DNA of 64,000 nucleotides from Pohlia nutans (lineage: Eukaryota; Streptophyta; Bryopsida; Bryales; Mniaceae). Where the stretch lies: contig CM040090.1 of assembly GCA_022496805.1 (NCBI GenBank), positions 13,820,001 through 13,884,000 of the forward strand, written 5' to 3'. Below are positions 1-64,000 of this stretch, in pieces (within the stretch, counting starts at the first letter, position 1; each line of letters opens with the position of its first letter). The notes beneath the pieces are model-generated. The model did no database searches. It was not told the DNA's origin and saw only the letters and a program-made list of their open reading frames with translations. The position numbers were made by a program, and so were the translations under genes.

Positions 1-1034
1 TGACAATATATTTAAAACAATTCATCACAATGGTGTATGTATTATAAATGTCCTTTGTGCACACAGGAAAGAGGATCTAAAAGGGTGGCATGAAAAAATT
101 AGAGGCGGCTAGAAATTTGCTAAATGAATGCTGTAATTTTTGCATATACAACATAACTAACGTTTAAAGAACCAAAAAGTCACGTTCTAATCTTTGTCAT
201 ATTTTTTGGATTTTTACAAGTAAATTTTACCTAGGCCTCAAAAAGAAATCAAATTTATTTAATTTTTCATGAATGCAACCAAATTTGTTCAAAGAGTCTT
301 AACCCTTAAACGCCCACGATGTCGAAAAACGACATTTTGGATGAAGGGCAGAAACTTTGAAGAGCCATAACTTCTTCAGTCAAAGTCCGTTTTTGACGAA
401 ATGACTTGGGTTAGGTCCCAAACCAAGTCTAGTTTGTGTGGTAAAAATTTCAGACCCATACAATGAAGTATGAATTAATGGCATGCATTTTAGTGAAGGC
501 AGCTTTTGTTTTTGGGTTTTCAAACATGGGGCATGTTTTACCATTGCAAGCCAATTAAGTGAAATCAAATATAGTTTTTCATGAATTGTTTTTACATAAT
601 CATAATCTTAAGATGAAATCCAAAAACTTTCTAGTTGGAAGATTTTTGATCCAAATACTTTTGGTATTAGATTTGCAATGATGTTTCTATACATCAGGAA
701 TTTCGGACCCCACTGATTCTGCACTGATTCAGTGCGATTTCCGATATTTCAAGGGTTCGTACGATTTTCGCACTGATTCCGCATCGTTGCGTCATTCATC
801 GCAACTACACTGATATGACACGATGTTCGTACAAGCGGATATAGTATTGATTCGACACGATTGATACATCCATTGAAAACGTATGAATTCAGCACTCTTT
901 ATAGTCGTCAAATGTCGTGTTTTAATCGTCTTTAAAACTACACTGATTCAGTGCGTTTTTCGTGCGACATCATCTTTTCCATATCTAGATTTTATTTTCT
1001 TTTTATATCTAAATTTGATCAAAATAGTGTTATT

Positions 1035-1240
1035 AAAAAATATAAAATATAAAAATATAAAAAATAAAATAATTACTTTCCTCGCTACCTACTTCAACTA
1101 CACGGAAATTGCCCACACGTGCGGTGGGGCCCACCATAGCTTCCCAAGCTCTATCGCCAACAGTGGGATTTGAACTCTTGACCTCCCGGTTGCCAATCAA
1201 GTTCCAAACCACCAAACTACCTCAAACTCTTCATGCATAG
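1035..1240 (-). mobile_element. tRNA-derived SINE
   Basis: Read on the minus strand from about 1240, the sequence has a tRNA-like A box (TAGTTTGGTGG), then about 32 bases later a B box (AGTTCAAATCC), at about 1215-1160. A tRNA-unrelated body follows, and then an AT/T-rich tail at 1078-1035. The order A box, B box, body, T-rich tail is the layout of plant tRNA-derived SINEs such as the Au type. It is not a functional tRNA gene: the acceptor stem and anticodon arm do not fold convincingly. Exact ends and flanking duplication were not resolved. Confidence 0.6.
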
Positions 1241-1264
1241 AATGGAACTCTTTTGGTAATTATC

Positions 1265-1612
1265 GAACTTTTTTTTTCAGGGGACTTTGAATGTTTTTAA
1301 CTATGTGAAAAAAACTTTTTTTCCAATTTTTTTTGCACTAAATTATGCAGGACGTTTTCTATATTTAGGATTTTTTTCATAATTTTTTGAATTTTTGAAT
1401 TTTTTGCCAAAATCGTGATGGCAGATCATGGCTGTGAGCTGTTTTTTTTTTCAGCGGACTTTGAATGTTTTTAACTATGTGAAAAAAACTTTTTTTCCAA
1501 ATTTTTTTTGCACTAGATTATGCAAGACGTTTTCTATATCCAGGATTTTTTTCATAATATTTTGAATTTATTTATTTTTTGCCAAAATCGTGGTGGTTGT
1601 GAGCTATTTTTT
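1265..1612. repeat. Tandem duplication, two units of about 175 bp
   Basis: The block starting with a T tract and GGACTTTGAATGTTTTTAAC near 1269 recurs near 1446 with the same order of landmarks: GACGTTTTCTATAT, a T-rich stretch, TTTTTGCCAAAATCGTG, then GTGAGCT. The second copy has small losses. It lies inside the TA-flanked element, beside the SINE. Confidence 0.75.
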
Positions 1613-2838
1613 TTTGCTCCTATGATGAAAAGTACAATGATAACCAATAATACCAAATTTGAATTCTAAAAATATAAAATGTTATTTCTTTGAAATTTTA
1701 ATGTGTATTGCTTCTAAACTCTATAAATGTAGATCTTAAAATGTTTTGGGAAATTAAACTGGAAGTATAATTTAAAGAAGATTCTTGGAATATTCCAACA
1801 TATTCCAAAATATTCCAAAATAATATAAAATATTTTGAAAGATTCCAAAATATTCCAAAAATATATTAAAATATTGTACACGGATGTCGTACGAAAATAA
1901 TTTGCATTATAATAGATACTGAAATTGCACGAATATAATAAATGACATTAATATGATACGTATACGATACTGAATTCGCATTAACTAAAACCGCACGTTA
2001 TCTGTGTCTTATCAGCCATGTGATGTAAATACACGATTAACGCACGGATTCCGTCAAGCACGACTTTCGTGCGGAAACAACACTTTTTTGATAATCATTG
2101 AAAAGACACTGCATCGACACTCTAGTAATGCATATCACTTTCGTACCGTAACGACACTTCTAAATGCACGTATGACGTGCGGAATCAGTGTTTAACGATA
2201 AATGCACTGAATCAGTGCAGAATCAGTGGGGTTGGAAATTCCTGATGTAATGAAAAAAGTGAAAAAATGGATGATTTTTGAGGAGCTATATCTCCTTCAT
2301 CCACCGTTGGATTTCGACTTTATTTTTTGGGATGGATTCCAAATCGAGTCTAGTTTTAGTGGTAGAATCCTTTACTAAATCGAAGATGTTTTGAAGATAA
2401 AACATAGATTTGAGTGCAAAGGGTCTAGTTTTGGACTAATTTTCCTTTGTAAATATTTTGGCAAGAGTCACCATTGCAAGGCTATTATTTGAGCAAAGAA
2501 ATTGTTTTGATGAATATTTTTGGTTCAAGGGTATTGTTGAGATGAAGGTGAACAACTTTCTAGTTGGAGATGTTTTCATTGCAATGGGTCTATTGGTAGC
2601 ATTTCCACTCTAAAGTGAAAATGATGCAATTTTGTAGCCTATTTTGAGTACTAATGCATTATGATCTCGCAATCTATGAGGCTTCATGACCCAAACTTTG
2701 GTCCACATGATTTACAATAAGTCTACTACAAGATTGTACGGTTGAGATCTAAATAGCTTGCCTTTGAATTCATCTATGACACTTTTTTCAAAATTGTGTT
2801 TCTTGGCTTGGGACCCCCCTTGGGCATTTAAGGGTTAA

Positions 2839-5189
2839 TATCTTAGGTTGTATGAAAATATCAATAAACTATCTACAATTGACACTAAATGAAGATGTAA
2901 ATTAGCATCAATTATTATAAAACAATGAATGGTTTCATTACCAAATTCATTTAGTAAGTTGATAATCTAAATTGATGAACTAGTCCCAATTGTGCACACT
3001 AAGATGTTTTTTCCAGTCACACATTTTAATGACCGCAATAATAAGATTCATCACTCTCTCACATGGACCATTTAGTGATGGTCCTGGGTTCTCGATATGT
3101 TTTTCCAAATCACCCATTTCAGTAGCTGCAACAATAAGATTTATTGTTGTGTCACATTAATCCCTTGGTGATGATTCTAAATTATTGAAAGCACTAGATT
3201 GACTTGCAATGCATTGCCTTGCACCACTAGAAGGATCACGAAGTGCACACGTTGACCACTTGAAAGAGACATTAAGACTCTTCTCGACCCTTCAATCTTA
3301 TAACTAACTTTATTGTGAGTACATTTTCATTCGAACTAATGCTCTTAGGATCATCAATCATAGCCGGACTGGTGTCTATAGGTACAACTACATGCAATGT
3401 GGGTACAGTCACAACTATGGTCACAATATCAAGGCCCACTAGGCTTTGGCATAGGCGATGGATTTACGTTCGATATACGTTTTTCGTATGTATATTGTAA
3501 AAAAAAAGTACATAATACATATTACAAACATGTAAATTTTATCATGATGTGTTTTTTCATGTTTGTAATATGTTTTTCGTATGTTCTTTATATGATGAAC
3601 ATACGTAAAATTTATGTTGAACGTAATCACCCATGTTTATCTTAACAACATACGTAAAACATTGCAAAAACATGACTTATCAAATTTGTGATGTTCCCCA
3701 TGACTTACAATTTTTTTTTTATTCTCATAAATGATTAATATCATTAAATGTTATAATAAGTTGCATCATATCACACCATGTCACATTTTTCATTCTTCTT
3801 AACATTGTATTCCACTACATTGCATCTTTCATTCTAAGTTACATGATATTGCACTACATTGCACCTTTGATTCTAAATCACATCATATCGCAATTTGTTG
3901 CACCGTTCTTTATAACTTGCATAACATTGCAAGTTATAAAGAAAGGTGCAACGAATTGTAGCCATTTACCATCATAGTCATTTTTTTAATGATATCAAGT
4001 TAACCCTTCATTCTTAATTTGAGCCTTGATTACGTATTACATCTTATTGCAAATCAATGTTAATGATGGCATGTTTACTTACCTGGAACCATTCTTTTTA
4101 TTCATATGATTTCATACTTCATTTCAAAAATTTGAACTTTCCTTTTTGAAATTCCAATGCCGTTTTATTTATTAACCTTTGAATGTCCACTCACATGAGA
4201 GGTCATTTGGAACCAAAAATCCCAACCTAGTATCTCAATATTACTTTTGTAGCCAATATGCTCAACTAGAGCCCTTATTCAAATTGCATTATTTATCTAA
4301 TAGAGTTGTTCATTTGACACACATTGAAACACAAAATCATACATGAACTCATAGACTTATAGATGGTTAAAGTTTTGTTGACTTTGGATAAAGCTCCAAT
4401 TTATAATGTCTATTTCTTACTGAATATTGACTATTTTATGGACGTTTAAGGGTTTAGTTTGACTTTTATTTAAACCAATTCTAGCATCTCATTGGGATGT
4501 CATAGCAACTCGTCAAAAAAAAACATCTTATGATCACTCAAAAATGACAAATGGACCCTAAGTATGTAAGTTGAGGCCTAAACTAGTTTTGACATAAAGG
4601 TCAATATTAAAATTTGAAAACGTCAAAAAATTTAGATGTTGTCCAAATGATTGAGAAATTAAAGCACAACATGCCAAAAAAATTGGTTTACTGAAAGCAA
4701 TTGCTTGCTACAATAATTATTTTTTAAATCGTGAAAATTGGTAAACAAATCCTTTAAAATATTCCATATACCAAACCTCATTTTTCAAAAAACAAAATAA
4801 AATTTGGCACAACTGTGTTGACCATGCCCTCTACCTACACAAATGTGCATTAAATTCTCAGATGAAAGCATAGACAAAAACAACGTTCACGGATAGAAAC
4901 TTGTAAAAAACCATTCAATGTCATGTGATTCAACTTGTACTTGTTTTGTTTAAGAATAGCAACATTGAATTTTTACAATCAAACTTCCATTTCATTTCAA
5001 AAAGGTGTTGACAACCCACATTTACAAATTCCATTCTTTGACTACTGGAAAAATTATGCTTTAAAACCAATCACTACTGACACATAACCATGAACTCATT
5101 TCTTTGTCCCACTAGTTTACATAAATACATTTTACTTCATCCATTTAACACCTACCACTTTTGAGTCCCTACCGAGGTCCCTACCTACA
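2839..5189. other. AT-rich intergenic stretch without recognisable gene
   Basis: No ORF here has family resemblance or consistent splice structure. From 3440 to 3650 there is a degenerate palindromic zone rich in CATACGT and TTACAAACATG. From 3760 to 3960 a loose repeat of CAT(C/T)ATATCACA and CATTGCACC recurs. A compact hairpin is listed separately. The rest looks like decayed repeat. Confidence 0.6.
3891..3958. repeat. 30-bp-arm hairpin
   Basis: CAATTTGTTGCACC... at 3891-3920 is the inverse of ...GGTGCAACGAATTG at 3929-3958, with 28 of 30 positions paired around an 8-base loop. It could be the core of a small MITE or a small-RNA precursor. Nothing in the sequence decides between these. Confidence 0.6.
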
Positions 5190-5192
5190 TGA

Positions 5193-5331
5193 GGGCCTCT
5201 TTACACTCAAGGTGAGAAGATGCGAGGAGAAAAATTTCAACCAATAGGAAGTTTAAAAAACGAGAAGACCAGTTTCTCATTGGCTGAAATTTCTCTCCAC
5301 ACAGCTTCTCACCTCTAGTGTAAAGAGGCCC
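5193..5331. mobile_element. Tourist/PIF-Harbinger-type MITE, 139 bp
   Basis: The ends are GGGCCTCTTTACACT at 5193 and its complement AGTGTAAAGAGGCCC ending at 5331. The 3-bp sequence TGA lies on both sides (5190-5192 and 5332-5334). GGGCCT ends with a 3-bp target duplication are typical of Tourist MITEs. The arms stay complementary inward, including GAGAAGATG/CTTCTC, so the element folds into a long hairpin. Confidence 0.75.
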
Positions 5332-5975
5332 TGAATTCTTAACTGATAAGTTATCTTTCCTTTCAAACCTGACTACACATGTGACCCTGCATGAAATCTG
5401 ATCACGTGGCGCTTTTGATGTCCCTACCAGAATGCCCAAGTACTAATTCTCAATGGATGGATGTCTCCTGTTGTGACTTTCAATTGCATGGTTGAAACGC
5501 CACTACTTTGTTGACAACGGTAGCTCCTGAAGAATGTTTTTTTCTTTCACGGCGTGTGGCGATCGATCGTCTCCTCTCCTCGGGCGCGTCTTTGAATGTC
5601 GTCTCTGAATATTGTTGCAACAACGGCGCGCGTTGTAGGCTAGAAACATTAATTGAACCTCACCTTGACTTTTCAAACGGAGTCGCCGGAGCGACCAATA
5701 TAAATCAGCTCTCGATCGTTACCATTTCCATCATCTCACGCTCAATCAGCTCTCAAATTGGTCTCTCGCAACAATCGTCTCATTCTGTCTTTCAATCTTC
5801 CGCTTTGGAATAGAATTCTCCTGATAATTGAGAACTTTTTCTCGTGTTGTTGATTCACCAATCTGGGCTCCGCTCTTGTACCAATCAGTCTTCCGGTTTT
5901 GCAACAGAGTTCGATCTCCGGGTATTCGGAACTGGTTCAATTTTCTAGTGTTGTGTGTTGATTCATCGATCAGTG

Positions 5976-6708
5976 ATGGCGTCGACGATGTTGTCGTACA
6001 GGGAGGCGTTCGTATTGGCAGATAAGAACACGCTCCGGAGGTGTGAGTCGCTTCTGATGCGGTTGCCGAGGGAGGTAGCAAGTTCTAGACCATCAGTGCG
6101 GAAGCCGATTTGGGTGTTTCTGAAGGGAATTCAGGGGTTCGACGACGCACGCGCTGCGGAGTGTCTGTCGCTGCTTCTCGATGCGCAGTTCGACTCCCTG
6201 AGCATTTTGAAGCTGGCCACCACACAGGACTTGATCGAGGACGCGGGTCTCAGACCTGAGGATGCTCTCGACATCGTTTCTAACGTTGCCAGAATACACG
6301 TCGATACGGTTGTTGAATCCACTCCGGTTGCCGTGTCGACCGGGTTTGCCTTACCCTGGGCCTGTACGTGACACTGGAAGCTTTGGAGAGTTTAGCCCCC
6401 GGGGCTAAACTGGCTTGGGGGGCTAAACCAGGAAGTTTAGCCCCGGCTAAACCCAAATCTCTCCTTTTTAGCCCCGGCTAATTTGTGTTTTAGCCCCGGC
6501 TAGTGGTACAGAAAGGGGGCTAATGGTACAAAAAATTTAGCCCCTCCTCATTTTTCACAAAGTGCAAGAGGGGGCTAAAGAGGGAGCTAAACTACCCCAG
6601 TTTAGCCCCGGCTAAACTGATCAAAGTTTCCAGTGGTGAATCCTATCAGCCTCTGTCAGAGCTGCTCAAGATGAATACTCGATCCCTGAAATGAGTTTCC
6701 GTCGGTGA
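5976..6708 (+). CDS. Unrecognised two-exon gene, about 148 residues
   Basis: Exon 1 (5976-6363) opens with ATG in GTGATGGCG and encodes MASTMLSYREAFVLADK..., then a Ser/Arg-rich turn (REVASSRPSVRK), then a helix-rich part ending with TTQDLIEDAGLRPEDALDIV near residues 85-105. This last part loosely recalls a SAM or helix-hairpin-helix fold, a weak impression. A good donor (GTACGT at 6364) and the acceptor CTATCAG before 6650 join in phase to a short exon 2 ending ...EYSIPEMSFRR and TGA at 6706. Without splicing the frame stops at 6369, in the MITE flank. GC content and codon use rise sharply over exon 1 compared with its surroundings, which supports coding. I do not recognise the family. Exon 2 is tentative, and more exons or pseudogene status remain possible. 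Confidence 0.5.
6372..6635. mobile_element. MITE, 264 bp, rich in TTTAGCCCCGGCTAAA, in the predicted intron
   Basis: The termini are CACTGGAAGCTTTG and CAAAGTTTCCAGTG, flanked by GTGA on both sides (6368-6371 and 6636-6639). The interior repeats the palindrome GTTTAGCCCCGGCTAAAC and variants at least six times, in both orientations. No ORF. Removing the element and one GTGA gives a continuous intron. The superfamily is uncertain. Confidence 0.75.
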
Positions 6709-7748
6709 ATTGTTGTTGAGAGAATTCACTCTGCATCAAGGAACCATGATTGTACCCCATTCCAAGGTAGCAATGGCCACTGGTTACCGATTATTGGTTT
6801 AAGTCACAGATTCTATCTCCCAAAGGAAGCAGCAAGGATACTTAGGATAGATCTCGCTATCCATATTTTAGAGGTGAACTACCCAACAGATTCTTTATCT
6901 TCAGTTAAGGAATAAAACATTGATAGAAATCCTCACGGTCGAAAAAAAAGACCCATGAGAAGACTCCATATGACGAATTAAACTAGTTGTGAGTCTTTTG
7001 GGCTCAATTCTCTTGTTTATGAGGGTTCTACTCGTTGGCATGGGCTTCTGGGATATGGCAGAAGTTGAGTCGACATGGCTAGGTAGAGGTATATATATCA
7101 TGTGCAATATTTAGTGAGCACAACATTCTTTTGACTGCCTTGTGAAGGCAGTCTTGGTTCATTTACCTGGGAATCATTCTTTCCTGTGCCAGGTTTGAGG
7201 AAACTCACAGCCAGGGTGTACATCTTAAAGTTCCAATGAAATCATACATTGTGATACACATTGACAGTCTGTCCCCAATTTTATTCACCGTAATGTATTG
7301 GTGTCGCTAGATGAACAATATCTGTGACCTGCGACACAGGGAGCTCATAATGGTTTCCCTGTGTGCGTTTTCCTTTTAGTCTAACTTTTCCCACCCAGCC
7401 TCAAGAGTTGACACTAGTTAAACTTTCCTTTTAGAAGCAGGTGAGTCAACATTAAATTGGTGAATAAGCAGCTTTACGACTCAGAGGGAAATCACACAGA
7501 GAATCGCATATGAAAAAATGCTTGCGGATGAAAGCGTCGGGATAGCCACGAGTGCTCAAGCGCATGGGCACAAATAGGGGAAATGTTTTTGTCCTTCACC
7601 TTTGAAGTACTAATTTAAATATAAACCAAGGTCCCCACACAAGCTTCTTAAGGGCCCTATTTAGAGCACAAATATCCTCTAATGCCTCTTCCAATTATTT
7701 GTTACGCCTCCTATTCATCGCCACTATTCATCATCTCTTAATCCCTAA
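6709..7748. other. Intergenic stretch, no gene seen
   Basis: No ORF resembles a known family. Small features only: an inverted CTGCCTTGTGAAGGCAG near 7135-7152, and several ACACAGGGA / TCCCTGTGT units near 7335-7365 that resemble the iterated motif of the foldback element at 50.7 kb. The first 100 bases may still be 3' untranslated or further exons of the upstream gene. Confidence 0.5.
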
Positions 7749-8050
7749 GAGCATCTCCACCCATGCTTGCTAAAGGTGACTCGCTAAAATTATTCATCTA
7801 TATTTGAAGAGCCCTTGAAATCATACTCCCCCACCCTTAAACGTCCCTCAAGCACCAAAAGTGCAAGTCAAATAGTCAATGCACCAATCACAAGTAGAAT
7901 GTCAATTCAGTCAACTAAACATAGATTTGGAGGGCCATGATTTCTTGACACGCCAAAGTTGAGGGTCAAGAGGCATTTTTGAAGGGCCCTTAGCATTTCT
8001 CATCCACTTATTGCGTGTGAGACTCTTGGCGCGTATGGGCGGAGATGCTC
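7749..8050. mobile_element. Harbinger-type MITE, 302 bp
   Basis: Ends GAGCATCTCCACCCATGC (7749) and GGGCGGAGATGCTC (8050) are inverted, with TAA on each side (7746-7748, 8051-8053). A 3-bp TAA/TTA duplication points to the PIF/Harbinger superfamily. The interior (GAAGAGCCCTTG ... GTCAAGAGGCATTTTTGAAG) is shared with the elements at 34.2-35.3 kb, which are the same length. Confidence 0.8.
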
Positions 8051-8052
8051 TA

Positions 8053-8554
8053 AAGGACCACAACTATGTTTCCCTTCAAACACTCCAAAGTACACCTTCT
8101 CATAGAAAGACAAATAGTTTTTGATCTAAAACCCTTTTGACCAATTCAACCGTAAGATATTTCAACCAACTTGAATTTGTCACAAGCTACAAATTTTCAA
8201 CCGTTCAAGGTTTTTCAATAGTAAAATTATAAGCTTCAAGGTTGGTTGCACTTTCTTTTTTGACTTGCTCCCCAAGTTTGAAACTTTTTAAAAATGATCA
8301 AATTTGAGACTAACATTTTCATTTTGGGCATTTTCAGAAAGTTTCAAACTTGGGGCAGGTGGACCAAAAAGCAAAGTGAAATCAACTTTGTAGCTTATAA
8401 TCTTACTTTTGAGGAACCTTACACGGTTGAAAATTTGTAAGTGCTAGTAAATTCAAGTTGGTTGAAATATCCTACGATTGAATTGCCTTTTTATGAGAAG
8501 GGGTACTTTTAGGTAGCTTTGGAGTTTTTGAAAAGAAACATAGTTGTGGTCCTT
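8053..8554. mobile_element. TA-flanked foldback element, 502 bp
   Basis: AAGGACCACAACTATGTTTC at the left is mirrored by GAAACATAGTTGTGGTCCTT at the right, with TA outside both. Arms of about 180 bp stay complementary inward (CCAACTTGAATTTG / CAAGTTGGTTG; CTTCTCAT / ATGAGAAG). It abuts the 7.75-kb MITE, sharing its TAA. No ORF. A Stowaway-like classification is an inference from the TA. Confidence 0.75.
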
Positions 8555-8644
8555 TAGGATTTAACATGAATGTGGTTCAATAAATCCTTTATTTAAGTCA
8601 CCTAAAGAGAAGGCGCAAAAGGGTTGAGTTGCAAATAGTTTCAA

Positions 8645-8925
8645 CGGAAGTTCACATAGGAGGAGTCTACCTTCTCTTCAACAGAATGATGTGGAATATT
8701 TCACATCACATGAGTAGCTTTGAGGGCAAGTGGCATTAAACAAGAACAACTAACCATGGTCAACAATAATCGAAAGCACTCACTCAGATATAATTCAATA
8801 GTGTCTTGTAATTGTTTACTTGATTCAATAGCTGGATCACTAGTCACTCCATCTATAGAGGTGGATGAAATTAAAAGGCAGCCTTCTTGCAGGCTACTGA
8901 ATGTTATGGTATTTTCAACTGTTGA
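8645..8925. repeat. Dispersed repeat, second copy at 41.5 kb
   Basis: The segment from the AGAATGATGTGG area through ACATCACATGAGTAGCTTTG, GGCATTAAACAAGAACAACT and ATTCAATAGTGTCTTGTAAT to AGGCTACTGAATGTTATG matches 41527-41818 in the same order and orientation. Ends are not sharp and no terminal repeat was found. It could be a SINE or a decayed element body. Confidence 0.65.
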
Positions 8926-9172
8926 CAAACATTCCCACACCTGAATATCAACCTCAGATAGAAATGGATGAAAAATCGTCTGTCGGATGACGCTAATTGG
9001 GACTCAGGAAGTGGCACTCCGGGCCACAAGATATAATGAACGAGAACGAGCGAGAAGAGATAGGGATGAATGCTGTGTATCGTGGTACATGTATCATCTA
9101 AAAGTGCCCAATCATGGATGACGATAAAAATCATCCATCCAGAGTCGTCTCTCAGGATGCGAGAACTTCCTC

Positions 9173-10859
9173 ATGGAAGCGCTGATTGTCGCCATAGCCA
9201 AGATGACGTCCACTTCCTTGTACCTCCCGCAGGCTTGCAAGGTCCACGCGACAGTGTTTGCAAGCTCCTCGAGTACTTCTTCTACGGATTCCGCGTTTTT
9301 TAGACCTAGTGTTTCTTTTTTTGGACAAGCATTGGAATTACGGTGCTCTCATCAACGAGGATGGCGGGGTTGCAGGCCCGCTGGTCCCGTGGGAGTGCGA
9401 GCGGAGGAGGTGAAAGAGAAGACTCAGGCCATAGGACTGTCCAGGGAGACGGGCGGTCAGTGGTTGAGCTGTACGACTCGCCATATTCGAATTTACGCTG
9501 GCTATGTTGATCCCGAAACGAAGGTTATGGACCAATCGCAGCTGGATAAGCTCACTCTCATGCTCGACCCCGACAATGAGTTCGTGTGGCCTGAGGAGAT
9601 GACGGAGAAAGTTTTTAATCAATTTAGAGAACTCGTCGAAACCTATGCTGTAAGTTTCTTGAATCTCATCTTTAAATTTCTTTAAGTTCCGAATTGTACA
9701 TTGAGTTCCAAATATTCTCACTTATACATCGTTGGAGTAAAATATGAGTGGAATTTGGCTTGGAAGCCTGACGCAATTTTACTCCACACTGAGGTTTCGA
9801 AATCATTCAAATCTCATCTGTAAATGTCTTTAAATTCCGAATTGTACATTGAGTTCCAAATATTCTCGCTTATACATCGTTGGAGTAAAATATGAGTGGA
9901 ATTTGGCTTGGAAGCCTGACGCAATTTTACTCCACACTGAGGTTTCGAAATCATTCAAATCTCATCTTTAAATGTCTTTAAATTCCGAACTGTACATTGA
10001 GTTCCAAATATTCTTGCTTATATATCGTTGGAGTAAAGTATGAGTGGAGTCCGGCTTGGAAGCCTTCCGCAATTTTGCTCCACACTGAGGTTTCGAAACC
10101 ATGAATCCAGAGGCCTTTCTGGAGGATCTTGTAGTTAGACTGGACCAATGGATCATTCTCCAGTTAGTGTCCTTTCTCATGCGCTGTTTAAGGAGACCTG
10201 CTGGTTGCGAAGATTTTGACCACGTGACCTTCTAACCTAAGGCATCTTCGCTACAGCTAATCCCGGGCGCTCAAAGTAAACTTAATTTTCTTACATGTCA
10301 TTTTTCTGTTTTTTATAACCTTACAGATGTAAATAGTCATATCTCCATCTTCTAAATTGTTCTATACACATATTCATAGTGCTATAATGTACGTGTTTGG
10401 TTGAAGCATGAAATTTAAAAAAATTTAGGAATAACATCACATTAAAAGCTAAGCTAATTGACAAACAAAAGTACAATAAAGTCTTAGTTCCGTTCATGAA
10501 GCTACACCACATAGTTCAATGCAGTATTTGAAATGAACGGGAAAATTTGTTAGCACTCTGAAAAGTTTCATTATGCGGTATCACGTGTGAATCATGGAAA
10601 CAGATACTTAGCTTTATGTTGTTCCAAGGAATGCAATGTCATATTGGTGTTAACTGAGTTGCATGAATGGTTGCAGGGAGCAGATTTGACGGAGTATACA
10701 CTGCGATTGATCGGCTCTGACTTAGAGCACTACATTCGCAAGCTGCTGCTTGCTGGAGAGCTGAAATATAACTTGGATTGCAGGGTATTAAATTTTAGTA
10801 TGGGGAAACCTCGTATGGATCCCGCCGAATTGGACGACGTGGAAGTGGAGGAGGAATAG
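9173..10859 (+). CDS. ndhM: Chloroplast NDH complex subunit NdhM (2 exons)
   Basis: NdhM is a nuclear-encoded stromal-arm subunit of the chloroplast NAD(P)H dehydrogenase-like complex, which passes electrons from ferredoxin to plastoquinone in cyclic flow. Exon 1 is 9173-9649 and exon 2 is 10677-10859. Donor GTAAGT and acceptor TTGCAG join in frame at VETYA-GADLTEY. The family core starts at [10 protein letters not shown] (about residue 102) and continues with [42 protein letters not shown] and an acidic tail ending EVEEE. The first 100 residues are rich in Ser, Thr and Arg, as expected of a transit peptide; translation could also start at the second Met (9203). Total is about 219 residues. 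The cyanobacterial form lacks the extension. The intron carries a 148-bp satellite. The family identity is recognised from memory, and the core motifs are clear. Confidence 0.93.
9661..10102. repeat. Intronic satellite, three units of 148 bp
   Basis: The landmark CGAATTGTACATTGAG begins at about 9690, 9838 and 9986, giving a constant 148-bp period. Each unit also holds ATCGTTGGAGTAAA, TTGGCTTGGAAGCCT and CACTGAGGTTTCGAAA. Units 1 and 2 are almost identical; unit 3 has several substitutions and ends after the TTTCGAAA landmark. The array starts about a dozen bases after the ndhM donor site and lies wholly within its intron. Confidence 0.9.
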
Positions 10860-11685
10860 GCTGTATTTATAAGAACGGAGCTGAATTTTAGCGGCGGTGT
10901 AATGTAGTGTAACCACATCAGATACACATAGCAGCTTTTTGCAGGGTCATATCATGAGTACATTCTTTTGCCATGTGCAGTATCCAGCAGCCAATAAATC
11001 CCGAACTGCTAGCTACTGATTCTCCATCAATCGGTTATGCCAGTTCACACCATCGACTTTGTCTATCGTGTTCGAATTTCACATGTAGTGTAGGTGAATT
11101 ATTGGGCGCCACCACTGTAGAGTTGTCTGAGTGGGAGATGATGAAGATGAATATCACTTACCGCAAGCAAGGTTGGCGTGTTTGGGTACATGTATTCTAC
11201 ACAGAGCATCAAACATGACAAAGGCTTAAGTGCTAGAGTCAAATTGAAGTTCTTAAAATTAAAGAACTTGTTCTTGTTGCCGTCTATCATCCATTCTTGT
11301 GCCCGTGTCTGGTTCCAGAAACCAAGTGCAACAACAAAGAACAACTGGTGCTCCTCACAGTTTTAAGGTGCCTTACAATCATACAATTACTGGAACACAT
11401 AAGAGTCCAATTGATCACAATAATTGCAATCAGTTGGACACTCTTGCAATCCCTCACTCATTCTTGCGCTGGCCGGAAACATATTGTACACCATTCATTC
11501 AAAATAAAAACTAAGAAACTTAAAAAAGAACAAACGAATTCTTCCAAACATAATAGAAAATCATGGTTTGAATTTTCTCTGAATCTGTTGATTGCAAAGC
11601 TTTTCCATGGGTAATACCGGTATAAGTTAGTGCAGGCATTCTTTCAATTCATACTTGCAAGGAAGCTACTTAAATCGATACTCAG
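10860..11685. other. Interval between the convergent ndhM and GalDH genes
   Basis: The two genes converge on this 0.8-kb interval. The first 100 bases past the ndhM stop are probably its 3' untranslated region, and the last part that of L-galactose dehydrogenase. No repeat or additional gene was recognised. Confidence 0.5.
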
Positions 11686-14109
11686 CTAATTGTTTTCATC
11701 TCGGCCACTGGGCCAGGTCATATTCTTCACTGGCTGCAGTATTTGCTCCATTTGCTGCAGAAGCTCTTCGTCAATCGTGGCACTCTGTTCCACCTCAATG
11801 GCTGTCTTCACATTCTCTCGCACCTGCACACACAAGGTAAAATCCACCTTATTGTTTGCCCCTTTCCAGAATCAAGTAAGGAAGAAAACCCATTGTCGCG
11901 ACTTCCAGTACATCCTATTATGTCTCCATTTTCAAGAGGAGTAAACAATGTCTTATTTTGAATACCATATGAATAAGTTATGAAATTTTAAATTTTTACT
12001 CAGTATGTGAATAAAACCATGGGAGGCTTTGACTTTTCAACTGCTAAACATTATCATAATCGTTAAATAATATATATGTACATAACCGGTTGTTGACTTT
12101 TCAACGCTTACGTGGCTCCATCCCATTGGAAATCCGTCACCATCACCATCACAAGTTGCAACTCATAACCTTCTCTCCTTTCAACTTCCATCCTACGTCC
12201 TTGGATCATGAAGATCAACGGTTGTGATTAAAAAATGAACAACCGGTTATGTACGATAACCGACTCGCCGCTACGCGGCTCGACCGGTTATCTAATACTT
12301 GTTAGGCCTATTTTTTCGCCTACTCATGCTTTTGGGACACTCAGGGAAACCACGTTAGTTGCACAAGTAAGGTCAGTTTTGCCTGTGGCATCAGTCAGTC
12401 TCAATTTCCAATCTAGGCACCACGTCATATCAAGTATATTAAAAGCAGACTTCAGAATTCTAACTCACCACAGCTACTGAGCTCATGCCAACCAAAGTGG
12501 TGGCAACGTTGCGATTCCTCAATGCGTACTGCAATGCGAGTTGGGCGATGCTCTTGCCCTGTGCCTTGCATACCTCAGTTGCCTGAGCACATGCCGCCTG
12601 CACAAGGATGTACAAAAATCAACGCAAAATAACCCCAAATCCTTTTTCTAACACTCAACTTGATTGCCAGTTAATTGCACCAAGTCACATAACCCTCAGG
12701 CACGTCTAGTGCAGATGAAAAATCGACCAAAATCGACAAGTGTCTGAATCAAGAATCATGGCTAGAGAGGAAGAGCCAAAAACCTTCAGTTCTGGAGGAG
12801 CAGGGTGCCACTCGGGGTACCCCTGTCCAGAGAGCAGACCCATGGACATAGGAGAAGCGCTGATTATGCCAACTCCCTTGTCCTGCAAGTAGGGCACAAG
12901 CTCCAGCAAGGATGTGTCGTTGAGGCTATAGTGGCAGTAGGACAGAATCACTTCCACAGCTCCCTTCGGAGTTCGGTCCAACACATATCTGCACAAGAGG
13001 TATTCATTGCATGACAGAACTTCTTACATCCTACATCTACACTAGACGTGGGTCACATGAGATTCACAAAAGTCTCTCCCCACTGATTATCAATTGTTTC
13101 AGTGTTGCTTCAATTGATCAATGGATTAGTACTGAAATGACACTATTTTAATGCAGTTACAATAGTTTCTGGTGCTTTTTCAAATTTTGATCTTTAGCCC
13201 CTAAATGTCTGAACGTGCCGTGGCGACCAGTACAATACAATGTATTTTGGTTGTATTTGGAATGGATCCATTCCTTTAATGGGCTTCAGTTTAGAAGAGA
13301 AGTTGAAATTAAGATCAATGTTGTTCGAATGAGATATTAAGATCCGAATTTAGAGTTTCTTGTTGGTAGCAAATCTCAATTATACGACAACCTATATACT
13401 ATCCCCATGGGACGTTTAAGGGTTAAACACGCTAAAAAGGCACTTTTGTGTGTGCAAAAATAGTAATCAGTGGGAAGGAATTTTTGGGGACAAGGACTCA
13501 ATAACTGACCTGAAAACGTGAAGAGGTAGGCCGCTGATGCCAATGTGCCTGACTTTGCCGGAGTCCTTAAGCTTTTGTAGTGCCGGTACCGTCTCGTTCA
13601 CAATCTGATCAAGAGACCCGAACTCGATATCATGGCACAGAATAATGTCTACGTAGTCGAGATTGAGGCGCGCAAGGCTCTCGTCCACGCTGCGAGTCAC
13701 CCGCTCTGCACTGAAATCGAATCCAGAACCGTACCTGCCGCACTTGGTGGACACCACATAGCTCTCCCGAGGGATGGGCATCGTCTTCAAGGCTTTTCCG
13801 AGCACCGTCTCTGCCAATGTGTCTCCGTAGTACCTGTCGACAACAACAAATAAAGATTTCTATTTAGTCAGCATTTACATTATACACCTCAGTCAGAGCG
13901 AATTGATTGCAAGCATGGAAGAGGAAACAAGGAACCTACGGGGAGACGTCGAAGTAGTTGATGCCCAAGCGAGCAGCCTCGTGAACGGAGGCGATGGCAT
14001 CCTCTTCCTTGACGTTGCCGAAGACATTGCCCAGAGGCGAGCCTCCAAAGCCGAGAGACGTTACCCTCAATCCTGTCGCTCCCAGCTCCCTCAACCCTAA
14101 ACCTGCCAT
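11686..14109 (-). CDS. L-galactose dehydrogenase (aldo-keto reductase), 5 exons
   Basis: This cytosolic enzyme oxidises L-galactose to L-galactono-1,4-lactone with NAD in the plant ascorbate pathway. Exons on the minus strand are 14109-13940, 13833-13510, 12988-12784, 12597-12469 and 11823-11686. All junctions keep phase and total 321 residues, against about 319 in Arabidopsis. The N terminus is MAGLGLRELGATGLRVTSLG, followed by FGGSPLGNVFG and the AKR Asp/Tyr region NYFDVSPYYG (split by intron 1). The protein continues with STKCGRYGSGFDFSAERV, the AKR signature with catalytic His (CHDIEFGSLDQIV), LSYCHYSLND, GVGIISASPMSMGLL and the C-terminal LVGMSSV and NMTWPSG. An in-frame upstream start-like codon at 14196 is less likely, since family similarity begins at 14109. 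The intron 3 donor (GTTTTT) is weak. Introns 2 and 4 carry MITEs. The frame is open throughout and looks functional. Confidence 0.95.
12078..12254. mobile_element. Small inverted-repeat element in GalDH intron 4
   Basis: GTACATAACCGGTTGTT at 12078 is exactly complementary to AACAACCGGTTATGTAC ending at 12254. The CCGGTTAT motif also recurs at 12262-12295 and near 54.9 kb, so it is a dispersed family. No clear target duplication was seen. Confidence 0.55.
13198..13422. mobile_element. TTAA-type MITE, 225 bp, in GalDH intron 2
   Basis: The left end is TTAG then CCCCTAAATGTCTGAA; the right end is ATGGGACGTTTAAGGG then TTAA. The body (GTATTTGGAATGGATCCA, TTCTTGTTGGTAGCAAAT) matches the elements at 27694-27918, 27086-27307 and, in reverse, 30758-30982. 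The left TTAA has decayed to TTAG, so it is older than the 27.7-kb copy. Confidence 0.85.
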
Positions 14110-14335
14110 GTCCACAACTCCACCTGCTTTCTTCCTTCCTTGCCGAACGTCTACAACACCACCGACGTCTAATTTGTTCTCAGAACAGAGTCTCAAGCAT
14201 CAACAGTCTCAATATCAAGTCATATAAGCAAGTTCCTTCTCCAACTAAAATCTCATGTCAACATTACTATTGACTTGTGGTTTTACGACTGCAATTGAAG
14301 TCGAGGTCTTCCACAGAAAACAATCATGCAAAATT

Positions 14336-15213
14336 ACCTTAGTAGCATCTTAGTAAGTGAAACAACTGATAAGTAAGCATCGATCAATGTCTCCGGCTAT
14401 GGCCATGCCTGTAGCACCGTACAATGCTCCAACTCCGGATTGAAATCGAGGCTCAAACTATTCTGCAGCTACTGTATCCTCCTCTTCCAATGTAAAGAAA
14501 TATAACGTGTGCGCCTCTTGTCATTTCGCAACATCATAGATTTTAGAAGCGAGTTTAGAGTAGTATTCAAATAACGCATTGGAATCCTCTTTCATTGGTT
14601 AACAAAAGTGGCGATTTATGGTGTCCCTACGTTAATATCCACGAGATCGTCAGGCTAATTATCCTTAGCAAGTAACCTAGCGAGTCTCTAGCTATGGCGA
14701 TAGAGTGCAGGAAATCCCTACCCGCGCTCTAGTGAGAATTAATCAAAAGCAGTGAAGCAGTGACGATTGGAATTACCTTCAACAAGTGTACCTTAGTAGC
14801 ATCTTAGTAAGCGAAACAACTGATAAGTAAGCATCGATCAATCTCTCCGGCTATGGCCATGCCTGTAGCACCGTACAATGCTCCAACTCCGGATTAAAAT
14901 CGAGGCTCAAATTATTCTGCAGCTACTGTATCCTCCTCTTACAATGTAGAGAAATATAACGTGTGCGCCTCTTGTCATTTCACAACGTTATAGATTTTAG
15001 AAATAACGCATTGGAATCCTCTTTCATTGGTTAACAAAAGTGGCGATTTATGGTGTCCCTACGTTAATATCCACGAGATCGTCAGGCTAATTATCCTTAG
15101 CAAGTAACCTCGCGAGTCTCTAGCTATGGCGATGGAGTGCAGGAAATCCCTACCCGCGCTCAAGTGAGAAATCAAAAGCAGTGAAGCAGTGACGATTGGA
15201 ATTACCTTCAACA
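14336..15213. repeat. Tandem duplication upstream of L-galactose dehydrogenase
   Basis: ACCTTAGTAGCATCTTAGTA begins at 14336 and again at 14790, giving a 454-bp offset. The copies match closely through CTCCGGCTATGGCCATGCC, GTGTGCGCCTCTTGTC and GGCGATTTATGGTGTCCC to GATTGGAATTACCTTCAACA. Copy 2 lacks about 25 bases near 15000. The block sits 230 bp to 1.1 kb upstream of the GalDH start, so it may duplicate promoter or 5' untranslated sequence. Frames inside it are short and not conserved. Confidence 0.9.
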
Positions 15214-15549
15214 GGAGCGAAACTTGGAGGCACTGAGTTCCTTTCCTTCAATCGTAATATGGAGGCATTCGCCGGAGTCAGCGTCGCAATGCAGAATGGA
15301 AGGCAAGTGAGAGCTTGATAATTGAGCGCAATTTGATCGAAGCAGCAATTCCGTTTGCGGAATGCGCAAAGCTTTTGGCACGCGAGCTCACACACGTCGT
15401 TGCACCATATCCGTCGTTCGCTTGTGTCACGGTGATGGGGACCCCTCTTCTGGCTTTGCCGTTTTGCACGAAGAGTTCACGGTGATGGGATCCGCTCTGG
15501 TGTCGTAGAAGGGACGATTTGGAAACAAGACTCAAATCTCATGGATGGG

Positions 15550-16400
15550 TTAACCCTTAACTTCCTGGGCGAGTCGCTCTATTTTTAAAACCGAAAATAT
15601 CTTCAAGGAGTGCCCGAATGATTCAAAATTTGGGCCAATTTTGTGTAGAAACGAGTTAGCTATCCAATGGTGTAGTCTGATTTGGAGAAATGCACATTGT
15701 CAATTTTACAAAAATCCACAAGTGTTGGGTGGTCACAAAACTGAGGAAGAAAAGTCAACAAAAGAGAGTGACGGGCGAATGACAAGCTGCCACGTATTCC
15801 AGTTGGGCAGGGCGGCTTGTGGATGGATGTAGCTACTAAAATGCAAATCTTCCACTTGGATTTCACCTTTTTCCAAAATTCTTTTTCCTACTATATGTGT
15901 TATTTTGTGTACTTTCAACCTACCATGTCTGATTTTAAAATGGAAGATCAAATTTGTAGGAAGTTGTAAGATTTCTCTCATAGTCACAAGTGAAGTAGTA
16001 AAAAGTGGATGTCATGTCAAGGCCTCTTTCTCACTCATTTTTTATCCTAAAAATACAAAACTTGTTGTCATGCGTAGGGAACTTGATTATCTTCAGAATT
16101 CCAGACGGCACCAACTTTCTAAAATAGTATGTGCCCAAGAAAGTCGGTCAAAGCTCGTTTTCAGCAGTGAGAAAACAATGAATTTCTTGGAGTACCTTTC
16201 ACTTTTGTGTCCCATCCGAGCAACCTATAACTCAGATTGACACCAAACTTTGTAAAGATGAAGGTGACTTGCATATCTACAAGATCTTACGGTTGATTTT
16301 GTAAAAAAGTGAACTACATAAGTTTGAGCCACATGTATCCCTAATCGAAAAAATCAGGGTCCAAAACGCGCTGAAAATGGTTCAGGAAGTTAAGGGTTAA
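15550..16400. mobile_element. TTAA-flanked element, 843 bp
   Basis: Left TTAA then CCCTTAACTTCCTGGGCG; right TTCAGGAAGTTAAGGG then TTAA. The inner CTTCCTG/CAGGAAG match extends the inverted ends to about 14 bp. The body encodes nothing recognisable. Both TTAA copies are intact. Confidence 0.8.
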
Positions 16401-18050
16401 GGTAGAGGGCTCTAAAGCCACTACAGTTCTAAACCTGCACTCAATTATGGACGAACATTTTGAAATTTTGGATGTACACATGGTGAAAAACACCACTTTA
16501 GAACATATGTCATTTCAACTTCAGAAATTCATTACTAATTTTAGGAATATCCAAATTCTTTGATTCAAAATATGTTGGTCTTTGCTTGGATTTGTCTTCT
16601 AATGAAAAATCATGCTCAATTCTCCCTATGTCCTCATAAATTCACAGCCCTTAAAGTGGCGGGTTTAGAGCCTCCTACCTTACTACTTTTTCACTTGGAT
16701 GTTGGTTTCAAGATTACATCATGCCTAATTTAGAAAGTAGTAAGGTAACTGTACCTTAAAGCATTCACCTTACCAATTGAGTCTATTTACACACATGAAA
16801 TAGAAAATATTTTCAGTGGGTCTTAATAGCAAGTTCAAGAGGATTCAAACACACTTTAGCATGCGTTATTTGGACACCGTATGAATAAGTTATGAATTTT
16901 CAAAGTGCTAACTATAGGTTGACCTTAAAGCGACCCTAAACTCTAATGTTGAGATTGTGCACATTCTCATTAACAATAGGATGTCAAAATTCTATTTATT
17001 GTGAAAGATTGAGCTATGCGCGCTTTAAGGAAATGGTCACTTTTAGGTATAGTTACCTTAGTAGTAGTACTAAAATTGTACATCATAATTTCAAATTTTG
17101 ACGCCCTCTAATGTTCCCTTCTAACATGGATTCTAAATGCTATGGTTGTTATGTGTGTTTTAGGGGGTCTCAAGACATGATACCTGTCACTTTTGCATGC
17201 AATTGTTGGTTTCAGAATCGCATTAGGCTTGATTTTAAAAAGTAAACCAAAATATTACATCACAATCTCAAACTATGACACCCTCTAATAGTCCCCTCTA
17301 TTTGGGAATCATTTGGTCATGGATTCTAAATGCTATGGTTGTTAGGTGTGTTTTAAGGGTTCCATCAATCAAGACATGATATGCATCACTTTAGCACGTG
17401 TCAAATATGGTAGATTTTGAAGCGGCATATCTATTCATTTAAGTAGAATCCTCCATCTTCCTTTTAAACATTCCCTTGCTAATGGTCACTTGAGCATATA
17501 TCCTAATCCAATTTTGAAATTCATTCATTTACAAATAATTATATTTTTAGGGTTGATATTCTTTTCCAAGACATATCCCTTCCGTTTCATAATGAGAGTC
17601 CACTTTGCCGAAAATTTTAAAATTTAAGACAGAAATAAAGCCCATGTTGAAAAGGATGAAACGCAACAACTTTTAAAACCGTGTATCTCGATGAAAAACA
17701 AAAAATGTCAATGTAGGAAGGAAACACAATGAATGTAAACTCTTAATGCAAAAAAATATGTGATTTTGGACTCTTATTATTGTATGAAACAAAAGGAGTA
17801 GTATAATAAAAAAATTGTGTATACACTTAAATTTATTTTTGCACATGTGATCATTCTAAGGTGGTTACCCCATTCCCAACTAAATAAGAAATACAGATAT
17901 GAGAAAAAAATTCATTTAGTATCATTATTTTTTAGAGTTAGGCAAGAAAAAATAGATTTCAACACAAGTTGAAACATAATTTTTGGAAGAAGAATAAATG
18001 AGTTATAAATTTTCAAAATTGAAGTATGACACATCCTATTCACGTCACAT
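16400..18050. repeat. Decayed repeat region with two repeat families
   Basis: AGGTAGAGGGCTCTAAA at 16405 is mirrored by TTTAGAGCCTCCTACCTTA near 16663-16682, so a roughly 280-bp MITE probably ends there; a related end occurs at 40950-40970. The body from about 16770 (CCAATTGAGTCTATTTACAC) to 17060 is colinear with 37310-37540 plus 38490-38530. It is the uninterrupted relative that proves the insertion at 37.5 kb. The rest (17100-18050) is AT-rich with a local duplication of TTCTAAATGCTATGGTTGTT (17130, 17325). No gene. Confidence 0.6.
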
Positions 18051-18051
18051 A

Positions 18052-19672
18052 CAATGTCTAGCAAAACTGAGTCAAACTTTTGAAATTTTTGATTCAATCA
18101 ACAATGTAAAGAATTTGGTAATAGGTCATCACAAGCTATAAACTGTGTAAGATAATAATTTAAGTAGGCTACATTTTCATGGGAAAAAAAGTATCTTTCA
18201 CATTAATATGTACAAAAAAATTACATTTAACGGAAACTATGTTCTGTGACTCACTTTTGCATCCTCTATCACAAAACAACTTAGTACTTTGTCCACTTGC
18301 CTTTGCTAGCTAAAACAGCTTGGATTCGCTTTGGCATCCTCTCATATAACCTTCTACACTCCTCTGGTGTAATGGAAGCCCAACATTCTTCAATACGCTC
18401 CCACAATTCTAAAATTCCCATTGGAGCACTTTCATATTGATTGAGACGGTGTTTTAGCCTTGCCCAAAGGTGCTCAATAGGATTTAAATCGGGGGATTGC
18501 GCAGGCCATTGAAGAACATTAAGCCCATGTGATTTCAACCATTGGCGGACACTTTTTGCTGTATGTTTGGGATCATTATCATGCTGAAAAATTAGATGGG
18601 CAGGATCAAGATCATAAGCTATCATACTGTACAATAAATCTTTCTGCAAGATTTCTTTGTATTGATGTTGATTCATTCTTCCTTCAACTCTACAACAAAT
18701 ACCAGGTCCTTGGAACGTCATGCAACCCCACACCATCACCGAACCACCACCAAACTTTACTGTTTGTTGAAATTGTCTTGAATTAGAAGATTGTCCATCA
18801 CGAATCCAACACCAACTGCGACCATCTGAGCAAAATCGGTTTACCTTTGTCTCATCAGAGAAGATTACACGCTTCTAATCACAAATGGTCCAATGTTCAT
18901 GGCGCCTAGCAAATTCAAGTCGCTCCTTGATGTGTTTCTGGTTCAATTTTGGCTTCTTTTGCTTCACTTTTGATCTGAGCCCTGCAGCACGTAACACCCT
19001 TCTCACTGTATCAACACTTACAGTAACATGACATTCTCCACGCACATCTTGAGCAACCTGTGTTGCAGCATTAATGCCTCCTAATGTAGCAGCTTTGATG
19101 CATACTCTCTTTTGTGCATCTGTGAGCACTTGTGGTCTACCTCCACAACTAGCTTCAAGATCAGGCAATCTCTTCTTTCTAATCCGTGCAATATAACTTT
19201 GAGACACCTGCAACTCATTTGCTACATCTCTTGTAGAACTACCAGCTTCCAACTTGACAACAATAGAGTTGTTGAGGTCTCTTCTAGCAGTAGCAGAAAG
19301 CTCCTTTAAATGTACCATGATGATAAAACAAGATCAACAAAAAAGAGGTAAAGAGCTTCCATTGAAGGACTATGCATTGAGTATGACCATCTAAATCTTG
19401 AACCTCCTACTTTGTATTGATATTTATGATCATAAAGTTCATTGTGTTTAATATGGAAGAGGCATGCAAAACTGAGTCATGCCACATGTTTGAGTTGCAT
19501 CATCACTTTTTCATCTAAACTTTGACATTTGGTTTTGTGGATTGATTGTCATGTACCAGACTTGAAGAAATATCTTCTGACAATAAAGATTAAAAAATCA
19601 TGCTTTGTGTTATGTGCAATTCAAGTTCAAAGTTTCATTTATGACAAGTTGACTCAGTTTTGCTACTCACTG
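18052..19672 (-). mobile_element. Tc1-like transposon, DD34E, 1.62 kb, nearly complete
   Basis: Outer ends are CAATGTCTAGCAAAACTGAG at 18052 and, on the other strand, CAGTGAGTAGCAAAACTGAG from 19672. TA lies on each side (18050-18051 and 19673-19674), the standard Tc1/mariner target site. The length is typical of Tc1 elements. A further copy of CAAAACTGAGTCA lies at about 19467 in opposite orientation to the right terminus, a possible additional transposase-binding site. The single transposase gene fills the centre. Intact ends, intact target duplication and one coding lesion suggest recent insertion. Confidence 0.93.
18281..19318 (-). pseudogene. Tc1-family transposase with one in-frame stop
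   Basis: A cut-and-paste transposase of 345 codons is interrupted only by TAG at 18877-18875, codon 148; relatives usually have Trp in this DWKRVIFSDE context. Order: N-terminal helix-turn-helix (TRDVANELQVSQSYIARIRK, residues 30-50), the linker GGRPQVL around residue 60, a second helix-turn-helix (VSVDTVRRVLRAAGL), then the DDE domain. The catalytic residues are D155 in IFSDET, D247 in QHDNDPKHT and E282 in NPIEHLW. Exactly 34 residues separate the last two, hence DD34E. The glycine box MVWGCM precedes D247. The C terminus is KGKWTKY. No frameshift is present. The stop falls just before the first catalytic Asp, so this copy should be inactive unless read through. Confidence 0.92.
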
Positions 19673-20272
19673 TAGGTAGAGTTGTTTCTGTTCAAAGAAG
19701 ATTTGTATTGCACACACTAAAGATGCTTAAATCAATAACAACAAATCCATAACTACACTTACATATACTAAAACCAACAAGAGAGAATCCATTACCAACT
19801 GTAACTCATGCTACAACCAACATCATTGGAGCATTGATTGTGGAAAATGACCCTAGCTGTTGGTTTAAGGCGCCAGTTGGAAATGAGGTAACCCCCTTAT
19901 AGCTCTTTCATTTTGTAGCGCTTCTAAGTGTGTGCATGTACTCGTGAGACGGGTATACCCGTTTCGATACTCAGGTGCAGCGGGTATAGACCAGCATACC
20001 ATGGTTTCACTTTTGGGCTCAACTTCTATGTTAAGCCCTTCCCATAATTTTCCCTTAGAAAAATAGTGCAGTAATAGCCCGTTACAGTCCTTCTTAAATG
20101 TAACAGTGCATTGCACTGTTACATTTTATAACAGTGCAATGCACTGTTCCACAGATAAAGATATCTTTCCAGATCTAGATCCAATGATGATATCCAATGG
20201 TGGTCTTTCGCAGGCGTACGGGGAAAGAAATACGTGGAAAGAAATCAAAAAATATGGGAAGGGCTTAACGCA

Positions 20273-20374
20273 GCATTTTACATCAGCATGCGTGCATAAT
20301 AGGGAATTATTGCTCGCGGGCTAACGCCTTTGGGCACTAATTCCCTATTATGCACACATGCTGATGCAAAATGC
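20273..20374. repeat. Hairpin with 37-bp arms
   Basis: GCATTTTACATCAGCATGCG... pairs with ...ACATGCTGATGCAAAATGC across a 28-base loop containing CGGGCTAACGCC. Arms pair at all but a few positions and include GCATAATAGGGAATTA and its complement. It may be a very short MITE. Confidence 0.65.
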
Positions 20375-20730
20375 TACACAGTTCCATTCACGACACGACT
20401 CCCATCCTCCTAACTGGGTTCACAATCTCTCAAGTTTTCAATCCCTCTGTGTGAAGATCGGTGTGGAATGGGTGTGGCGTAGAGAAATGCGAACGAGTTG
20501 CAATCGAGAGCCAAGAGTTTTTGGTGAGCAGCACAACATCACCATCATCTGTGAATTTCTGGCACAATCTTCGTTCATAGGGAGTTTAGTAAAATATGGA
20601 GACTTGTCTCTCTGCAATTTAATATACAAAATGATATGTATTTGGATTTTGAGTTTCTTTTACATGTCAATGCGATTTTTGTTATGAAGACTTGCATATG
20701 TGTTTCTGGACTCACAATTCAAGCTCATTC

Positions 20731-21008
20731 TGAGTTGTGTGTAAAAATTGGATACGTGAGTGATAGAAATCAATCAACAGCAATAATACGAAGAAGAAGT
20801 AGTTATCTGGGACTCGTGATTGTATTCAATGAATGCGGGAGTTAGGGTTCGCATAATTAGGGATGCAACACGATGACACAATTATTTTGAACCCTAACTC
20901 ATGCATTTGTTGAATACAATCACGAGTCCTAGATGACTACTTCTTCTTTGTATTATTGCTGTTGATTGATTCCTATCACTCACGTATCCAATTTTTACAC
21001 ACAACTCA
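20731..21008. repeat. Foldback, about 115-bp arms
   Basis: TGAGTTGTGTGTAAAAATTG at 20731 is complementary to the end at 21008. Pairing continues through ACGTGAGTGATAG, AACAGCAATAATAC, GAAGTAGT and GGACTCGTGATTGTATTCAA to about 20845/20895, with only scattered mismatches. A roughly 50-base loop remains. The outer flanks show no obvious target duplication. A transcript would form a nearly perfect 115-bp duplex. Confidence 0.8.
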
Positions 21009-21611
21009 TAATGGTCCGCAGGGTTTATGTATCCAGCATCCTAACAAAGTTCATAAGTTTCAATCATATCACTATTTCAAAAAACCACTATGTTTAAGAG
21101 TATCTCATTGCAAATTCATTCCAACAAATTTTACTCAAAAAATATTAAAATTTTGTTTGTAATTTAATTTAGAAGGAATTTTTTATTTTAACTTTCAAAT
21201 TTTATAATTAAATATTAGTGATAGTAATAGTGAATCAAACCGTACGGATGGAATCTAAAATTTGAAATCTAGAACTTTCATTTGTATATCAATTCCAAAA
21301 TATTCTTCTAGATAGTACTTTATGATAATTTTTCTCAAATTGTCAATTCCAGGGACACCCTGGTACGTTTAGGGGTTAAAGACAATTGAAAGTTTAGACA
21401 AATATCTATACTCATCCATTATGCACTTTTTGCAAGTAAAAAATACTACAAAATTCTATGGCAAGATAGTTTTATGCATGTGTGATCCAATTAGAATGAG
21501 GATGATTTGTGCAAATTGTATGCCTCATTTCATGCCACACATGTCCACCAAAAAAATTTAAGATCTTAGTTCAAAGGGTGAGTAGTCTTGTACCAATGGC
21601 CCTTTGTTCTA

Positions 21612-21877
21612 ACGTAACACCATAGCAGGTTCGCCACCTGGCGAACGAATATTTTTTTTTTTGAAAAAATAAGGTTCGCCTCTTGAAAACTGAATTTCTC
21701 AATTTTCGGTTTTTTAGCAAAAAATCAGTAAAAATGACCTTAAATAGCTTAGAAATGACAAAATATTTCAAAAACTAATTTATTCTATTTTCGTTTTTCT
21801 GTCTTCAGAATTTTCTAATTTTTACGTTTTTTATTTTTAGAATTATTTTAGGACGAACCTGCTATGGTACTACGGTA
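21612..21877. mobile_element. Short member of the TACCGTAG element family
   Basis: ACCATAGCAGGTTCG at about 21618-21632 is mirrored by CGAACCTGCTATGGT ending at 21868. The right end continues as ACTACGGTA. Read from that side it matches the 37543-38483 element end (TACCGTAG..TA.TAGCA.GTTCG). The left outermost bases are degraded. Non-coding. Confidence 0.65.
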
Positions 21878-22058
21878 TCTCTTAGTTCAAAATGAAACAA
21901 AAGTGCTCTTGAAAAAATCAACTCATAAAATTATGTTATATTTACACTAAAAGACTTTATTCATTCTATTTGGATTACACCAAAATCACCATATACTGTG
22001 GCTCACGGTATTCAAAACCATCGACAGTGAATTTGACTCATCTATAGAATAGATTGAG

Positions 22059-23004
22059 TTAACCCCTAAATTTCCTTGTGTTTTTGGGAGCTTGAAACCT
22101 CAAAACTGCGATTTTCTACCTCTATGTACTCCCGGGGATGTGAACCAAGTTCTTTTACTTCTTTTAGAATTCCAACCGTAAGATCTTGTACCTAAGCCTA
22201 TTCATAGCTATTGTTTCAAAAATTGACCGTTGGATGTTTATCATTTGCAAGATCATAACATCCAAAGTTTGTACAAAAGTTTTTCGGGGCATTGCTTGGG
22301 AGGCATTGTCTCCATAGTGCAAAGGGGGACTTGAAGATTGTTACTCCAAACATTTTGCTCATATTTTTTTCCATGCAGATAACTAAGTTGGGTACGCTCA
22401 TGCAAAATTTTAGAGACTTATTACGCGTTTCAAACCTTCATCCAAATTAATTTCCGGAAGTAGGTATAAAAATGGCAACTTGGTGAAACATGCATCACAT
22501 TAATTGTATTTGATTTTTGGAAAAAAATGAACAGTGATTAGGTACCTCAATGATTTTATAAATTTTAGGCGAAATTATTATTTTTTAATTTAAAAATCTC
22601 AAATTTTGACAAATTTCGAAAGAAATGGATGTGAAATTACAAAAAACCTTGGAGGTTGCTGTTCTTTATTTTGGAGGCTGCCTTGTCAAGCCAAGAATAT
22701 AATCAACATGGGTCACTTCAAATTCTGAGCCTAAATGTGGTGAAGAGTATGTCTCCAAAAAAAAATTTGAAAAAATGATTATAATAAAAAGTTTTTTTCT
22801 GCCCCAGTTGGGCTTGAAACCAAAAATTTCAATAAAAATATTATAAAATCCGAATTTGACTTTGTAATTTTTACCCCACACACCTTGTATGTATGACCAC
22901 GCCCACGCCAAATTATAGTCTAAAATTCTTAATTTAGACCTTCCATCTAAGCTGCCCGAAACAGCAAAAAGCCATTTTGGCTTTTAAGGGCCTTTAGGGG
23001 TTAA
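22059..23004. mobile_element. TTAA-flanked element, 938 bp
   Basis: Left TTAA then CCCCTAAATTTCCTTG; right AAGGGCCTTTAGGGG then TTAA. Both TTAA copies are exact. The interior is AT-rich, with AGGCATTGTCTCCATAGTG and other unique sequence, and no ORF longer than background. Confidence 0.82.
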
Positions 23005-24714
23005 CTGTTCTAACAATCGCAACATATGCACAGTTTAAAACGCTAAAATCTTCATCAGCATGACATAGGATAGAAAATTAGCAACATAAACTATCCTGAA
23101 GATACACTCCGTCGAAATGCATGCAGCAAAACAGTGATTTATACAAGTCGGTGAAGTTACAAAATTAAAAAGATGAGTCAAGGACAGAAACAGATCTGCA
23201 AAATGGCTTGTCTTTTTACGGAGTACGGTCCCGGTGCGCCACCTCCGGACTAAGCGCAGTACTAATTGCGAGTTCACTAGGCCGTGGAGGGATTCAATCC
23301 CCAGACCTCACAGCTGCGAGCAGCCAACCGGTGCGTAACTTCCGGTGATTGTCATACGACTACGCTTGCAGACAATGGTTCTGATTGTTGCAATTATATA
23401 CAGAAGTCAATGTGAATTTACTGCCCGATATGCATTGCAAGACTCGTGCACCTTAGATCCATCTGATCTGCACCGACTTGACCGATTTATACGAAGTCGT
23501 CTGGTTGCTGTAGACCTTGTGATTCAGGATCATGCTCTACGCTAATAAAGCAATCTCAATGTTATATCATTCTATGGTACAGGAAACCTTACCTGAAGGC
23601 TGATCTAGAGGAGACCTCCAGAGTAATGATCGCCAAAGGTGCGAGTACAAGCAAGGGTGCAGTAAAAAGTAGGGAGCATGCCTCCTACAAGGAACAAATT
23701 CACCAGATAACACAATATTAAAATAGATCCGCGGTCACTCTTACATTGTACAACAGGAGTCATGACCTCAATCTGGTGAATACTTTAGCACCTGATGAAA
23801 CAAATCAATTTGTAGTATTTAAATCAAAATGCGTAAATCATGTTGTACGTGCACGAAGGTTGAAATCGGCAACTAATTATTCACTGGTAGTTGAAAGAAG
23901 AGGAAGGTTATGCACACCGAAAAGCTTACCACCCAAGCCAAACAGCTGAGACTACTCAATGTGTTTCAATCTTTGCGTCGCAAGAAAAGGAGTTCAATTC
24001 AACTCCCAACAACAGCTTCAGAATCAAGAGAGCAGCTAATAATTGAAAAAAATCAAAGTTCCAAGAAAAAACGCAGAGAGTTACAAGATAGGAGTTTAGG
24101 GACTATGAAGATAATTTGTTGAAGAAATGGTCATCAGCCATCACTATATCTATGACTCACAATCTGCGACTTGATTGATGTGTCTCTTAATTTAGTAAAA
24201 ACACAATTCTAGATACAGGGGAGAAACGTATAATTCAAAATAAAATCGAAGAAAGTGAATGAGTTACAAGACAAAAGTGTAAATAGGTCATTGGAGAGAA
24301 TGATCATCAGCCATCTCTACTGTATATCCTCTACTCACGAAGCCTTGATTTGTGACCTAATTGAGTAAAAACTCAAAATCTGTTTAGATCTCGAAAGGAA
24401 TTCAATCCAGCAGCTTTGGAATTAAGAGGGAGCAACAATTATTCTAAATCCGAATGAAACCCTAACCTGATGATGCATGCAGCAGGAGCGCTCTGTCACG
24501 ATGATTCTTGAGCTCGCTTTGAAGAATGCGGGGGGTCGTTTGAAGCTCCGGGAGCTGGTGGGAAGAGCGGCATCTCGCTTGATTAGCACCATAGCTGAAA
24601 GGGGCGATGATCACGGCGATCGCTGAGTTTGGAGAAAGCCTTGGTTAATTGCAACATAACCAATACTGTGTGCACATTGAAGACCGTCAGACAATTGCAA
24701 GAATTTAGAAACTT
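23005..24714. other. Interval upstream of the NIP30-like gene
   Basis: At about 23265-23340 the minus strand shows a weak tRNA-like B box (GGATTGAATCCC) preceded by GGTTGGCTGC, possibly a SINE fragment. Between 23960 and 24480 the phrase GGAGTTCAATTCAA / GAATTCAATCCAGCAGC with AGAGAGCAGC/AGGGAGCAAC recurs, suggesting local duplication. GC-rich sequence at 24480-24640 could be the promoter or first non-coding exon of the NIP30-like gene, or a divergent minus-strand first exon. No frame is convincing. Confidence 0.4.
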
Positions 24715-24980
24715 ATGAACTTTGTGGCCGCTTCGCAGGTAACATTTTCGTCATTCTCTTTGTTTTATACATACAATTTTCTTTTCTTTATGGAATCAGT
24801 TACCACCAGCACTTTTCTTTCTCATTTTTGTTGCTTCTGGCAGACGGATGCTGAGATTGAGAGCGTTCCTCAGACTGAGCAGAAGCAAGAAGTGAGGTTG
24901 ATACTCTGAGTCCAATCAATCACTTAAGTTGGATTGTTTTAGGGTTGATGTTGAGGTAACCAGGCTCTAGTGTTGCTTCT

Positions 24981-25218
24981 TTAACCCCTGAAGGACCAAG
25001 GATTCATGGTTTTAAAATGACAAATTCAATCGATTGTATTGTGAAAAATATAATTCAGATGAGACCAAATTTTCTATCACCAGAATCAGTGAAGAATATT
25101 ACATGTGTTGGTCAAAAAACAAATAAATTTTAACAAAATAAAGCTCACATAGAATCTACTCAAAACTGCTAAAAAAACACGAGGTCCAATTTGGGGTTCT
25201 TGGTCCTGTAGGGGTTCA
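24981..25218. mobile_element. TTAA-type MITE in intron 2 of the NIP30-like gene
   Basis: Left TTAA then CCCCTGAAGGACCAAGGATT; right TTCTTGGTCCTGTAGGGG then TTCA, a decayed TTAA. It belongs to the GGACCAAG subfamily (also at 43.0, 47.8, 49.7, 54.1 and 59.5 kb), which shares a body with GACAAATT(C/T)AATCGA and TCACAGAATC landmarks. Confidence 0.85.
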
Positions 25219-25968
25219 GATGTTGGTAGCTCTGATTGGAGCATTACTTGTTGCAGATCTTGGAAGGAAAACGCTGACAAAAAAGACGCAGAGTTCAATG
25301 ACCTTTTTAAGCACCGTCTGTTCTCATGTCATTACAACACTTTGTCGTCTCTTTTACTACAGGCTGCGACTGCAAACCCACCGAATGATGTTGTGTGCTG
25401 GATAGATTTTGCTTCAGGAGGCCAATGCTATATTAGGGGTCAAACCTGTTTTTATTGCTAAGTTTCTGCAGCCCTCTTTGCGTCAATGTAGGTTGCTCTA
25501 CTGCTCACAGTTGCTTCCAAAACATGCCATAATAAAATAGACCAGTTCAAGTTCTCATGTTCTGATTTGATGTGTGTACAGGACCACCGAAGGCGCTAGA
25601 AGAAGACGAGACTGAGTTCTTGGATGCTTTGGAGACGGTGAGCATGGCTTATTGTGGCCGGGACATGGGTACGACCGATCTTATTAGTTGAGGATCTCTT
25701 GCTTTTGGAGGTAGGATGTTAACCCCTAAACGTTTCAACGATTCAGAAACTGGATCACGAACAGATTCAAAGCCTTGCAACTTTCTCATACAATTTCAGA
25801 TGACTTTCTTTCAAGTCATCTTTGTAAGAGTATTAAATTCTCTACCAATTACAATAGTTCTCTTGTGATGAGGAGTTGTTGATAATTCTAGAGAACCCTC
25901 CAACTGCAAGTATGTCAAATTTGTTGGGTAGATTTTATGCTTGCAATGGTTCTCTCATGTACACCTCG

Positions 25969-26918
25969 TGTACAGTCAGGTAGGAATTGCTTACGAATTC
26001 CCACTGCAGGGAATTTTTTTGGGAAAACTTTGAACACTCCGTGCGTACTCAAAAATGATCCGATTTGGAAACCGCAAAGTGCGTTGGAATCACATCGGCG
26101 TGTACTACAATATCATTACAAATTTACATATGTATTAGTGAAATTTATACAACAAGTTAAAAATAATATATACACTATATACCATTGAGTGCTCTCACCG
26201 TTTGCTTCAGTTACGGTGTCCATTTTAGCAAGCATATATGAAATGAGCGTTTGAAATTGTTCTTGAGATACTTGGGCCTATACTTGTAAGATAATTTGTA
26301 TCATTCCATTTGTCTTATTTGTACTTTTTTATTTTGTAATGGTATAGGGACTTTCATGGGTTTTAACAAAAGTCCATTTGTCATCATTACTCCAACTAAA
26401 CAATCAATAGATCATTTTGTATAACTTATTTATGAAATTACATTGAGCGCCTTCTATTTTATGCATGATAGGCCTATTCAATTCACATTGATGGAGGATG
26501 GTGATCCAGTACACCGTAGTAGATATCGTGATGATTGGAGACAAGCCCATAGAATCAAAAAGATTATGAAGGAAAAAGATGAAATGATACAAATCATCCA
26601 ACAAGCATGAGCTCAAGTATCTCAAAAACAACTTCAAACACTCATTTCAATTTTTCTTGCTAAAATGGACACTGTAACAATAACAAACGGTGAGAGCACT
26701 CAATGGTATATAGTGTATATATTATTTTTAACTTGTTGTATAAATTTCACTAATACATGTGTAAATTTGTAATGATATTGTAGTACTCGCTGATGTGATC
26801 CCAACGCACTTTGCGGTTTCCAAATCGGATCATTTTTGAGTACGCACGGAGTGTTCAAAGTTTTCAAAAATAATTCCCTGCAATGGGAATTCGTAAGCAA
26901 TTCCTACCTGACTGTACA
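25969..26918. mobile_element. Long-inverted-repeat element, 938 bp, target duplication TGTACA
   Basis: GTCAGGTAGGAATTGCTTAC opens the element and its complement closes it. Arms run about 230-270 bp inward with more than 90% pairing by eye (ACTCCGTGCGTACTCAAAAA, GCAAAGTGCGTTGG). TGTACA is on both sides, and the empty site TCATGTACATTTGAG at 28691-28705 shows the pre-insertion state. Between the arms the plus strand at about 26465-26640 reads as a charged helical stretch (DDWRQAHRIKKIMKEKDEM then a stop), perhaps a remnant of a coding sequence. Confidence 0.85.
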
Positions 26919-27386
26919 TCTAAGCCAGGGCCCGGGAAGAATTGACAGTCAGTTACAAGTGAGCCGATTGATTATTGGAAATGGCTGGTTGATTTTTAAG
27001 AATAGAGGCAAACCACCGAACTAAATGACTAAAAAATAATTATATTTAGTATTCATAGACAAAATATACGGGATATAATCTTTAACCCTTAAAGGTCCAG
27101 ATTGGCCATTCCGGCCAATGTACATGACCGTATTTCATTGTATTTGGAATGGTTCTACACCTCCTATGAGTATTGTATCAAAAGTAAAATTAAAATTCAT
27201 GTCTACATGGTCTTAAAAGCTATTGGGATCTCAATTTGGAACTTTCTACTCATAACAAATGTTAAATATACGGCAACGTATCTACTATTCCCTAAATCCT
27301 TCAAGGGTTAAAAACCGGTTGCTTTTGGAAAATAAAGGACATTGATTGGTTGCCTCAAAAAACTTCCTGAACAGTGATCTAAGCCA
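26918..27386. mobile_element. Insertion with 10-bp target duplication ATCTAAGCCA
   Basis: ATCTAAGCCA occurs at 26918-26927 and 27377-27386, flanking 449 bp that begin GGGCCCGGGAAGAATTG and end TTCCTGAACAGTG. The related copy at 28697-28708 lacks the insert. Terminal inverted repeats are weak. A 9-10 bp duplication suggests a Mutator-like or retro-type insertion. It is itself opened by the TTAA MITE at 27086-27307. Confidence 0.75.
27082..27311. mobile_element. TTAA-type MITE, third level of nesting
   Basis: Left TTAA then CCCTTAAAGGTCCAGATTGG; right TAAATCCTTCAAGGG then TTAA. The body shares GTATTTGGAATGGTTCTACA and CATAACAAATG with the 13.2- and 27.7-kb MITEs. It sits inside 26928-27376, which sits inside 25719-27452. 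Confidence 0.82.
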
Positions 27387-27689
27387 TGCTAATATCTATC
27401 TTTGAGGCTAGCATCTACTTGTGTCCAAAGGATCGGTACGTTTAGGGGCTAAGGGGGTTAGGTAGATACTCATGGTCTATCTGAGTACAAGTGTGCTATT
27501 TTAGCAGCAAAAGCTATATGAGGGAGATCTTGCTTCAGATTATTGAGAATGTTGGTTTGCATCCAAAAATTACAACTGTCCTTCTTCAAATAACTATGAA
27601 ATTCTTACCAATATTTGATTTATAGTTGTGACGATAATTTGCAGACAGCAATTGCCAGTAGGACTGTTATCACAGAAGAAGTCAAGCCA

Positions 27690-27922
27690 TTAACCCCTAA
27701 ACGTCTGAAAATGTCTTTGAGGCAAGTAGTATACGGCGTGTATTTCTTGTATTTGGAATGGATCCACACCTTTAATGAGTTTGAGTTCAACACAAAAGTT
27801 GAAATTTAGATCAATGCGGTTCTAGTGAGCTATTGAGATCCTAATTTAGAACTTCTTGTTGGTAGCAAATGCCAATTATACGAAAACGTATCTACTATCC
27901 CCATGGGACGTTTAAGGGTTAA
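27690..27922. mobile_element. TTAA-type MITE inside an exon of the NIP30-like gene
   Basis: TTAA at 27690-27693 is followed by CCCCTAAACGTCTGAAAATG. ATGGGACGTTTAAGGG at the right is followed by TTAA 27919-27922. Deleting 27694-27922 joins ...GTCAAGCCATTAACTACTATC..., which restores the exon frame ...EVKPLTTIT... and a GTAAGA donor after 27945. The element is nearly identical in layout to 13198-13422. Read through, it places a stop in frame near 27807. Confidence 0.88.
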
Positions 27923-28421
27923 CTACTATCACCCTACAATCAGAGGTAAGACGCAATAGTCAAGTTCCTTTCATGTCTTTCAAGGGATACATACATACAC
28001 ACATGTATGTATGTATGTGTATATAAGCATATGTATGTTTATAAATTTCTATGAGAATTGGTTTTGCTAATGATTTTGGTGTTATCTTCTTGTTGAAGTT
28101 TATCCAAAATTGGGTTTGACTCTTTTGTTGTCTGTTGCCAGGCTCCAAAGAGGGGTAAGAGATCGCAGCCTAAACCTGCTTTGCCCATTTCCATCAAAAT
28201 CAAACCGCAGCCGAAAAAGGCAAGATTGGACTCTTCACCTGCCATTGTGCAGGAGGAGCAGAATTTGCCAGCAAATGAGAAAGTGGGTGACAGTAACTTG
28301 TTAGGGCTTGTGGCATACAGCCATGAAAGTGATGATGAATAAGAAAGGCAGATCACATTCAGTTAGGGCTTCAATATCACATTGTCCTGTTACATGTCAG
28401 AAAAAGTTGGATAAGGCTACC

Positions 28422-28774
28422 TTAACCCCTAAAAGTCCCAGCGTCCAGAAACTAGTCCAGAAACTGGTCCAGAAACTGGTCACGAACAGATTCAGAGCCT
28501 TGCAACTTTCTCATACAATTTTGGATGACTTTCATCCAAGTCATCTTTATTATACTATTAAATTCTCTACCAATTACAATATTTCTCTTGTGATGAGGAG
28601 TTGTTCATATTATTAGAGAGCCCTCCAAGTGCAAGTATGTCAAATTTGTTGGGTAGATTTAATGCTTGCAATAGTCCTCTCATGTACACCTCATGTACAT
28701 TTGAGCCATGTTCATATCTATCTTTGAGACTAGGATCTACTTGTGTTCAAAGGATCGGTACGTTTAGGGGTTAA
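28422..28774. mobile_element. TTAA-type element, uninterrupted copy, 345 bp
   Basis: TTAA then CCCCTAAAAGTCCCAGCG at the left; GGTACGTTTAGGGG then TTAA at the right. A short internal tandem of CCAGAAACTGGT units lies at 28444-28482. This copy gives the empty-site sequence for the insertions at 25975 and 26928. Confidence 0.87.
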
Positions 28775-31700
28775 GGTCATCGGACATAATATCAGGTTCA
28801 AGTTTCAATTTACAATGTTTAGATTTTCACTTTTATTGATCTGAGGACTCACAAGGAAAGAAGAGTTTAAATCTTAAACCTTAAGGACATACCAAGTCCC
28901 ACATGCTTCTTGGTATTTTAAGAGAATTTTGGTCTTAAATTTTACTTTGTTGAACCAATGGGGTTTTTTTAATGTCAAATCAAGCATATTTGAAGGCTTT
29001 ATGTTTCTATGAAATAAAATCAAAGTAAATTAAAAAGAGAATCATGCTTAAAATGTCCTTTAAAGGTTAATCCTTTCATGACTAAGGTAGAATGTCCTAA
29101 AACCACCACCACCACCACCCCCAATTATGACATGTAGACCTTTCTTGGAACGACCACAATTGAGACTCAAAACCGCCAATTTCACTATTCAAGTAGACCA
29201 ATGGCAGGCCAAGCATTGCAAAGAATAGTTAGTGGTTTAGGGTATCATTATGAGTGAAAATTAGTACCACATGGAGTGGACATGGGAAAGCCTAGAGGTT
29301 TAATTTGGGTGACGAAGTTCTTTTCACTTCAAAAAGTTTAATATTGGGAATTAAATTGCGAAAATTTGTGCACTCCATGAGAAATGTTCTTCCAAATGAC
29401 CGAAAAATACTTCTCATAAACAACTTTATTAAAATGAGGCCATATTTCTTGAGTTGTTGGTTTTAGGACATCCTACCTTAGTTAACCCTTTAGTGCCATG
29501 GTGGTTTTGGACAAACCGCATTTTTTTGGGTTGTATTTTATAAAAACTTTCTCTGTTGAAAATTAGGGATGTTGTTAATAGTATCCAACTGTATAGATGT
29601 TAGCCTAACTTAATGAAATAAGTGTCACTTAAATCTTAGTAAGATTGGACCGTTGGGTTGGAAAATTTAGTATGTCTTTGATTCGTATAATGCACACTCA
29701 AAAATGAAATTTTAGAGGGTGTGTGATTTCAAAATTAAATATAGTTTGGGTTAACTTTTCAAAAATGAAAGTAAAGAGGTTCAGTTATGACCTATGTCAA
29801 CACTTCTCCGTTGCAATCTCTCATGAACAGACTCACACATAATTATTGTGAATTTTATTAGTGAGAGTGACTTATCCATATATGGTTTAAGACAATAATT
29901 TATATGTTAAAATATGAAAGGCGTTGGTACATTGCTCAAGATCGGAATACATATACTAATGGAGCATGAACACTAGAACACAATATAAAACAAGATAAAA
30001 AAACTTTCAAACACAAGAAATATTGCATAATACATAAGTTGTATTTGTAATTATTTGTTGTATTTTGAGGTATTTGCAATATTTTGGTTTTTTATCCAGA
30101 GGTATTTGGATAGCTAAGAAAATCTAATTCCGATTTTATTTCTTGCATCATTTGCAAAATCAAAAGTTACGCATTTGAACTTCAGATACCAGATTGAGAT
30201 GCTTTGCAGATTTTATAGCATTTCATTTTCGATGACCCAATGACCATTTACTAGTTACTTGGGCACTAAAGGGTTAATCTTTGAGTGATTGAACGAGCAT
30301 TTTTTGGTTGTTGCCCTTTTTTACGAGATGTTGAAAATGAAAAATAAAAAATTATAAATAAAAAATAAAAAATCTTCAAATAGGAAATCAAGTCTGCTTT
30401 CCAATCCAATTTGAATCATATCAATTCGACTTAAACTCCACATAGGAGAATTTTTCAAAGACAAAGACCTCAATATTGTCTTAATGTTATAAATTTCACT
30501 ATTTGGGGAAACTAATGATGTTCACTCCTTTGAAAAAAAAAAATTCTTTTAATATTAGAATAGAATATCTAGTTTTAACTAATCATACCAAATTAAAATG
30601 TCTAAAAACAAAATTTGTGATTTTGGTGAATATTAAATGGTAAATGCTTCTAAATTCATTAAATTAGTATATAAAGCATTTTTTTGAAAATTTGACTGTA
30701 CGGATAATTACTAATTCATCATGACTCATTTTCTCTCTTGGACCAAATTTCATCTAACCCTTAAAGGGATGATAGGGATAGTAGATACATTGACGTATAT
30801 TTGATATTTGTTGTAAACAAAAAGTTCCAAATAAAGACCTCAATAGCTCATTAAAATCATGTCAAAGTGAATTTCAACTTCACTTTTGATCTTAAACCCA
30901 TAGGAGGTATGGAACTATGCCAAATACAGTGGAATATTGGTGTATAATACTGGTCCGAAAGGGCTCTTTGGACCTTTAAGGATTAAGTTGCGGAAGTAAC
31001 ATTTAATAACACATTTAGGTATGGCCCTTTCACCCTTCGTCATTTAGGGATCAACCTTTTAGTGCCCAATAAACCAAATTATAGTCATTGCAGTGTCGAA
31101 AATGCAAATGCAATATCCGTGAACAATTGGATTTTGGATTGTGAAGTTCAAATGTGGGGATTGATCTCACATACATATTGCAAAAAGAAATTTTTTATTT
31201 GGAGTTGTGAAGCTATTTGAATAGCTATGTTCAACACGCCAAAACACTGCAAATACCTCAAAATATAGAAAATACTTACAAATTCAACACATATACTATG
31301 CAATATTTCTTGTGTTTGGAAGTTTGTTATCTTGTTTTTAATTTTTGATTGTGTTCTCTTGCGTTTGTTTCCTTAATGTATGTATTTTGATCTTTATCAA
31401 TGTACCAACTCCTTTCACATTTATACGTATAAATTTTTGTCCTAAGCCGTATATGGATAAGTTGCTCGCACTGATAAAATTCACAATAATTATGTGTAAG
31501 TCTATTCTTGACATGAAAAATTGCAACGGAGAGGTGTTGACATAGGTCATTGTTGAACGTCTCGACTTATATTTTTGAAAATTTAACCCAATTCTATTTA
31601 ACTTTGAAGTCACACACCCTCCAAAATCTCATTTTTGAGTGTGCATTATACAATGCAAAAACATACCATAATCCTTCAATCAAACGGTATGATGATTAAC

Positions 31701-31935
31701 GAATTGTGGCAAAATGTCTCCAGCCTAGTTGAGAATACAACTATACAGTTACTTTCTAATTTAATCCATTCTATTTCTAATATTAGCAATAATGATGGAA
31801 AAAACCCACTAAAATCCAAGGCGCCCAACTACAATACTCGCTACAATACCATGAGCATTGAAGTGAGACAATCACTAGTAGTAGACTTGTCATTTTTCAT
31901 TCCACACTTCGTGAAAACAATGAATAGTGGCTGAA
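28775..31935. repeat. Block of TTAA-type elements between 29.07 and 31.85 kb
   Basis: From left to right: 29071-29481, with inverted inner motifs CTAAGGTAG(A/G)ATGTCCTAAAACC and a (CCA)n run at 29101-29118. Then 29486-30273, CCCTTTAGTGCC... to ...GGGCACTAAAGGG between two TTAA. Then 30758-30982, the reverse-oriented relative of the 27.7-kb MITE (CTAA left, TTAA right). Then an end fragment 30996-31052 related to 35699 (CATTTAGGGA then TCAA). Then from 31055 a copy of the TTTAGTGCCC family whose right end has been lost near 31850. No gene is seen. Confidence 0.7.
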
Positions 31936-33590
31936 TGTTAAGATTATAGTAAGTGAAAAACGACTTATTTTTGTGTTCTTGTGACCAAAACCACTCACCT
32001 ACACTAACATAGCCCATGTGTCTGGTGCAGTTTCATTCCTTTTTATTTATAGTAAGTGAAAAACGACATATTTTTACGAGTGAGTTGCCTTGAAACTTGA
32101 ATCCATAGAATTGAGAAAGTTCTGGGGTATGTTTATTGCCTTTGTTGTAATCTACGGAGTACATGTTTTTATTTTGTTGATGTTGGGTGTTTTCAAAACA
32201 TTCTACAAGTCAACTTGGAATACATAAACTCAGGCAAGAATACAGGAACTCCACGAGGAATATAGGGCCCAAGCTGCCAATCAGAGAGAGATTTTGAATG
32301 GAAGAGTTCTTGTACTCATAGGAGTATTCACACATGCTAGGTGACATGTATTGCACGTTCGCACGGATAATTTGCCATGTCTAACGGAGGACTTGCGCGA
32401 TGTGAACTCCTTTTCCCATGACTCATCAAAAGCATCCTTCGTTCGCTCCGGCGCACATGTTCTTCCCCAAAATTTTAAAAAGGCCCTACTACAAGACAAG
32501 ATTTCAAAGTCATTCCGTAAAACAAGTAACTGAAATCTCATCAAACCAACGTCCGCTACTTTCTTGATGAAATTTCTGTAATGAAAACCCAAGTTTTTTG
32601 GTGGTTGTGCCATTTGGAACTAGCAAAGGATCAAGAATTTCTTTTAGTGATGTTATACTCCATTGTGAATACTATAGGGAAGGCAAATTTGCTCATGTGA
32701 ATAGGGACAAAAGCACTTCTCTTCAAGAATTAAGTTTTTGAGGGTAGTATGTTATTTTACGGATGTATTGGAGTCCGTACATAGGGACCATTGTAGATGC
32801 TTTGACACCTTTTGGTTTATTGTGAAAGAGTGCACCTTATTTGTGACACCCATTTTGCCCACTTAATTGCTTTTACTTAAGCATTGTTCATTGATGTTAG
32901 AAATTGTGTGACTTGTGATCATTTTGGGCATATAACTTACCTTATTGATAAATGTAAATGAAGGCAATCAAACATAAGTGAGACCTAGTGTATTTCCTCT
33001 ACAAAATAAGCATCCATGTTGAATTAAACACATTATCGTTAAATTTATGTGGTAGTTGTGCATGAGAAATTTTAGCATTACATACTACCGTACATTTATT
33101 CAATATGGGAGGCCCTAGTGGCAGTTTTGAATTATTCTTTTGACAACCCTTTCAAATAAACCGCTATATAAATTACATATGATGTCAAAAAACATGACTC
33201 CAATAATTATAAGTTTGTATTATAATTTTTCACATTCCATAACTTTTTTTTAACCTTCGTTGCATTTTCAAGAGGACGCAACTGAAATTGTGGGACAAAC
33301 AAGGTGCACTGTTTAATTTACTATACAATAGTAAGAAGGACAAAATTAGTCAATAACAAATCCATGAAATTTTCATATAAACACATACTGTACCCGATTG
33401 TCGGGGTACATCTCATGCATAATATTTTTCTTTTTACCGAAACAAATGCCAAATTCTATAAATATTCTCTAAGATTCCCTTATCCACCATACAAAATAGA
33501 TTTTAGATGAAATAATAATTTCCTCAAGATTTGGGCTTCTCTTCTTATAAACATTTTTTCCTACCTCGACAACTGACTATGGTAAACTGG
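31936..33590. other. Non-coding interval, origin unclear
   Basis: TATAGTAAGTGAAAAACGAC occurs twice (31946, 32048), suggesting a short duplication. The minus-strand frame 32281-32613 has no resemblance I recognise. The remainder is AT-rich and without inverted ends. Confidence 0.5.
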
Positions 33591-33830
33591 GAATTCAGCC
33601 CCAACGCTAAATCCCCCCTCGATCTTAATACAAGAGGACAAAACGTGCTCCTATTTTGTGCATGTTGGAGCCCACCTTAAAAAATAACCCCCTCTTCCAA
33701 GGGTTTAAAATTCTCGAGGGGGTCCTCCTAAACTAATTTGAAGCCATAGGCCCCAAATTTGCAAAAATAATTGCCAAAAAATGACCTTAGGTACCCAAAA
33801 TGAAAATTTCAGAAAATGGAACCCATGAGT
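33591..33830. repeat. Dispersed repeat related to 46.65-46.81 kb and 58.6 kb
   Basis: TTCCAAGGGTTTAAAATTCT and AGGCCCCAAATTT with the CAAAATGAAAATTTCAGAAA part are mirrored at about 46660-46815 and echoed at 58740-58850. The 58.6-kb copy has a verified 8-bp target duplication, so this is probably a member of the same element family. Confidence 0.55.
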
Positions 33831-34356
33831 GAATAGCGCTTGCATTTACGTCGAAGGGAATTTAGAGTCCAAGGGATTTAGAGTCTGGGGAATTGGGTGC
33901 AATTTACAAGGGAATAAACACTTGATGCATCAAAATGGTCGGTGCACATTGGGTGACACATCTTCATCAGCATGGAACCTCCTCATTAATGTAACTCAGG
34001 AGCTACTTTACAAGTTCCCACTTCTTCAAAAATTTGGCAACATTTTGCAGTTTATCACTCCGTACGGCAATAAGGTTGAAATGTTAAATGCTAAAAAATC
34101 AGTGGCTCCCCCAACTGTGCATGTAGACTTTTCCTGCCCATCAGGAACTTCAAGGCATGTAAGAGCATTCCCACCCATACAAGCTAGGACTAACTCGCAC
34201 AAATATTCATCTACATTTGAAGGGCCCTTGCACTTACACCCCCCATCCTTGCACGCTCCTCACATATAAAAAATGCGCATCAAATAGTCAATGGACCTAT
34301 CACAAGTAGAATGTGAGGATATAGTTAACTAAATATTGATTTGAAGGCTTAATTTC

Positions 34357-34665
34357 TAAGAGCATGGCCACCCATGCCCTCACAGAGTCTCTCACACTTA
34401 AGAAGTAGATGAAAAGTGCCAAGGGCCCTTCAAAAATACCTCTTGACTCTCGATCCTAGCGTGTCAGAAATCAGGCCTTCAAATCACTATGTAGTTGACT
34501 ATATCCTCCCATTCTACTTGTGATTGGTCCATTGACTATTTGATGCGCACTTTTGATACGTGAAGGGTGTGCAAGGGTGGAGGAGTGTGAGTGCAAGGGC
34601 CCTTCAAATATAAATGAATAATTTCAGCGAGTTAATCATAGCGTGCATCGGTGGGAATGCTCTAA
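34357..34665. mobile_element. Harbinger-type MITE inserted into its own relative
   Basis: TAA then GAGCATGGCCACCCATGCCC at 34360; GGTGGGAATGCTC then TAA at 34662-34665. Length 303 bp, inverted relative to the host copy. The target TAA is duplicated exactly. Confidence 0.85.
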
Positions 34666-34673
34666 CACGCTAG

Positions 34674-34824
34674 GATTGAGAGCAGGGATTTTTTTTGCAT
34701 TGTAGCAGTGCTCCATGCATGCAATGGAAGATGGTCCCTCCAAATTTAAACCACTCTGACTCTGCAACGACATCAAAGTATGGCTCCAAGAAGCCTAAAA
34801 AAAAAAAAAAACTTGATTGAGAGT
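34674..34824 (+). mobile_element. Poly(A) retro-insertion with 9-bp target duplication
   Basis: GATTGAGAG lies at 34674-34682 and 34816-34824. The 133-bp insert between them ends with a run of about 15 A followed by CTT. Poly(A) plus a flanking duplication means an RNA-mediated insertion: a SINE, a truncated LINE or a processed RNA piece. The body (CATGCATGCAATGGAAGATG, CACTCTGACTCTGCAACG) is not recognised. Confidence 0.75.
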
Positions 34825-34978
34825 CAAGAGGTATTTTTGAAGGGCTCTTGGCACTTTTCATCTACTTCTTGAGTGTGAGAGACTCTGAAAGGACATGGAT
34901 GACCATGCTCTTTGTAGTACAAACCATCTACAGGTATCGGTCAAAAGTTCTTTTTAAATGCAGACTTCTAAGAGCATG

Positions 34979-35286
34979 GCCACCCATGGCCTTAGAGGGT
35001 CTCTGACCTCAAGAAGTGGATGAAAAGTTTCAAGGGGCCTTTCAAAATGCTTCTTGACTCTGGATTCTAGCGTGTTAGAAATTGGGCCTTGAAATCACTA
35101 TTGAGTTGACTATTCGATGATTATTCCTCTCATTCTATTTGTGATTGGTCCATTGACTATTTGATGCGCACTTTTGATACGTGAAGGGCGTGCAAGGGTG
35201 GGGGAGTGTGAGTGCAAGGGCCCTTCACATGTAGATGAATAATTTGAGAGGGTTAGTCCTAGCGTGCATGGGTGGGAATGCTCTAA
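34979..35286. mobile_element. Harbinger-type MITE, 302 bp
   Basis: TAA then GAGCATGGCCACCCATGGCC at 34982; GGTGGGAATGCTC then TAA at 35283-35286. The body is nearly identical to the 34360-34662 copy (GATGCGCACTTTTGATACGT, GTGAGTGCAAGGGCCCTTCA). Confidence 0.85.
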
Positions 35287-36874
35287 CGGAATTAAAATAC
35301 CCATGAGTGAAGATGAGGCCAAAAGAAGACCTCAAATCTAACAAAATCCTACATGCAAAAATCTATGGATAATAACCATTGACGCCAACTCCCATGCACG
35401 CCCACTTCCTTGCAACTCATTTGCTGACGTTGGTTGCTTCAACACTCAGCTACTTTAACATGCTCTGTCTGTTAAATATATATTGTTATTTACTGTTAAA
35501 TAATGAGCATTTTCTGAGGTGTCGGTGGAAACTGTGTACGTATTGACTTCCGTATTTGCAGGGTAGGATCCTAGGTAGGCAACTTCCATAATTCGGCTGC
35601 TTTACGAATGAAGTCAAGGCCATTTTTTTTTGTTGTTGCTGGTTCAACCAAATTCATTTTTATCCGCGAAATGTTACATTGCAGTAGATACGCACGCATT
35701 AATCCCTAAATGACAAAGGGGTAAGGGTAAAACTTAGACGTGTTATAAAATGTTACTTCTGCAACTTTGATGAAGTTTGGTTAAAAAGAGAATTTATCTT
35801 TAAGCTTGTGTATTTACTGTTGTGTGACATTTTTCTACTATCATTTGTACGGTATAGATTTTCAAAATGAAATACTGTGATTTTTTGAAAATCAACACAA
35901 TTGGTTTATGTCAAGTTTTATTCTAAGTTCATAAATTGAGACCTTAAAATATGATTTTTGAGAATAAGTAAAATGAAATAATGAAAACCATACCATCTTG
36001 TAGTGCATGTTATTCCAATTTCATTACGATATTTTTAATTTTTTATATTAATTTTGAATTTTAATTGAATTTCAAGAGAAAATTTGCAATGTATTATGAG
36101 ATGTATAAGCCTCGGGAGGTGCACTGTACTAAACATGTACGAGTATACGTGAGTGCACAGAAGGGCTATTAATTTGAACACTGCCGTATTACGTATACAT
36201 ACAATAAACACATTTAGAACTGAAATTATTCACATATACTTACACTAAACGTATATTTAAAACGGAATATATTTGTATACAAAGGTATTTAGACATGTAA
36301 TCTCTCGTAGAAGATTTAGAAGGGGTCATGAACGCACGTGATTCTCAAACATAATGTAGAGTGCACCCCCCAGGTATAAGCAATTTATATCTGTCATATC
36401 AACTACAAGAGATTTGTATGTATTTCCTTACCTCACTTCTGAGATGCAAAACCTCCTTATATGAGAACTAAATTGAAGTCTAGGAGGATAGTTCCAATGG
36501 CATGTGTAAGTACATAATTTGCATTATATAATGTATACTTAGGTTGATTTGCACCAGAGTTTGACATGATAGTTCCAGTGACGTAATGGTTCTTGCATGC
36601 ACCGAGCGTTAGTACGTAATTGCAGGTTTTGACTAATGGTGGATTTATTTGGTGAATTTTGAATTCAATGGATGGGGACAATATCAAATTCATAGGGAGA
36701 ATAGAACGAGGATAATCATGATATTGATGGAGTACATGTACTTCGTCAAGTTAGGAAAGAGCTTGGAGGGAGATAGAGGTAAAAAGAAATTCACTAAATA
36801 AGGAGCCCATGTATTCATTATTTAAGAGGTTCCAACATCAACTCTAGGAGCCAACTATATAACAAACAACTTAT
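35287..36874. other. AT-rich interval with a TTAA-type end
   Basis: At 35699 the sequence TTAA-TCCCTAAATGACAAAGGGGTAAGGG begins a fragment related, in reverse, to 30996-31052. Parts of 35800-36080 resemble the interior of the element at 53.33-53.86 kb (GAATTTCAAGAGAAAATTTGC and its complement). Variants of GTATACGTA/ACGTATACAT recur at 36130-36280. No gene. Confidence 0.5.
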
Positions 36875-37215
36875 TTAACCCTTAAACGTCAAAGCAAGCC
36901 CCACGAGCTTGCTTAGACGAAAAGAAAAACGAAAAAAGGGGGAAAAAAAACATTGTTGAACAACCTTGGCATGCACTGCTAGCTCTAATATGCATCAAGG
37001 TCTCAAGCTGCTAGACTCCCTCTCCTCTCTCCCCACTAATTCTCTTTCCAATTTTCTTGGAATGTACATTTTACTCATTTTCTAAATTTAGCCTCACTTT
37101 TTCACCAACTTTCCAAAGCTCCGATCCGTTTCAATTTTGGTTGAAAAAATTCACCTTTTTTTCATTAATCTCTCAAAACAAGCTTGTGGGGCTTGCTTTG
37201 ACGTTTAAGAATTAA
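36875..37215. mobile_element. TTAA-flanked MITE with extended GC-rich termini, 333 bp
   Basis: TTAA then CCCTTAAACGTCAAAGCAAG on the left; GGGCTTGCTTTGACGTTTAAGA then TTAA on the right. The inverted ends run about 38 bp (CAAGCCCCACGAGCTTGC / CAAGCTTGTGGGGCTTG), the longest of the TTAA group here. Non-coding. Confidence 0.85.
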
Positions 37216-37305
37216 TAAGGAAGAGGTCCATGTGATGAGGAATGCACTCGATTTCCAAAACATTTTTCTTCCTACATGAACCATGAAGCATATGAAGTGA
37301 CCACT

Positions 37306-38535
37306 GAGGTAACCTTACCAACTAAGCCTATTTACACACATAAAATAAAAAATATTTTGAGTAGGTCTTAATAGCAAGTTCAAGAGGATTCCAACGCACT
37401 TTAGCGTGCATTATTTGGACACCGTATGAATAAGTTATGAATCTCCAAAGTGTTGACTATAGGTTGACCTTAAAGCGACTCCAAACTCTGATGTTCAGAT
37501 TGTGCACATTCTCATCAACAATAGGATGTCAACATCTACTTACCGTAGTTTACTAGCAAGTTCGGCAACTTGCTGCCTAATATTTAAGTAAAGTTCAAAA
37601 AGTAGGTTCGGCACCTAAAAATAGTATATTATTATTTTCGGCAATTCTCTCTTTTAATTTAAGAAAATTCGACTTAAATACTTTTTAAATTTTCTATTTA
37701 AATTTTCTTCATGTACAACTCTCTTGCATTGGATGGCATCTAAGTTGTGAATGGAGATGAGAATGCTTTGTGTTTTACGCAAGTGGAGTGGAGTTGTGTC
37801 CAACAATGCATATGGGATATGTAAACTTTGAGGTGAAGCACCTAGTTAGTCTTCATTTTTATAACACGCATAACTTTTGCATAGAGTCTTCAAATGACAT
37901 AAAATTTGTTGGAGGTGAAAGATTACTTGATTTCTAAACTTTTCTTACACCAACAAAATTCCAAAAAAGTTGATCTTCTATGCACAAATGAGCTCCGAAA
38001 AACTGATATGAACGCATTTTAATTTTTTGATATTTACACGGCTGCAATGTTTTGTCCATATTTTTTGCATAAAGACTTATTTTGACACAAAACTTGTTGG
38101 AGGTGGAAGAAGGATTGATTTCTCAACTTTTGTTAGTTGGACAAAATTCTATAAAACTTCATCTTCTATGCTCAATTGGACTCCAAAAATCTGTGTACAA
38201 CACATTTGAAAAGCCTCACCTAGAGTCTTGCTACTTCTTAACCCATATTCTTTGTGGACTAATGTAAGTGAGCTTGATTACAAGACGAGCACCTTCTCAC
38301 CTCTTCAATTCACACATGCTTTCACAGTAAGTAAAATTCTAGTGAGAAGTAAAAATTTCTTACTTTTCGGCAATTTTGAAAAATAAATAATATTATATTC
38401 GGCAAAAAATGCCAAAAAAATGCCAAATTTTCGGTCATCTATTTTAAGAATTATTTTGTGCCGAACCTGCAATTAAACTACGGTATTCCAGAAGATTGAG
38501 CTATGGACGTTTTTAGATACAGTTGCCTTACAGGA
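37306..38535. repeat. Repeat body shared with 16.7-17.06 kb, interrupted
   Basis: GAGGTAACCTTACCAACTAA to CAACAATAGGATGTCAACAT (37306-37540) and AGATTGAGCTATGGACGTTT (38490-38530) are colinear with 16740-17060. The intervening 941 bp is the TA-flanked element listed next. Confidence 0.75.
37541..38485. mobile_element. TA-flanked element, 941 bp, TIR CCGTAGTTTA
   Basis: TA then CCGTAGTTTACTAGCAAGTT; on the right ...GAACCTGCAATTAAACTACGG then TA. The empty site CTATTTATTGTGAAAGATTG at about 16995-17015 confirms insertion at TA. Subterminal TTCGGCA(A/C) motifs are repeated at both ends (37580-37645 and 38360-38462). Interior frames are short, and AAGACTTATTTTGACACAAA and similar phrases recur internally. 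A non-autonomous Tc1/mariner-type element is the likeliest reading. Confidence 0.8.
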
Positions 38536-38807
38536 CAAGACTGCACTCCATCGTAAGAATGACACCCATTGCCCTCTATCACAATCCCCTATCCCCCAGA
38601 TTCCAGAACCGAACTGCACCCAATACGAGCTCAATACTGCAGATCGAAAATCCAAAACTCCAAAACTCCACACCAACTTGAAAGCAGCCACAGGGGCCCT
38701 AGCGTTCGGCACAACGGCACAACTTGGGATTCCAGAAGACCCTGCAAAGAGGCTTGCACCCTGGATGCCAGGCCAATTATTGACCTGTTCCACCACTCTC
38801 CGTCCTC

Positions 38808-38905
38808 CACGTGGCACTCCAGCGAGGCCATGCGATTTTTCCCGCATCCCATCTAGTTATCCACGCGTCGTCGCTCGCGCGCTCCAAGACAAAGCGCCAC
38901 GTGTC
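38808..38905 (+). promoter_or_regulatory. Two ABRE/G-box motifs upstream of the PMP3 gene
   Basis: CCACGTGGC at 38807-38815 and GCCACGTGTC at 38896-38905 are full ACGT-core ABA-response elements, about 500 and 410 bases before the PMP3 start. A third CACGTGGA lies at about 39254. Such elements bind bZIP factors. PMP3/RCI2 genes are typically induced by cold, salt and ABA, so the match is meaningful but untested. Confidence 0.55.
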
Positions 38906-39314
38906 GAGCACAGCGTATTCCCGCCAGCTGTTCTGAAGTTCACACGCCTGGGATAGAATCTAAGTCATTACGTAGATATACCGTGCCCGAAATAAGGGAA
39001 AATCGTAGATATACACACGCGAACCATCAAACAGAATATTTTTAGATACGCGAGCTGAAATCATCGAAATCACACATCTACGAAATCAGTAGATTATGGT
39101 AGATGAAGCGTGTGCGCCGCTTTCGCCGGTCCTGCCGCCCTGTGGCCTATACTTGTCCTCCCGGGTCAGCTCTTGAGACAGAACTTGCAATTGAGCGCTT
39201 TCGATCGCAACCAGGGGCGAGTTTGTCTGTTTGTTGCAGGATTTCGGAGCTGCACGTGGAGCATCATCGCAAAGTGAAGAGTGAAATTCTTCGTCACTTT
39301 TAAACGCTGCAACC

Positions 39315-39885
39315 ATGGGCAAGGGCGAGGGCAAGGGCGGCGTTGCTGCGACGTTCTGCGAGATCTTGATCGCTATTCTGTTGCCGCCTCTCGGCGTCTT
39401 CCTCAAGTTCGGCTGCGGGGTAAGTAACTACTGGTTAAGTTTTAGCCACTGAGCGGTAACACGATTTGAAAGAATAATCCTCTGTTGGAGCACTTGGCCA
39501 TTCTGCTGCTGTATGTATTTTTCCTCGTGCGAGAACTATTAAGGTGTATGTAAATATTATTTCCAGTCTGTTTGACTAGTTTTTTTGGCCATTTTGCTGC
39601 TGTATGTGTGGAGAGGGCGATTAGTACACTGTTGTCTTCTTTTTTAGTGTTTAGAACTATTATTTCCATTTTTCTTAGGCTGTTAATCAATTAGAGACAC
39701 TGAGAGAGTCGGGAGAGTCTAAGTTACATGCTCTCTTGTTTCCATGCTGGAGCGGGCTTATCTTGTCATTTGTGCTCACAGTGTGTATTTTTGCTTCGCA
39801 GATTGAGTTCTGGATTTGTCTAATTCTGACTATCCTTGGCTACATTCCCGGAATTTTGTACGCGCTCTTTGTCATCGTGGTTTAG
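39315..39885 (+). CDS. PMP3/RCI2 plasma membrane proteolipid, 2 exons
   Basis: A very small hydrophobic membrane protein of the UPF0057 family. It helps set plasma-membrane potential and limits cation influx under salt and cold stress. Exon 1 is 39315-39419 and exon 2 is 39802-39885, with donor GTAAGT and acceptor TTCGCAG joined in phase 0. The product has 62 residues: a short Gly/Lys N terminus (MGKGEGKGG), the first helix with the family hallmark ILLPPLGVFLKFGC, then the second helix EFWICLILTILGYIPGILYALFVIVV. The position of the intron after Gly35 separates the two helices. The length is slightly above the usual 52-57 because of the N-terminal extension. A poly(A)-type signal (ATAAATAAA) lies near 40125. 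ABRE motifs lie upstream. Confidence 0.95.
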
Positions 39886-42702
39886 ATGACGGCTATGGAG
39901 AACAGGGGCTCGAATGCCTCGTGAGCCGAAGGCCAGACCTGTTTCCTTCAATGATGCATCACGAACCGGTCTGCGGCCCCTTGACTCAGGTAGAGCATGC
40001 GGCATCGAATTGGAAGAAGAGATTGCAACTTGGAATGGTTGTATACCAAAGCCGCAGAAAGAAAAGTTTGATTTCTGTGAATGTTGTAAATTAGAGATGT
40101 TCAGAGGTTACTTTCTTGAGCCATAAATAAACGCCATGTTTCAAAGTATTATGTGGCTCTGGTTATTATGAGTTGATCTTTCATGTGTTTTTTCCTGCTC
40201 GTTTTTTTTTAGTGTTTCCTAACTCCTCTTCAAAGGCCTATGTTTCCAGAGACAAAGACTCATAATGAGAGGTATCATGTGCAGCCTGCATTTGTGGCTG
40301 TTGTAATTTACAACCTCTGCATTTAAGACATCTTTGTTACCTCCATTTATCACTGTCGGTATTTTTTTTGTGTTTTCGGGCCATGTAATTTCAGGCTACA
40401 AAGCTCATGCAAATTGCAAGTGAATGAGGTGGCTTTTTGGTCCCTTACTTTTTATATTTTTATTTGAAAATCCTGGTGATGGATATCTGTTTTTTCATAC
40501 ATCCTACCTTTTTCATTCAATATATTGGCCGTTCGTAAATCCTTCATATATCTTGTCTTTTCATCCAACATCTTGGTGTGCAATTGTACAATCCAGTGCC
40601 TTTTTCCCACATGGTGATTCTCCCAGCGGATTTTTACAGCCAGAAAGAAAAACCCTGACTGTATAAAAGCTTCCTTCCAATAAGGCTGGTGTTTACGAGG
40701 TAGCAAACTTGTAGATCCTCCCCTTGTTTAGACACAGGTTTGCCCGGCTTGTACACCGTGATCCAGCATATGAAGGGAACCTGCATGGTCTCTTCAAAAG
40801 GATCAACGAAACTCAAGCTGGTGCCGATCAAAAAGCCAAAGAAAGTAGAGACTACTACAGATGCGTATATTTTGTTTCGCAGATACTGTTAATTTTTCTA
40901 GCAAATATATATAAGTAAGTCTCGGTGTCAATGCACATAAGGTAGCGGGTTTAGAGCCTCTTACCTTAGGCCTGGAAGTAAAAAAAATGCAACAATCCAA
41001 GTGCCTGTGCCTTGAATGCTTTATTCTATTGTTGGCATTGATCCTGAGTGAGTGTACACCTAGGCCTGTCCTGGATGTTATCATGCACACTTGTTACTGT
41101 AGTGATATCAGCATATGAGTTATTAGATATCACCTGAGGCCATTCAATGGCACAATCAGATATTTGCAGTGCCTGTGATAATTTTACCTGTTCACACAAT
41201 GCATGATGGTGGGCCTTAAGAGCATCTCCACTAGCACTCTGGATTGCTCTACGAAGGTCATCCAAAAAGTCAGTCTTCACCATGCAGTTCTCCGACCAAC
41301 ATCACTCAATTAGATTCTTGAAAATAGTAAGTGAGCCACTCACAAGTCACCACACATGGATTGTGCAATTATGATGTGCAATTAAGAAAAGTAAATGCAC
41401 TAGCAAGAGTGATTTTGAGGGCCCTACATTATAGTGGATTATCCAGTATCACGGGTCAAATGAATTGTTCACCAACCCAGTCTCATTCATTTTTTCATAG
41501 TTGGAGCGACATTCAGTAGCCTTTGTGAGTGTTGCCTCCCTCCAATAGAATGATGAAATGATGTGGGATATTCCACATCACATCAGTAGCTATGGGGGCA
41601 AATGGCATTAAGCAAGAACAATCAACCATGGTGAAGAGTAATCCAAAGCACTCAATCACAATTCAACACTGTCTTATAATTGCTTATTTGATTCAATCAC
41701 AATTCAACAATGTTTTGTAATTGTTTATTTGATTCAATAGTTCATTCAATTAAAAATCTCATATATAAAGGTGAATGAAACTAAAAGGTAGTCTCTTCAA
41801 AGGCTACTAAATGTTATGTAGTAGACATGCTTTAACTAAATAGTATTGATTGGTATTGTTATTATACCCCGTCGTCAAGATCGACAAATATAATTATAAA
41901 TAGAAAAGCCCAAACCTTTAGGATTTTTTTTTCAAAAACATAATAATTTCTATAGTGAAAAAGAGAATCTTAGAGAATGTGCATAGAATCTTAGAGAATA
42001 GTCACATCATTTGGGCAAAAAAATCATTTATTTGGCCTAACCTGATGTTTGGATACGGCAATACCTTTGAGGACCAAAATTGAGTTTTGGATATGTTTTC
42101 ATCTTTCAACCTTCATATTTTTGTTTCATAAATCCAATGCTTGATTTGATTGAAGATTTGAGTTTGTAGGGTTGCAATTGGAATAGTAAAGTAAGATTCA
42201 CTCATTCACTCAATTAAATCATCAATGATAGCTCATATCTTAGAGATAAAAGAAAAAACCCAAGATGTAACAAGTCACTTAATTGCTTTGAATTTTCTGA
42301 AAAGCAATAGTTGTTTAGACCATTGAAACCGTCTCATAAACTTCCCGTGCTTATAAAATCCAAACTGAATTCAATGAAAATGTAATATGGGGATGGATTC
42401 AATGTGCTTTACAAGGATAGTTTGAAAACAATCTTTACCTTAGAATGCTTCAAGTTAGAATTGTGAATTTATCCACAATAACTAAAATGATACGTTCAAT
42501 ATTTTTTGGTTCTCCGAATCAAAATGCTCCCAAGGCTATGCTTTTGAGTCTATCTAGTGTAAGTCTCTTGATTTCAAGTGATTGTTCTAATCCATCAATC
42601 ATTTTACATCCACCTATTTAGAATATTAGAACTTTATGACAACATTATTCACACGTGTAGGAGCTATTGGCGTTATCAGATTAAAACTCCCTACACTTGT
42701 CA
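39886..42702. other. Interval between PMP3 and ECD
   Basis: The first 250 bases are probably PMP3 3' untranslated sequence. A plus-strand frame at about 40738-40860 (RFARLVHRDPAYEGN..., AQAGADQKAKE-like) follows an ACACAG acceptor and could be a stray exon, but nothing joins to it. At 41026-41283 the minus strand reads MVKTDFLDDLRRAIQSASGD; it begins by a GAGCATCTCCACTAGC motif like a MITE end. 41527-41818 is the second copy of the 8.65-kb repeat. The rest is AT-rich and non-coding. Confidence 0.5.
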
Positions 42703-45700
42703 TCACTTTCCACTTTTGCTAGAATTCTTGGCAGATGGATCAACTAACTTTATGCCCATTGCTCCAAGCAAATTCGAAGCTGGTCCAGGCATTCCCTCTT
42801 GATTCATGAAAGATTGCAGTAAACTCGTCACCAAATTGATGTCCACATCCACAATCCCCTCGTCATCATCCCCTTTTTGTTGCGCCTTACCACTTGCCTG
42901 CAATCACAAATCAACACATTAGCCCACTGTTTATTTTTGCTTTCAAGTCCAATAAGAAAATGGAGCTCATCAAGTCTAGTTTCCACTTCATGAAGGGGTA
43001 AAAGCATCGTGAATTAGCCCCTAAAAGACCAAGAAGCAGGAATTGGGCCTCATGTATTATTAAGCACTTTTGAGCAGGTCCTATGTAAACTTTCTTTTGT
43101 TCAAAATTATTTGTTTTCTGACTAATGTTTTTCACCGATTCTGGTAATTAAAAATTTAGTTCCGTGTGAAATATATTTTTCATAATATGATCGATTAAAT
43201 TTGTCATTTTCAAACCATAAATCCTTGGTCCTTTAGAGACGCACAATTGAAGGACGAATTACCTTAGCTGACTCATCTTTCACGTCGGCAGTAGTAAAAC
43301 TCTTGGCAAGACTTGACTGTTGCAGCTCGTGTTGCAGAGCTTCAGAGTACTCGTCCATGAAGTCACCGCTAGCTCCTGACGTGCTTGCAGTCTCATTGAC
43401 AACACCCATACTGCTACTGGCCCTTGATTCATCAACGTCGTCAGCAGCCATTTCTTCATCCAAATCATCTGAGTAGGATACAAGTGAACCACAAGACCCA
43501 GAGTTAGTGAATGATTAACAAGCTGAAGAAAAAAAAAAAATCGACACATCATATAAATTTCTGTCTGTGTATGAACATGAATCTCTGCTGTGTATGTCCA
43601 CAATTCACATGAAAATTTCAGTGACAGCAGTTCAACCATTCCCTCAGAAATGTCCTTTTTGTGTTCATTCTTCTCCATCTCAATGAAGTAGCAAGTACCA
43701 GACTCAGATTCCCAGTCGGAATCGTCCTCCTTCACATCTGCGGCTGCACTGGTTCCCAATGCGGACTCCAATTCTTCCATAAACCTTGACATGTTTATCG
43801 AAACAGCTTCATCTGTGCAACCAAAGCATAACAATACCAGAGAGTAAGCAAGCCAGGATCATGCTGTTACTAGTACTTTGGCCAGCTCTAAGCAGCCACA
43901 AAAAAAACCCTGTATTCTTTCAAGTAAGGAGCTGAGAACACTGAAGACTAGGATATGCTCCTCACCACCAGGCAATTCAGCACCCTCGTAGCTCGAGATC
44001 TTGCTCATAAATGCTTGAATGCCATGCACCAACTCCTCAGGATCATAAAGTGGTTCATTAGCCGTTCCTCCTGCCTGGGCATCACCATTATCTCCCTCTG
44101 GATTCGGCCGCATTCCTCGTCTTGACTCATGTGCATCAATCTCCGCTTGTCGTTCATGAAGAGCACTGGTCAAATCGTCCTCTCCATCGTACAACCATGC
44201 ATCACTGTCACTCTCTGGTAAAGAGCCGCTGAAATCAGCTGCAGTATGTTGCAAGGTAAGGATATCCTTGACCCGCTTGATAGGGGTTCGCATAGCTGCA
44301 CTGTGGAAAACCACGTCATATGATTATTACCTGATTTGAGTCCCATTGCCCTTGGAATGAGATCAAGGAATGAATCAAAGTGACCAGTAAAAAAAGGTAC
44401 GACCACCGCACAATATCTAAGGGTTGAGTCACCAAAAGCACATACATAATATGAATCAAACTGTAGAAACAGCTGCGTCAACAATTGAAGAAATTGGACT
44501 TGATCATACTTCAAGTGGCAAATCATCAGCACGTCTGCCAAATCCCAGATTCACATGATTACTGAGAAAAAAATAAAGAGTGGTACCTTGTTGCGGCAAA
44601 TGAACGTGTTCGACGGTAATCCGCAATTGCGGCTTGAAGCAGCTGTTTCTGCTCCTTGGATCCCTCTAGAAGATCCCGGAAGTAGCCACTCTTTTCCAAA
44701 CTTTTGCGGTACGCTTCCCAGCCGGGATCCCCAACAGGGGCTTGCTCCAGAATCCCCCCTTCTGAGGTAGACAAGAGTAGAAAATTAGAAATCATTATTA
44801 ACTGCAGAAGGAACCACATACAGAGGTGGCCACCAAAATGTAACACGCGCAAGATCTTCGCATGCAAGAAAAAGAGCATCAATCTTTATCTACATGTTAA
44901 CTTGGACAGAAGCTCTAACGGCCAGAGAAAATATCTGTAAAAAGGAGATTGGGACGCACCGGCTCTCATATCAACATCATTGCCCTCAAATCTTTGACGC
45001 TCCCAGTACATCATCTCAAAGCCGCAAGTGAGCTTCATGCCAAGCTCCGCTTGCTTGTGCTTAGGATCTGCAACCGCCGGCATGGGGTACTTTCGAGGAG
45101 GGGCAAACATCTGTTGGTGGAGTTGCGCATACATGGCTCGTGACATGGTTACCAGAATATCAAACATTTCACTGTTTGATCCTGCGTCACCAAATGCAGA
45201 ATCACAACCATAACCCTCATGGCTTGCCACCTTCACAAATTTATTCATGGCTTGCTTACAGTTAGCAACTCAACACGAACTGAATGAGCTTTGCTTTCAA
45301 TCAACTCCGTAGCCTAAACCTGAAAACCTGCCTAGGGGTTCGCCATTCATAACACTTTAGGTAATACACGAAATTTTCCCGTGGTTGACAGACCAAACAA
45401 TCGTGCGAATTACGGCTTGAGGTTTCAGGACATGTACACAAATGGCACTTCCACAAAGGTATTCATGGTTTGCTTACAATTAGCAACTCAACACGAACTG
45501 AATGAGCCTAGCTTCGAAAAAAGCTAAATCGCCTAAACCCTAAACCCTGCCTAGGGGTTTCGCCATTCATAACACTTTAGGTAATACACGAAATTTTCCC
45601 GTGGTTGACAGACCAAACAATCGTGCGAATTACGGCTTGACATGTATACAAGAAACAAGGTCTCAATTTCGACACAATACGATCAGCCAGAGTAAACGCA

Positions 45701-46443
45701 CCTTCCACAGGGAGGAACCTGTCAAGCCTGGACGCGGCTATCATAGCATCGACGTCGCGGCGATAGAAAGCCTCAACGGCCAACGACACGAATTGCGGCT
45801 CGTGTTTCAGCACTTGCGCCACGGGCAGTGGCACCACGCACCTGGCCTTGTGCATATTCCTGCGCGCTTGCTCCGGATACTCCTTGATCCGCCTCGCAAT
45901 GGCCTCTTGCACCTCCTCGCTCGCCTTCGTCCCTCCATTCTTCATCAATCCCACCGCCTCCTCCACTGTCAAAGTCCCTACTTTCTCCCCAACCTTCCTC
46001 CTCACCAAATGCACACATCCTCCCCTGAGAAAAACCCTATTCAAGCTGTTCTCCGGCTTCAACCACCGCGGAATCACATACGCCGCCTCGATCAACAGAA
46101 ACTCCCCGTCGTTGTCCCGCACCGTGATCGAAATCCCCGAAACCTTCTCCGACAACGTCTTCAACAAAAACACAATGAACCACTCGTCCTCGATGTTATC
46201 TCCGAACCTAGTGCTCCCTGCCAAGTGCCACAACCCTAATTGGCTCCCCTGCACCACCTCCAAATTGAACGCTTGGTGCTGCCATATGTAGCCGTTCAGG
46301 AGCGGCTGGAGCTCATGGAAAATTGCGATCCGGAGGTCGTTGAGAAGCTCCTCTGGTTGTTGTTGCAGCGATGGAGATGGAAGTGGCGTAATTGCATCGC
46401 TGTAGATTGCGTACTGCACCGATTCCAGTGCTTCCTCCGCCAT
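42703..46443 (-). CDS. Ecdysoneless (ECD/SGT1-like) family protein, 7 exons
   Basis: Homologues act in cell-cycle progression and pre-mRNA splicing in animals and as transcription-linked regulators in fungi; the plant role is less defined. Exons on the minus strand: 46443-45702, 45181-44960, 44761-44587, 44300-43966, 43812-43699, 43468-43263 and 42897-42703. All six junctions keep phase and yield about 662 residues, close to animal ECD. Family landmarks: VQYAIYSD at the start, WHLAGSTRFGDNIEDEWF with FLLKTLS, DNDGEFLLIEAAYVIPRWL, SLNRVFLRGGCVHLV, RFLPVEG, TMSRAMYAQL, ELGMKLTCGFEMMYW and DPEELVHGI. The C-terminal third is acidic and low-complexity (DDSDWESESDDLDEEMAADD), as in relatives. The ATG at 46443 is chosen because the in-frame extension has only GTG. 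Intron 1 has a tandem duplication; intron 6 has a MITE. Confidence 0.93.
43014..43240. mobile_element. TTAA-type MITE in ECD intron 6
   Basis: Left TTAG then CCCCTAAAAGACCAAGAAGC; right ATCCTTGGTCCTTTAGAG near 43238 with the TTAA lost. GGACCAAG subfamily, reversed relative to the 24.98-kb copy. Both target copies have decayed, so it is an old insertion. Confidence 0.78.
45235..45650. repeat. Tandem duplication (about 220 bp) in ECD intron 1, with telomere-like run
   Basis: TTTATTCATGGCTTGCTTAC at 45240 and TATTCATGGTTTGCTTACAA at 45460 open two colinear copies (AACTCAACACGAACTGAATG, TTCGCCATTCATAACACTTT, GTGGTTGACAGACCAAACAA). They end near 45420 and 45640. The unit borders include exon 2-proximal sequence on one side and exon 1-proximal on the other. 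Copy 2 contains CCTAAACCCTAAACCC at 45533-45548, a telomere/telo-box-like run. Confidence 0.85.
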
Positions 46444-46519
46444 CGCCACCTCGGTGTAGTTTACACTACTCCGTCTAGAGGGTGAGCCCTCGTCTCGAGC
46501 CAGCCTCGAGCTCGCTGCC

Positions 46520-46600
46520 AGCGCTCGTCGCTCGTTCGTTCACGTTCGTCGTTCGTTGCTCGCTCGTTCGTTCAAGTTCGTCGTTCGTTGCTCGTGGGTT
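46520..46600. repeat. TCG/TTCG-rich simple repeat upstream of ECD
   Basis: Imperfect repeats of CGCTCGTTCGTTCA and GTTCGTCGTTCGTTGCTCG lie about 80-150 bases upstream of the ECD start, probably in its promoter or 5' untranslated region. Confidence 0.65.
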
Positions 46601-47736
46601 CCTCGCCCCTCTAAATCCCCTCGACGTTAATGCACGCACTATTCTCATGGCCCTATTTCTTTGAAATTTTCATTTTTGGCATCCTTTATGCTTTTTTTGG
46701 GGTAAATTTTAATTTTTGAAAGCGTGTGGTCTCAAATTACTCTAGTAGGACCCTGTTGAGAATTTTAAACCCTTGGAAAAGGTAACCCCCAACAGGTCCA
46801 AAATAGGAGACAATTTTATCCTTATGCATTCATGTCAAGGGGGATCTAGAATCATGGCTTTGGCACCCTCTTCGGCACAATACAAAACTTTTTACATTAA
46901 TATTATTGTTATTATTATTTACATTGTGTCATTGTTGTAAAGGTTTAAAAATAGTGTTGAAGTAGTGTTGTTGTGTATTGTATTGAAATAATGTTGTTTC
47001 AATATTCTTTTTCCATTGTTGGAGTACTAAAATATTACTAAAGGATATTTAAATTGTATTAGCACTAAAAATATTAAAGATAGCAAAGAAGGAAGTTTGT
47101 GATGGAATTGAAGTAGCAATAAGTAAATTTCAAATTGAATAGATGTGTAGTAGCTTACTCATGCTTTTGGAGTACCGTACCTACGAGCAAAAATTCAAAA
47201 ATTATTTAAACAGTATCGAAACAATATCATAATGTTTTAATTGTGTGTTGATTTTTTTTTGAAAATAGAGATAAGATCCACAAAATTACTCTGTTCATTT
47301 AATAATAGTGAACACATTCAATAGCGGAATGAGGATACCACTTTAGTTGTGTCGTACAACCATTTTTCCGTTTTTTTACACATCATATCTTTTACGGCCG
47401 AAATTATGCTCTAATTTTGATTGATGTTATTATCATTTATTTATGCCTTAATAATTCAACTTCAAATCTGAATATTTTCAAAATTACAGGTTGCACATTT
47501 CCAGTTTAACTTTATGAGGCTCCTTTTAGTAGATTTTCAAAGTCTAACTCAACATTTTCTTCTCTAAATTGTCCTCAGTTGTAGCGATTTTATAATAAGT
47601 ATCAATTATATATATAAATGTTTAAGGAAGAGAGGGATGACAATTGATGTAGTTTAATTACAAACTTAACCAAAAAATTCACACCTAGTGCAACAAAAGC
47701 TCCAGTTATTCCAATTTTTCGATGAAAAATGTGCAA
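46601..47736. other. AT-rich interval, one repeat fragment
   Basis: 46635-46815 is the reverse-oriented relative of 33650-33830. From 46890 to 47730 there are TTATTATTATTTAC runs and no gene-like frame. Confidence 0.5.
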
Positions 47737-49277
47737 TTAACCCTTGGACAAAATGGGCAGTCACTACTATTTGGGCTGCGACCAGAAAATGGTCAATTGG
47801 TCACTTAGGAGTTAACCCCTGAAGAACCTAGGATCCTTGAATTTAAAATGACAAATTTAATCGAGAAAAATATAATGCAGATGGGTACAAATTTTATATC
47901 ATCAGAATATCATCAGATCTTAGTGAAGAACATTGCATGTGTTGATCGAAAGACAAATTTAAATAAGAACATTGCATTTGTTGATCGAATGACAAATTTA
48001 AATAAAAGAAAGCCTACTCAAAATTGCTATAAAAAAACATGAAGCCCAATTTGGGCTTCTTGGTCCTTTGGGGGTTAATCCTTTAGTGCCCAGCAAACCA
48101 CATTATGGTCACTACAACGTCCGAAATGCAATTAGCAGAGAATTCGTGAAAAATTGGAACATCAGTTTTGAAGTTCAGATTTGCTCACATACATTACGTA
48201 CCTTCCAGAAAAAGAAATTTTCAATTTGGAATTGTACAACTATCAAAATACCTATCAACAGAACGCGAAAATATTGCAAATACTTGAAAATACAGTAAAT
48301 ACTTACAAATACAACATATGTATTGTGTAGTATTTCTTGTGTTTGGAAGTTTGTTATCTTGTTTTATTTTTTTGGATTGTCTTCTCTTCTTCATCTTCCA
48401 TTAGTGTGTGTAATCCGATCTTGACTAATGTACCCACTCCTGTCAATTTTCAACGTATAAAATTTTGTCCTAAACCGTACATGGACAAGTCACTTTCACT
48501 TATAAATCTCACAATAATTATGTGTGAGTCTATTTTTGATATGAAAGATTGCAACGGAGAGGTGTTGACATAGGGCATAGCTGAACTTCTTTGCTTTTAT
48601 TTTTGAAAATTTACCTCAAATCATATTTAACTTTGAAGTCACACACCCCCCAAAATCTCGTTTTTGAGCGTGCATTATACAGTTCAAATACATACTATAA
48701 TCTTCCGATCCCACCATCGGATGATTCTCAAATTTTAACCCTTATAGGTCAGTAGGGGACCATATATACGATCACATATCTTACTTTTAACATACAGAAA
48801 ATGTACTGAAATTTAGCAAGACATACACCTTTGGATTGAATATTCTTCAACTAACATCTTTCATTTGGAGGTCCTTTAAATACCTCATCCTTATCATGCT
48901 CAAATACGACACCATATATGTAGAATACATGACCATTTTGCAACTTCTAAAGCAAGTAGTAGGTGCAATAATGATCTAAATCAAAATTGTCATGTGTCAT
49001 TGGATCGGGCTCAACACAAGTACAAACTTTCGTAACTAGAGTATACATCAATTCTTACACTTTGTATGTCAAATACACAAAAAATACCATGTTGCAACCC
49101 AAATGTGGCTTCTCAGATCTTTAAGGGTTAATAAAATGTGTGCTCTCGAGTTGAGAATAGAATTGTACGGTTACTTTCTAATTTAACCCATTCTATTTTT
49201 GGTAGTCTCAACCACAGTGAAAAAATCTACTGAAATCCAGGGCTCTGAGCTACAGTACCCTGGGCACTAAAGGGTTA
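47737..49277. mobile_element. Chain of TTAA-type elements sharing TTAA sites, with one nested
   Basis: TTAA sites at 47737, 47812, 48075 and 49274 separate three consecutive units. The first is a 71-bp unit starting CCCTTGGACAAAATG. The second, 47816-48074, is of the GGACCAAG subfamily (CCCCTGAAGAACCTAGGATC to TTGGTCCTTTGGGGG). The third, 48079-49273, is of the TTTAGTGCCCA family and ends GGGCACTAAAGGG. The third is opened by 48739-49127 (CCCTTATAGGTCAGTAGGGG to TCAGATCTTTAAGGG between two TTAA). None has an ORF of note. Confidence 0.78.
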
Positions 49278-49344
49278 AGAAGTAAACACACAGCGAAACA
49301 GTGACAGATCATCTTCAACCTTGAATCATCGATGTATGAACATT

Positions 49345-50516
49345 CTAGACACAAAGCACCAAATACTTAAAACGCCTCAGTACAAAATTGAAATAACAAG
49401 CTTCATCCTCGATACACCTGCAAGATAACGTGTGAAACTCAGCATAGTAGGGCATCCTCTCCACCACAATAGCCAACATGAAAGCCACAATTGTCATGGT
49501 TGCTTTTGGGTGGTGAACTATCCATTTCTTGGCCTCCAACACGGGCAGCACTATGAAATCAAATCTTCCAGGTTCACGTGCTGGCCGTGGAGCTGGTGCT
49601 CTTGTAAATGCCCTCTTGAACCAATTCAATACTGCCCCCTCCATGCCCAAATCAATCGTCAGCAAAGAATCTGAACAAACTTTTTGTATCTAAGTTGTGT
49701 GATCAAGCTCTAGACTTGTCAACCCCTAAAGGACCAAGGATTCATGGTTTCATAATGACAAATTTAATTGATTGTATTGTGAAAAATGCAATTCAACTGG
49801 GGCCAAGTTTTATATCATTGGAATCAGTGAAGAACTTTGTACATGTTGGTAAAAGCATAAATAAATTAAGTCCATACAAGACTTGCTCAAAAATGCTAAA
49901 AAAAAAAAACACATGAGACCCAATATGGGCTTCTTGGTCCTTTAGGAGTTAAACAACAAAGTCAGAATCACTAGACTCCCAAATGCAAGAGGCATAAAAA
50001 TTCATCAGTCAACAACCGGGTCTATTCCAGGGCACAAAACAGATAACCCTAAAACATCCACTTCAGTATCATCAAGTTGTTTTTTCAAGTAACAATAACT
50101 TAGAATGGTAAGGAATGCACCATGGATATAAGTTCATGACACAAGGGGGAGAGTAGTCTTGCACCAATGGCCCTTTGTCCGGTGGGCATTGGCTCATTGT
50201 CAAGACAAACAGACACTTTATTCACGCCGGCCTCAAAAGAGGACCGGAGTTTATATCTATCTTCATGCCACAAATAACACAAGTTTAGAACAATTGGTGA
50301 TATTTCACAGGAATGGATACATTAAAGGTCATTACGACGTTGTGATTTGGTCGGTTGCTTTGCAGCTTCCGCTGCAGCAAGTGTCACTTCGCCTTCGTCC
50401 CGTGATTTCCTACTCGACTCCTCTTGTCCAGCTTCGACATGAGAAAATCTTCTCATAAAATTCTGGATCGGAACAAGCTCCTCTGCTGAAGGGAGTTTTT
50501 CACTCGACTGTGCCAT
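49345..50516 (-). CDS. Tentative two-exon gene, single-pass membrane protein
   Basis: Exon 1 (50516-50336) encodes MAQSSEKLPSAEELVPIQNF, then a Ser/Arg/Glu-rich hydrophilic part. Exon 2 (49670-49345) follows a good acceptor (TTGTTCAG). It encodes LGMEGAVLNWFKRAF, a Pro/Arg-rich turn, FDFIVLPVLEAKKWIVHHPK and a membrane segment ATMTIVAFMLAIVVE before RMPYYAEFHTLSC. The chosen donor (C-GTAATG) is mediocre but keeps phase, and exon 1 is otherwise open. The protein would have 168 residues. Exon 2 could instead start at its own Met (GMEGAV), or splice again after HTLSCR (GTGTAT). I do not recognise the family. The intron contains a TTAA MITE and the first part of a dispersed repeat. Confidence 0.4.
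49719..49952. mobile_element. TTAA-type MITE, GGACCAAG subfamily
   Basis: Left TCAA then CCCCTAAAGGACCAAGGATT; right TTCTTGGTCCTTTAGGAG then TTAA. The body is colinear with the copy at 24985-25214. Confidence 0.85.
50155..50265. repeat. Dispersed repeat, inverted copy at 56.76 kb
   Basis: AGTCTTGCACCAATGGCCCT through GGTGGGCATTGGCTCATTGT, CACGCCGGCCTCAAAAGAGG to GGAGTTTATATCTATCTTC is the complement of 56762-56878 with few changes. The first 25 bases also recur at 21585-21609. In the antisense frame both long copies read RSSFEAGVNKVSV.LDNEP, with conserved frame, so a former coding sequence or an element end is possible. Confidence 0.7.
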
Positions 50517-50655
50517 GTTAGTGGCACCTCGAGCACCTTCTCTCCTCCTCCTTCAGTCTTTTCTTCTCTGTGCTGAAATCGTTCGATATGGAAAAGCAGG
50601 CACAACAAAAGCATGATTCAAATTTTAATCCAAAACTCTTTGTTACACAGAAAGT

Positions 50656-50913
50656 TTAAAGTGGATTCCCTGTGACGTTTTTCCCTACATACACAGGGAA
50701 TTTGTAAAGAGTCCACAGGAAAGAACAAAGACACACAGGGAAAACTGAGACACAGGGAACACTCAGTTTTTCCCTGTGGCATGTTTCAATTTTCCTTGTG
50801 TGTCTCAATATTCCCTGTGTGTCTTTGTTCTTTCTTGTGGACTCTTTACAAATTCCCTGTGTGTTTCATTACACAGGGAATACACACGGAAACACACAGG
50901 GAATCCACTTTAA
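50656..50913. mobile_element. TTAA-flanked foldback built from ACACAGGGAA units
   Basis: TTAA then AGTGGATTCCCTGTG on the left; CACAGGGAATCCACT then TTAA on the right. The arms hold at least ten copies of CACAGGGAA or its complement TTCCCTGTG, plus GAGTCCACA(G/A)GAAAGAAC. It shares the TTAA target but not the CCC(C/T)TAAA ends of the main group. No ORF. Confidence 0.75.
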
Positions 50914-50917
50914 GCTC

Positions 50918-51986
50918 CTGGTGTTAGAGCTCAAACGTCCACAAGAAATTGTCTGTAACAGGAAATTTATAAAGAAAAACTGTGATAGAATTAATATCTA
51001 TGTAGCATATGTATCTCAGAGAGCTTCTAATCCGTATGGAAAATAGGTCAGTTTACTCCTCCGGCTTCAAGTTCTACATACGGATGCCTGTAAACCCTAG
51101 CCCTGCACTCTATCATGTTCAGAGATTGCTATAACAGCGTCTCGATTCGGCAACTCGTCAAAGTGAGCTCGCCGTGACTTGGCGAGGCTTCCAAGTCTGC
51201 AATCAGAAGAACTAACGTCCTTTTTCTATGAATGGAAAGTGCTAGTTCGACGCAACAAACATCTCTTTCTGTAAAATGTCATCAGTAACAATCCATGAAG
51301 GCGCTATACAATAATGTGATACGAAACAACAGATCCTTCAAAACAGCAATCAGCGAAAACATGATTCGGCGGGCCGGATTAAATTAGAGACTACTGAGTA
51401 AAAATTCAATGAGGCAGATTCAAACCTAAATGAACGGTTGCGGAGAGACAGTCCGGAATTGAATGCACCGATTTTTCAGACATCAACAGTATGTAATCTC
51501 CTCTCTTTCTAACATCACATGCATATCGAACTTAACATTTAATCGGAGATATGCTCATGCAGCCATCTGACCTAATTCCTTAGAGGAAGTCGAGCGGATG
51601 CAAATGGAAAGAGCAGTAATGTCCACGTAGGTCAATTTCTCCTAGTCATTCATCCACGTAAGATCTTCACCGGTCCAGGTCATCGTCGTCGTGCTCTCTG
51701 ATTTGAAGTTAGGGTTTGGTGCAGGCACGATCATCTCTTTTGTAGCGATGCTTTTTCCAAGTAGATTTCTAACGTCAATGCGAGCGAGCGTCATCATGCA
51801 TACAATTTGCTCCAACAACAAAATTCAGACTCTGATTCTTGTGTGCAAAAATAGGTTGTCTTTTTATACAAAGTTACATAGAATACATCGAGAGTGTGCT
51901 GGCACTCTCTTGAATCTCCAGAGTCCAGAGATTCGTTGTGTTTGATGTCTGATTGTATCAATCATCCATGTATTATCAACAATTAA
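50918..51986. other. Interval without recognised gene
   Basis: No recognisable product. The first part may belong to the 5' side of the tentative minus-strand gene; the last part is downstream of the small-protein gene ending at 51987. Confidence 0.4.
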
Positions 51987-52313
51987 TTACAGCCAAAATC
52001 TCCAGGTGGTGTTCTTCGACTTCGCCACTCGCTTCCGAGGAACCCTAACCACAAGGAGTTTCCCATCGGATTCCTTGATAGTGATGCGCTCGTAATCGCA
52101 GCACTCATCGGAGTTGACGAAGAGCCTCTTCCGTGCATCACTCGTGCCCTCCACCATGAACTCTTGGTAGGTCCAATCCATACAGAGCTCCATGGCGTAC
52201 TCGCCGCCTATTTTCACACTGGCGAGTCGACAGAAGCAATTCCGCCCGCCGACTTTCATTCTCAGCGGCTGCTCTGTCTCGTTCACGATCATGGTTGTCA
52301 CCTTGGTTGCCAT
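51987..52313 (-). CDS. Small conserved protein, paralogue 1 (108 residues, single exon)
   Basis: Starts at ATG 52313 (the in-frame extension has only GTG): MATKVTTMIVNETEQPLRMK. Shared with paralogue 2: TTMIVNETE, MKVG.RNCF, AMELC.(D/N)WT(Y/F)QEF, VNSD(E/D)CCDYERIT and a WRFW end. Five Cys, including the CC pair, and two strongly alternating hydrophobic segments suggest a compact beta-rich soluble domain; no signal peptide or membrane segment. I do not recognise a named family. Conservation of frame, of the C-terminal WRFW and of spacing between two copies 8 kb apart supports a real gene. Surrounding DNA is duplicated too. Confidence 0.72.
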   Translation of the reverse strand: MATKVTTMIVNETEQPLRMKVGGRNCFCRLASVKIGGEYAMELCMDWTYQEFMVEGTSDARKRLFVNSDECCDYERITIKESDGKLLVVRVPRKRVAKSKNTTWRFWL

Positions 52314-52579
52314 CTTCACAAAGTGGAGCCTCTTGGATGATTGAGGTGAGCTATTGCACTGTGGAAATTTGAAATCGCGATTGAGTGATTCCTAGCAGGA
52401 ATTGAAATGGAAACCAAAGGAAGATTGCGGACACTGAATTGAAGAACAGATTGTGAAGGAATGATTGAAGTCGAAAGCGGAGTACCATCACTGGAAGGAG
52501 AAGCGACGCTTCTGACTGCCGTTGGAGGTACTCTTCAGTCGGAAAGGACACAACAGACAAATTAAAGTGTTGCTTGTCA

Positions 52580-52935
52580 GTTGGGGAGGACACAACAGAC
52601 AAATAAAAGCCGGATTCTCCGTCGGTCAGAAGCGTCGCATTTCCTACTAGTGCATTGTTATATTGTGATGAGTAATTTTGTCGAAAATTATGCCGGCAAT
52701 AGTCTGCCATGCATTGCAACAGAGTGGAGGAAACACAGTGTCGGCGCGGATCTGTCATGCAGCGTCGCTACTGTAGTCGATTCCCCGACTCTCCGAGTGC
52801 CCAGCTGTCGGTACGTGGGCTCAGCAGACTTTATCCTTTGTACCGACATTAGATTCCCATTTGACTCCCCTTTGACTTACCAGTTGCACTGTTCATCTCC
52901 TTTCCACTCAACTTCCAAGCATTGTACCGTTTTTG
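52580..52935. repeat. Duplicated segments shared with 56.6 and 57.8 kb
   Basis: 52690-52780 (CTGCCATGCATTGCAAC, GGAAACACAGTGTCGGC, CATGCAGCGTCG) matches 56615-56705. 52836-52932 (GATTCCCATTTGACTCCCCT, GTTCATCTCCTTTCCACTCA) matches 57808-57906. These are upstream of paralogue 1, so promoter-side DNA of the gene family has been copied and scattered. Confidence 0.65.
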
Positions 52936-52966
52936 GAAAAGTATTTTGAATGTTTTTCCTGGTTAT

Positions 52967-53270
52967 TAGAGTTAACCGAAAAGAAGGCCATGAAACCTGC
53001 CTTTTTGCCCTCCTTCTAACCTCTCTTTTGAGCTATAGTTGGACTGAATAGTGTCGTGTCATGACTTGTCTCCTTGTGGGCCATGGGCTTGGAGCTTCGG
53101 TAGGAGGTGTGGGAGTCATTGTTAGGTGTGGAGAATAATGACAGTGGCTTGCTTTAGATCGTTTCGTGAACTAGTTTTTGGTCTATTTATATTTCCATAT
53201 GAGTTCAAGAGGAGTTCAAGAGGAATTTGCTAAAACTTTCCTCTTTGAACTGACTTTTTGGTTAACTCTA
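52967..53270. mobile_element. TA-flanked MITE, TIR GAGTTAACCGAAAA, copy 1
   Basis: TA then GAGTTAACCGAAAAGAAG; right TTTTTGGTTAACTC then TA. Shares ends with the copies at 60571-61015 and 63268-63703, but the interior differs (CATGACTTGTCTCCTTGTGG). Confidence 0.78.
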
Positions 53271-53328
53271 TTGATTTCTTCTTTTCTTGTATGGTATTTC
53301 TAAATCTAATACCAATTCTTAAAAGTAT

Positions 53329-53867
53329 TTAACTCTTCAATGTCTCGATCAACACTCTTTTCAGAAAAGCATTATAAAATGTTTGATGAAAATAAAAAAC
53401 GGGGTTGATGTTCAAAGCAAAGTTGTAAATGTCAATGTGAAGATCACATATGTACAATTGAATTTATTCTATTTTAATATTTTTAAAATAAATTTGCAAG
53501 GTTTTCTCTTGAAATTCAATTTAAAATCCCAAATTAGCACAATTTAAAAAAAATGTGGTGATGAAATTGGAATAACATGCACTACGAGATGGTATGGTTT
53601 CCATTATTTAATACTACTTGTTCTGGAAAATCATATTTAAGATCTCACTTTTTGAACTAAGAATGAAATTTGACATAAACCAATTTTGTTGTTTTTCTAA
53701 AAATCATAATAACCTATTTTGAAGATCCAAACCGTACATAGGATAGTCAACTTGCTCAAAAACCAAGAGAAATTTTGGTGAATGAAAACTGTCCTATTTA
53801 GATGTGAATATAGGAGTTTTAATATGTGCGTCGTCCACATAGTGGACATTGGCGATTAAAGGGTTGA
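53329..53867. mobile_element. TTAA-type element with decayed left end
   Basis: TTAA then CTCTTCAATGTC; right GACATTGGCGATTAAAGGG then TTGA. The right end fits the main group. The interior resembles 35.8-36.08 kb in reverse (TTCTCTTGAAATTCAATT, ATGGTATGGTTTCCATTATT). Confidence 0.55.
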
Positions 53868-54135
53868 ATGAAGTTATGAGAGTCTCCTCTCCATTCATTC
53901 ATGTCGTAAGGTGAAATGTACTATAATTGTCTCCTCCTATTCAAAGTAGGATAATTCAATAGGCATATGATCTCCATATTCAAAGTAGAATGGATATTCT
54001 AAAATTGTTTAAGTATGAAGAATTAAAAAAAAAACCAAGTGTAGTTATATTTTGAAATGTCAAAGTTACTAAGTTTGGAAATTTGAAAGGTAAAGTTTTC
54101 ATTGTAGAGAAGGAATGCAATGAAGTCAACAAAGT

Positions 54136-54376
54136 TTATTTCCTAAAGGACCAAAAAGCCCAAATTAGGTGTCATGTTTTTTTAAGCAGTTTTGAGTAGG
54201 TCTTGTGTGAATTTCCTTTCTTTTGAATTTATTTGTATCTTGACCTACACATGCAATGTTCTTTACTAATTCCGGTGATATAAAATTTGGTCCTATTTCA
54301 ATTGTATTTTCCGTAATTTATGATTGATTGGATTTGTCATTTTAATACCATGAGCCCTTGGTCCTTTAGGGGTTAT
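54136..54376. mobile_element. TTAA-type MITE flanked by TTAT
   Basis: Left TTAT then TTCCTAAAGGACCAAAAAGC; right CCCTTGGTCCTTTAGGGG then TTAT. GGACCAAG subfamily, reversed. The same TTAT on both sides may be a variant target rather than decay. Confidence 0.78.
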
Positions 54377-54441
54377 GGAAGAATCAATAAAGTGGGAAAA
54401 CTTCAAGATACGTATGGGCAATTTCCTATGCCGACTGTGTG

Positions 54442-54864
54442 TTAGAGCAAGCCCAGCAGTTACAGAGAAAACATTTCCGCCAAACATCAATTTGAAGGCC
54501 ATTTTTAATATGGAGGAATGTATTACATGAAGTACCCCAGCAGCATTCCTGGAGCGAACATCAAGGCAACTTATAAAATGAAGATTTTATATAAAGTTAC
54601 TTGATGACCTTGAAGCACGGGCCGGTGAATAGTCTTCAAGCTCGTTATTTAATTGTTGATTGAGCATATTTGCTTGCTTGGTGTGAGAAATTTGCTTGCG
54701 CCAAAGCTTCTCTGGATGGCGGGCAAACCTCAAACTTTGGCTTCAAAAACTATTATTTAGCGTTGGTGGGTAGTTGCTGGGCCAAACTTCGAAGCAAGTG
54801 GAGATGAGTACACCAAATCTTGGCGTTGGTCCCTCCAAAACACATGCTGCTGGGCATGCTCTTA
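54442..54864. mobile_element. TTA-flanked Harbinger-type MITE, 417 bp
   Basis: TTA then GAGCAAGCCCAGCAGTTAC; right GCTGCTGGGCATGCTC then TTA. The same family as 62680-63096, with shared interior GAACATCAAGGCAAC, TTGATGACCTTGAAGCA and AAGCTTCTCTGGATGGCG. It interrupts a duplicated segment (54377-54441) related to 58400-58466. Confidence 0.8.
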
Positions 54865-57807
54865 GGTAATTGTTTTTATTGGAATGGTTATCGGTGTAGA
54901 GCACCGATGACCGGTTCCAGTAAATGATTACCGGACATAACCGGTTTCTTTCTGAGTCAAGCCGTGTACTAGTGACCAGTATAGCCGGTCATCTTCACAG
55001 AATGTCGTTTTCATTGTTTGAATTTCAAATTCGAATTTCATTTTTGAGTGTTGTTTTGCAATTGAGCACGATGGAGGGACGATTGAAGGCGATAGAGCAT
55101 TGATTCGGTTGTGTTCTGTGAGTAGTTCTTTCGTTTCATTTTGTTTTCAAAATTGGTATGTTTTTGCAATGGCCGGAGAGAAGTGTCCTGAATTTATTGT
55201 CTTCATGCCATGATGGCCGGTTTTTGAAATTAGATAGAACTGCAGGAGTGGATTCGGGTGCTTCTTTATCAACCGCTAATTCATTTTCGTTTTTCAGCCT
55301 TGGTATGGAGTTTGATGATGATGAATTAGCTTCTCAGGATGCTGCGTTTTCTCTGTCGTCATTGCATGTTACTAAGAGAGGGATCGGAATAGAGTTTCAG
55401 GGAATGGTCCGATAGTAATTGGCAGTAGACGATGCTCTTCGTTCTATGAAATTTACTAGAGTTTAGAGACGTCGTCGTTGATTACTGTTCCTGAACGCTG
55501 CGACACTGGCTCTAGTTTGATTTTAGAATCGAAGGATGGATATGAGAGTGTTGAAGAACCGAGCAGCTCTGGTGTCATGTGCGACGCCATTGAATCTGAA
55601 TTCCAGACTTCATTAAATAGTTGTTTCTCTCATTAGAGCTTGTTTCTTGTAAACTGAAAATTTTGAAATAAAAAAAAAAGCAAGATTACATTAGTGTCGA
55701 TCTGTAGCACTGGCCATCTGGCTTACTAGATTCAAATCGTCATTCATAGATTTCATAATGTTGCATGTATCTTTGGATTGAGTACATTTTTTGGACGAAA
55801 TGGATGAGATTCATCTTTGAAAGTGTCACATCATTGTCTACGAGGCTTCTCATAACCGGTTTCAAGTTGTTCATAACCGTCTCTGCTGAGAGGCAATCGC
55901 TGAGTGCTACGTCGAAATGACTAAGGAAGAAACCGGTTGTGTGCCAAATTCCTATGCCGACTAAGCAATTGTGTGAAAAGTCAACGATCACCGCTCTCGA
56001 GGATAAAAGGTACTTGAACCTATTGGTGTAAAATGACATGCTAGAAATCTTGCATTAGAATTAAATTGATGCAGAAAGTCGATCTGCTTTGCTGGAAAGC
56101 ATAATTGCCACGTTCACGAATGGACCACCCAGCAACATTCAAGCTAGCTTGTCAACGGAGCCCTTGACAGGTGATTGTCATGCCGAATCACAAAGACTGT
56201 ACGTCTAGAGCCTGCAAGCAAGCAGAGGTCAAAACAGCTGCGAAGAAGCAGCGACTTACAAGTATCTTGATGGAATTCAAAACCCTATCGTAAGCTGCAA
56301 CTTCTCTTCTGGTAAAGCTCGTGTGGCATGGAAAGTCTAAGGGCGGGCGCTCAGGTACGTAGCATACCACTCTATACCACACTAGTCAGTTCCATTTTCA
56401 AAAACAGTGTCAAAAACTTTGACACAAAGCCCTTTAATTCCAAGATCTGATGTTTTGATATTACATTTTCTATTGGCACTCTAGTAATTACAAAATAAAT
56501 GAGGGAAGACTGCAGACACAGAATTTTGAATGAATGATTGATGTACGTACGTCGAGAGCAGAGTACCATTGTTGTATCCGTCACTTATTATTGTGATTTT
56601 TGCGAAGTTTATGCCGGAAATGGTCTGCCATGCATTGCAACCGAGTGAAGGAAACACGATGTCGATGCAGTCGGCACAGATCTATCGTGCAGCGTCGACA
56701 CGGAGATTCCCCGACTGGAGATTCCGGTTGTCGGTGGGCTCAGCAGACTTTCTTCCTAGGGAGATCAGATAGATATGAACTCCGGTCCTCTTTCGAGGCC
56801 GGCGTGAATAAAGTGTCTGTTCGTCTTGACAATGAGCCAGTGCCCACCGGACAAAGGGCCATTGGTGCAAGACTACTAGGGAGATCACTCAATGTATTCC
56901 TCATAAACCACGTGCGATCAAATCTTTGATCCCCTATCTTATATTGTAAAGAATCAATCAAATGATTTGAAAAAAAATTATAGTATGGTTTTTTGTGTTG
57001 AAAGTTCATATTGTGAATTTTTGTGAATTTTTTTAATTTTAAATAATTGCTTATAATTTATTTAAGAAAATAAATACATTAGAGTTATCCGTAATCTAAA
57101 GGGTTGAGTGGGCCTTAGTTTAACTAAAATTTGGAGAAACAAGAACTACTGAAAGAAGTTTTAGGAAATCAAAAGAATGGGTGAGTGGGGGACGGTTTAG
57201 GTATATATAGCTAGAATCTATTGCCAAAAAAAGGGCTAGCAATCACCTTCTTCATGTGTGAAGATGAATAATTAAAACTTGGGTTAAGAAAAAATTTAGC
57301 ACCAATTTTGGTGCTTTCAAAGTTTGAATCCACAGTTTGTTTTTAGTGCCCGACACACGTTCTTTTTTGAGGATTATTGTCACTATTCACTCAAACTATG
57401 GTCCACTCACTCACTTTTGAGGGACTTTACGGATAACTCTATTGTTCATCGAATTATTATTTTTAAACCCCCTATCTTGCATTGTAAAAAATATCTTTAA
57501 ATTAACCATAATTGAAGGCTCAATTATAGTTCATGTATACCAAAGTTGAATGTTGTTGTCATTCAAATGTAATCTTGATAAACACTTGAAGTGAAAATAC
57601 AACCATTTTTAGTTCAATCTTCAAATTGTGTTTTTAGACGTGGTGTTAAATTTAATTGAATAAAGGGTTCTTTTCAAATAAAAGATATAATAATTATGTG
57701 ACAACATTCAAAAAAAATATTAAAAAGTAATAGGGGGTTGAAATATCACTTGATTGCACGTGGTTTGCATTGAATACATTGAGTGACCTTCTTAGGACTT
57801 TATTATT
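54865..57807. other. Duplicated, mostly non-coding region
   Basis: 54890-54960 has several ACCGGTT(A/T) motifs. A plus frame at 55158-55415 (LGMEFDDDELASQDAAFSLS) has a coding-like look but no partner exon or known family. 56068-56340 matches 58576-59150 (GCAGAAAGTCGATCTGCTTT, AATGGACCACCC, GTGATTGTCATGC, AGCTCGTGTGGCATGGAAAG). 56604-56710 matches 52.69 kb. 56762-56878 is the inverse of the 50.2-kb repeat. 57000-57800 is AT-rich. Confidence 0.5.
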
Positions 57808-58609
57808 TGTACCAATGGTAGATTCCCATTGACTCCCCTTTGTCATACCAATTGCATTGTTCATCTCCTTTCAAGGATTTCCACTCAATTTCCGAGCATT
57901 GTAGTGTATCGACCATTTGAAAAGGTTTTTTGAACCTCCTGTTTTATTAAAATAACTTTTGAATAGCCCTCAAATTTGACCTTGGTGGACCCACTTGGTC
58001 TCCAGCTGTTGGGCATATCACTAGAAGGAGAAGGCGTCGCTTTTCACTCGGTAGGTGAGTCAAATGGCCCCACTTAGCACTCACAACTGAACCGCTCAAG
58101 ACTTGGTGAATTTGATTTGTCACGTAGGACAAATGTGTACAATGAACTCTGACATTGTTTTGAGTGAGAAGTGACGCCTTTGCTAGTAGTGTACCACTAG
58201 AATGAAATGTGTTGTTTTTCACTTACTATTATAAATGGAAAAGAAATGAAACAGCGCCATGCACATGGGCTCTGTTAGTGCCGATGAGTAGTTTTGGTCA
58301 CAAGAAGACAGAAACAAAAGTATAATATTCTGCCACTATTCACTGTTCCCACGAAATGAGGAACGAAAAAACGACAGGTTTGCTACCAGTGTAGTCTTAT
58401 GGAAGAAAGCAATGAAGTGAGAAAGCTTCAAGATATGAATGGGCAAATTCCCATGCCGACTATGTACCATTTTGTAAGGGAAAAAAAAAGCAGTGTCACT
58501 CGATCACCGCCTTTCTAGAGGATAACTAATTGGACTAGACTGATGATGCACCAGAAATCGTGCAGTAGAATAAAATTGATGCAGAAAGTCGATCTGCTTT
58601 GCTGGAAAG
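57808..58609. other. Duplicated non-coding segment
   Basis: 57808-57906 matches 52836-52932. 58400-58466 matches 54377-54441 (CTTCAAGATA, ATGCCGACT). 58576-58609 matches 56068-56100. No gene. Confidence 0.5.
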
Positions 58610-58904
58610 CATAATTGGGGGGTGTCTAAATCCCCCCATCGAGCGTGGCTTGGAGGCCAGCTTCGGAGGGGGTGGCAGGGGTGGGGTAAAACCTGCCCCC
58701 TATTTTTAAGTTGAGTAGAGCCCTACTTGATCTCAATGGGGCTCCCAAGGGTAATTTGAGGCTGCAGGCCCCAAATTTTCCAAAAAAAAAAACCAAAAAA
58801 AGTCCCCAAGTGGTCAAAATGGGGAGGGCCAGAAAAATGAGCCCAACCGAGCCTAGCATCCGAGCCACGCTCGATGGGGAGAAATAAAGAGACCCACATA
58901 ATTG
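58610..58904. mobile_element. Insertion of 279 bp with 8-bp target duplication CATAATTG
   Basis: CATAATTG lies at 58610-58617 and 58897-58904. The duplicate locus at 56100-56107 has a single CATAATTG followed directly by CCACG. The insert has inverted inner motifs (CCCCATCGAGCGTGGCT and AGCCACGCTCGATGGGG). An 8-bp duplication fits hAT or Mutator-type elements. Confidence 0.82.
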
Positions 58905-60017
58905 CCACGCTCGATCGCGAATGGACCACCCTGCATCATTCGAGCAGTTGACAACGGATCCCTCGACACGTGATTGTCATGCAGGATCACAATTGCACGG
59001 CAGGAAGATCGATGATCCAAAGACTGTCTGTTTTGAGCAAGCAAGCAGACTGAGGTCAGCAGACGACTCGCAAGTTATTTTACGGAATTCAAAACCCTAA
59101 GTTGCAACTTCTGGTAAAGCTCGTGTGGCATGGAAAGTCTAATTGCGGGCGCTCATAGCACTATAGTGGAATAGTACTGGTATCTGAATCACTTAGATGT
59201 AGCCGTGAATACTTTCATTAATCACATGACTATCAGACATTGCAAGACGACGGTACTTATAACCGACTTTCTTCTGCTCTAAACTGTTTTATTAATTCAT
59301 TGTGGATGTGTAATTGTGTATACACTAGTGGAACCCGTGCCGTTGAGCACATTGAGCTTGGGTTGTCTCCTTGACAGATTCCAGCGCAGAACGGTCGAGT
59401 GAGATAAACCAAGTTGTATTGTATAATAGATTGCAGCTGTGCGCTATGGAATCCAATGGATACTTATGATTAGGAAAACAAGCGAATCAATTAACTTAAT
59501 AACCCCTAAAGGACACATTTGGCCTCATGTGTTCTTAGCAGTTTTGAGTAGATCTTTTGTGGACTTCCTTTTTGTTCAAATTTCTATGTTTCTTGAACAA
59601 CACATGCAATGTTCTTCACAGATTCCAGCGATATAAAATTTGAAATCTACTTTTCACAATGTGATCAATTAAATTTTTCTTCTTAAGAACATAAATCCTT
59701 CAAGGTCCTTTAGGGGTTGTGCTCAAAAGCAACACTGGCAGGTAATACATCACTGTACTGTAGTAAAATATATTGTTCCTTGTGTTGTGTTCTGTACAAT
59801 AATCAAAACTGATGCAGAATGATCCGATTCATGCAACGTTGAATCTTTATAAGTTTCCACCGCATATATACTACACTCAGTCTAGGTCGCATGACATATC
59901 ACCTATATGTGAAGAAAGCTACTTATTGATACGTTTAATAAATCTTGTAAGAATTACGCACTTAGTTTCGACAAATAGTGAATTTGCGTATCCCTAATAG
60001 TACGCTATTAACTACAA
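58905..60017. other. Duplicated segment, then a TTAA-type element, no gene
   Basis: 58911-59150 continues the duplicate of 56108-56345. 59503-59716 is a GGACCAAG-subfamily relative (CCCCTAAAGGACAC to CAAGGTCCTTTAGGGG) whose target copies have decayed to ATAA and TTGT. TCCTTGACAGATTCCAGCGC at 59369 recurs at 62160, a short dispersed repeat with GAACGGTC(G/A)AGTGAGA. Confidence 0.6.
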
Positions 60018-60368
60018 TCATGGCCAAAACCTCCAGGGGAATGTCCACTTGTGCGCCGGAGTTTGCACATGACCGGCCTTGACTTGTTGTCGCGGCACTC
60101 GGTCGACAACAAATTTGCCATCGGATTCCGTAACGGTGATGCGCTCGTAGTCGCAGCAATCATCTGAATTGACGACGACCTTCTTCTCTGCGCAGGATTT
60201 TTTCTCTAACAAAAACTCTTGAAAAGTCCAGTTCAAACAGAGCTCCATGGCATGTTGACAGTCCCGTTTCACCACTGCGTGCGGGACGAAACAATTCCGG
60301 TTGCCGACTTTCATGACTAGATCATGCTCGGTTTCGTTCACGATCATGGTTGTGAGCTTGTCCTCCAT
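60018..60368 (-). CDS. Small conserved protein, paralogue 2 (116 residues, single exon)
   Basis: Starts at ATG 60368 (MEDKLTTMIVNETEHDLVMK); extensions upstream have only TTG. Aligned with paralogue 1 through MKVGNRNCF, AMELCLNWTFQEF, VNSDDCCDYERITVTESDGK and a WRFW-Pro end. It has a 10-residue insertion before the end (VQTPAHKWTFP). The substitutions are mostly conservative, suggesting both copies were kept under selection after duplication. Family and function are not recognised. Confidence 0.72.
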   Translation of the reverse strand: MEDKLTTMIVNETEHDLVMKVGNRNCFVPHAVVKRDCQHAMELCLNWTFQEFLLEKKSCAEKKVVVNSDDCCDYERITVTESDGKFVVDRVPRQQVKAGHVQTPAHKWTFPWRFWP

Positions 60369-60568
60369 CGGGAAACCAAACTCTAAGAGAATTATCCGGC
60401 CTGCCAATCACAACATAGGAGAGATCAGAATGGCTCGATGATCTCGAACAGAAGCTCGCTTGAATCCGAACTTGATCGTGAGTGAACAAACACAGATGGA
60501 GTGCCAGAATTAATGTAGAGACAAATTATTGGTAGGCCTTGAAGCTCAGAAGTAAAACGTCGACACAA

Positions 60569-61017
60569 TAGAGTTAACCGAAAACAGAAGAGGTATTCTG
60601 ACCCCCTAAAATCGTGGATCCGGAAGTTTGGAAGATTCCTGTTCTCCATGCAATTCGGAACTATCAGAGGCACAATCAAGGCTTCGTAATCAAGGCCTGA
60701 TGCGGTAGCAGGGAGGCGTGGGAAAAAAATAGCTCCTGTGTCTGACAGGGTGGGATAAGGCAGCTATACTATATTGTTATTTTTAAGTAAAGCGAGAGGA
60801 AGGAGGCAACTTGCAAGTAGATCTCTTCAGCCAACGCAGCTTCTGACATAAAACTCCCTTTAGAATGAGTTTTGCAGACTTTTTGACGGCAAAACTAGTT
60901 CACACTGCTCTCTATTTTGAATTCTTTGGAAACCATGCCAGTTTGCTTGGCTGCCTTAGATACGGGTCAGACTCACCTCACCTAACATGTATTTTCTCTT
61001 CTTTTCGGTTAACTCTA
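60569..61017. mobile_element. TA-flanked MITE, TIR GAGTTAACCGAAAA, copy 2
   Basis: TA then GAGTTAACCGAAAACAGA; right CTTTTCGGTTAACTC then TA. The right part (TTTGGAAACCATGCCAGTTT, GCTGCCTTAGATAC) is the inverse of the left part of copy 3 at 63268-63703. Confidence 0.82.
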
Positions 61018-62676
61018 ATTTCCGACTGAGAGTGGATTGAGAAGTCGGCCAAGCTGGATTGTCTGAATTCAAACTGAGGCGCGCGGGCCATGGAGTAATA
61101 CGGCGACAGCGTTGCCGATCGAGGATTTCGGTACCGACTTTGCAGATTGGTTTATCATTAAAATTTGCAGCTAGTCGGCACATGAGCTACGAAAATGTCA
61201 ATGTTGTCATGCCAAGAATTTAGAATTCTTTGTGCGTGCGACGAAGAGTATAAATTCCGACATTCGACGGAGCGCTGTACTGTCACTACTGTAGCAATCT
61301 CGCGGTCAGTTCCAGAACGCACTGCGAAAGTCCCGTCAAAGCTGCTTGTGAGTCAGAGGCTCCAGATCGTGCCAGTAATGTCTTGTCAAGGGATATCGAT
61401 TCATTTTCTAACCATTGTTTAATGCTGTACATGGATTTAGGGTTTGCGTGGGGCGTATAAATATACATATCGCACTTATCACGATACTAATTGCTCTTGA
61501 TTGCAAATAACTTTGGTGCAAGGAATATCTTATTGTTTAATTTGTTTTACAGTTTTTAAATTATGATCGAACGATCACATGCCTCGGTATTCTCGTTTAC
61601 AGGAAGACGTCAGCAGCATGATTCTTTGCAATATTACGATCATTGTATTGTATTATATGTTGTATTTTATTATATGTATTATACTAGTCAGACCCGTGCC
61701 GTTGAGCACATTAGAGAAATTCGCAAACTCTCTGGATCAGTGATGCAGAGATGCATCCTGTATCCTGGATAAGTTCAGATATCCGAATAGTTTCTAACAC
61801 AAGCCCAAGAGTGGTGTGCCGGCCTTGGAATAGGAATCATAAGGCTCTTAGTGGCCATGAGGTCCACGGTTCAAACCTTGGCGGCCACCATTGGTCAACC
61901 TTGTGGTGCACTAATAGGTGGGCCCCGGCGGCATTCTCGGTGGCGCGCCTCGACACGGGAGCAAACTCAGTCACTCTACTTTACTTACCGGAAATATAAC
62001 TCATCCGGTTTTTATTTTTGGAGCCCGACACTCCTACTTTTAATGTCCCGTGAGGCAGAATCTTTACTGACGCAGTACCGGAAGCCTGAGATTTCAGGAC
62101 TTTACGAATTTCTCTATTGACAGCCACTTGTTTTCACTTGTTTTTGAGCTTTGGTTGTCTCCTCAACAGATTCCAGCTTGGAACGGTCAAGTGAGACAAA
62201 CCGAGCTGTATTGTATAATAGATGTTAGAATTTATATTGTAGTCATTCGTAATCACTTTTCTCCTTGTCATCCTGCGGTGTTAAGATTTGGACTGTTCGC
62301 ACATTCGATCAAAGAGAAGTACCTCAGATTCTAACATCTAAGCACTTCTTCCCTTGAGGCTGTAGAATTTCAGAGGAGTTCCATGACGAATCGAATCGGT
62401 TTTTGCAAAGCAGAGTTTCAGGAAGAAACGGATACAGATTCTTTGTACTTGTAATATTCCCCGCTCCACCGACCATTGAACGCAGCAGTTGCTGCGAAAT
62501 TCACAAGCGTAGGCACTTTGGAAATTGATATTCGGGTGAGGTCGAGGCCCGCGGGCACAGAATACGACGTATAGTCTTGGCGTGGGAAGATGCTAGCCAG
62601 GGCACATGGCCCAAGGTGCAATGGAGCTCCGGGTCGCGTTAAACCTCCCCCATCGAACTTCTCGGGGGGAGGTAAC
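61018..62676. other. Interval with a SINE-like segment, no gene
   Basis: 61790-61990 has GGCCATGAGGTCCACGGTTCAAACCTTGG spread over a tRNA-like arrangement whose B box is GGTTCAAACC, followed by GGTGGGCCCC and a T-rich end near 62015. This resembles a tRNA-derived SINE on the plus strand. ACTAGT(C/G)(A/G)... CCCGTGCCGTTGAGCACATT occurs at 61690 and 59335, another dispersed fragment. No coding frame stands out. Confidence 0.45.
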
Positions 62677-63099
62677 TTAGAGCATGCCCAGCAGCTCCAG
62701 ATCAAATAAGTCCGCCAAGCATCAAGTTGACGGCCATTTTAAACTTAGAGGAATGTTGGAATAGAAGTACCCCAGCAAACAATCCTTGTGCGAACACCAA
62801 GGCAGTTTATTAAAAGAGAAAGTAATTCATAACACTTGATGGCCTTGAAGCATGAGCCAGTGAATAGGCTTCAAGGCCATTATCTTACCTTTGATTGGCA
62901 AAGATTCTTGCTTGGCGTGAGCAATTTTCTTCCTCCAAAGCTTCAGTATATGGCGGAGAAAACTCAAATAAAACCCACTGCCAAGCTATCTTGGTGATTG
63001 AGATGAGATTTTCTACTGATGCTGGGGTCATGTTCATGCCAAACCTCCGCCACCTTGAGGTTAGACTGGTGCTTTTGCATGCTGCTGGGCATGCTCTTA
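62677..63099. mobile_element. TTA-flanked Harbinger-type MITE, 417 bp
   Basis: TTA then GAGCATGCCCAGCAGCTCC; right GCTGCTGGGCATGCTC then TTA. It is the same length as the 54445-54861 copy and shares its interior. Non-coding. Confidence 0.83.
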
Positions 63100-63265
63100 G
63101 AGCCCACCAGGCGGAGGAAGCCGGGCAGCCCGTCATCCGGTCGGGGTCTTCGTTAGGAAACTGCAAGGTATTGCGGCAGTACTGCATCAGTATTGATTCG
63201 CCTAGATGTTAATAGGCCTAGTACAGAATAGTTCGTATACCTTTTGCAATATGGCGTGCAATAAG

Positions 63266-63705
63266 TAGAGTTAACCGAAAAGAAGAGAAAATACATGTTA
63301 GGTGAGGTGAATTTGACCTGTATCTAAGGCAGCGAAGCAAACTGGCATGGTTTCCAAAGAATTCAAAATAGAAAGGAATATAAACTAGTTTTGCCGTCAC
63401 AAAGGAGGCAAAATTGAGATGAAGGTGAGTTCAAAGAGAGCCAAGGCTTGGAGGCCATGGCCCACATCCACTTGAGATATAATTAGGTGACTCCATTGAT
63501 TAGTTGGCTCTCACAACTTGGAGCTCGTGTCTAAAATTAAAGATAGAGGGTATCTTCTTCCCTTGGAGCTCGTGTCTAAAATTCAAGATAGAGGGTATCT
63601 TCTTCCCTTGGAGCTTTGATTTCGGTTACACTAAAAGTGGGCATGCAGTCAGACTTCCTAAAATTTTGCAGGTCAGAACACCTCTTCTGTTTTTGGTTAA
63701 CTCTA
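63266..63705. mobile_element. TA-flanked MITE, TIR GAGTTAACCGAAAA, copy 3
   Basis: TA then GAGTTAACCGAAAAGAAG; right CTGTTTTTGGTTAACTC then TA. It contains a 48-bp tandem repeat (63519-63615: TTGGAGCTCGTGTCTAAAAT ... GGTATCTTCTTCCC), present twice plus a partial unit, which copy 2 lacks. Confidence 0.8.
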
Positions 63706-64000
63706 ATATCGTTGCAATATTGCAAGTGTATTGCACTGCACTACAATACTATATTGTATTCAAGGGTAGTATTGTTTCAATACTTGAGTAATATTGTTTC
63801 AATCTAAACTTATATGGGTACAAAATATTTAGTTTATTTACATTTTATGCCAAATGTTGCATTGTAGTAAATATGAGGGTCAAATGAAATGTCTCAATGG
63901 AGTACAAATATGAACTCTAAATGTTATTTGCCTTTACATTTCATAATATGTGTACAATGAACATTTCGCTATCGTGTCGTAAAATCTATATCCTAGCGTA
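63706..64000. other. AT-rich end of window
   Basis: Contains ATATTGTTTCAATACT/ATATTGTTTCAATCTA duplicates near 63765-63805 and ATATTGCAAGTGTATTGCAC. No gene. Confidence 0.4.

Follow-up and report, generated by a model that had tools for sequence, protein, structure and literature searches.

A stretch of 64,000 nucleotides from the moss Pohlia nutans (contig CM040090.1; here called the window) contains a series of non-coding elements with CCC(C/T)TAAA at one end, its complement at the other, and TTAA on the outside. The first-pass annotation of the window ascribed these to a piggyBac-like transposase. The piggyBac superfamily is best known from animals; the Trichoplusia ni (T. ni) piggyBac and the bat piggyBat both use TTAA as target, have a CCC terminus, and encode a C-terminal cysteine-rich domain. 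The question is then which enzyme has moved the elements of this plant. As will be argued below, there is very little doubt that they belong to the piggyBac superfamily, as non-autonomous elements and MITEs, and that they are moved in trans by transposases from autonomous-type piggyBac elements of 5-6 kb, which the same genome contains.

Elements of the Window

Sixteen elements were listed initially. At 15 of these coordinates inverted paired ends with TTAA, or a one-base variant of it, on each side can be read in the window, each belonging to a single element. The sixteenth, 47812-49277, had been mispaired and consists of two abutting elements, one of family A (47812-48078) and one of family C (48075-49278, with a probable start at about 48075), which adjoin at a common TTAA. 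The family C copy contains a nested element (48735-49131), whose ends are read directly. This is also the case for a TTAA-CCCTTAAA element of 2.5 kb with other repeats inside (299-2838), and for two non-autonomous elements of 851 bp (15550-16400, with long matching inverted ends) and 946 bp (22059-23004). No strand is assigned to any of the elements.

The other elements mostly group into families. Family A MITEs are found at 24981-25218 (with CCAAGG ends), 49719-49952, and 54136-54376, and two additional, degenerate copies at 59508-59719 and, missing from the earlier list, at 43013-43236. Family B comprises the MITEs at 13194-13426, 27082-27311 (with a related copy in locus L043), 27690-27922, and 30754-30986, the last with CTAA and TTAA as flanks. 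A second family C element, non-autonomous and with CCCTTTAGTGCC ends, is found at 29482-30277. The family D element at 25719-27452 is made larger by nested repeats, among them the family B MITE at 27082-27311, and the MITE at 28422-28774 is its short form. Finally, the MITE at 36875-37215 has near-perfect inverted ends of 25 bp. The family B MITE at 13194-13426 has an aldo/keto reductase exon on either side, both of the same gene, and one of the two exons scores slightly below the Pfam cut-off. Another gene in the window encodes the plastid NdhM subunit. An Rfam search of the window gave no match.

The window has 14 copies of the exact 12-mer TTAACCC(C/T)TAAA, counted together with its complement, whereas 200 dinucleotide shuffles of the same sequence average 0.03 copies and never give more than two. 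There are 29 CCC(C/T)TAAA words in all, 14 preceded by TTAA and seven by a one-base variant. Genome-wide, 109,650 exact TTAACCCYTAAA sites were counted, while the same pattern in reverse gave 1,163. The copy number estimated from this pattern count is in the order of 100,000, and the Pohlia nutans genome thus perhaps contains about 100,000 mobile pieces that insert at TTAA. For the 233-bp family B MITE at 27690-27922 there are 3,756 candidate places in the genome, 40 of which were scored. Twelve copies, the one in the window included, have a mean pairwise identity of 96%; 11 align over their full length and the twelfth is a base short. Ten of them have exact TTAA on both sides, and the flanks of the 12 appear unrelated by eye.

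Transposase Genes and Full-Length Elements

A PGBD-type transposase with TTAA-CCC ends was searched for in the same genome, as the first-pass annotation had proposed, and was found, which favours piggyBac. At least 116 matches to the piggyBac transposase domain, DDE_Tnp_1_7, were scored among 1,305 candidates. The 116 are all above the Pfam cut-off (E 1.6e-81 to 3.1e-74), are distributed over contigs C1 to C22, and include some with in-frame stops. The same search of 14 control genomes gave no match to the domain. A PDB sequence search with the moss transposase returned piggyBat (4.4e-26) and T. ni piggyBac (5.6e-20), and the three aspartates of these enzymes, which we take to be the catalytic residues, are aligned in the moss protein. 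In an alignment of 20 fetched copies this DDD triad is present in 18, of which 16 have no stop within the domain; two copies lack one catalytic aspartate, and two others have in-domain stops. The C-termini are rich in cysteine and histidine in the long translations (10 copies, one of them shortened by a stop), and in a scan of five transposases no Pfam zinc model exceeded its cut-off.

The 20 moss transposases cluster with unnamed proteins, separate from the named animal transposases. Among the matches listed, the organism names are those of animals only, and these named proteins are 26-34% identical to the moss transposase. Scans for viral and prokaryotic relatives, which reach close relatives only, gave 22 and 30 pattern-matching stretches, respectively, none of which was confirmed.

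At 13 of the 20 loci the transposase domain lies within an element of 5.0-6.0 kb with TTAACCC at both ends, while one end or none was recognised at the other seven. Together with the domain matches this upholds the original proposal of a piggyBac-like transposase behind several MITE subfamilies of a plant. For seven of the 13 two-ended loci, copy-to-copy alignments end at the TTAACCC boundaries and the flanks differ. Two full-length copies on different chromosomes, L025 and L035, are 99.4% identical over 5,038 bp and have different flanks. A conserved module is found upstream of the transposase at 14 of the 20 loci; it gave no Pfam match, and no PDB match by sequence or fold.

Relationship Between MITE Ends and Autonomous Ends

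The profiles of 24 autonomous ends and 30 MITE ends are alike, with ends similar to the pattern TTAA-CCCYTAAnnGYC. CCC is present in all 24 autonomous ends, partly through the choice of pairs, and the MITE ends have CCC or one-base variants of it. The autonomous ends were selected using TTAA and partly CCC; positions 14-16 entered only via the similarity between the two ends of an element. G14 is found in 24 of 24 autonomous ends and 87% of the MITE ends, and C16 in 22 of 24 and 83%. The two profiles differ at position 15, where 22 of the 24 autonomous ends have C and half of those of the MITEs have T.

A C5-specific element of 577 bp is identical to a piggyBac transposase locus, L040, over 20 of 20 terminal bases, and its sequence matches the other end of a second such locus, L036, over 101 bp at 76%. 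The window MITEs, in contrast to their ends, do not have their interiors in common with the 13 sampled full-length elements, and the common stretches are only about 14-30 bp. Simple internal deletion of the sampled autonomous elements was considered as an origin of the window MITEs, and the sequence comparison found no such descent.

Empty Sites on the Duplicated Chromosome

The chromosome carrying the window (C6) has a duplicated homeologous counterpart (C5), which allows elements to be compared with empty sites. C5 lacks the elements at 13194-13426, 25719-27452, 27690-27922, 28422-28774, and 30754-30986, and has exactly one TTAA at each of these sites. In a reciprocal case a C5-specific element corresponds to a single TTAA on the other homeolog. 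TTAA at empty orthologous sites, a check suggested along with the piggyBac proposal, is hence what the duplicated chromosome displays. Of the remaining compared elements, three (24981-25218, 29482-30277, and 36875-37215) are common to both homeologs, the C5 copy of 29482-30277 being split by a C5-specific insert, and one is nested. The element at 15550-16400 is missing on C5 within a larger indel, not as a clean empty site, and the comparison is not clean for 22059-23004.

At three cleanly comparable elements with one mutated flank the unoccupied C5 site reads TTAA, and at least some of the one-base flank variants are therefore decayed TTAA. Diverged paralogous empty sites for 30754-30986 read CAAA, not TTAA, and a diverged paralogous stretch (31606-31776) that lacks the element at 48735-49131 has GTGG at the target. 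Elements have moved, TTAA-specifically, after the two chromosome copies separated. The transposase had been described as active, in the present or the past, and the description holds to this extent only.

Alternative Explanations

Duplication of TTAA is by itself not specific to piggyBac, as THAP-type (Kolobok) transposases also use this target. Another TTAA-targeting superfamily could hence have moved the MITEs with the piggyBac elements as bystanders, and the 14-30 bp that the window MITEs and the sampled autonomous elements have in common would fit this. However, CCC, G14, and C16 are common to both kinds of ends, and the 577-bp element matches the ends of two piggyBac loci, making such a mover very unlikely. 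The differences between the homeologs might also reflect precise excision from C5 instead of insertion into C6. Scarless piggyBac excision restores TTAA, and each site therefore fits either direction, but decayed C6 flanks beside an intact C5 TTAA fit insertion at least as well. Excision is considered the less probable direction by a clear margin, and either direction amounts to TTAA-specific mobility after the copies separated.

Two further explanations can practically be dismissed. That animal DNA contaminates the assembly might be suggested by the animal names among the matches listed. Against this, the element at 13194-13426 lies between aldo/keto reductase exons in a window with a plastid NdhM gene, the transposase matches extend over contigs C1 to C22, the elements differ between homeologs, and the nearest named matches among those listed are at most 34% identical. 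The plant telomere repeat is TTTAGGG, and there is one telomere-type unit within CCCCTAAA, so that interstitial telomere repeats could in principle have been taken for transposon ends. However, the fourth place is T instead of C in about half of the 30 MITE ends (CCCTTAAA), the words are paired at both ends of an element with TTAA outside, and whole elements are missing from the homeolog.

Mechanism and Relation to Known Systems

Most likely the elements move by the ordinary cut-and-paste mechanism of piggyBac, in which the ends form hairpins, insertion occurs at TTAA, and scarless excision restores TTAA. The 5-6 kb elements would produce a transposase acting on TTAA-CCC ends, the reaction would be of this known type with seamless excision, and the moss transposases would probably serve all MITE families of the window. 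What is unexpected here is the host, the scale, and the upstream module.

The T. ni piggyBac (PDB 6x67) and the Myotis piggyBat (PDB 9c0f) have the transposase domain with aligned DDD in common with the moss, but differ from it when it comes to the upstream module. The moss elements are also longer, as the T. ni element is given as 2,472 bp (PMC10803768). A paper on coral MITEs, whose word counts point to piggyBac and TTAA as its subject (PMC2872659), concerns piggyBac-like MITEs in an animal, whereas the present host is a moss and the copy number of the order of 100,000. A repeat table for the fern Ceratopteris contains 1,230 PiggyBac fragments covering 122 kb, a share of the assembly that the table prints as 0.00% (PMC6890710); this is a piggyBac label in a land plant as here, in a passage that gives neither transposase nor ends. 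In a moss paper from 2017 piggyBac is treated as an insect-derived tool, then still untried in Physcomitrella (PMC5505980).

Judging from the sequences, opinion must be evenly divided on whether mosses or a wider plant lineage hold their own long-standing piggyBac clade, apart from animal piggyBac and still moving, with an enzyme that would work with a new helical module, present either as an N-terminal exon or as another protein encoded by the element. With all named relatives among the matches listed being animal, the route by which the clade came into the moss lineage becomes a question. Such a clade, if real, would rank among the main builders of the Pohlia nutans genome, and would give plants an endogenous source of scarless TTAA transposition. 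The moss has about 110,000 exact piggyBac-type ends along with near-identical, seemingly intact full-length copies, which shows that the superfamily can take up a sizeable portion of the genome of a land plant.

Host Genome and Window Genes

The genome analysed comprises 697.8 Mb in 332 contigs, with the window on contig C6, and these totals differ slightly from those published, which are 698.20 Mb, 22 chromosomes, and 313 scaffolds in one place and 699.88 Mb and 362 scaffolds elsewhere in the same text (PMC9247546). The largest scaffold (52,153,166 bases) and the scaffold N50 (30,709,574) in Table 1 of that paper correspond to contigs C1 and C17, respectively (PMC9247546). Among the genes in the window are those for plastid NdhM, SGT1/ecdysoneless, an aldo/keto reductase of which one exon scores just under the Pfam cut-off, and two DUF7748 proteins (51990-52391 and 60021-60407, both on the minus strand and about 8 kb apart). 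ARAGORN calls a tRNA-Ser at 21961-22051 on the minus strand, eight bases from the element at 22059-23004; Rfam gives no match to it at gathering scores.

Elements and Their Copy Number

The first-pass annotation listed sixteen elements flanked by TTAA or one-base variants in the window. Fifteen of these are indeed single elements whose inverted ends have the form TTAA-CCC(C/T)T or one close to it; 47812-49277 has ends from two different families and is two abutting elements. Grouping within the window gave four families, here named A to D. Family A contains 24981-25218, 43013-43236, 47812-48078, 49719-49952, 54136-54376, and 59508-59719, and family B 13194-13426, 27082-27311, 27690-27922, and 30754-30986. 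Family C consists of 29482-30277, a partial copy at about 31053-31688, and a copy ending at 49278, and family D of 25719-27452 and 28422-28774. The listed outer elements, nested foreign repeats included, cover 10,876 of the 64,000 bases. The exact 12-mer TTAACCC(C/T)TAAA or its complement is found 14 times in the window, compared to a mean of 0.03 and a maximum of 2 in 200 shuffles.

In the whole genome this word has 109,650 sites and its reversed pattern 1,163. Since the window holds 14 exact words for the 30 ends of its 15 confirmed elements, the genome total can be estimated, by extrapolation rather than by counting, at roughly 100,000 elements; the element density of the window is about 1.4 times the genome mean. 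The 233-bp element at 27690-27922 alone has 3,756 candidate places. The 40 places that were scored, window copy included, all match along at least 231 of the 233 bases, and the other 39 are 92-95% identical to the window copy. Twelve fetched copies (window copy included) have a mean pairwise identity of 96%, in a sample biased towards young and query-like copies because only best matches were taken. Ten of the 12 have exact TTAA on both flanks, and the 20-base flanks of all 12 are unrelated as judged by eye.

Transposase and Full-Length Elements

A PGBD-type transposase with TTAA-CCC ends, which the first-pass annotation had led one to expect, is present. The Pfam domain DDE_Tnp_1_7 gave 116 scored matches among 1,305 candidate places (best E 1.6e-81), part of them with in-frame stops, and no match in 14 control genomes. 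Twenty transposase loci (L024-L043) were fetched with flanks, mostly from the top of the match list and hence non-randomly. Pairing TTAA sites on 24-base likeness identified both ends in 12 of them, and alignment to L025 added L035, giving 13 full-length elements of 5,035-5,968 bp. CCC is found in 24 of 24 autonomous ends, partly by choice, since for L025, L027, L029, and L036 a TTAACCC pair was picked for its CCC when it was not top-ranked. Independently of this pairing, alignments between L024, L025, L026, L027, L030, L034, and L035 break off at both TTAACCC ends, with differing flanks. G14 is kept in 24 of the 24 autonomous ends, and C15 and C16 in 22 each. Similar letters occur in the 30 MITE ends, where T9 is invariant, G14 and C16 reach 87% and 83%, respectively, and T is commoner than C at position 15.

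The transposase domain has PDB sequence matches to piggyBat and to T. ni piggyBac, in which the catalytic aspartates are aligned. This DDD triad is kept in 18 of the 20 fetched copies, 16 of them without an in-domain stop. Long translations end in a Cys/His-rich C-terminal stretch, for which no Pfam zinc model scores above its cut-off. The assignment to the piggyBac family is firm.

In 14 of the 20 loci a conserved module of about 120-150 residues precedes the transposase on the same strand, with a motif like LNESYL..LPRL..LLGW..RR.EG. It is in two pieces in L024, L027, and L042, and partial in L031, where it lies at the edge of the fetched stretch. Because it occupies a separate open frame, the module is either a spliced first exon or a second protein. 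Four scanned copies gave no Pfam match within it (in one of them a weak proline-rich match lies outside the module), and a PDB sequence search gave none. A model based on six sequences predicts a helical core (mean pLDDT 74, pTM 0.66), without a Foldseek match at E 0.001; 13 relatives of the module were found. At L025, L035, L037, L038, L039, and L043 no module was recognised, so it is either not universal, diverged, or located beyond the fetched stretch.

Mobility

The homeologous region lies on contig C5 near 12.18 Mb (97% identity over a 761-base probe). The comparison comprised 24 kb (C5:12182400-12206400) and one flanking locus, covering 11 of the 16 listed coordinates. C5 lacks 13194-13426, 25719-27452, 27690-27922, 28422-28774, and 30754-30986 and has one TTAA at each site, as TTAA duplication upon insertion predicts; 27082-27311 is nested inside one of these five. 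The elements at 24981-25218, 29482-30277, and 36875-37215 are common to both chromosomes, and 15550-16400 and 22059-23004 fall within larger indels and are uninformative. Reciprocally, a 577-bp TTAACCCC element is specific to C5 (C5:12185802-12186378; 3403-3979 of the fetched stretch L060), and at that site C6 has just one TTAA. This element's termini match the two ends of piggyBac transposase loci, L040 in 20 of 20 bases and L036 over 101 bp at 76%, and its left 338 bases match, at 90%, a stretch inside L029 that is perhaps a nested copy.

A search with joined flanks gave 38 candidate pairs of paralogous sites. A contiguous paralog with four bases replacing the element was found for full-length L029 and L036, L034:6348-6895, and window elements 48735-49131 and 30754-30986; the four bases were TTAG, TTGA, TAAA, GTGG or CAAA, never TTAA. 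The presence/absence sites may reflect insertion or precise excision, each of which is TTAA-specific mobility. L025 and L035, which lie on different chromosomes and differ in their flanks, share 99.4% identity over 5,038 bp, a divergence well below the Ks of the duplication. As to the suggestion that a transposase has been active in this lineage, what is shown is TTAA-specific mobility that postdates the divergence of C5 and C6.

Other insertions also distinguish the two chromosomes. A Tc1/mariner-type element at 17857-19899 has a TA duplication and encodes DDE_3 and a Tc3-type HTH on the minus strand (18284-19333), each in its own frame; C5 lacks it and has a single TA. A 218-bp insertion at 12079-12296, with ACCGGTT-type inverted ends that are not piggyBac-like, is missing from the homeolog, and 20025-20377 (0.35 kb) and 37305-38529 (1.2 kb) are C6-specific insertions lacking TTAA-CCC ends. 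Within the shared element 29482-30277, C5 carries a specific 3.4-kb insert (5027-8474 of L060 joined to the second C5 stretch, L061) with GGTTTAGG-like ends.

Relatives and Significance

One moss transposase domain searched against about 5.8 billion proteins gave 141 matches, 120 of them listed. All 14 listed matches with an organism assignment are from animals (26-34% identity). Closer listed matches, up to 64% identical, carry no such assignment, and one partial match has 94% identity along 47% of the query. For a quick maximum-likelihood tree, the 20 moss copies were combined with those listed matches that have at least 380 residues (67), leaving out the other 53. A branch with SH-aLRT 100 separates the moss copies and 12 further proteins from 12 animal rows and 43 further rows. 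The deep branching argues for several old sub-lineages among the moss copies. This tree is unrooted with long branches, and does not decide between long residence in plants and transfer; no close relative on viral or prokaryotic contigs was confirmed.

piggyBac in "plants" is mentioned in passing in published papers, and a repeat table for the fern Ceratopteris includes 1,230 PiggyBac fragments (PMC6890710). In the moss literature, a 2017 paper regards piggyBac as a tool derived from insects and yet to be tried in P. patens (PMC5505980). Another paper uses piggyBac as a vector (PMC13325672). The word piggyBac does not occur in the main text of the Pohlia nutans genome paper (PMC9247546). In the open-licence literature, whole-word searches for piggyBac found six papers with "mosses", two of the five listed being on moss, and nothing with "bryophytes"; a description may exist elsewhere.

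Ordinary piggyBac cut-and-paste is the most likely mechanism, in which the transposases would move the MITEs in trans. The unusual features are the moss host, the scale, full-length copies that seem intact and recent, and an upstream module without a known family.
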